DNA from: Deinococcales bacterium | Lineage (GTDB): Bacteria > Deinococcota > Deinococci > Deinococcales > JAAFIG01 | Assembly: GCA_013298595.1 (NCBI GenBank) | Contig: JAAFIG010000049.1 | Coordinates: 1-26,836, forward strand | Length of the DNA: 26,836 nucleotides | Direction of reading: 5' to 3' | Part shown: positions 1-26,836 of the stretch, in pieces | Layout: each line of letters starts with the position of its first letter | Numbering within the stretch: the first letter of the stretch is position 1 | Program-made: the position numbers and the translations under genes | Notes under the pieces: generated by a model | The model's input: the letters and a program-made list of their open reading frames with translations, nothing else | What the model was told of the DNA's origin: nothing | Databases searched by the model: none

Positions 1-52
1 ATTACAACACCACGTCCAGCATCATCTGTTATTAACCTTTAGGAGGATTTTT

Positions 53-1291
53 ATGTCTGAACCAACTTCCATCGCTGCCGAACGCAAATACGACCTCTAT
101 AGCCAAACCACCAAAGACAATCCATATCCTGTCTTTGCACAAATGCGCCGTGAGAACCCTGTCTATTCGCAACTTGGGCTTGATGGTAAAACCAAAATTT
201 GGTTTGTGACTCGGTACGAAGATGTTCAGTACATTCTTCATCACGATGAGCTTTTTATGCGTGATGCCAACAACGTCCTGCCTGCCGAAAAAACCTATCA
301 ACCCAATCCCCTCGAGGCGCTGATGTTTAATCATATGCTGAACAAAGATGGTGAAGATCATCGGCGTTTACGCGCCCTCGTTAGTCAGGCGTTCACTCCG
401 TCTCGAGTGCGTGATATGCGTCCTCGAGTTCAAGCCATTGCCGATGAGTTAATTGCAGCAGTCCAGTCCAAAGGGCAGATGGATTTGATTGCCGATTATG
501 CTTTTCAACTGCCCACGATTGTGATTTCCGAGATGCTTGGCATTCCTACCCAAGACCGCGAGCATTTTAAGCGGTGGACTGAAGCTACAATCGCCCCAGC
601 TTTAACCCCAGAAGCCCAAGCCAAGGCAGGAGCGTTAATCCAAGAATTTGCCGCATACTTGGGTGAATTGTTCGCTACAAGGCGTGTCGCGCCACAAAAC
701 GATTTGATTTCGGCACTCCTCCAAGCCGAGGAAGCTGGTAATCAACTCACCGAGTCTGAACTGTATAGCACTGTTGTTTTGCTGATTATTGCAGGGCATG
801 AAACCACGGTCAATCTGATTGGCAATTCGATTCTGGCACTGATGCGTTTCCCCGAAGCTCTTTTCACTTTGCAACAACACCCTGAGCAAATGGCTGGCGC
901 ATTGGATGAATTCCTACGGTATGAAAGCCCTGTAGAACGCTCTTTCTCGAGATGGGCAAACAAGGACACCGAACTCGGCGGGCAGCAGATCAAACAAGGC
1001 GATTTGGTCATGGGAATTCTTGGTGCAGCCAATCACGACCCCGAAAAATTCCCTAATCCAGAGGTGCTTGACCTCTCGAGGGATGCCAAACGCCAATTGG
1101 CGTTTGGACATGGAATGCACTTTTGTCTGGGGATGCCATTGGCGCGGCTCGAGGGTGAAATTGCGCTGAACAGTTTGTTGCAAAACCTACCGAATTTGCG
1201 CCTTGGGATGCTTGAGGAAGTACTGACTTGGCGGACTATTCCGATGTTTCGTGGGGTGAAACAAATTCCTGTGGTGTGGGACAATCCGTGA
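53..1291 (+). CDS. Cytochrome P450, bacterial class I type
   Basis: A 412-residue soluble haem-thiolate monooxygenase that would insert one oxygen atom from O2 into an organic substrate using electrons from a separate ferredoxin. The I-helix oxygen-binding motif AGHETT is at residues 247-252. The K-helix ExxR lies within DEFLRYESPVERSF. The haem loop FGHGMHFCLG has the axial cysteine at Cys358. The length is typical of stand-alone bacterial P450s and there is no membrane anchor. The start is fixed by AGGAGG at 41-46, six bases before the ATG. The TGA stop overlaps a GTG that would begin a small downstream ORF. No ferredoxin or reductase gene is visible here, so the redox partner must lie elsewhere. 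The family call is firm; the substrate cannot be read from the sequence. Confidence 0.96.
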   Translation: MSEPTSIAAERKYDLYSQTTKDNPYPVFAQMRRENPVYSQLGLDGKTKIWFVTRYEDVQYILHHDELFMRDANNVLPAEKTYQPNPLEALMFNHMLNKDGEDHRRLRALVSQAFTPSRVRDMRPRVQAIADELIAAVQSKGQMDLIADYAFQLPTIVISEMLGIPTQDREHFKRWTEATIAPALTPEAQAKAGALIQEFAAYLGELFATRRVAPQNDLISALLQAEEAGNQLTESELYSTVVLLIIAGHETTVNLIGNSILALMRFPEALFTLQQHPEQMAGALDEFLRYESPVERSFSRWANKDTELGGQQIKQGDLVMGILGAANHDPEKFPNPEVLDLSRDAKRQLAFGHGMHFCLGMPLARLEGEIALNSLLQNLPNLRLGMLEEVLTWRTIPMFRGVKQIPVVWDNP

Positions 1292-1511
1292 ATCAAAGCA
1301 CGATCGCTAAAGCTTTTGTAAAGCAGGTGCGCTCATTTTGCAAGCCATGATCGCCTGTGCAAAACTCGATTTAACACCAGAGGAATCAAAAGCCCAAATG
1401 GTCAGCACTGGCGTGACTTGGTTGTACTCATTTTTTGAGAATCAAATCCAAAGATGGTCAGGGCAGCAGGCTCGAGTTTACAGGGTACACTTTGCTTTAT
1501 GCGTGTCTTGA
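1288..1511 (+). pseudogene. Small frameshifted ORF coupled to the P450
   Basis: A GTG at 1288-1290 overlaps the P450 stop as GTGA and opens a short frame (VNQSTIAKAF...) that soon stops. From 1311 another frame runs on as a protein-like stretch (GALILQAMIACAKLDLTPEE...) to a TGA at 1509-1511. Adding a single T to the T run at 1314-1317 would fuse them into one product of about 75 residues. No family is recognised. It could be a genuine decayed gene, a sequencing indel in a homopolymer, or chance. The overlap with the P450 stop and the Glu/Lys/Ala-rich helical look favour a real small gene coupled to the P450. Confidence 0.4.
1486..1491 (+). promoter_or_regulatory. -10 box of a leaderless promoter for the RmlD-like gene
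   Basis: TACACT lies seven bases before the ATG at 1499, matching the TANNNT-N6/7-start arrangement repeated at other genes in this window. No Shine-Dalgarno is present and no convincing -35 was found. Confidence 0.45.
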
Positions 1512-2243
1512 TAACTGGTATCAATGGTACCCTCGCACCCAAGGTGGCTGCAGAAGCTTTAGGACGTGGTTGGCAAGTGGTGCCGTGGGATCGTAGCGCC
1601 CATCGATTCGCGCAGTTTGAATTGGCTCGAGGATGTCGCCCCAGATGACGTGTTGCACTTGGCAATGGGCAGTGAAACTTGGGCGGCACAATTGGCTGAT
1701 TACGCCAAGCAGCACGATGTGCCTATGGTTTTCACCAGCACAGCAATGGTGTTTGACCACTCCCCGAATGGTCCACATCAAATAAATCACCTGCGTACTG
1801 CCAAAGATGATTACGGAAGTTACAAAATTCGTTGCGAGGATGCGGTATTGGCAGCTAACCCAAATGCGTGTGTGGCTCGTATTGGGTATCAAATGGATTT
1901 GGATATGCTTGGCAATAATATGTTGGCGCATCTCGAGCAGCAAGCAAAAAATGGTGGTATCGAAGCCAGCCGCACATGGATACCAGCGTGTTCGTTCATG
2001 TCCGATACTGCTTTGGCTTTGTGTGATTTGCTCGAGCAACGCCAGTTGGGTGTTTTTCATCTCGATAGTAATCAGCAAACCGCCTATGGTTACGACAAAA
2101 TTGTCGTCGCTCTGAAAACACACCTGAATCGTGATTGGGCTGTGCGAGTCACCGAAACGTATTCCCATGACCAACGTCTTGTGGGTTCAAATTTGCTTCC
2201 AAAGTTACATCATATGTTGCCCGAATTGCTGCAAATGCCTTGA
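1499..2243 (+). pseudogene. RmlD-like sugar-nucleotide reductase (SDR), frameshifted
   Basis: The first part starts at ATG 1499 with a classic Rossmann dinucleotide-binding strand and loop (MRVLITGINGTLAPK). The rest, in the frame displaced by one base, continues as an extended SDR: TSTAMVF, then YGSYK carrying the Tyr-x3-Lys catalytic pair, then a C-terminal substrate domain ending at TGA 2241-2243. The order matches dTDP-4-dehydrorhamnose reductase (RmlD)-like proteins. The frames join if one C is removed from the CCC at 1599-1601, reading ...WDRSAIDSRSLNWLED. The total would be about 247 residues, slightly short of the usual 280-300. The lesion is either a real inactivating mutation or a homopolymer sequencing error. 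An intact leaderless promoter precedes it, which argues the gene was recently functional. Confidence 0.75.
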
Positions 2244-2312
2244 CTTGCTTGAAAATTAAAAGTCCAGATATACTGTGCTAAACGCGTCAAAACTCGAGGG
2301 TATTTTTTCATT

Positions 2313-2318
2313 TATAAT
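2313..2318 (+). promoter_or_regulatory. -10 box, leaderless promoter of the NTF2-like gene
   Basis: A perfect TATAAT ends six bases before the GTG at 2325, so transcription should start at or next to the initiation codon. No Shine-Dalgarno is present. This supports GTG 2325 as the true start. Confidence 0.65.
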
Positions 2319-2324
2319 AGCTGT

Positions 2325-2720
2325 GTGACCAATCAGTTTTCCAGTAACATCATTCACGCAGCAATTGAAGCAACTTGTTTTGATTATCTTGATGGGCAAC
2401 TTGAAGGCGACCCTGCTCGAGTTGCCTGTGCTTTGCATCCTGATCTGGCAAAACGCCGTGTGCGTGGCGAGACACCAGATGAAAAACTTGGATTGCAGCG
2501 AATGACCAAAGATGAACTTATTTCTCTGACACGCCAAGGTGCGTTGAAAACCCCGCGTGACCAATGGAATCGTTCATGCCAGATTCTTGATGTTCACGGG
2601 AATATTGCCTCGGCTCGGGTAGAAACACCGTGGTTTGTTGATTATTTTCACCTTGGGCTATTTGAAAACCGATGGGTGATTATCAATGCGCTTTGGTACT
2701 CAAAACCAAAACAAGACTAA
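2325..2720 (+). CDS. NTF2-like / lumazine-binding-type protein
   Basis: A 131-residue cytoplasmic protein with the cone-shaped NTF2-like layout. An N-terminal helix pair (HAAIEATCFDYLDGQLEGD) precedes an Arg-rich loop (HPDLAKRRVRG), a central segment, and C-terminal strands (SARVETPWFVDYFHLGLF, WVIINALWY). It matches the Pfam 'putative lumazine-binding' family, whose members bind small ligands or act as accessory domains; the biochemical role is generally unknown. The GTG start is chosen because TATAAT lies six bases upstream. It is transcribed alone. The family call is good; function is not assigned. Confidence 0.8.
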   Translation: MTNQFSSNIIHAAIEATCFDYLDGQLEGDPARVACALHPDLAKRRVRGETPDEKLGLQRMTKDELISLTRQGALKTPRDQWNRSCQILDVHGNIASARVETPWFVDYFHLGLFENRWVIINALWYSKPKQD

Positions 2721-2852
2721 GTTGTTTAGCATACTATTCAATTCTGCATTCTCTGAGCGGTGTTTAAAGTTCGGTTTTGAAACTACAGCCGCGAAACTAT
2801 CAATTCCGATTGGCTCCTTATAATTTCTCAAGCGGATTACCTAGAAATTTGT

Positions 2853-2858
2853 CATACT
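2853..2858 (+). promoter_or_regulatory. -10 box, leaderless promoter of the CPT-like gene
   Basis: CATACT ends six bases before ATG 2865, the same geometry as neighbouring promoters. An additional perfect TATAAT at 2819-2824 could give a second transcript with a short leader. Confidence 0.5.
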
Positions 2859-2864
2859 CGAGTC

Positions 2865-3428
2865 ATGGGAAAAATTATTTTGCTCAATGGTGCATCCAGC
2901 GCGGGAAAATCTACGCTAGTACAGGCTTTACAAGATCAGCTCGAGATTCCATTTTTACAATTTTCATTGGATTTTTTTATGTTTAATTCTCAGGTTTTAC
3001 CTAAACGCCGAGACTCGAGAGGTGCATTTGCATGGATAGAAATTCGATCCAAGTTATTTGCTGGGTATTACCAATGCCTTGCGGCACTTTCTAAAGCAGG
3101 CAATAATTTAGTGATTGATTATATTGTCGAAAACAAAGACCAACTCGAGCAATTGGTTGCAGCCCTCGAACCGTTCGATGTTTTTTATGTTGGTGTGCAT
3201 TGTCCACTGCCAGAACTCGAACGCCGAGAAATTCAACGAGCCGATCGGCGAATTGGTGATGCAAAACGAGACTTTGAAACTGTACATACTTTTAGTGGTT
3301 ACGATTTTGAGGTTGACTCGAGTTTGCCGGCAGATTTGAACGCGGCTATCATTATTGAAGCATGGAAAATTAGAAAATCAACCAATGTTTTTAAAGTATT
3401 GGCGGGAAGTGTGTCTATCACGAACTAA
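2865..3428 (+). CDS. Chloramphenicol phosphotransferase-like P-loop kinase
   Basis: A 187-residue P-loop protein. The Walker A motif GASSAGKST is at residues 9-17. The sequence IIxLNGASSAGKSTLxxALQ and the later YDFEVDSS (after a conserved His-Thr) are characteristic of the CPT family (Pfam CPT). Its founding member phosphorylates the 3'-OH of chloramphenicol in a producer organism. In bacteria that make no chloramphenicol, homologues are generic small-molecule kinases of unknown substrate, so a resistance role should not be assumed. It is monocistronic, behind a TANNNT-like box six bases before the ATG, and ends in TAA at 3426-3428. No signal peptide is seen, so it is cytoplasmic. Confidence 0.85.
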   Translation: MGKIILLNGASSAGKSTLVQALQDQLEIPFLQFSLDFFMFNSQVLPKRRDSRGAFAWIEIRSKLFAGYYQCLAALSKAGNNLVIDYIVENKDQLEQLVAALEPFDVFYVGVHCPLPELERREIQRADRRIGDAKRDFETVHTFSGYDFEVDSSLPADLNAAIIIEAWKIRKSTNVFKVLAGSVSITN

Positions 3429-3515
3429 TTTTACAATTTGCGCTGTGAGCCTCGAGGAGCTGCCTTCAAAACAAATCAAGGGTTTCTACACCCCAGAATT
3501 AGACGATGTTCGGTG

Positions 3516-3521
3516 TATACT
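3516..3521 (+). promoter_or_regulatory. -10 box, leaderless promoter of the histidine-phosphatase gene
   Basis: TATACT ends six bases before ATG 3528. It decides the start over an upstream in-frame GTG at 3438, because only the ATG product has a lipoprotein signal peptide. Confidence 0.6.
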
Positions 3522-3527
3522 TGCTTG

Positions 3528-4112
3528 ATGAAGATAAATCTCCGACCATTTTTTAGTATCACACTATTTTTGTTGTTGATTGGTTGTGGATTTATAACTC
3601 CACCTATTGTTTCAAAACCAGGCACAACAACAACTATTATTATGGTACGGCATGCTGAACGAGACCCAGGCGGCGATCCACCACTCAATGCAGAAGGGCA
3701 GGCTCGAGCACAAGCTTTAGCTGCAACGCTCCAGCAGAATGGTGTGACTGCTATTTATGCCACTGATTATCTTCGCAATCGGCAAACTGCTCAGCCTTTA
3801 GCCGAAAAACTAGGGTTAACTGTTTCTTTGGTTGGCATTGCAGAACTCCTTGATACCAAAGCATTATCGGCAAAATTAGTGACTGAATTTCTTGAGAAAC
3901 ACGCTGGTGGTGTGGTTTTATGGATTGGTAATGTCGGTGCGCCTTCGATTGGACAAAATGGCACACTTGCCGATATGTACACATTACTTGGTGGTACGGG
4001 TAACCCACCAAACCGCTATGCCGATATGACCATAGTCATTGTGCCTGAAGCGAGTAAAGGAAAACCAAATATTATCCGAACCACGTATGGCGCACCCAGT
4101 AGCTTAGACTGA
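3528..4112 (+). CDS. Histidine-phosphatase-superfamily lipoprotein lacking the second catalytic His
   Basis: A 194-residue exported lipoprotein. A positively charged, hydrophobic signal peptide ends in LLIGC with lipidated Cys20. The phosphoglycerate-mutase/histidine-phosphatase fold follows, with VRHAERD (Arg41-His42, the phospho-accepting His) and YLRNRQTA (Arg83). Where active enzymes have a Gly-His before a Ser/Asn-rich loop, this protein has VVLWIGNVGAP, with Asn135 in place of the second His. That His normally takes part in the phosphate pocket, so activity may be lost or changed. The TGA stop abuts the stop of the convergent integrase gene (TGATCA), with no terminator between. The superfamily call is firm; catalytic status is doubtful. 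Confidence 0.85.
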   Translation: MKINLRPFFSITLFLLLIGCGFITPPIVSKPGTTTTIIMVRHAERDPGGDPPLNAEGQARAQALAATLQQNGVTAIYATDYLRNRQTAQPLAEKLGLTVSLVGIAELLDTKALSAKLVTEFLEKHAGGVVLWIGNVGAPSIGQNGTLADMYTLLGGTGNPPNRYADMTIVIVPEASKGKPNIIRTTYGAPSSLD

Positions 4113-5165
4113 TCACTCGAGGTCATCACGCATTTTTTCCATTTTCTTGAGGGCTTCGCGGCGAGTTTCCATATCCATCTTGGCATAAATCGCGGAGGTG
4201 TTGACACTGGCATGACCAAGCAAATCCGCCACCACGTGCAAATCCTTGGTGGCTCGGTACAAATGCGTTCCAGCGGTGCGGCGCAGCGTGTGCAATCCCC
4301 ACATTTCCGCTGGTAATCCAGCTGCCACATAGTACCCTTTGGCAATAAACCTTGCGCCATGCGTGGTTAAACGCCGTCCATGGGAATCATTCCTCGAGAT
4401 ACTAATTAGTAAGGCTTTTTCATTCTCAGGAATTTCGCCCATAATCTCGAGACCTTTTCGTACCTCGAGCCAACGCTTTAATAAAAGAATTAATTCGTTG
4501 GCAATGGGTATGATGCGTTTTTTACCACCTTTACCGCTCTGCACTGTAATACGTTTTAAGCTTAGTTCTACGTCATTTACATCTAAACTAATAATTTCTT
4601 TGGCTCGTAACCCCCCAGAGCCACCCAATGCAATCAACAAACCATCTCGAGTACGACGTGGATCATCTACATCAAAGCGCTCGAGTGGAGCATTAACAAT
4701 TTCACGGTACAAAGCAGGGGAGAGCGCACTCTTTTTTAAATGAGCGGGTGTTGGATCCCTCGGGGCTTTGACTTCAGCCGCAGGGTTTTCAGTCGCTGCT
4801 TTTGCCCAAATTAAAGCGCGGTATAAGCAGCGAACACCATTTAAGTAAGTGATAATACTGCCTGGTTTGATCCCTTCAGATTGCAAAGTGACTAACCACA
4901 TTTCGATATCATCGGTATCTAACCGTGTCACCTCGAGTCGATGAGAATCCCGTCCGCAAAACTCGAGAAAACGCCTGACGGACGCAGCATAGAGGAGACG
5001 TGTATCGTTGGAGGTCAGGGATTTTCTGGTACTTTTTAACGTTAAGTAATGATTGAGTAACTCGAGTAGAGTTTCGAGGTCTTGGTCGTGAGCTGCACGT
5101 ACAGCTTCGCGTTTACGATTTTCTGGAGCTTGGAATTTACTGGATAAAACAAGCTCGAGGCTCAT
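4113..5165 (-). CDS. Tyrosine recombinase (XerC/XerD/phage integrase type)
   Basis: A 350-residue site-specific recombinase. The N-terminal SAM-like core-binding domain spans about residues 30-130 (LLNHYLTL ... LNGVRCLYRALIWA). The catalytic domain has Arg187 (GGLRAKEI), the beta-hairpin Lys (SGKGGKKRIIPI, about 212-216), His292-x2-Arg295 (LHTLRRTAGTHLY), His318 (LLGHAS) and the nucleophile Tyr327 (SAIYAKM). All expected catalytic residues are present. The ATG overlaps the stop of the upstream DUF6155-like gene as ATGA, so the two are translationally coupled. No excisionase, phage structural gene, tRNA or obvious attachment repeat flanks it, so a Xer-type or small-element role is as likely as prophage integration. 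The length is slightly above the usual 300 for XerC/D because of an N-terminal extension. Confidence 0.93.
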   Translation of the reverse strand: MSLELVLSSKFQAPENRKREAVRAAHDQDLETLLELLNHYLTLKSTRKSLTSNDTRLLYAASVRRFLEFCGRDSHRLEVTRLDTDDIEMWLVTLQSEGIKPGSIITYLNGVRCLYRALIWAKAATENPAAEVKAPRDPTPAHLKKSALSPALYREIVNAPLERFDVDDPRRTRDGLLIALGGSGGLRAKEIISLDVNDVELSLKRITVQSGKGGKKRIIPIANELILLLKRWLEVRKGLEIMGEIPENEKALLISISRNDSHGRRLTTHGARFIAKGYYVAAGLPAEMWGLHTLRRTAGTHLYRATKDLHVVADLLGHASVNTSAIYAKMDMETRREALKKMEKMRDDLE

Positions 5166-5563
5166 ACCGTTATTTCCATGTCTTCTTTGAATAAGTCAAA
5201 TAAATCACTGAGCTGGTCATGAAATCCCCAACCCATATTTTGAGGTGCAACGTATACCCATTTCGACAAAGTGCAACTGAATTGCCACTGCTTCTTGACT
5301 TTGACATAGTGATACATTGCTTTACGAGCAGCGCCTGTTTTACAACTTGGAAATCCTCTGGGTGGATAAAAGGCTTTTTCGATTTCTCGTATGACTGGTG
5401 CTTCTAATGCCTCGAGACTGGCTTGTTTATCAACGACACTCGTGAGCATTGCTTTATTTTGAGTGGATAAATCATAGAGTTGTTTAATAAGTTCGAGTAG
5501 GTCTGTGGAGTCAAAGTTTTGAAGTTCTTTTTTAATAGCTATCCAAGTTGGTTTTGTTGGCAT
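5162..5563 (-). CDS. DUF6155-like protein, first gene of the integrase operon
   Basis: A 133-residue protein. Its N-terminal third (KPTWIAIKKELQNFDSTDLLELIKQLYDLSTQNKAML) reads like the N-terminal region shared by DUF6155-type proteins, with a helix ending in LIKxLYxLSxxNKAxL. The C-terminal part, which is Trp/Phe rich, is not recognised. No signal peptide or membrane segment is seen. Its TGA overlaps the ATG of the tyrosine recombinase (ATGA), so it may be a partner or regulator of it; this is inference from arrangement only. A TAATAT box at 5571-5576, seven bases before the ATG, and the absence of a Shine-Dalgarno suggest leaderless expression. Confidence 0.65.
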   Translation of the reverse strand: MPTKPTWIAIKKELQNFDSTDLLELIKQLYDLSTQNKAMLTSVVDKQASLEALEAPVIREIEKAFYPPRGFPSCKTGAARKAMYHYVKVKKQWQFSCTLSKWVYVAPQNMGWGFHDQLSDLFDLFKEDMEITV

Positions 5564-5570
5564 GATTTTT

Positions 5571-5576
5571 ATATTA
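5571..5576 (-). promoter_or_regulatory. -10 box of probable leaderless promoter for the integrase operon
   Basis: Read on the minus strand, TAATAT ends seven bases before ATG 5563 in an AT-rich stretch. It fits TANNNT. Other AT-rich hexamers nearby (GATAAT) are alternatives. Confidence 0.45.
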
Positions 5577-5639
5577 TCATATTTTACATTCGTTTAGTAA
5601 AAGAAACGTAAGTAAAAACTGTGACTAAAAAGGATCTTG

Positions 5640-5660
5640 CGAAAAACTATTAGTTTTTCG
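5640..5660. terminator. Perfect hairpin after the GlcG-like gene
   Basis: CGAAAAACT (5640-5648) and AGTTTTTCG (5652-5660) form a 9-bp perfect stem with a 3-base loop, 23 bases beyond the stop of the minus-strand GlcG-like gene. No strong T run follows, so its strength as an intrinsic terminator is uncertain. Confidence 0.5.
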
Positions 5661-5682
5661 ACCTAAAACTATTTTGAACAAC

Positions 5683-6120
5683 CTAGTCATTATTGCTAGT
5701 ATTTGGCTGTGTAGGATTTAAACCAAGTGCTTTGATACCGGCAATAGCACATAATTCATCGTTTTCACCAGCATCACCTGAAATTCCAACTGCTCCAATC
5801 AAATTCTGTCCATCAAAAATAAGTACCCCGCCTGGCGACGGAATGATTCGCCCTTGGCTCGACGCTGTTAAGGCGGTAATAAAAGTTGGGTATTTTTCGG
5901 CACGCTCATCGATTTCCCTACTATCAAATCCCATGCCTAGCGCTCCCCATGCTTTACCAAAAGCTATTTCAAATCGCAAATAACTTGACCTATCCTCGCG
6001 TTTGAAAGCCACCAAATGACCGCCTGAATCCAATACTGCTACTGATAATGGAGCTAGATTTTGTTTTCGCCCTTCGGTAATAGCTGCATCTATGATTATA
6101 TTAGCTTGACTTAATTGCAT
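5683..6120 (-). CDS. GlcG/HbpS family protein
   Basis: A 145-residue protein with the full GlcG/HbpS signature. It has the opening helix (QANIIIDAAITEGRKQNLAPLSVAVLD), the strand GGHLVAFKRED, the segment AFGKAWGALGMG and the glycine-rich end PSPGGVLIFDGQNLIGAVGISG. Members include the haem-binding HbpS of actinomycetes and GlcG, encoded with glycolate-oxidase genes; many are of unknown function. No signal peptide is seen, so it is probably cytoplasmic. GAGGT at about 6124-6128 (minus strand) is a Shine-Dalgarno close to the ATG, and a sigma-70-type promoter lies upstream. It is unusual here in having no CTCGAG palindrome. The family call is firm; the ligand is unknown. Confidence 0.88.
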   Translation of the reverse strand: MQLSQANIIIDAAITEGRKQNLAPLSVAVLDSGGHLVAFKREDRSSYLRFEIAFGKAWGALGMGFDSREIDERAEKYPTFITALTASSQGRIIPSPGGVLIFDGQNLIGAVGISGDAGENDELCAIAGIKALGLNPTQPNTSNND

Positions 6121-6155
6121 AGTTACCTCGTGTGAATTTGGCTGATATATCTCCG

Positions 6156-6183
6156 ATTATAGCCATAAAGATTTGCTCAACAA
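6156..6183 (-). promoter_or_regulatory. Sigma-70-type promoter of the GlcG-like gene
   Basis: On the minus strand TTGTTG (6178-6183), a 16-base spacer and a perfect TATAAT (6156-6161) precede a leader of about 30 bases with a GAGGT Shine-Dalgarno. Unlike several neighbours, this gene has a normal leader. Confidence 0.6.
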
Positions 6184-6313
6184 AAGCGGTTGGGTATGCT
6201 AATTCAAATCACACGATAAATTTTGCATTTTTAAATTATAAGGTGAAAACAGCAAACACATTCAGATCATTTGACTTTGCTTGAGAAACGGCTCGAAAAC
6301 TACTTTTCGGCTT

Positions 6314-6319
6314 TATAAT
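6314..6319 (+). promoter_or_regulatory. -10 box, leaderless promoter of the NamZ-like gene
   Basis: A perfect TATAAT ends seven bases before ATG 6327. There is no Shine-Dalgarno, which supports that ATG as the start. Confidence 0.6.
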
Positions 6320-6326
6320 CAATCGC

Positions 6327-7409
6327 ATGACTGGACTCGAGCGACTCATTGCCAACCCCAAACCACTCGGACGTGCTGCACTTTATACCAACCACACAGG
6401 TGTCACTCGAGATTTCGTATCTGCGGCAGTGGCATTAACTCGAGCTGGTGTAAAACTCGAGAGGTTATTTGCCCCTGAACATGGCATTGATGGCAGTGGC
6501 AAAGAAGGCGAAGCGCCTGAAGTTGCTAAAGACCCCGCCAGTGGCTTACCCGTCGTAACACTTTACGATAGGACAGCATCAGAGGTTGTGGTTGCGCTCG
6601 AAGGTTTAGATTGTGTGTTGTTTGATATTCAAAGTGTTGGTGCTCGGTTTTACACGTATCTTGCCAGTTTGCAGCGTTTGCTCGAGGCGTGCAAAACTGC
6701 TCAAGTCAAATTAATTGTTTTAGATCGTCCTAATCCAAATGGTCATCGGCTCGAGGGCGCTTTGTTGCGTCCAGAATTCGCTTCATTTGTTGGTGTGGTA
6801 GGTGTGCCACTGCGTTTTGCTTTGACCTATGGCGAGATGGCTCGAGTTTTTGCTCAAGGGTGGAATGGTTTAGAGGTGATTGAATGTGAGATTGCACAAA
6901 CGCTGCCTTGGGTTGCACCCAGTCCAAACATACCAAATCTCGAGACAGTGGCTTTGTACCCCGCCATGTGCCTTGTTGAAGGGCTAAATTGGTCCGAGGG
7001 ACGTGGTACAGCTCTCCCCTTTCAAGTTTTTGGATTTCCTGATTTAGATGCTCATGGGCTGGTCTCGAGGTTGAACTCCTTAGCCTTGCCTAATGTGCAT
7101 TTTCGAGCGATGTATTTCACACCAACGTATCAAAAAAATCTTGGTCAACTCTGTGCAGGCGCACAAATTCATGTGCTTAAACCACTCGAGGATGTACTGC
7201 CAATTGGGTTAAGTATTCTTGCAGTGGCTCGAGAGTTTGGGGCAACAATGAAAATAGCTTGGTTACAGAAATTGCTTGGGGTTGAACTCGAGGAAGCTGA
7301 TTTTACTGTTGAAAATGTGAGGAATCTTGCCCATGTCTGGAAGCTAGAAGCGATGGCTTGGTTCGAGCAAAATAACACAGCTATTTTGTATCCTCGAGAT
7401 TTTTTATAG
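6327..7409 (+). CDS. NamZ-like exo-beta-N-acetylmuramidase (DUF1343)
   Basis: A 360-residue DUF1343 protein. Family motifs appear in order: LFAPEHGI (47-54), FDIQSVGARFYTY (99-111), LDRPNP (132-137), SPNIP (199-203) and EGLNWSEGRGT (218-228). The characterised member NamZ of Bacillus releases terminal N-acetylmuramic acid from peptidoglycan fragments, feeding cell-wall recycling. The usual Asp of DIQDVG is Ser here (DIQSVG). There is no signal peptide, so this version should act in the cytoplasm on imported muropeptides. The next gene, 69 bases on, encodes a peptide-type solute-binding protein, which fits capture and degradation of wall fragments. The gene carries 13 CTCGAG copies in about 1.1 kb. 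Confidence 0.9.
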   Translation: MTGLERLIANPKPLGRAALYTNHTGVTRDFVSAAVALTRAGVKLERLFAPEHGIDGSGKEGEAPEVAKDPASGLPVVTLYDRTASEVVVALEGLDCVLFDIQSVGARFYTYLASLQRLLEACKTAQVKLIVLDRPNPNGHRLEGALLRPEFASFVGVVGVPLRFALTYGEMARVFAQGWNGLEVIECEIAQTLPWVAPSPNIPNLETVALYPAMCLVEGLNWSEGRGTALPFQVFGFPDLDAHGLVSRLNSLALPNVHFRAMYFTPTYQKNLGQLCAGAQIHVLKPLEDVLPIGLSILAVAREFGATMKIAWLQKLLGVELEEADFTVENVRNLAHVWKLEAMAWFEQNNTAILYPRDFL

Positions 7410-7478
7410 GGCTTGTCTTGAATTTTTGGTTTGAACACGTCAGAATGCTCGAGTCAGACAATTCAATGGAGGTATTTG

Positions 7479-9218
7479 ATGCACAAAAGTATTCGTTTCG
7501 CATTACTGGCGGGTTCGTTAGCGGCAGTGGCTGTCGCCCAAAACGCAGGGCAACCAACTGTACCGACTATCATGTTTCAGCAAGAGGGGAAAAAAGGTGG
7601 GGTCTTTACCCAAGCAATTACCACAGCGCCTGTGACTTTTAATTATTACAATGCCATTGATGGGGCGACTCAGACAGTTTTGAACAATGTTTTTGATCGT
7701 TTGTTAACGTTGAATCCGTATAGCAACAAAATTTATCCTAGCCTTGTAGACTCATGGAAATTTTCTGATGACGGCTTGGTTCTGACCATGAAATTGCGTG
7801 ATATTAAATGGTCAGATGGTACACCGTTTACCTCGGATGATGTGATTTTTACAGTTGACAGTCTTGCCAATAACGCAGATTTACGTGCCAATTTTACAGC
7901 TCAGTTACGAATTGGTGGTAAATCCCTGAAATTTGAACGCATCGATGATCGTAACTTCAAAATCATTATGCCAGTGCAGTATGGCGCGATTCTGAATGTT
8001 CTAACCTTCTTCCCAATCATGCCAAAGCATAAACTCGAGCAGTTTGACCCTAAAGGCAAACCCGCTGATTTTGCTCGGGCTTGGGCAACTGATTCTAAAT
8101 TATCCGAAATTGTTGGTACTGGACCTTTTGCCCTTTCGAGTTACGTAGCAAATCAAAAAGTCACTTTGACCCGCAACCCTAATTCATGGCGTAAAGACCC
8201 GTCTGATAACCAATTGCCGTATACCGATAAACTCGAGTACCTAGTCATTACATCGCCTGAAGCGCAATTAGCGCAATTAAAAGCAGGCACGCTTGATAGT
8301 TTAACCATCACAGGAGCACAATTTCCTGATATGAAAGCTGCCGAAGTTCGTGATGGTAAAGTTCGGGTTTTGCGCGGCATTGGTTTAAACAGCCCACCTT
8401 GGCATTGGTCTTTTAATATGGACTCGAGCAATCCCGATCTTGCTAAGGTTTTTCGTGATTTACGATTCCGTCAAGCTATGACTGTGGCATTAAATCGTGA
8501 TCGTATCATTGAAAGCGTTTTTAATGGCTTAGCCAGTCTACCAGGGCATGGTGTTGCTCCAACCTCAGATTGGTACTTTAATACGAAGCAATACTTCCCA
8601 ACGTGGAATCTTAAAGAAGCTGATACCATTTTGGATAGCATGGGTTTAAAAGATACCGATGGCGATGGTGTACGTAACATCGGTACAGGCAAACAACTCG
8701 AGTTTGCACTGACCCACGCAGCAGACTCGAGTGTTGCACCTGCCATGGCAGCTGTGATTCAAAACGATTTAAAGCAAATTGGTATTCGAGTTAATTTACG
8801 TGGTGTGGCAGGTAACACTGTACTAGGCACTGGGCAAGCAGGTAATTTCGATAGTATTTTGTTAACCTTTGGCGATCAAGCCGATCCGCAATTGCGTAAG
8901 GATATCTGGCAACCAGGGCGGGGGTTGAATTATTGGCGCAAAAGCTTACAACCTGTTGGATCGGCGGCTATTAATACCAAGACCATGTTTCCTTACGAGA
9001 AACGTATTTTTCAAATTTTTGAAGAAGCCGAAAAACTTGGCGATCAAAACCGCCGAAAAGCCTTATACGACGAGTGGCAAGTGCTTTTTGCTAAGCATAT
9101 GCCCGTTATTCTGATTACCAAACCAGATGTTTTAGCAGTCGCAAATAACCGTATTGGCAACTTCTATGTCCGTGATAATCGTGTCCTTTGGAGCACCGCC
9201 ACCGTTTATGAAAAATAA
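7479..9218 (+). CDS. Peptide/oligosaccharide ABC transporter solute-binding protein (SBP_bac_5)
   Basis: A 579-residue exported binding protein of the peptide/nickel (family 5) type. ATG 7479 is chosen because GGAGG at 7468-7472 is six bases upstream and the product begins with a signal peptide ending near AVAVAQ; an earlier in-frame ATG at 7431 lacks both. Landmarks are SLVDSWKFSDDGLVLTMKLR, IKWSDGTPFTSDDV, GTGPFALSSYVANQKVTL, NPNSWR and FRDLRFRQAMTVALNRDRI. A calcium-loop-like DTDGDGVRN segment is inserted in lobe 2. No permease or ATPase genes adjoin it, so it is an orphan binding protein. Its pairing with the NamZ-like gene suggests peptidoglycan fragments as a possible ligand, but this is inference. 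Confidence 0.93.
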   Translation: MHKSIRFALLAGSLAAVAVAQNAGQPTVPTIMFQQEGKKGGVFTQAITTAPVTFNYYNAIDGATQTVLNNVFDRLLTLNPYSNKIYPSLVDSWKFSDDGLVLTMKLRDIKWSDGTPFTSDDVIFTVDSLANNADLRANFTAQLRIGGKSLKFERIDDRNFKIIMPVQYGAILNVLTFFPIMPKHKLEQFDPKGKPADFARAWATDSKLSEIVGTGPFALSSYVANQKVTLTRNPNSWRKDPSDNQLPYTDKLEYLVITSPEAQLAQLKAGTLDSLTITGAQFPDMKAAEVRDGKVRVLRGIGLNSPPWHWSFNMDSSNPDLAKVFRDLRFRQAMTVALNRDRIIESVFNGLASLPGHGVAPTSDWYFNTKQYFPTWNLKEADTILDSMGLKDTDGDGVRNIGTGKQLEFALTHAADSSVAPAMAAVIQNDLKQIGIRVNLRGVAGNTVLGTGQAGNFDSILLTFGDQADPQLRKDIWQPGRGLNYWRKSLQPVGSAAINTKTMFPYEKRIFQIFEEAEKLGDQNRRKALYDEWQVLFAKHMPVILITKPDVLAVANNRIGNFYVRDNRVLWSTATVYEK

Positions 9219-9263
9219 GCTGGCTCGAGCCTCTTGCACACTGTACAGGTTTTTGCGTTAGAC

Positions 9264-9269
9264 TATAGT
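9264..9269 (+). promoter_or_regulatory. Possible -10 of the IPT lipoprotein gene
   Basis: TATAGT lies about 40 bases before ATG 9309, leaving room for the GGAGGT Shine-Dalgarno at 9298-9303. No good -35 is found. Confidence 0.35.
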
Positions 9270-9308
9270 GGTAACAACCATGTACCACATACCCTTTGGA
9301 GGTCTTAA

Positions 9309-9665
9309 ATGAAATTATTACTGATTGGATTTGTCGCTTTGCTCGGATTCGTGTCTTGTGCGCCGGATGCTGGTCGTCCAACATTGCGTCCTGTACTGAT
9401 TAAGCTGTCCGAACCTGCCAAGGTTGGTGAAACAGTCACCCTTCAAGGGCGTTACTTGGGAAGTAAAGACAATGGTGCTGTTATCTTTGGTGCAGATACT
9501 GTTGGTAATGGTGGTGCAACAGCTACTTCGGCTGATGTTGTCTCATGGAATGCTTCTGAAATTCAAGTACGTGTACCAGCTAACGCCAAAACAGGTGGCA
9601 ACTTTGTCTTTGTTTCCGTTGGTGGTGTCCTGAGTAACGGCATGGCTTACAGCATCACTCGTTAA
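9309..9665 (+). CDS. Small IPT/TIG-domain lipoprotein
   Basis: A 118-residue secreted lipoprotein. A signal peptide ends in GFVSC with lipidated Cys17. The rest is a single immunoglobulin-like IPT/TIG fold: strands LRPVLIKLS, GETVTLQGRYLG, GAVIFG, ADVVSWNASEIQVRVPANAKTGG, NFVFVSVGGVLSNGMAYSI. The SW-N-x-x-x-I-x-V-x-V-P run is the IPT hallmark. Such domains mediate binding at the cell surface; no partner can be named. The start is set by GGAGGT at 9298-9303, five bases before ATG. It is a single-gene unit, closed by the terminator at 9676-9715. The longer S8 protease encoded at 13692-15731 carries similar beta-rich modules. Confidence 0.85.
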   Translation: MKLLLIGFVALLGFVSCAPDAGRPTLRPVLIKLSEPAKVGETVTLQGRYLGSKDNGAVIFGADTVGNGGATATSADVVSWNASEIQVRVPANAKTGGNFVFVSVGGVLSNGMAYSITR

Positions 9666-9675
9666 TCTCGAGACT

Positions 9676-9715
9676 ATAAGGACGAAGGCACTAGGCTTTC
9701 GTCCTTATTCTTTTT
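9676..9715 (+). terminator. Rho-independent terminator
   Basis: An 11-bp perfect stem (9676-9686 with 9698-9708, core AAGGACGAA/TTCGTCCTT) and an 11-base loop are followed by a T-rich tail ending in TTTTT (9711-9715). It separates the IPT lipoprotein gene from the hisS promoter. Confidence 0.88.
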
Positions 9716-9730
9716 CGACTGAAGGCACAG

Positions 9731-9736
9731 TAGAAT
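9731..9736 (+). promoter_or_regulatory. -10 box, leaderless promoter of hisS
   Basis: TAGAAT ends six bases before ATG 9743, immediately after the preceding terminator. There is no Shine-Dalgarno, so an mRNA starting at or beside the ATG is expected. Confidence 0.6.
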
Positions 9737-9742
9737 CCAAGT

Positions 9743-11065
9743 ATGAAGTATCAAACCATCAAAGGCACTTTTGATAGACTCCCCGCAGACGCAGCTAAGT
9801 GGCGTTTGATTGAAGAAACCGCCAGAGTTGTACTCGAGCGGTTTGGCGCTGGTGAAATTCATACCCCTATTTTTGAAGACGTGGGTGTCTTCTCTAAAGC
9901 CGCTGGAGACTCGAGTGATATTGTTCGTAAGGAAATGTATGCCTTTACCGACCGAGGTGGACGTAACCTCTGCTTACGCCCTGAAGCCACTGCTGGTATG
10001 GTTCGGGCTTACCTCGAGCATGGTTTTTCTAGTAAACCCACACCTGTTAAATTCTGGACCTTTGAACCAATGTTTCGTGGTGAAAAACCACAAAAAGGGC
10101 GTGAACGGCAGTTTCACCAAGTGGGTTATGAAATCCTCGGATTATCCGACCCTCTTGCCGATGCTGAAATCATTGATGCTGGTGTGCAACTCCTTAGTCA
10201 ATTAGGGATTGAAGAGTATGTGATTCACCTTGGATCGGTAGGCGACCCAGAAGATCGGGCTGCATACAATCAATACCTCCGAGATACCCTCTCCCCTGCT
10301 TTTGCAAGATTAAGTGCCGAAAGTAAAGAACGCCTCGAGTTAAACCCAATGCGGATATTAGATAGTAAAATCGAATCCGACCAAGCTTTATTAAAAGAAT
10401 TAGCCGTCAAACCCATGCTCGAGTTCTTAGGTTCAGAAGCTCGAGATCACTTCGAGGCAGTGCAAAAATGCTTAACTGCTTGGGAAATCCCATTTGTAGT
10501 GGATTCAAGTATTGTGCGTGGTTTAGATTATTATCGTCGGACAGCCTTTGAATTTATTCATAACTCCCCTGCATTAGCGGGCTGTAGTACCATTTTAGCC
10601 GGTGGGCGTTACGATGGACTTGCCGAAATTCTTGGCGGGCAACACACCCCAGGGGTTGGTTGGGGTTGCGGAGCAGAACGGCTTATCCTTGCGATAGAAG
10701 CCGAAAAAATTGATGTACCAGAACTCGAGAAACCACTGGTTTATGTTATCCCACTCGATGAAGAAAGCATTTTATATGCCCATAATGTTGCTCGTGAAGC
10801 TCGTCGAGTAGCGCAATCCTTAGCCGCTTACAAAGTCAAAGGAATGGGGAAAGCCCTCTCCGATGCCGAAAAATTCGGTGCCAGATTCGCTGTTATTATT
10901 GGCAGTAACGAACGCGAAACAAGTATCCTCAACATCCGAGAACTTGCCACTCGAGAACAATTTACGGTTAGCCTCGAAGAATTCGGCGAATGGTTATTTG
11001 AACAAGACTTTGGCTCAGGATTAGAAGCTAATATCCGTATGCTGGAGGCACAACTCGAGGCATAA
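9743..11065 (+). CDS. hisS: Histidyl-tRNA synthetase
   Basis: A 440-residue class II synthetase that charges tRNA-His with histidine in the cytoplasm. It shows RPEATAGMVRAY (79-90), motif 2 FEPMFRGEKPQKGRERQFHQ (107-126), the histidine-specific RGLDYYRRTAFEF (259-271) and motif 3 GVGWGCGAERL (304-313). The C-terminal anticodon-binding domain starts near residue 330 (KPLVYVIPL). The length is slightly above the usual 420 or so. The start is supported by a TANNNT box six bases upstream and by the conserved opening of the protein. The TAA stop overlaps the ATG of a small broken gene (TAATG). Nine CTCGAG sites lie in the gene: six read Leu-Glu, one Ser-Ser and two x-Arg-x. Confidence 0.97.
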   Translation: MKYQTIKGTFDRLPADAAKWRLIEETARVVLERFGAGEIHTPIFEDVGVFSKAAGDSSDIVRKEMYAFTDRGGRNLCLRPEATAGMVRAYLEHGFSSKPTPVKFWTFEPMFRGEKPQKGRERQFHQVGYEILGLSDPLADAEIIDAGVQLLSQLGIEEYVIHLGSVGDPEDRAAYNQYLRDTLSPAFARLSAESKERLELNPMRILDSKIESDQALLKELAVKPMLEFLGSEARDHFEAVQKCLTAWEIPFVVDSSIVRGLDYYRRTAFEFIHNSPALAGCSTILAGGRYDGLAEILGGQHTPGVGWGCGAERLILAIEAEKIDVPELEKPLVYVIPLDEESILYAHNVAREARRVAQSLAAYKVKGMGKALSDAEKFGARFAVIIGSNERETSILNIRELATREQFTVSLEEFGEWLFEQDFGSGLEANIRMLEAQLEA

Positions 11066-11406
11066 TGACTTTACGAGGGTACATTGGTACATTTTTGGAT
11101 CAAGGTACGGAAGAACCAGAATGGTTTATTTTCCAAGATGCGAGCTTTATAACCAACCTCGAGACTGGTTGGTTATGAGTTTGAGAAGGCATCTATCAAT
11201 TGCGAATAGGACAAAAACTAACAATTTTTGCTGAAAATAAGCAAGTGCTCTGGGTAGGAACTTTAAAAACCAAATATCATGGATTTCTGAACCTTAAAAC
11301 CATAGAACCATTTCAAGCCAATTGGCATCCTGACGATGTGCTCGAGGAAACATGGTGTGGATGGTTTCGGCAAACCCCTAGTCTTAAAGCTGAGCTAGAA
11401 ATATAA
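11065..11406 (+). pseudogene. Small gene after hisS, interrupted by two in-frame TGA codons
   Basis: ATG 11065-11067 overlaps the hisS TAA. The product MTLRGYIGTFLDQGTEEPEW... reads for 37 residues and then meets TGA at 11176-11178 and again at 11182-11184. The same frame then continues protein-like (EGIYQLRIGQKLTIF ... HPDDVLEETWCGWFRQ) to TAA at 11404-11406. Read through, it would give about 113 residues, beginning Arg-Gly-Tyr-x-Gly and ending with a Trp-rich segment like small conserved hypothetical proteins. Either two Trp codons became TGA, or a base was gained and another lost around 11173-11187 (giving GWYEFEKGIYQ). Sequencing error is also possible. The gene is broken as it stands, and its function is unknown. 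Confidence 0.6.
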
Positions 11407-11408
11407 TT

Positions 11409-11966
11409 TTACCAGCGCGGATTACCAATACCTCCGATACATGGTCCAGCTGGTTCTGGAGCTTTGAGGCTACCTGCAAATTTCTGAGTAAATCGAGCTA
11501 AGATATCTTGATTAATTTTTTGCATCTTAATGCGGTGTCCCCATGCAAGTATGGTGATTGGTGCTTCTAATCTTGGATACGGTGCAAGCAGGATATAAGG
11601 TCTACCAAGAGAAAATTTAACCAATGCTTGCCGTTGTTGAGAATCAATATCTGGGCGATAAGCTATCCAGACAGCGCCGTGCTCGAGGCTATGGACAGCA
11701 TTTTCGTCTTTGATTGGTTGTTCGTAAACACCACAATTTTGCCATTGCACATTATGATCGCCACCCATAGGTGGAAAACTAAAGTACTTTGCATTTTTCA
11801 CATGTTTGCGAGGTAATTCTGTAGCAACTTCAAGATCTGGAAATTCGAGTTTACTATTCGCTGTTTGCCAAATTAAAAACCCTGCAACTGCAATAATCAG
11901 TGCACCAACAGCAATGCCAAGGGGTAATAAAGGTAAGGGTTTAGTTACTTTTTTGTTTTGTGTCAT
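11409..11966 (-). CDS. DUF3105 membrane-anchored protein
   Basis: A 185-residue protein with an N-terminal anchor (about 12-33, LPLGIAVGALIIAVAGFLIW) and an exported DUF3105 domain: FSFPPMGGDHNVQWQNCGVYEQPI, then HSLEHGAVWIAYRP and a C-terminal CIGGIGNP. The conserved His/Cys residues look like a metal or redox site, but no activity is established for the family. ATG 11966 overlaps the upstream stop as ATGA, which decides this start over an in-frame codon at 11987. It is the last gene of the protease/secretin operon. Convergent with the broken gene after hisS, only two bases lie between their stops. Confidence 0.85.
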   Translation of the reverse strand: MTQNKKVTKPLPLLPLGIAVGALIIAVAGFLIWQTANSKLEFPDLEVATELPRKHVKNAKYFSFPPMGGDHNVQWQNCGVYEQPIKDENAVHSLEHGAVWIAYRPDIDSQQRQALVKFSLGRPYILLAPYPRLEAPITILAWGHRIKMQKINQDILARFTQKFAGSLKAPEPAGPCIGGIGNPRW

Positions 11967-12427
11967 GGTGTACCTGCTTGGCGACAAGGCGCAGTTTTGA
12001 GAGGAGTTTTGCTGTTACCTTGATAAAATGCAAAACTGAGCTTAGGGCGTTGGGCTAAATCGTAAATAAAAGCTCGGATCTCTGTGGTGTTGGGTTTTGC
12101 TGCAAGGGTCATCAGGGTGGTTTTATTATCGGCATAATAAAAGGCTTTCTCGAGTGGGCAAAAACCTGGATTTTCAAGATAGAAACGATCTATCGCAGCC
12201 AGAAAAGCTTTGTCATTTGTACCCTCATATTTATAAGCTTTAGCTGTTTGGGTATCAAGGGTAATCTCGAGGGTACGTAATGTATTCTTAAAAGCAAGTA
12301 GTAACGTTGTGGCTGTTTCTGTACTAGTTTCCACAAAGGGGATGCTATATGGGCTAGGTGCAGTTTGAGGTGCACAAGCCGCCAGCAAAAATATTGATCC
12401 CCAAAGTTGTAGCACTCGAGATTTCAT
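11963..12427 (-). CDS. Small lipoprotein of the secretin operon
   Basis: A 154-residue protein with a signal peptide ending in FLLAAC and lipidated Cys18, so it should be a periplasmic lipoprotein. After a Pro/Ser/Thr-rich tether comes a mixed alpha/beta domain (TETATTLLLAFKNTLRTLEITLDTQ ... FYYADNKTTLMTLAAKPNTTEIRAFIYDL) with Cys residues near the middle and end. No family is recognised. Its start overlaps the secretin stop and its stop overlaps the DUF3105 start, both as ATGA. By position it could be a secretin-associated factor or pilotin-like protein, but there is no sequence proof. Confidence 0.75.
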   Translation of the reverse strand: MKSRVLQLWGSIFLLAACAPQTAPSPYSIPFVETSTETATTLLLAFKNTLRTLEITLDTQTAKAYKYEGTNDKAFLAAIDRFYLENPGFCPLEKAFYYADNKTTLMTLAAKPNTTEIRAFIYDLAQRPKLSFAFYQGNSKTPLKTAPCRQAGTP

Positions 12428-13695
12428 CGTTCTCCAGGTATTGGAGCAGGTGGTGGTGCAACAGGGGTAGCAGGAGTGCGTGGCAAAATTAAGTAAGGAG
12501 TGACAACAATCACCAATTCGGTGGTGCGTTGAACAGTGTTGGTGGTTTTAAAGAGTTCTCCTAAAATTGGAATGTCCATTAAACCAGGAATACCTTCGGT
12601 GGTACTGCTGCGTTGATTCTCGAGTAAACCGCCAATAACAATTGGTTCGCCATTTCCAACCCGTACAGTGGTGTTGGCTTCTCGAGTACTGAATGAATTC
12701 TTACCAGTTGGTGCACTGACAGCAACACTGAGACTTGATTCGATTTGCCCATCAGGTGCCACTTTTGGCAGTAACCGCAATGTAATACCTGTGGTGGTGG
12801 TGACAATGGTTTGTCCGCCATTTGGCGCAGAGACTGTTGTTGAAACAGTTTGTGTACTGTTTAACCGAGCCTCAACACCGTCTAAGGTAGTGACTCGAGG
12901 TCGGGCTAAAGTAGTAGCTGCCCCTGTGGTTTTGAGTAAATCTAAGCCAATTTTAACATTCAGGGGTGCACGGGTAATATCGCCTAATTCAAAAATACTT
13001 GCTGGTGTGCCTTCAGTTAAGGAGAAACTAAAGAGGTCGCGGTAATTGATCCCTAAACTTTGCGATAAGGTGTCGTTAATCTCGAGGATTTCAGCTTCAA
13101 AGGCGACTTGTGGACGTGGTGCATCCAAGGCATTGACAATTGAACGAATAAATTCCCAGTCTTTTTTGACAGCAAAAACAATGATACTGCGCTGACGGGT
13201 GTCTACTTCAACTTTTAAGTTATACGATCTGGATAATATGCCTGCCACAAATTGAGGTTCAGCATTGGCAAGTGGAATAATCAGTGGGAAGCGTTCGTCT
13301 TGCTCAGTAACAGTATTGGTATTTGCTGCAACTAAAGCCCGAATACTGACTACTTTACTATCTGTTGAAAAACTAGCATTGATTGTATACGCAAACTCGA
13401 GCAACAAGCCATCGGTGGTATTGCTGGCTCGAAGGATACTGGGGTCTGGTAATTGATAACGAGTGGTTTCGTCAAGCACAGCTTGAAGAATGGTCACTTG
13501 TTTTTGGCTGGCATCTAAACGGTAACGTAAAGCTTGGCTTGCACTAACTGTTAAAGTACCTGTAGGTGCATCAAATACTACTTTGACTGGGATAAAATTG
13601 TTACTTTGTGCAGCTGTCAGGCTTAACCCTACACTCGAGAAAAGCAGTGCAATTAGAAAAAAGAATGGTTTGAGTTTCAGGGTAAATACGTTCAT
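12424..13695 (-). CDS. Short secretin (GspD/PilQ family outer-membrane channel)
   Basis: A 423-residue protein with a signal peptide (cleavage near Ala-Ala-Gln30), a unique beta-rich N-terminal part to about 130, one N-domain (about 135-190, LIIPLANAEPQFVAGILS ... SIVNALDAPRPQVAFEAEI) and a secretin domain (195-405). Diagnostic motifs are LDLLKTTGAATTLARPRVTTLDG and, in the last third, VRVGNGEPIVIGGLL, GIPGLMDIPILGELF (368-382) and ELVIVVTPYLI. Secretins form multimeric outer-membrane gates for type II/III secretion, type IV pili or phage exit. This one is short and ends in a Pro-rich tail. No pilin, ATPase or inner-membrane platform gene lies nearby. Its ATG overlaps the S8 protease stop. 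Confidence 0.93.
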   Translation of the reverse strand: MNVFTLKLKPFFFLIALLFSSVGLSLTAAQSNNFIPVKVVFDAPTGTLTVSASQALRYRLDASQKQVTILQAVLDETTRYQLPDPSILRASNTTDGLLLEFAYTINASFSTDSKVVSIRALVAANTNTVTEQDERFPLIIPLANAEPQFVAGILSRSYNLKVEVDTRQRSIIVFAVKKDWEFIRSIVNALDAPRPQVAFEAEILEINDTLSQSLGINYRDLFSFSLTEGTPASIFELGDITRAPLNVKIGLDLLKTTGAATTLARPRVTTLDGVEARLNSTQTVSTTVSAPNGGQTIVTTTTGITLRLLPKVAPDGQIESSLSVAVSAPTGKNSFSTREANTTVRVGNGEPIVIGGLLENQRSSTTEGIPGLMDIPILGELFKTTNTVQRTTELVIVVTPYLILPRTPATPVAPPPAPIPGER

Positions 13696-15731
13696 CGTGT
13701 TGCCTCCAAAGTGTACGTGGTTGAACCTGTCGAAATTGTTAAATTGATTGTGCCTACATCCAGAATTTGGGCACTTTGTACAGTGATAGCAGTTGCAGCA
13801 GAAATAAATTCGCCTGCTTCGCCAAGAATGGCATCACCATCGGTATCCGAAGCAATCACTAACGAATTGGCTTGATTTGTCTCGAGATTACCAATTAAAA
13901 AAGAGCTATCAGCGGTTATAACAGACCAAGTAACGATTTTACCAGCACTATCAAGGATTAAAGCGTAACTTCGTGGGCTGAGTGATTGACCGATTTGTGC
14001 ATTGACTAAACCATAACCGTAACGTGTATCGTACCCTCGAGCACCAAGATCAAGAGCTGTTTTAGCAAGGGCATCGCGGACAAGCCGTTGAGGTGTACCT
14101 CCAGAAATTGCTAAAGCCGCCACCCCTGCTGCCACTGGAGTTGCCATGCTTGTACCGTTTCGTAAGGCATAACCACCAGCGATATCTAAGCTCAGTATGC
14201 CATCTGGAATGCCATCCCGATTTTGATCAGCTGCCATATCGCCACCAAAAGCCGACACCCAAACACCATCGCCTTTTTGCGCGTACCCAGGCTGGTAGAG
14301 TGTACTTGGACCTGCCAGAGCCGTAACAGCAATAACACCAGGTAAAGCCGCAGGGAAAGCCAATGCACTCGAGCCATTATTACCAGCCGCTGCCAGCACA
14401 ATCACACCTTTAGCAAGCACTCGAGCAATCGCATCGGCAATAAGATTCGAGAACGTATTCGAGCCAAGCGATAAATTAATAATCTGGGCAGGGTTGGGAT
14501 TAGGTTGCCCCTCGAGTAAACCCGCTGCCCACAGAATCCCCTCGGCAACAGGACCATCGGAGCCACCATTTAAGTCGCGCAACACCCGAATAGGTACGAT
14601 TTTCGCAGCTGGTGCCACACCGAGCGCCAAACCATTAGCGGCAATTAACCCTGCTACGTGCGAACCATGACCTGCAATATCCATTGCTTCGGAATCTAAA
14701 TCCACAAAATCGTACCCAGATAAAATTGTGTTGATCAAATCTGGATGCGTTAAATCCACACCTGTATCCACCACAGCAACTGTTACTCCAGCGCCTTTAG
14801 TCGCGTTCCAAACAGCAGTTAAACCCATTAAATTCAAATGCCATTGCCCCGCTCCAGGCGAGCTTGGAGCAGCCACCCCAGAAGTAGCAGTAATACCATC
14901 GGCAGGAGCAAACCAAGAAGCCCACTCGGTCTTGAAACGTTTTTGTCCAAGCCGTATCCAAGCTGCTTTAGCTGCCGCAATTGAAGTGAATTGTAATTGT
15001 ACTGCTTTTAAAGTCCTTACCTCGAGATGACTTTGTAAATCTGATAAAGCCAAAGTTTGCAAATCAACCCAAGTCGTATTAAACACCGTCATACTTTTGC
15101 TCTCAGCCGCCAATGCTTGCAAGCGCACAGGTGGTGTCACACTCGAGGTACTCGCTGGCATTTGTACTGTGCCACGAACAGCCCCAGCTTCTCGAGCCAA
15201 CCGCACTGTGTTTGAGACTGCACCACCCACAACCACTTGCACATCCAGAGCACCAAAAGGCAAACCATTTGGCAGTGAAGCCAGTAAATCCTGCCCTTGC
15301 CGAGTTGTATTGAGTGCTCGCCCATTCAAAGTTAAGGTGGCATCTAATCCACCAGTGGTCGCCCAACCAACACCAGAAACCAACAAAGCTGACCCATTCA
15401 ACAAAGCTGTATTCACTCGAGGTACCAAATTCACCACTGTCTCGAGTGGTTCAGTTAAAACCGCTGCTTTGAATTGCAAAGTGCGCTGACCAGCACTGAC
15501 CTCGAGAGGCAGACGAATCGAAACCCCATCGGTAATTGGAGTCGCACTAACTGCAACACCATCTAATGTGATCGTAGCACCTGCTGGCAGTACCCCAAAA
15601 ACCGAGATGGTATCGCCAGGAACAGCTTCATTAGGAATAACAGCACTGATGCCATACTCAATAACAACTTTGGATGGTTTAGGGCAAGCCACCAAAGTCA
15701 GCAATAAAACAACCATCAAAACTCGAGACAT
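13692..15731 (-). CDS. S8 subtilisin-like serine protease lipoprotein with IPT-like domains
   Basis: A 679-residue exported protease. The signal peptide ends LTLVAC with lipidated Cys16. Ig/IPT-like beta modules fill about 24-180, and a linker/prodomain-like region runs to about 295. The S8 domain (300-585) has Asp322 (VAVVDTGVD), His355 (GHGSHVAG), oxyanion Asn451 (AAAGNNGS) and Ser528 (NGTSMATP), so it should be active. The C-terminal 95 residues form a beta domain with an acidic DTDGDAILGEAGE loop, possibly calcium binding. The start at 15731 is chosen for the lipobox and the AAGGA Shine-Dalgarno in the 10-bp gap after the previous stop; the frame is open further upstream without such signals. 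The stop overlaps the secretin start. Confidence 0.93.
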   Translation of the reverse strand: MSRVLMVVLLLTLVACPKPSKVVIEYGISAVIPNEAVPGDTISVFGVLPAGATITLDGVAVSATPITDGVSIRLPLEVSAGQRTLQFKAAVLTEPLETVVNLVPRVNTALLNGSALLVSGVGWATTGGLDATLTLNGRALNTTRQGQDLLASLPNGLPFGALDVQVVVGGAVSNTVRLAREAGAVRGTVQMPASTSSVTPPVRLQALAAESKSMTVFNTTWVDLQTLALSDLQSHLEVRTLKAVQLQFTSIAAAKAAWIRLGQKRFKTEWASWFAPADGITATSGVAAPSSPGAGQWHLNLMGLTAVWNATKGAGVTVAVVDTGVDLTHPDLINTILSGYDFVDLDSEAMDIAGHGSHVAGLIAANGLALGVAPAAKIVPIRVLRDLNGGSDGPVAEGILWAAGLLEGQPNPNPAQIINLSLGSNTFSNLIADAIARVLAKGVIVLAAAGNNGSSALAFPAALPGVIAVTALAGPSTLYQPGYAQKGDGVWVSAFGGDMAADQNRDGIPDGILSLDIAGGYALRNGTSMATPVAAGVAALAISGGTPQRLVRDALAKTALDLGARGYDTRYGYGLVNAQIGQSLSPRSYALILDSAGKIVTWSVITADSSFLIGNLETNQANSLVIASDTDGDAILGEAGEFISAATAITVQSAQILDVGTINLTISTGSTTYTLEATR

Positions 15732-15741
15732 GCTTTTATCC

Positions 15742-16920
15742 TTATGGAACTGAAATGCGCTGAGCAGCGCTGTACGTAAAACCATCGGCTTTGTCTTGTT
15801 GATCGAAACTGACACCAACAATCAACCAATAATAATTACCCGTTGGTAAAGGATTACACTTGACCGCACCATTTAATGCAGGAATTGGATAGACTGCCGA
15901 TAAAGCCGAAGTGGTTTTTGGAAAATTCGTACACATGATTTTTGGTTTAGTCACCCCAAACGGATCGCCATCATAAATAAAATACTGATATCCAATCACA
16001 CCTGTGGTAGCTGTCCAAGACAAATTCGGTTGACCATCGGCAATCACTGCACCATCAAAAGGCGCACCAGAATCCTGAGCGGGCAAAAACTTAGCACCGT
16101 CAGCATTTGATTTACCCGTTTCCACCGCGCCACCACTGGTTAAACTTGTCACAGCCCCAAAAACCGAATCGCCAACTCGAGCTGTATCCACAAAACGTTG
16201 AAAAACCTGCAAAGCCGAATTGGTATCCGAAGCTTGATTACGAATCCGCGTATAAGGACCAACCAATTCATCCGCCGAGTACACACCGTACCCATCTGCA
16301 CCAAGCACAGGCGACCACTCCCATTGCTGAGCAAAAACCCGATCTCCAATAGCCGCCAAAGGTTTAACCCCAGATGCTCGAGCCGCAACCCCATCGGTCG
16401 GTGGTGTAACCGAACTCATTGCAGCAGGTAACAAACTTTGCCCCGATTGCAAACGCAAAGCACCCGAAGCTGGTTTCGCCGCAGGCGGATAGGTAAACGC
16501 TGCTAACAAAGACAAATTCGGCACACCAGAATTCTGCGTTCGTACCCGCACAGGATCCGAAGTACCAACATTACCACCACGATCCACAGCCTCGGCAATA
16601 ATCTCGAGCGGCAATTGATTCGGCACACCAGAAGCACTAGCAGTATTCCAAGAAACCACGAACGGCTTGGTAATACTCGAGCCAATCAGCACACCTTTTT
16701 TGGTACTGCCCACACCTCGAGCATAAACATTGACTTTGGTAATACTGGTTTCTTCGTCCTTAGCATCAATTTGAATTGGTGCAGTACCGGTTAAAACCGA
16801 ATCCTGAGCTGGATTAGTAATATTGGCAGTTGGTGGATTGGCATCAGGTGGTTTAGGACACGCCACCAGTACACCACTCAGACCTAGAGCCACTGCGACA
16901 ATCTGAACATTTTTTAGCAT
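15742..16920 (-). CDS. Ig/FN3-like surface lipoprotein, first gene of the secretin operon
   Basis: A 392-residue lipoprotein. The signal peptide ends VLVAC with Cys21, followed by CPKPPD; the downstream protease also has VACPKP. Residues about 25-125 form an Ig-like module (PPTANITNPAQDSVLTGTAPIQIDAKDEETSI...EAVDRGGN). A Pro/Ala linker leads to a fibronectin-III-like module (VFAQQWEWSPVLGADGYGVYSADELVGPYTRI) and a second one (PNLSWTATTGVIGYQYFIYDGDPF ... YYWLIVGVSFD). It looks like a binding or structural surface protein with no enzymatic motif. An AAAGGGG Shine-Dalgarno precedes the ATG. It likely heads the five-gene operon to DUF3105. A TATACT at 16991-16996 on this strand is a possible -10 box. 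Confidence 0.8.
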   Translation of the reverse strand: MLKNVQIVAVALGLSGVLVACPKPPDANPPTANITNPAQDSVLTGTAPIQIDAKDEETSITKVNVYARGVGSTKKGVLIGSSITKPFVVSWNTASASGVPNQLPLEIIAEAVDRGGNVGTSDPVRVRTQNSGVPNLSLLAAFTYPPAAKPASGALRLQSGQSLLPAAMSSVTPPTDGVAARASGVKPLAAIGDRVFAQQWEWSPVLGADGYGVYSADELVGPYTRIRNQASDTNSALQVFQRFVDTARVGDSVFGAVTSLTSGGAVETGKSNADGAKFLPAQDSGAPFDGAVIADGQPNLSWTATTGVIGYQYFIYDGDPFGVTKPKIMCTNFPKTTSALSAVYPIPALNGAVKCNPLPTGNYYWLIVGVSFDQQDKADGFTYSAAQRISVP

Positions 16921-16990
16921 ACAACCCCTTTAGAACAAGAAAAACAATTTCATTTTTTAAGCGACAAAAAAACTAAAAATCCAACATTGA

Positions 16991-16996
16991 AGTATA
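16991..16996 (-). promoter_or_regulatory. Possible -10 of the protease/secretin operon
   Basis: On the minus strand TATACT lies about 70 bases before ATG 16920, leaving an AT-rich leader ending in the AAAGGGG ribosome-binding site. The -35 is not clear. Confidence 0.35.
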
Positions 16997-17033
16997 ACAC
17001 TGAGTTAGAAAAACAACTGAAAATACTCGAGAC

Positions 17034-17062
17034 TTGACAAGTATAAATGGATGCTTCAAAGT
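17034..17062 (+). promoter_or_regulatory. Promoter of the toxin-antitoxin operon
   Basis: A perfect TTGACA (17034-17039), a 17-base spacer and CAAAGT (17057-17062) end six bases before ATG 17069, the same spacing as the leaderless promoters here. TATAAA at 17042-17047 is an alternative -10 without a good -35. Either reading disfavours the upstream ATG at 17051. Confidence 0.45.
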
Positions 17063-17068
17063 ATCCAA

Positions 17069-17464
17069 ATGGCAATCATTGCATACCCGTTCTACCCAAA
17101 TAAAATACATGCTCATAACCCACCTCTTATAGAAGACCTAATCGAACTCGAAGCCACTCAACACCAACTATGCGTAAGTCAAATCATTAACATGATCGCT
17201 GACCTAAAAAACAACGGAACAAATAGCCGATACCTCAAAAAAATGCGCGGCGCATTCCTCGAACTCAAAACTGCCTCCCGAGGCGGAGACAAAGGTGGTG
17301 CAAGAGTCTACTTATTCAAAGCAGCCAAAGAAACTTTTTACCTTTGCCGAGCCGAATGCAAAAGTGGAAACGAAGCCGATGCCCTCCTCCTATACAGCAC
17401 CCTTGAAATCCTAGAAGCGTTCCAAAACAAACAACCCTTATTCCCAAACCGAGGTGAACAATGA
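17069..17464 (+). CDS. RelE/HigB-like toxin of a type II toxin-antitoxin pair
   Basis: A 131-residue protein (137 if ATG 17051 is used). An N-terminal helical part is followed by the RelE/HigB-like core: YLKKMRGAFLELKTAS, GGARVYLFKAAKETFYLCRAECKSGN, then a C-terminal helix (LLLYSTLEILEAFQ). The LxGxFxELK...xRVxxF order is that of HigB/phage Gp49-like toxins, which cut mRNA at the ribosome. The HGF..K pattern typical of such toxins is altered here to CRAECKSGN. Its stop overlaps the antitoxin ATG. Toxin-before-antitoxin order and an XRE partner fit the HigBA arrangement. The identification rests on pattern and context and is moderately sure. Confidence 0.7.
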   Translation: MAIIAYPFYPNKIHAHNPPLIEDLIELEATQHQLCVSQIINMIADLKNNGTNSRYLKKMRGAFLELKTASRGGDKGGARVYLFKAAKETFYLCRAECKSGNEADALLLYSTLEILEAFQNKQPLFPNRGEQ

Positions 17465-17874
17465 AAAAAAATACTCTTGCAGGAATCCCACTACGCAACC
17501 TCGAGCAACTCAGCGCAGAACAACAAGCCAAACTCGAAGCAGCCCTCAATAAACCAAGTCGTCGCTCTCAAACAAAAACACCACCAGACACCATTGAAAC
17601 AAGTATCGAAACCTTACAACAAGCCATCGAAAAAGGCGTAACCCAAAAACGCATTGGTACACTCTTAAAACAAGCCAGACAACAAGTACAACAAAGTGGC
17701 AGAAAAACAGCGCAACGCTTAAACATGAATCATGCTCAACTAAGAAAACTCGAGGAAAGTGACACAAATCTAGAAGTGACTAGCCTAGTACGAGTTGCAC
17801 ACGAACTCGAGTTTGATGTGACCATAAGATTAGAACCAAGGCGCAACGGCACTGTTTTAGAAACAAAATTATAA
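17461..17874 (+). CDS. XRE-family antitoxin (HigA-like)
   Basis: A 137-residue protein. The N-terminal 60 residues are Gln/Glu-rich and helical (LEQLSAEQQAKLEAALNKPS). A helix-turn-helix of XRE type spans about 65-125 (RIGTLLKQARQQVQQSGRKTAQRLNMNHAQLRKLEES ... TSLVRVAHELEFDVTIRLEP). The closing FDVTIRLEP is common in HigA-like antitoxins. It should bind and neutralise the upstream toxin and repress the shared promoter. The ATG overlaps the toxin stop (ATGA) with GAGGTGA just upstream as Shine-Dalgarno. A strong terminator lies about 145 bases after the stop. Confidence 0.8.
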   Translation: MKKNTLAGIPLRNLEQLSAEQQAKLEAALNKPSRRSQTKTPPDTIETSIETLQQAIEKGVTQKRIGTLLKQARQQVQQSGRKTAQRLNMNHAQLRKLEESDTNLEVTSLVRVAHELEFDVTIRLEPRRNGTVLETKL

Positions 17875-18017
17875 AACCAAGTAGTAAAACTCGAGAACCC
17901 ACCAAGCACAACTCGAGACGCGCAATGCTGGGCAGCCATTGTGACCTTGTTAAGTGCATTCTTTGCGTTTTTCATGAGTTTCCTTGAATAATCAAAATCT
18001 GGCGAAGGAGAAGCTGC

Positions 18018-18043
18018 ACCCCACTTGCAAAAGTGGGGTTTTT
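18018..18043 (+). terminator. Rho-independent terminator of the toxin-antitoxin operon
   Basis: ACCCCACTT (18018-18026) pairs perfectly with AAGTGGGGT (18031-18039) around a GCAA tetraloop, followed by a run of T. The GC-rich stem and T tail make this a strong plus-strand terminator. Confidence 0.9.
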
Positions 18044-18050
18044 ATACTAT

Positions 18051-18211
18051 GCGAAAAAACAAAAACTCGAGGAAGGGAAAGCTGAGCTGAGAAAAGAAGA
18101 ACTCGAGGGGAAATCCTTTGCAAAAGCTCGAGGAAAACCGAGAATTACACTCGAGTTCTGGTTCTTTTAGATTTTTGCTTTTTCCCTTCGACTTTTACTT
18201 TTTCTTCTTGC
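18051..18211. repeat. Imperfect long inverted repeat with four CTCGAG sites
   Basis: A purine-rich left arm (18051-18107) containing GGAAGGGAAA and AAAAGAAGAACTCGAG pairs imperfectly with a pyrimidine-rich right arm (18150-18211) containing CTCGAGTTC, TTCTTTT, TTTCCCTTCGA and ACTTTTTC. CTCGAG lies at 18066, 18102, 18127 and 18150. Read on the minus strand the structure ends in a T-rich stretch, so it may terminate the RHS operon. Confidence 0.5.
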
Positions 18212-18273
18212 GTAAACTTGTACAAAGATGACTGAGTTATGACGATAAATCTAACCTAATAGAATTACGTAAT

Positions 18274-18690
18274 TCAAGAATTATTATGATTTAATAGGTC
18301 AAATTTCCGTATGTTAGCAACAGGTAGACTGTACATATTACCTTTTTTCATTTTGACAAAAAGTTTAGTGAAACCTATTCCAACTCGAGTAACATATTGT
18401 GTACCAAAACTAAAATTGGTGGTTATGAAAATATTTTCCACTTGATCTATTGGAATTGAAATTATTCTAAATGAAACAACAAAAAGTACAATTTTATCAT
18501 CAAAGATTGAATAAGAATAAGCGTACTTCTGAAACAATCCATTGGCAATAAAAAATACTATCATTCCCAATAAAAACGAAAATATAGCGTGTAAACCCCA
18601 ATTATATAACAAGTAAATAAGAAAGAAAGACAAACCTCCATACAAATAGAAGCAAAAACTATCGACTATTAAACCAATAATTACTGACAT
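18274..18690 (-). CDS. Small membrane protein paired with the RHS gene; possible immunity protein
   Basis: A 138-residue protein. Two hydrophobic segments (about 4-24 and 32-52) are followed by a soluble tail (YSIFDDKIVLFVVSFRIISIPIDQVENIFI ... KLFVKMKKGNMYSLPVANIRKFDLL) resembling bacterial PH-like domains attached to membrane helices. The ATG overlaps the RHS stop codon (TAATG), so it is translationally coupled to the giant gene. The gene is visibly AT-rich and has one CTCGAG. In polymorphic toxin loci the gene directly after an RHS toxin is usually its immunity protein, and membrane immunity proteins are common; that role is inferred only from position. It might equally be an assembly or anchoring factor. 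Confidence 0.7.
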   Translation of the reverse strand: MSVIIGLIVDSFCFYLYGGLSFFLIYLLYNWGLHAIFSFLLGMIVFFIANGLFQKYAYSYSIFDDKIVLFVVSFRIISIPIDQVENIFITTNFSFGTQYVTRVGIGFTKLFVKMKKGNMYSLPVANIRKFDLLNHNNS

Positions 18691-21600
18691 TACCTACACC
18701 CTGAAGCACCTGGAACAAAGGTTAAAGAGCCAGATACCCCTGCCGCTTTTTCTAATGTAAGCCCGATTCCCCAATAGCCTTCATCTCCAATTTCAGCATT
18801 AAAACTTCCAATCGCTGGTATCGGAACACTCAGCGCTATTTTATCACCAGAATAACCAGAACGATTTGAACTAAGTACTGACGCACCACTAAGAGAACCA
18901 GAAAGTCCAAGCGCACCGCCTATACCAGGAGTAACTTGTGGCGGAGCAAAATTAATTCCAAACTTCCCAGTGGTTTCAGTTACGTTAACTGTCGCAATAG
19001 ATGTAAGTACTTTTCCCCCAAGCAAGCGACCACCCTCCGCTGATGGTCCATTTAGTGAAACTGAAAATGTACTTCCATCCGCTCCTCGTGTTGCAGCGTC
19101 TCGTCCACGGATACAAGCTTGATGAATGTCATAAAAGGCTTGTGTTGAATTTGCATTAATGGTCGCCATTGTACCCTGACTTAACTGACCTCCAATACCA
19201 TCACCTGTAATTTTATGATTGATATACCCATTTTTGCCAAACATCCAATTCATGAACTGATTCCTGTCTCCGTTGTTGGATAATTTAACATTTCTTGTCG
19301 CCATCGGCACATTCGCACATGGATTAGACGAAAAAGCAGTTCCAGCACCGATAGGACAACCAGGACCCATATATGCTGCTCGTCCACCAAAGCCGTGATT
19401 TTTGAAGGCATCATCACAAGTCTTTAATGCACCACCACTTGCTCTAGCTCGAATTCCACATAAATCAGCTAGTTCTTTTCGCCATTCAGGAATTGTAATT
19501 TCATTTTTTGCAAGACCCATAGCTAACCCAGTATAAGCCTGAATCCTATCTCTTGGAGTAAATTCAGCAGCTTGAAAGTATCCATCAAGTGCATTTAAAT
19601 CAGCTTTAGCTTGGATTCTTGCTTCAGCATCAGACAACCCTTGTTGTTTATAGCGATCTTCCAATTCAGATTTAGCTTCATCTCTAGCGCACTGTTCAAG
19701 TACTCCCATCAGAGCATCAGCTTCTTCTCTTGATATAGCATCTTTTGCCTTTAATGATTTGGCAACTGCTTTAAAGCATTGTGTGCCTGCCGCATTTGTA
19801 CCAGTACTAAACGGTTTTACATCATTACCACTAGTGTTAGGTTTAGCACTCGAGACTGGCGGCTTAACACTACTTGCACTTGTACTCGGCACATTACTCG
19901 AGGATGGACTGGTCACACTACTGGCACTTGGTGTACTACTCGAGGGTGTACTCGCACTTGCATTTGGACTGGTTACACTCGAGGCTGCGGTACTTGGAAC
20001 ATTTGGTGCACTGTTCGGACTGGTCACACTACTGGCTGTGGTTGTCACTCCAACTGGTGCGGCTTGACTTGGTGCTTGCAGTGTTGAAGTACTCGAAGTG
20101 GTTGGTGCATTACTTGGTTGACTCGAGGTAGTAGTGGTTGTTGTTCCGACGCTTGGACTCGAGACAGCTTGACTTTGCGGTTGACTCGAGCTAGTGGTTG
20201 TACCTGTGGCTGGGCTGGTAATGCCTTGAGTTTGCGCCTGACTCGAGCTTGCAGGTTGAGCAGTTCCACTCGAGGTAGTTGATGCACTCGAGGTTGGGGT
20301 TGTCACAGAACTCGCTGTGCCACTAGGCGCTTGACCAGAAGCACTAGGACTCGTCACACTCGAGGCACTCGTAATTCCCGTTTGAGAAGCCACAGAAGCC
20401 GTAGGAGCCTCGAGCGGAGCACCACCAGCAGGAGCTTTAGGAGCCTCGAGCGGTGTGAAAATATCCCATTGCGGGTTATTTAATTCTTCTTCACGAACAC
20501 TATCTGCCAGACTAAAGGTTTCGTCTTGATCTCGAAACACCATACCTGGGGTACTGTCATACCACCAGGCAGTCAGGTGATTCTTAACTTGATCTCCATA
20601 ACTTCTGTTGACTGCGTGAATTAATTGTGGTTGCCCATCTACAAAAATTGTGGATTGTTGCTTGGTAAAAATACCCACACTACTATTCCCAAGCGAAGGT
20701 TTGGAATCCCATGCCTCGTACAATCGGGTATTGCTACTTAACGAGAGATTACCTTCTGGATCGTATACAAAGTTTTGTGAATTTGTCATATAGCCAGCTG
20801 GGTATGGATTTGGTTGCGCGAAACCTGAAGCGTTTTGATACCAGCTTTTTCTAATTTCAACAGCTTGTTCGTCGGCATTAAAACGCTGTGCTCCGTTGAA
20901 ATCATGGTTGGTTCGTAAACCGTTACTAGAAAGACTATATGTATACCATCCAATATTGGAGCCGAAACGACCTTCAGTCACACCATTTGAAGCCGTATAT
21001 ATATTACTTTCTGCTTTAAGAACGTTGTTATTATTGTATTGCCAAGTTCTATCTGTAGTACCATTGTATGGAAGTGTTGCACCAATTCGATTACCAGCAT
21101 CATCATATGTAAATGTTTCCGTGAATAACTGTGTAAATGCACCACTTCCAGTAGAGTCTTTATAAGTTATGGCACTTGTAACTTCGCCATTACCATTAAA
21201 TATATTGACAACTTTGTTGACCGCATTGGTAGTTATTTCTTTTTTACTACTTTCTCCTAGTAGTCCACCAATTGTTACTTTACGAGTGGAATTATATTTA
21301 CCATTGCTAAGAGTTGTGGTGGTTACACCAAGACCTGGAAAGAAAATACTGGTAGTCACTGCAACTCCTGTACCATCGCCATTACCGTCTACTTGCGAAA
21401 CCAGTCTGCCTCGAGAATCATAAGAATATGTTTGTGAACTAATCAAATTAGCGGCAGTGTCTGTGTTTGTGTTGTACACATGAACACTTTTCTTTTGTCC
21501 GCTCTTGTAATAGTTATACTTCGAGGTACGAGTTGAACTGGTGTTAAGATTAACTGTGCCTGCATTGTATGTTGTTGTCGAAGTACTTTCCTTGGTTGTA

Positions 21601-24600
21601 ACAAAATCAAGACGGTCGGCATCGTTATACTCGAATCCAGTATATGATTGCGGAGTTATCATTGATGTTGCAGGTGGTCTCAGTTTTTCGGCTCCAGTTC
21701 CTTTTGGTAAACTTGAAGCGACTGTAAATTGTGTACCTGGGTTACGGAAACTTTCCACATAGGTTTTTAAGTTTGTTTCTCGAGAGATTTGCTTATTGGT
21801 TTTTGAATAAGTATACGTGAATATATCTGTTTTTGGTGTATTCGGATCAATGGATAAACCAAGTGTAACATCAGTGCTTTGCTTGTAACTCTCGAGTAAG
21901 TTGCCATTTGCATCGTATTTCCAGAATTGAGCATAATTTGGACTACCATTCGTAGAGCTATCTGCTCGAATGAATTTAGCGTAAATGCTCGGGTCACCCT
22001 TATGGAATCTCGAGTACATTAAACCAAGTCCGTTAAAGTTCTGGTACTGAGTTTTTTCTTTTACTAAAACATTTGCACTGTTACGTCCACTACTGACAAT
22101 TTTTGTGCGTTTGCCCGCTGCACTGAGGATGTATTCTTGTAAATTTCCTTTTGTTACAGTACTTGAAGCTTCTTGGGTATCTCCATGTACAAGTGTATTG
22201 GTAAAGTTACCACTTACCGCACCATCTTCGTACCCATAATTACTTTCACGAACTTTTTCACCATCTAATCGGTACGCGTACCACTTGTAATTGTCGACAC
22301 TGGTTTTGTACGGGCGACTTTCTTTTTGTACTTTACCCATGCTGCTATAACTGTAATCTGTTACCAAGCCACGTTCTGTTTTCTTTGTTAAGTTGCCTGC
22401 AATATCGTACTCGTATGTATTTTGAATAGCTGCTACTGTTGGAAAAGCAACATCATCAACTGTTCCAGCACGTTTAGGTTTGATTTCACGTACAAGTCGG
22501 TTAAACGCATCGTACGTGTAATTTGTAATGAACCCATCAGCATCTTTTAAGTCTTTGACATTACCTCGAGCATCATATGTTTGCGTAATAGTATTACCAT
22601 CTGGCAGTGTTTGTTTTGTTAAACGCCCAGCCCAGTCGTACTCGAGAATGGTATGCCCAGATCCTATTTGAGCAGCAACATTGTCATTCACGGCTTGGCT
22701 CATCCCAGTTGGGTATTTTTTATTGTTGCTATACCCAAAGGATCTCACCGCAACATAATTCGCTAGGTTTCCATCTGCTGGGGTACTGGGGTTATTATCA
22801 GGTTCCCATACACTACCTAGTGTTCCATCAGGATAGTAACTGTTGACCTTGGTTGTGATACCTCGAGCGTCTTTTTCAGCAGCAACATTCCCAAGAATAT
22901 CGTAGCGTTTATAAGATGTGTTACCTCGAGCATCTGTGAAACTGGTTTGTCTGCCCATTGCATCGTATTCGTAGCGAGAGGTGACGTTTCTGTTAACATC
23001 TGCTCCTTCAAAATTTGCTAAACAGTCAGCTTCGTACCAATAGCAAACTTGTTGTTTTTTGCTTGTCAGATTATCCACGCCATCATATGTAAATTGAGTG
23101 TAATTAGAATCTGGATCGTAAGTAGAAATGATTCGGTCGAATCCATCGTAAGTACTAATATTTGTTGCGATTTGAGCACCACTTGGCATACTCGTTATGT
23201 CAGCAGCGCCTGTTTGTATGGCTGCTGGTGTCATAGCTGTTGTCGATTGTAATAATTTTCGTTCAGTTGTGCGACGATCTAAACCATCGTAAACGTACTC
23301 GGAGTATGGTCTACGAGTATCTGCATATCCTGATGTACCAACGGAACGCAACACTGGCTCGAGTTTCTTGGTTAAATTACCATTAGAATCGTAGACAAGG
23401 TACGTGCTTTGATCTTTATCTCCTGATGTAATGCTGTTAAGTGCCCCATTTTGAATTCTGATTGGTCGGTCAAAATTATCATATGTCATGATGGTGGCAT
23501 AGCCTAATGCAACGTTATTTAAAAATCCGTTGGCATTAGAATCTCGAGTATCTTTGGTGACTCTGCCTAATGAATCTACTTCTCGGTAATGACAATCTGT
23601 TGTTCCTAAATAACTTGTGCCACCTGCGTTGCATTCGGCATCTTTTGTTCCACTTGGGTGGTAGTTTATGACATCGTAATTTCCGTCTTGCTTGGTTCGT
23701 TGAATAACACGATTCAACGTATCATATCTATACGTCGTAGTATTTTCATCATCAATTTTAGTTTGTATGACACGTCCAGCAGCATCGTACAGAATATCGG
23801 TTTTTTCTCGGATTGTATCTATTGTCCAAGAATTATTTGTATTGATACCTTTAGTAATTTTATTAACTCGTCCTGTACTGGTATCGTAATCATATAGCAC
23901 CAAGTTATTGATGCTTCCTATTTTTGTGCTTTTTAGCTCGCCTGTAGCGTAATAATCCCATTCTTGTTTACTTGCTTCTCGAGGATGTTCGTAAACACGT
24001 TCAAAGGTTTTTTGTCCAAAGCCATTATAAACACTTTCGGTAATTCGGTCTTTGCGGTATTCATTACCTACAGCTGTTGCATTGGCATCTCGTAATTCGG
24101 TAGCTAATGCACCTTTTTCGTTTTGCAAACTCACTTTCCCTAACCAGTCGTAGGTGAATTCTGTGGTTTTTTCTGTTACATTACCAACACTAACCACTGC
24201 TTTTTGCACATAATCTTGGTATTGAATTGCTGTGTTTGGGGTACGGATATTGACGCTTATGCCAGTGGGCGATAATGCAGGAGCAGGTAAAGCTGCCGCG
24301 CTTCCTGTTGCGTATGTATATGTTGTTTTTGTGGTTGGTAAGTTGCTTCCACTGCGCGTAGATTCTTTTAATCTTCCTTGAGTATCTATTGTTGTATCCA
24401 GTGTGTACCGCAGCAAGGATCCCATATGCCGTTGCGATGAAATTGTATTGATTGCTGTAAAACTTTGACCTGCCGTGGTGATTGTATGATTCGTATATGA
24501 TCGCAGCCATTTAACATCGGAGTATGTGTAAGCAACTTCACCTCGAGTCTGCGTACCATTTGTACCCAATTGTTTTTCTTCGGTAACTCGGTTATCTAAA

Positions 24601-26836
24601 TCGTATGTCATGGTTTGAGCACGTTCAAATCCAGCAGTTGGTGTGTATGTTGAATTCAGGACCGAACCATCAGCACCCATAGGTCGAGTTGCTAAGTTAG
24701 TTTCAATTCTCGAGACCATACCAGCAGCACTGTATTGGTAGTCTGTGATTTTACCTGCTGGGTCTACGATGCGTTTTGTACTGCCGTTCGGGTAGTATTC
24801 GTAGTTCCACATATCCATATTATTGACTTGTTTACTTGCTCGGATTAACCAACTACTAGCTGTCCACGGATTGTAGTTACGCACTCGTTTATGCAGTAAT
24901 GCACCAGTGTTAAAATCGTAATAATAAAATTCTTGCTTATGATCATTACCAGATATATCTTGGGTCATGGTGACTTCACGTGTGCCTGGCATAACACTAT
25001 TACCACCATCGTTGTAAGCGTACGTTATGTCTGGTTCTATTTTCGTACCTGCACCTGGTGAATCATTGTTATTCGTAATAACATTGGTTAGTCTACCTGT
25101 TGGGTCATACCCATAATGTGTGACTTTCCAGCCTTGTGTACCGAGCATTAGGCGTTTAATTCGGGTGACTAAAAGTCTATTTGCTTTTTGTCCATAATCA
25201 AATTCGGTAGTACGGGTAGATTGACCACCACGTCCATCGTATGTGAGATACGTTATCTTTGTTATAACTTGTTGATTGCCAAACAGACCATATGTGTAAG
25301 TCGTTGCTATTGACCATGTATTATTAACATCGTTTTCATTTTGCACAAATTGGTACACACCATTTAAAGTTCCATCTGTACTCCAATAATACCGATGAAC
25401 CCGACCCCACTCATCTTTAACTTTACTCAGTAAACCAGTAATTGGTTGGCTCGAACCCGTTGGTGTCACACTGGTATACGTCAATTCTGTTTTAGGTGAA
25501 CTAGCCAGTTCCCCTTCAGGATCGCTGTTCACAGCTCCTCGGTATTGCTGATGCAGTGTTTGCGTGTAATCAGCGAATTCACTATCTTCACCACTAGTAC
25601 CAAAAAATGTCACTCGAGTGCCATCACTTGTGTAGTAATGAGCAATGCTGTTATTCCCAGCTCGAGTGCGTAGTACAACGTATTCACTGCTGTACTGAGT
25701 TCCGCCTTTTGGTGCGAGGGTGTAAATGGTGGTGTCAGCCAGTGCATTACCTGTTGTTGTATCTTTGTATCGCGTTATCCAACTTGGTTTATCAGTGAAC
25801 CACGCTGCATTAGCAGTTGTGACTTTGTTGAAAGTGGTGGTGCTACCATCTCCGCTTGAGAGTGTGATAGTTGGAGCTGGTTCAAAGATTTGTTTTACAG
25901 AGATATCTTTGATTTCCCAAGATGGGTTGTTTGCAGTAAGTTCAAAGATTTCAAAGACTCGTCCGTGTGTACTACCTGCTGGAACTGTGAAATCCTGAGT
26001 TAAGTTCTGCCATGTTGTAGTGAGTGTTCGATAACCAACATTGTAATCACTTAATCCAAAAGTGACTGGGAGTGTGCCATTTCGAGTTCGAGCGTTAATG
26101 GAGGCTCGGTATTTTCCTGGTGCTAAGTTTTCAACTCGCATAATTCCACTGTGATTTTGTGCTCCGTAAGGTGCAAGTGCAGGATTATCAGCACTTAGTA
26201 ATCTCGAGAAGGTTTCTGTGCTTGGTCTAATACAGTACATACCCCAATTGAGTGTGTTCTGATCTGTGATTAAATTTGTTCCAGGAACTCCATTTTCAAT
26301 TTTTTGTACTATTAAGTTAGTTACTTCCCAACTTGGATTACTCGCTGTGTTTTCGCGTAATTGCATTAATCGTTTTTGATAACCAGGGTTACTTAGTAAA
26401 ACGTGTCCTGCGGGTATTATAAAATCTGATGTAAATGATTGCCATTGCGTATTCAAATTTGCATTAGCAGTGAAGTAATCATTGACTCCATAACTCACAG
26501 CAAGGTTCGCATCGGCGCGTCCATCAAAAGTGACTCGGTATGTTCCAGCCGTGATATTTGTGAGTCCATCTCGGATAACACCACTGATATTCTGATTTGG
26601 ACTCGCACACCCATTGTCGGTACTTGCAAATCGATTTATTGGAAGTACAGCTGGTTTCGTCTGGTAATTACTCCAGTAACTCGAGGCTGCATTCTGCTCA
26701 GTTATCTTATTGGTACTGAGTTCATTACCCCAGTTCTTGGTGAAACCATTTAAGCGTAGCCTAGATTTTAATTGCCATTGACCACCACCAATGCTATTAG
26801 CGGTTTCATCATTACTGCTTAGGATATTGTTTCTAG
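18690..26836 (-). CDS. Giant RHS/YD-repeat protein, 5' end beyond the window
   Basis: The frame is open from the right edge to TAA 18690-18692, over 2,700 residues. The GTG at 26498 is not the start: another 112 codons read upstream without a stop, with matching domain sequence (ITAGTYRVTFDGRA). From the N-terminus there are at least two carbohydrate-binding-like beta modules (YRVTFDGRA...WQSFTSDF; YRASINAR...WQNLTQDF), each ending in NPSWE. A long YD-repeat shell (about 25480 to 20700) follows, with units such as YDTLNRVIQRTKQDGN, YDAMGRQTSFTDARGN and YDWAGRLTKQTLPDGN. Next comes a Ser/Thr/Pro linker and a 370-residue tip. YD shells encapsulate toxins or form surface filaments. The usual DPxG core motif before the tip is not seen. 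Whether the tip is a toxin is unknown. Confidence 0.93.
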   Translation of the reverse strand, partial: RNNILSSNDETANSIGGGQWQLKSRLRLNGFTKNWGNELSTNKITEQNAASSYWSNYQTKPAVLPINRFASTDNGCASPNQNISGVIRDGLTNITAGTYRVTFDGRADANLAVSYGVNDYFTANANLNTQWQSFTSDFIIPAGHVLLSNPGYQKRLMQLRENTASNPSWEVTNLIVQKIENGVPGTNLITDQNTLNWGMYCIRPSTETFSRLLSADNPALAPYGAQNHSGIMRVENLAPGKYRASINARTRNGTLPVTFGLSDYNVGYRTLTTTWQNLTQDFTVPAGSTHGRVFEIFELTANNPSWEIKDISVKQIFEPAPTITLSSGDGSTTTFNKVTTANAAWFTDKPSWITRYKDTTTGNALADTTIYTLAPKGGTQYSSEYVVLRTRAGNNSIAHYYTSDGTRVTFFGTSGEDSEFADYTQTLHQQYRGAVNSDPEGELASSPKTELTYTSVTPTGSSQPITGLLSKVKDEWGRVHRYYWSTDGTLNGVYQFVQNENDVNNTWSIATTYTYGLFGNQQVITKITYLTYDGRGGQSTRTTEFDYGQKANRLLVTRIKRLMLGTQGWKVTHYGYDPTGRLTNVITNNNDSPGAGTKIEPDITYAYNDGGNSVMPGTREVTMTQDISGNDHKQEFYYYDFNTGALLHKRVRNYNPWTASSWLIRASKQVNNMDMWNYEYYPNGSTKRIVDPAGKITDYQYSAAGMVSRIETNLATRPMGADGSVLNSTYTPTAGFERAQTMTYDLDNRVTEEKQLGTNGTQTRGEVAYTYSDVKWLRSYTNHTITTAGQSFTAINTISSQRHMGSLLRYTLDTTIDTQGRLKESTRSGSNLPTTKTTYTYATGSAAALPAPALSPTGISVNIRTPNTAIQYQDYVQKAVVSVGNVTEKTTEFTYDWLGKVSLQNEKGALATELRDANATAVGNEYRKDRITESVYNGFGQKTFERVYEHPREASKQEWDYYATGELKSTKIGSINNLVLYDYDTSTGRVNKITKGINTNNSWTIDTIREKTDILYDAAGRVIQTKIDDENTTTYRYDTLNRVIQRTKQDGNYDVINYHPSGTKDAECNAGGTSYLGTTDCHYREVDSLGRVTKDTRDSNANGFLNNVALGYATIMTYDNFDRPIRIQNGALNSITSGDKDQSTYLVYDSNGNLTKKLEPVLRSVGTSGYADTRRPYSEYVYDGLDRRTTERKLLQSTTAMTPAAIQTGAADITSMPSGAQIATNISTYDGFDRIISTYDPDSNYTQFTYDGVDNLTSKKQQVCYWYEADCLANFEGADVNRNVTSRYEYDAMGRQTSFTDARGNTSYKRYDILGNVAAEKDARGITTKVNSYYPDGTLGSVWEPDNNPSTPADGNLANYVAVRSFGYSNNKKYPTGMSQAVNDNVAAQIGSGHTILEYDWAGRLTKQTLPDGNTITQTYDARGNVKDLKDADGFITNYTYDAFNRLVREIKPKRAGTVDDVAFPTVAAIQNTYEYDIAGNLTKKTERGLVTDYSYSSMGKVQKESRPYKTSVDNYKWYAYRLDGEKVRESNYGYEDGAVSGNFTNTLVHGDTQEASSTVTKGNLQEYILSAAGKRTKIVSSGRNSANVLVKEKTQYQNFNGLGLMYSRFHKGDPSIYAKFIRADSSTNGSPNYAQFWKYDANGNLLESYKQSTDVTLGLSIDPNTPKTDIFTYTYSKTNKQISRETNLKTYVESFRNPGTQFTVASSLPKGTGAEKLRPPATSMITPQSYTGFEYNDADRLDFVTTKESTSTTTYNAGTVNLNTSSTRTSKYNYYKSGQKKSVHVYNTNTDTAANLISSQTYSYDSRGRLVSQVDGNGDGTGVAVTTSIFFPGLGVTTTTLSNGKYNSTRKVTIGGLLGESSKKEITTNAVNKVVNIFNGNGEVTSAITYKDSTGSGAFTQLFTETFTYDDAGNRIGATLPYNGTTDRTWQYNNNNVLKAESNIYTASNGVTEGRFGSNIGWYTYSLSSNGLRTNHDFNGAQRFNADEQAVEIRKSWYQNASGFAQPNPYPAGYMTNSQNFVYDPEGNLSLSSNTRLYEAWDSKPSLGNSSVGIFTKQQSTIFVDGQPQLIHAVNRSYGDQVKNHLTAWWYDSTPGMVFRDQDETFSLADSVREEELNNPQWDIFTPLEAPKAPAGGAPLEAPTASVASQTGITSASSVTSPSASGQAPSGTASSVTTPTSSASTTSSGTAQPASSSQAQTQGITSPATGTTTSSSQPQSQAVSSPSVGTTTTTTSSQPSNAPTTSSTSTLQAPSQAAPVGVTTTASSVTSPNSAPNVPSTAASSVTSPNASASTPSSSTPSASSVTSPSSSNVPSTSASSVKPPVSSAKPNTSGNDVKPFSTGTNAAGTQCFKAVAKSLKAKDAISREEADALMGVLEQCARDEAKSELEDRYKQQGLSDAEARIQAKADLNALDGYFQAAEFTPRDRIQAYTGLAMGLAKNEITIPEWRKELADLCGIRARASGGALKTCDDAFKNHGFGGRAAYMGPGCPIGAGTAFSSNPCANVPMATRNVKLSNNGDRNQFMNWMFGKNGYINHKITGDGIGGQLSQGTMATINANSTQAFYDIHQACIRGRDAATRGADGSTFSVSLNGPSAEGGRLLGGKVLTSIATVNVTETTGKFGINFAPPQVTPGIGGALGLSGSLSGASVLSSNRSGYSGDKIALSVPIPAIGSFNAEIGDEGYWGIGLTLEKAAGVSGSLTFVPGASGCR
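18693..19830 (-). other. Variable C-terminal tip of the RHS protein
   Basis: About 375 residues after the linker. The first half is helical and charged (CFKAVAKSLKAKDAISREEADALMGVLEQ, YKQQGLSDAEARIQAKADLNALDGYF) with several cysteines. The second half is Gly/Ser-rich and beta-like (SLNGPSAEGGRLLGG, GGALGLSGSLSGAS, GYWGIGLTLEKAAG), ending in GASGCR. No known nuclease, deaminase or protease motif was recognised. The stretch has no CTCGAG sites, in contrast to the linker beside it, so it may have been exchanged horizontally. Confidence 0.5.
19831..20456 (-). repeat. Ser/Thr/Pro-rich linker with repeated SSVTSP units
   Basis: About 210 low-complexity residues contain at least six variants of ASSVTSP (also ASSVTTP, ASSVKPP) among Gln-, Ala- and Pro-rich runs. 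Thirteen CTCGAG copies occur in about 600 bases, mostly read as Ser-Ser or in Leu-Glu-Ala-Pro. It separates the YD shell from the C-terminal tip and is likely an extended, possibly glycosylated, flexible stalk. Confidence 0.75.

Follow-up and report, generated by a model that had tools for sequence, protein, structure and literature searches.

Our analysis supports a highly-iterated-palindrome phenomenon outside the Cyanobacteria, in which the hexamer CTCGAG recurs with a frequency that is both sharper and denser than that of the cyanobacterial palindrome HIP1 (GCGATCGC). The excess is a DNA-level effect, and we tentatively regard CTCGAG as the counterpart of HIP1, with single sites made or kept by a DNA-level process, whose likeliest agent would be an exact-recognition enzyme that biases repair or fixation. 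The window analyzed here is one entire contig (26.8 kb) from a draft genome of 4.58 Mb (G000), and the host is an uncultivated Deinococcota bacterium related to Meiothermus. We place it outside the Cyanobacteria because its histidyl-tRNA synthetase gene, hisS, is nearest to those of Deinococcales MAGs.

Within the window, CTCGAG occurs exactly 130 times, the copies spanning positions 311 to 26685 (one per ~206 bp), in agreement with the roughly 130 copies over this span given in the original prediction. Base composition predicts 4.8 copies and a first-order Markov model predicts 2.7, such that the twentyfold excess estimated earlier was conservative (27-fold and 47-fold, respectively), and the runner-up palindromic hexamer reaches 16 copies. 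Across the whole of G000, we count 27,159 copies (5.9/kb) versus 15 of the reversed control GAGCTC. Hexamer statistics were computed on ~827 kb of the genome sampled as stretches, where the first-order observed/expected ratio (O/E) of CTCGAG is 56 and that of the next palindromic hexamer, GATATC, is 1.5; it is this outlier status that marks a highly iterated palindrome in Elhai's wide sense. All of the 24 hexamers ranked next by O/E overlap CTCGAG. The original prediction had named two outcomes that would speak against it, a genome-wide count near expectation and an equal excess of hexamers of the same composition. The first is far from what we observe, and the same-composition and control palindromes are depleted in the sample (O/E of 0.01 for GAGCTC, 0.10 for GTCGAC, 0.19 for CGATCG, and 0.10 for CTGCAG). 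Further palindromes are close to absent from the same 827 kb: the tetramers GGCC and CCGG are extremely avoided (O/E of 0.01 and 0.11), AGGCCT, CCGCGG, and GGGCCC have 0 copies, and TTCGAA (2/261), CTTAAG (3/202), and GAGCTC are nearly missing. Such extreme avoidance of many palindromes suggests prolonged exposure to many restriction systems.

The sites are spread over the genes of the window, with 52, 35, and 28 copies in the three frames of the listed open reading frames (ORFs) and 15 outside them, and the claim that every codon phase is used thus holds. In hisS (9743-11065, plus strand), 9 copies occupy all three frames, and the phase examples reported for this gene were recovered (VLER at 9833, a DSS context at 9910, and EARD at 10440). 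The densest gene, encoding a NamZ-type exo-beta-N-acetylmuramidase (6327-7409, plus strand), carries 13 copies in 1.08 kb, and a large RHS/YD-repeat-like ORF of 2602 aa (18690-26498, minus strand) carries 29 (3.7/kb). Two listed ORFs are free of CTCGAG (5683-6120, minus strand, and 17051-17464). A gene of the tyrosine recombinase/phage integrase family (4113-5165, minus strand) has 10 copies; at 9.5/kb, it shows by that measure no recent acquisition from outside. A CTCGAG-poor island (L156:8041-12184) encodes a Prok-E2_A/ThiF/JAB fusion protein and its neighbors, and is likely a recently acquired defence operon. Two restriction-modification-like gene pairs of G000 (L150:8650-10493 and L151:8312-10733), one of which includes a NotI-family endonuclease, both already carry CTCGAG.

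The DNA-level nature of the excess is apparent from how it is partitioned, with genes in the G000 analyses called by ORF length only. Compared to a synonymous-codon shuffle, CTCGAG exceeds expectation 11.7-, 11.0-, and 22.0-fold in the three frames, and in intergenic DNA, 184 copies are observed versus 5.2 expected (~35-fold). Among positions where the protein sequence would permit the hexamer, 65, 63, and 36% by frame (frame 0 being 65%) are actually CTCGAG, whereas nine control hexamers fill 0-12%. These numbers bear on the possibility that CTCGAG is a by-product of codon usage or of a peptide preference for Leu-Glu. The commonest frame is indeed frame 0 (CTC GAG), and codon usage explains part of the count in GC-rich relatives, yet frames 1 and 2 are equally or more enriched, intergenic DNA shares the excess, and Leu-Glu not written as CTCGAG falls to 0.81 of expectation. 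A codon or dipeptide origin is thereby refuted for G000 and keeps practically no probability, upholding the earlier statement that the copies cannot be put down to codon bias or to a single peptide motif. The direction of influence is instead from DNA to protein: the Leu-Glu dipeptide has an O/E of 2.34 in G000 and 2.2-2.5 in other high-CTCGAG genomes, compared with 1.0 in Thermus and G004, and since the remainder is 0.81, this 2.3-fold excess is due solely to CTCGAG, an amino-acid cost of the hexamer. At Leu-Glu, CTCGAG is used with a frequency of ~0.65 throughout the gene except for the eight codons at either end, where it drops to ~0.55. Expressed as log odds per site, the bias in G000 is 4.8 in coding versus ~3.6 in intergenic DNA, while in G002 and G003 the two agree within ~0.6.

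CTCGAG sites are conserved to a degree that amino-acid constraint does not nearly account for. In 31 orthologue pairs between G000 and its relative G001 (78% amino-acid identity, with divergence near synonymous saturation), 143 of 222 sites are common to both genomes, whereas a shifted control gives 2.5. Within sites, synonymous codons are identical at a rate of 0.79, compared with 0.35 for the same codons elsewhere; the comparison of orthologous sites suggested in the original prediction thus shows conservation in excess of amino-acid constraint. For positions compatible in both genomes, the probability of a site in one given a site in the other is 0.71-0.86 versus 0.24-0.47; part of this sharing arises because most compatible positions are filled in both genomes, near the ceiling. 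The nearest hisS orthologues (82% identity in L009 and 69% in L010) both come from MAGs labeled "Deinococcales bacterium" with 7.2-7.4 CTCGAG/kb, and L009 shares 9 of 13 sites when two window genes are pooled.

The recognition underlying the excess is exact, as one-mismatch variants lie at background (1158 sites versus 1091 expected) and form no near-match halo. Flanks are almost random, with a mild preference for G just 5' of the site and no wider motif, and gaps between sites are near geometric with no preferred spacing. The copies are thus dispersed over coding and non-coding DNA as individual hexamers rather than as parts of a larger repeat, and decay of an expanded repeat is ruled out by the random flanks and the absent one-mismatch excess. 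These features also weigh on a reading in which CTCGAG is the site of an abundant DNA-binding or chromosome-organizing protein and each copy confers a small, independent fitness benefit. Strong site conservation and the occurrence of copies within as well as between genes would fit such a role, and log odds of 3-5 per site are attainable by weak selection. On the other hand, proteins of this kind usually tolerate mismatches, a wider motif, preferred spacing, and saturation are all absent, and very many weakly selected, amino-acid-changing sites would be costly. We therefore consider a binding protein improbable, though it is the strongest competitor to an exact-recognition enzyme.

At short range, the sites are not independent. 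Within genes, pairs less than ~24 bp apart are rarer than in a status-shuffle null (ratios of 0.30, 0.42, and 0.68, with z down to -9), and the same deficit is found in relatives, most clearly below 18 bp, whereas ten non-palindromic control words give no consistent deficit, albeit with small counts. The minimum lies at 9-14 bp, corresponding to hairpin loops of 3-8 nt, and exclusion is weaker at 7-8 bp. Pairs at 6 bp are entirely absent, a spacing that also creates GAGCTC. Because a palindrome present twice can fold into a hairpin, the position of this minimum looks like hairpin avoidance, and a protein footprint is less likely as its cause. A terminator-like hairpin whose arms are both CTCGAG copies was observed at L149:12590-12625, and 27 similar CTCGAG-loop-CTCGAG-TTTT structures were counted over both strands of the G000 sample.

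From ~41 bp upward, pair counts fit independence (ratio ~1), and the probability of a site at a compatible position changes little between 72 and 288 bp from the nearest CTCGAG. Dense regions thus do not disfavor sites, and the spacing data argue against saturating roles such as kilobase-range mismatch repair or chromosome spacing. This result is relevant to methylation-directed mismatch repair of the type proposed by Elhai, in which an orphan CTCGAG methyltransferase would mark new sites as template, such that mutations toward the site become fixed. In Cyanobacteria, a putative methyltransferase was found wherever such an oligomer is highly over-represented, including a matching one for the alternate palindromes (PMC4390886), and exact palindromic recognition suits a methyltransferase. 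Under this model, however, density should level off at about one site per kb, while we observe an unsaturated 6-9/kb.

The search for a responsible enzyme covered six Pfam methyltransferase families (PF07669, PF00145, PF01555, PF02384, PF02086, and PF05063, the last of which matched nowhere, controls included) and the XhoI endonuclease, and it yielded no candidate driver. Six methyltransferases were recovered in G000 by these families, and among the loci compared none of these has an orthologue in G002 or G003 (cutoff of at least 35% identity over 60% of the length, applied to a subset of family hits in drafts that are 91-94% complete, with G016 at 58%). Only the m5C methyltransferase G000:C15 has close orthologues, and these lie in just three other genomes, including G001 and G012, with one containing an internal stop. 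Its resemblance to an enzyme annotated beside an HpaII-family endonuclease, together with the CCGG avoidance noted above, indicates that it is probably CCGG-specific; its presence in few genomes, its HpaII-type likeness, and the HNH nuclease gene adjoining its relative in G012 led us to reject it as the driver. The G000 methyltransferases C11 and C34 were also rejected, as each adjoins a likely restriction gene (of the NotI family for C34 and without a Pfam match for C11). The original prediction had listed a methyltransferase among candidate causes; G000 does encode such enzymes, but among the hits recovered, none is common to the high-CTCGAG genomes, with the proviso that unrelated enzymes could share one specificity.

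The XhoI/PaeR7I restriction-modification system recognizes exactly CTCGAG, but it is absent from the high-CTCGAG genomes: the XhoI endonuclease (PF04555) was not found in G000-G003, G012, or G016, and XhoI-type enzymes are rejected as the explanation there. Four genomes of the phylum carry XhoI endonuclease genes, namely G018:C125 (L432), G042:C417 (L433), G048:C8 (L434), and G009:C1 (L435), the last of which contains stop codons. The flanking methyltransferases fall into two unrelated classes, beta (L433/L434) and gamma (L435), and neither has a close relative that we could find in the high-CTCGAG genomes. Relatives of the gamma-class enzyme (48-57% identity) are present in G015:C11 (L091), G063:C3 (L439), and G064:C147 (L438), where XhoI has no match, and the L439 copy adjoins sigma/anti-sigma-like genes. 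That Meiothermus-type genomes of moderate excess carry this relative in the apparent absence of XhoI speaks for the methylation model; the lack of a shared or close XhoI-type methyltransferase in the high genomes and the probable CCGG specificity of the G000 m5C enzyme speak against it. Overall, we judge methylation-directed repair unlikely, and less probable than a binding protein.

Within Deinococcota, densities of ~6-9 CTCGAG/kb are observed in all four genomes of the host family and in one genus of its sister family, while the other families mostly have 1-3.5/kb, and Thermus has ~0.8/kb. Relative to codon usage, the excess is 2.5-3.9-fold in Meiothermus-type genomes, 9-fold in two low-GC genomes of family f3, and 3-fold in one sister-family genus; it is absent in Thermus (0.7) and G004 (0.4). 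Stretches of two Deinococcus plasmids show no excess of CTCGAG. In one genus, the XhoI carriers G018, G042, and G048 have 0.7-1.0 CTCGAG/kb versus 1.65-1.97 in their XhoI-free sisters (raw densities, with kinship ignored), as expected if restriction opposes CTCGAG accumulation. When viral contigs were scanned with a three-site CTCGAG pattern, the densest among the matches listed were mostly GC-rich. The predicted palindrome outside the Cyanobacteria is supported both genome-wide and family-wide.

Like HIP1, CTCGAG is an exact GC-rich palindrome with an extreme excess in genes and spacers and a phylum-wide distribution with lineage-specific losses. It differs in having six bases and an unrelated sequence (the core of HIP1, CGATCG, is depleted in G000), in its non-cyanobacterial host, in its density (5,700-9,400 per Mb versus 300-2,700 per Mb), in altering the Leu-Glu content of proteins, and in that no matching methyltransferase was found in high-CTCGAG genomes. 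The alternate palindromes of single cyanobacteria (GGCGCC, GCsGC, rCCGGy, TCGATCGA, and GGGATCCC) demonstrate that other sequences can take the role of HIP1, although all are cyanobacterial, CTCGAG is not among them, and a putative matching methyltransferase is reported for them. A precedent for a repair enzyme altering oligomer frequencies is the Vsr/Dcm-linked excess of CCWGG in Escherichia coli, which is far below that of CTCGAG and confined to T:G mismatches; for CTCGAG, by contrast, the one-mismatch variants taken together lie near background.

DNA uptake sequences form the other class of oligomers known to be amplified by drive, and Thermaceae and Deinococcus are naturally transformable, which would allow competence machinery that prefers CTCGAG to spread it by transformation. 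The uptake sequences of Neisseriaceae and Pasteurellaceae resemble CTCGAG in being over-represented oligomers for which molecular drive is suspected, but they are longer, non-palindromic, and present about once per kb. They also carry a near-match halo, as does Synechocystis HIP1 in its ten-base form, with the one-mismatch halo of the Actinobacillus pleuropneumoniae sequence reaching ~10-fold (PMC1939737), whereas CTCGAG has none. At one site per 170 bp, discrimination by uptake is moreover hardly possible, and we assign this origin only a very slight chance.

Biased repair and weak per-site selection cannot be told apart on the basis of fixed differences. We nonetheless infer an enzymatic driver that acts through biased repair or fixation and not through selection at each site, ranking exact-recognition repair bias first and weak, independent per-site selection second. 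A DNA-level process of population-scaled strength ~3-5 (log odds) would favor the exact hexamer, which would be gained and retained site by site as far as the protein or spacer allows. The likeliest driver would be molecular drive by an enzyme that processes DNA and recognizes its target as exactly as a restriction enzyme does, such that mismatches are preferentially repaired or fixed in favor of an intact CTCGAG. The stronger proposition, that an enzyme exerts a phylum-level, methylation-independent drive for one exact palindrome, filling most protein-permitted positions and raising Leu-Glu more than twofold, is in our estimation possible but doubtful.

What purpose HIP1 serves has been an open question since 1995, and the explanations put forward have centered on Cyanobacteria and the methyltransferases of that phylum. 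An independent and denser case in Deinococcota, where strong, moderate, lost, and restriction-opposed lineages occur together, makes this a comparative and testable question, and CTCGAG limits the admissible models through its exact recognition, its lack of kilobase-scale saturation, the absence of a shared methyltransferase among those found, and its effect on protein sequence. It also serves as a warning that a DNA-level process can shape protein composition. If true, a methylation-independent drive would represent a hitherto undescribed type of genome-wide sequence drive.

What the first reader, a model, noticed from the sequence alone, without database searches (positions are those of the whole stretch)
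11409..16920. Five-gene envelope operon linking a subtilase lipoprotein to a short secretin
An Ig/FN3 lipoprotein, an S8 protease lipoprotein with intact Asp322/His355/Ser528, a secretin with a single N-domain, an unrecognised lipoprotein and DUF3105 are packed with three ATGA overlaps and one 10-bp gap. No type II or type IV pilus core genes accompany them. Tight coupling of an outer-membrane gate with a lipid-anchored protease suggests a dedicated surface processing or export device that I do not recognise as a named system.
Basis: partly seen in the sequence, partly recalled or inferred. Interest (0 to 1): 0.65.

Follow-up and report, generated by a model that had tools for sequence, protein, structure and literature searches.

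The report
Rhs toxin's own secretin–protease operon
Four envelope genes (an Ig-domain lipoprotein, a lipid-anchored subtilisin-type protease, a stripped-down outer-membrane gate and a small lipoprotein) travel together in Deinococcus-group bacteria and usually lie beside genes for giant Rhs 'polymorphic toxin' proteins, so they are probably the toxin's private exit and processing machine, which would answer how such toxins cross the outer membrane when no type VI 'syringe' is present.

Summary
In detail: five tightly packed minus-strand genes at 11409-16920, with an intact S8 triad and a 423-aa secretin carrying one N-domain. The secretin is not PilQ. The same genome has a pilMNO-Q locus on another contig, and the operon secretins form their own 100/100 clade. 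Four genes are the core (Ig/FN3 lipoprotein, S8 lipoprotein, secretin, small lipoprotein); DUF3105 is a local add-on. The same four-gene order, with overlapping ends, lies on Deinococcus wulumuqiensis plasmid pDrdI.

In D. wulumuqiensis and D. gobiensis the operon is divergent from a giant Rhs gene. In Calidithermus chliarophilus and two other lineages, operon genes or fragments lie beside Hint/Rhs toxin cassettes. Among 72,556 plasmids, this Rhs family and the Ig lipoprotein each occur only in the same two records. Rhs relatives with intact 5' ends begin with Sec-type leaders; no T6SS sheath gene was found.

Best reading: a dedicated outer-membrane export and processing module for Sec-exported Rhs toxins. 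Linkage is shown; export is inferred. Counter-examples: two operon loci without Rhs nearby, one Rhs genome without the operon. I found no published description.

The parts
15742..16920 (-). Ig (Big_7)/FN3-like lipoprotein, first gene of the core operon
   Evidence: Pfam Big_7 E=8e-9; lipobox LSGVLVAC; orthologues with conserved C-terminal half in D. wulumuqiensis, D. gobiensis, C. chliarophilus, C. roseus, and N-terminal fragments in G100
13692..15731 (-). S8 subtilase lipoprotein, 679 aa, intact Asp322/His355/Ser528
   Evidence: Pfam Peptidase_S8 E=1e-42; ATG start 15731, 10 bp after the previous stop; lipobox LTLVAC; operon-type S8 scores 390-469 bits in G002/G034 against 178 bits or less for other phylum subtilases
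12424..13695 (-). Short secretin, 423 aa: signal peptide, ~110-aa N-terminal region, one Secretin_N domain, secretin gate
   Evidence: Pfam PF00263 E=3e-37, PF03958 once; below NCBIfam cut-offs of GspD, PilQ, SctC, MshL; separate 100/100 clade
11963..12427 (-). Small lipoprotein, conserved FYxxxPGFCP motif and C-terminal Cys; proposed pilotin or chaperone of the gate
   Evidence: Homologues directly 3' of the secretin in G002, G008 and D. wulumuqiensis; model pLDDT 80, PsbP/Eag-like topology only weakly
11409..11966 (-). DUF3105 protein, local fifth gene, not part of the conserved core
   Evidence: Pfam DUF3105 E=5e-38; no DUF3105 match in the D. wulumuqiensis, D. gobiensis or G002 loci
18690..26834 (-). 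Giant Rhs/YD-repeat polymorphic-toxin protein (at least 2714 aa, 5' end lost at contig end): proposed substrate
   Evidence: Pfam RHS_repeat E=3e-32; 50-58% identical to the Sec-leader paralogue on C51; last ~270 aa only 19-25% identical to it
18274..18690 (-). 138-aa membrane protein directly after the Rhs gene, candidate immunity protein
   Evidence: Position and hydrophobic sequence; paralogue C51 is also followed by a ~136-aa membrane protein, no significant similarity
17051..17874 (+). RelE/HigA-like gene pair lying between Rhs-immunity and operon on the other strand; not part of the system, possibly an insertion
   Evidence: Weak HTH matches; gene order

Best explanation
The core operon (Ig lipoprotein, S8 lipoprotein, short secretin, small lipoprotein) is a dedicated outer-membrane export and processing module for a giant Sec-exported Rhs/YD-repeat polymorphic toxin. 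Proposed course: (1) the Rhs protein enters the periplasm by Sec; (2) the secretin, lacking the extra N-domains that dock to type II or type IV pilus inner-membrane platforms, forms an outer-membrane gate, with the small lipoprotein as pilotin or chaperone; (3) the Ig lipoprotein brings the Rhs protein to the gate; (4) the lipid-anchored subtilase cuts it, for release from the surface or to free the toxin tip. Shown: gene order, recurrence, linkage to Rhs/Hint genes, Sec-type leaders on relatives (read by eye), no T6SS sheath. Inferred: steps 2-4, and that the Rhs protein is the substrate.
For: Rhs gene upstream and co-directional in the window. D. wulumuqiensis pDrdI: Rhs gene divergent from Ig-S8-secretin-lipoprotein with overlapping ends, 279 bp between starts. 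D. gobiensis P6: Rhs divergent from Ig-S8-secretin, 311 bp, with a Hint toxin and ankyrin gene after the Rhs. C. chliarophilus: Hint toxin cassettes just upstream of Ig-gap-secretin. G100, twice: Hint toxin, immunity-like gene, then a fragment of the Ig gene. G008: secretin end plus lipoprotein inside an array of Hint cassettes. The Ig query and two Rhs queries each hit only the same 2 of 72,556 plasmid records. Sec-type leaders on Rhs of C51, G012, D. wulumuqiensis, D. gobiensis. No VipB; true PilQ elsewhere; separate secretin clade. Both co-directional and divergent layouts occur, which argues against one frozen arrangement.
Against: No wet evidence. G002 has lipoprotein-secretin-S8 with no Rhs on its 18.6-kb contig or genome-wide by these searches, no detectable Ig gene and no visible lipobox on S8. 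C. roseus C145 holds a broken copy away from toxins. G012 has an Rhs of the same family but no operon genes detected. The second Rhs gene in the same genome (C51) has no operon beside it. Several toxin-adjacent cases (G100, G008) are fragments, so linkage could partly reflect recombination hot spots. The C. chliarophilus scaffold has gaps and apparent misjoins. D. gobiensis P6 lacks a small lipoprotein by blast. A secretin normally needs an inner-membrane energy source; none is seen.
Confidence: 0.62

Rival explanations
1. The operon acts on the Rhs toxin but is not its exporter: the subtilase and Ig lipoprotein mature, anchor or shed an Rhs protein that reaches the surface another way, and the secretin serves something else, such as letting processed fragments or wall material out.
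For: S8 and Ig proteins are lipoproteins; the S8 protein's best NCBIfam hit is an accessory protease of a secretion system (mycosin TIGR03921, 158.9 bits, below cut-off); no inner-membrane energy module is seen for the secretin.
Against: The secretin is as tightly conserved in the unit as S8, and its gene overlaps or abuts S8 in all intact copies.
Confidence: 0.2
2. Linkage without function: toxin cassettes and this operon share variable, horizontally moving islands and plasmids, and fragments of the operon get captured next to toxin cassettes.
For: Patchy distribution, 4 of 111 phylum genomes with strong secretin hits; plasmid locations; fragments in G100 and G008; the secretin stretch is identical in two Calidithermus species.
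Against: Intact operons abut Rhs in two opposite layouts in separate lineages; the Rhs and Ig families have the same two-record distribution among 72,556 plasmids.
Confidence: 0.13
3. The secretin is an auxiliary PilQ/GspD of the type IV pilus or a type II system, or a filamentous-phage pIV-like gate, with chance neighbours.
For: Secretin family; best PHROG is M13 protein IV (E=1e-32); the genome has a T4P locus.
Against: Own clade 100/100 apart from the Deinococcota PilQ-type secretins sampled; far below NCBIfam cut-offs; no phage or pilus genes beside it; recurrent S8 and Rhs neighbours.
Confidence: 0.05

Closest known systems
Polymorphic toxin systems, Sec-exported Rhs class (Zhang et al. 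2012, PMC3482391)
   Same: Giant Rhs protein, Hint in relatives, variable C-terminus followed by small genes, Sec-type leader on relatives.
   Different: That survey lists no signature neighbour genes for the Sec-dependent route and does not contain the word 'secretin' in the text held. Here a secretin-subtilase-lipoprotein operon accompanies it.
Filamentous phage pIV export secretin
   Same: Short secretin without a T2SS/T4P apparatus beside it; PHROG 1012 match E=1e-32.
   Different: No phage genes nearby; fixed partners are a subtilase and lipoproteins, and the nearby substrate candidate is an Rhs protein.
Type VI-delivered Rhs effectors with Eag chaperones (SciW, EagT6)
   Same: Rhs cargo; the small lipoprotein model weakly resembles the Eag/PsbP/DcrB topology (Z about 5).
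   Different: No T6SS sheath gene; Sec-type leaders on relatives; the small protein is a lipoprotein and the fold match is not significant.
Mycosin proteases of type VII secretion
   Same: Membrane-anchored S8 protease serving a secretion system (from knowledge); TIGR03921 is the best NCBIfam hit.
   Different: 158.9 bits against a cut-off of 278.75; lipoprotein in a diderm, with a secretin.

Membership tests
PilQ (type IV pilus secretin) | Encoded with pilM-N-O-P | tested here: not met
   No such genes in the window; a separate pilM-N-O-Q locus lies on C68
PilQ (type IV pilus secretin) | Scores over NCBIfam PilQ cut-off and groups with PilQ-type secretins of the phylum | tested here: not met
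   130.3 bits against 284.35; separate clade, support 100/100
GspD (type II secretion) | Several N-domains and score over TIGR02517 cut-off | tested here: not met
   One Secretin_N only; 140.5 bits against 351.35
GspD (type II secretion) | Dedicated GspE ATPase and inner-membrane platform | tested here: inconclusive
   T2SSE family finds one 891-aa PilB-sized frame and three 356-398-aa PilT-like frames, none near the operon; GspF not searched
Filamentous phage pIV | Secretin domain related to pIV | tested here: met
   PHROG 1012, E=1e-32
Filamentous phage pIV | Linked phage assembly and coat genes | tested here: not met
   No such genes among the window ORFs as translated and searched
Rhs polymorphic toxin system | Large protein with RHS/YD repeats | tested here: met
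   PF05593 E=2.9e-32, 5 stretches in the window protein
Rhs polymorphic toxin system | Paralogues share a core and differ at the C-terminus | tested here: met
   C44 and C51 copies share blocks up to 97% identical; last ~270 aa 19-25%
Rhs polymorphic toxin system | Immunity gene directly downstream and toxic C-terminus | tested here: inconclusive
   138-aa membrane protein follows; no family match; toxicity not testable here
Type VI-delivered Rhs effector | T6SS sheath genes in the genome | tested here: not met
   No VipB (PF05943) match in 94%-complete G000
T7SS mycosin | TIGR03921 score over cut-off | tested here: not met
   158.9 against 278.75 bits
Eag (SciW/EagT6) chaperone, for the small lipoprotein | Eag/PsbP-like fold | tested here: inconclusive
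   Foldseek E about 0.03-0.1, VIA Z about 5, tied with other folds

The most novel reading that the evidence does not exclude
A previously undescribed outer-membrane secretion pathway: a Sec-exported giant Rhs toxin leaves the cell through its own platform-free secretin, is guided by an Ig lipoprotein and cut by a lipid-anchored subtilase, giving diderms without a type VI system a way to deploy Rhs toxins.
Probability: 0.42. Interest if true: 0.86.

Novelty: new variant of a known kind. Interest (0 to 1): 0.72.

Why it matters
How Sec-exported Rhs toxins cross the outer membrane is a gap: the main survey lists the Sec route as a default with no signature partner genes. A conserved four-gene partner with an outer-membrane gate makes that question testable by single gene deletions in harmless Deinococcus strains. 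If export is confirmed it would be a secretin working without a type II, III or IV-pilus platform, and a new role for lipid-anchored subtilases.

Tried and rejected
Secretin as ordinary PilQ/GspD: rejected. DUF3105 as a core gene: rejected, absent from the D. wulumuqiensis, D. gobiensis and G002 loci. Genome-contig scan with the secretin alignment found only the MAG and two Calidithermus loci, because it needs exact peptide patterns; the plasmid tblastn then supplied the Deinococcus loci. Viral-contig scan with secretins: none. Attempt to centre a genome search on Deinococcus: not accepted by the tool, so the 111 genomes searched as 'phylum' contain no hit that I could assign to Deinococcus. 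Secretin structure model: mean pLDDT 41.6, not used. Fold search of the small lipoprotein: no significant match; PA1624, PsbP, Flpp3, SciW, EagT6 and DcrB tied near Z 5; no type II/III pilotin appears among the 50 rows shown, which excludes nothing. Small lipoprotein profile against PDB sequences: none. Promoter and terminator scan: counts no higher than shuffles. Papers combining Rhs, secretin and subtilisin terms: none in the open library.
Full report
1. Observation. The five genes are real and in the stated order on the minus strand. The S8 gene starts at ATG 15731, 10 bp after the Ig gene's stop; the other three junctions are ATGA overlaps. Asp322, His355 and Ser528 of the 679-aa S8 protein are in the canonical VVDTGVDL, GHGSHVAG and GTSMATP motifs. 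Three of the proteins have lipoboxes. The secretin is 423 aa with one Secretin_N domain and the Secretin domain, and it falls well under NCBIfam cut-offs for GspD, PilQ, SctC and MshL. The small lipoprotein has no Pfam or NCBIfam match.

2. It is not the pilus secretin. The host genome (G000, 4.58 Mb, 68 contigs) has just one other secretin, in a pilM-pilN-pilO-(two further proteins)-pilQ row on contig C68 (gene names assigned by me from sequence and order). The T2SSE family finds one 891-aa PilB-sized frame and three shorter PilT-like frames, none near the operon. In a tree of 21 secretins the six operon secretins form one group with 100/100 support and a long stem, apart from all Deinococcota PilQ-type secretins sampled, including that of the same genome.

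3. The core is four genes. The secretin recurs strongly in 4 of 111 phylum genomes: G000, G002 (Deinococcales MAG), G033 (Calidithermus chliarophilus) and G034 (C. roseus). A plasmid search then found Deinococcus wulumuqiensis pDrdI and D. gobiensis P6. On pDrdI the order is Ig - S8 - secretin - small lipoprotein with the same overlapping ends, and its small protein has the same lipobox and FYxxxPGFCP motif. On P6 it is Ig - S8 - secretin. In G002 it is S8 - secretin - lipoprotein. DUF3105 is not in those loci, so it is a local fifth gene.

4. The missing partner. Upstream of the operon, on the same strand, is a giant protein with RHS repeats (PF05593 E=2.9e-32), open to the contig end (2714 aa), followed by a 138-aa membrane protein. 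A RelE/HigA-like pair on the other strand sits between them and the operon. On pDrdI and P6 the operon is divergent from a giant Rhs gene, with 279 and 311 bp between annotated starts; on P6 a Hint-domain toxin and an ankyrin gene follow the Rhs gene. In C. chliarophilus the operon pieces follow Hint toxin cassettes, although scaffold gaps and apparent misjoins make the exact order uncertain. In G100 two separate contigs carry Hint toxin - immunity-like gene - fragment of the Ig gene, all co-directional. In G008 the secretin end and lipoprotein sit inside an array of Hint cassettes. PT-HINT reaches E <= 0.001 in only 10 of 111 phylum genomes, several of these in long frames that look like inteins (my reading). 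Toxin loci are therefore rare, and adjacency in G000, G033, G100 (twice), G008, pDrdI and P6 is far more than chance. A rough hand estimate, multiplying the fraction of each replicon within 3 kb of such a gene, is below 1e-8; it ignores shared ancestry.

5. Independent check on distribution. Among 72,556 plasmids the Ig query hits exactly two records, and so do two different Rhs queries; all are pDrdI and P6. In the phylum, Ig orthologues at E<1e-20 occur only in G000, G033, G034 and G100.

6. Is the Rhs protein a toxin, and how could it leave? The window copy and its C51 paralogue share blocks up to 97% identical, while their last ~270 residues are 19-25% identical: the usual polymorphic-toxin pattern. 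The window copy lacks its 5' end. Rhs relatives with intact 5' ends (C51, G012) begin with a basic then hydrophobic leader; for D. wulumuqiensis and D. gobiensis this shows on extending the annotated start upstream. These were read by eye as Sec-type; no signal-peptide program was run. The T6SS sheath protein VipB is absent from the genome. A Sec-exported protein of this size in a diderm needs an outer-membrane exit, and the operon encodes a gate. The main survey of polymorphic toxins lists no signature neighbours for the Sec route and does not mention secretins in the text held.

7. Mechanism proposed. Sec export; targeting by the Ig lipoprotein; passage through the secretin, helped by the small lipoprotein; cleavage by the lipid-anchored subtilase for release or activation. 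Only the linkage, the domains and the leaders are shown. The small lipoprotein model (pLDDT 80) has a topology with weak likeness to PsbP, DcrB and the Eag chaperones of Rhs effectors (Foldseek E about 0.03-0.1, Z about 5). This is a lead only, because unrelated folds score the same.

8. What does not fit. G002 has the gate and protease without Ig gene, Rhs gene or visible S8 lipobox. C. roseus holds a broken copy (S8 frameshift, cut Ig and secretin ends) beside a likely RiPP cluster. G012 has an Rhs gene without the operon. The C51 Rhs gene has no operon beside it and might share the one in the window. No energy source for the gate was found; folding of the Rhs shell outside the cell could pull the chain out, but that is speculation.

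9. Verdict. A conserved, unnamed four-gene partner of Sec-exported Rhs toxins in Deinococcota: a known kind of toxin with a new kind of export partner. Association about 0.85 likely to be functional; the export mechanism as stated about 0.62.

Noticed in passing
window 17051-17874 (+): A RelE/HigA-like toxin-antitoxin pair in opposite orientation separates the Rhs/immunity genes from the operon, possibly a later insertion.
   Followed up: no
L122 698-9169 (G000:C51): Second giant Rhs gene in the same genome, 2823 aa with a Sec-type leader and a different C-terminus, without the operon beside it.
   Followed up: partly
L058 10224-13099 (C. roseus, G034:C145): Broken copy of the operon (cut Ig gene, frameshifted S8, cut secretin) beside radical-SAM peptide genes that look like a RiPP cluster.
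   Followed up: partly
L041 (C. chliarophilus, G033:C5): The scaffold appears misjoined at N-gaps: an Ig-end/S8-start piece sits inside a Hint toxin gene, while the Ig start is joined to the secretin.
   Followed up: partly
L017 and L018: The secretin stretch compared is identical in C. roseus and C. chliarophilus, which suggests recent transfer.
   Followed up: no
L163 9560-9584 (D. gobiensis P6): The Rhs and Hint-toxin genes look like one gene split by a frame break, as does a second Rhs/Hint pair at 2340-10714 of the same plasmid.
   Followed up: no
window 9309-9665 (+): Small TIG-domain lipoprotein between a peptide-binding protein gene and hisS.
   Followed up: no
L121 (G008:C19): Dense array of Hint toxin cassettes on both strands, apparently with immunity-like genes between them.
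   Followed up: partly
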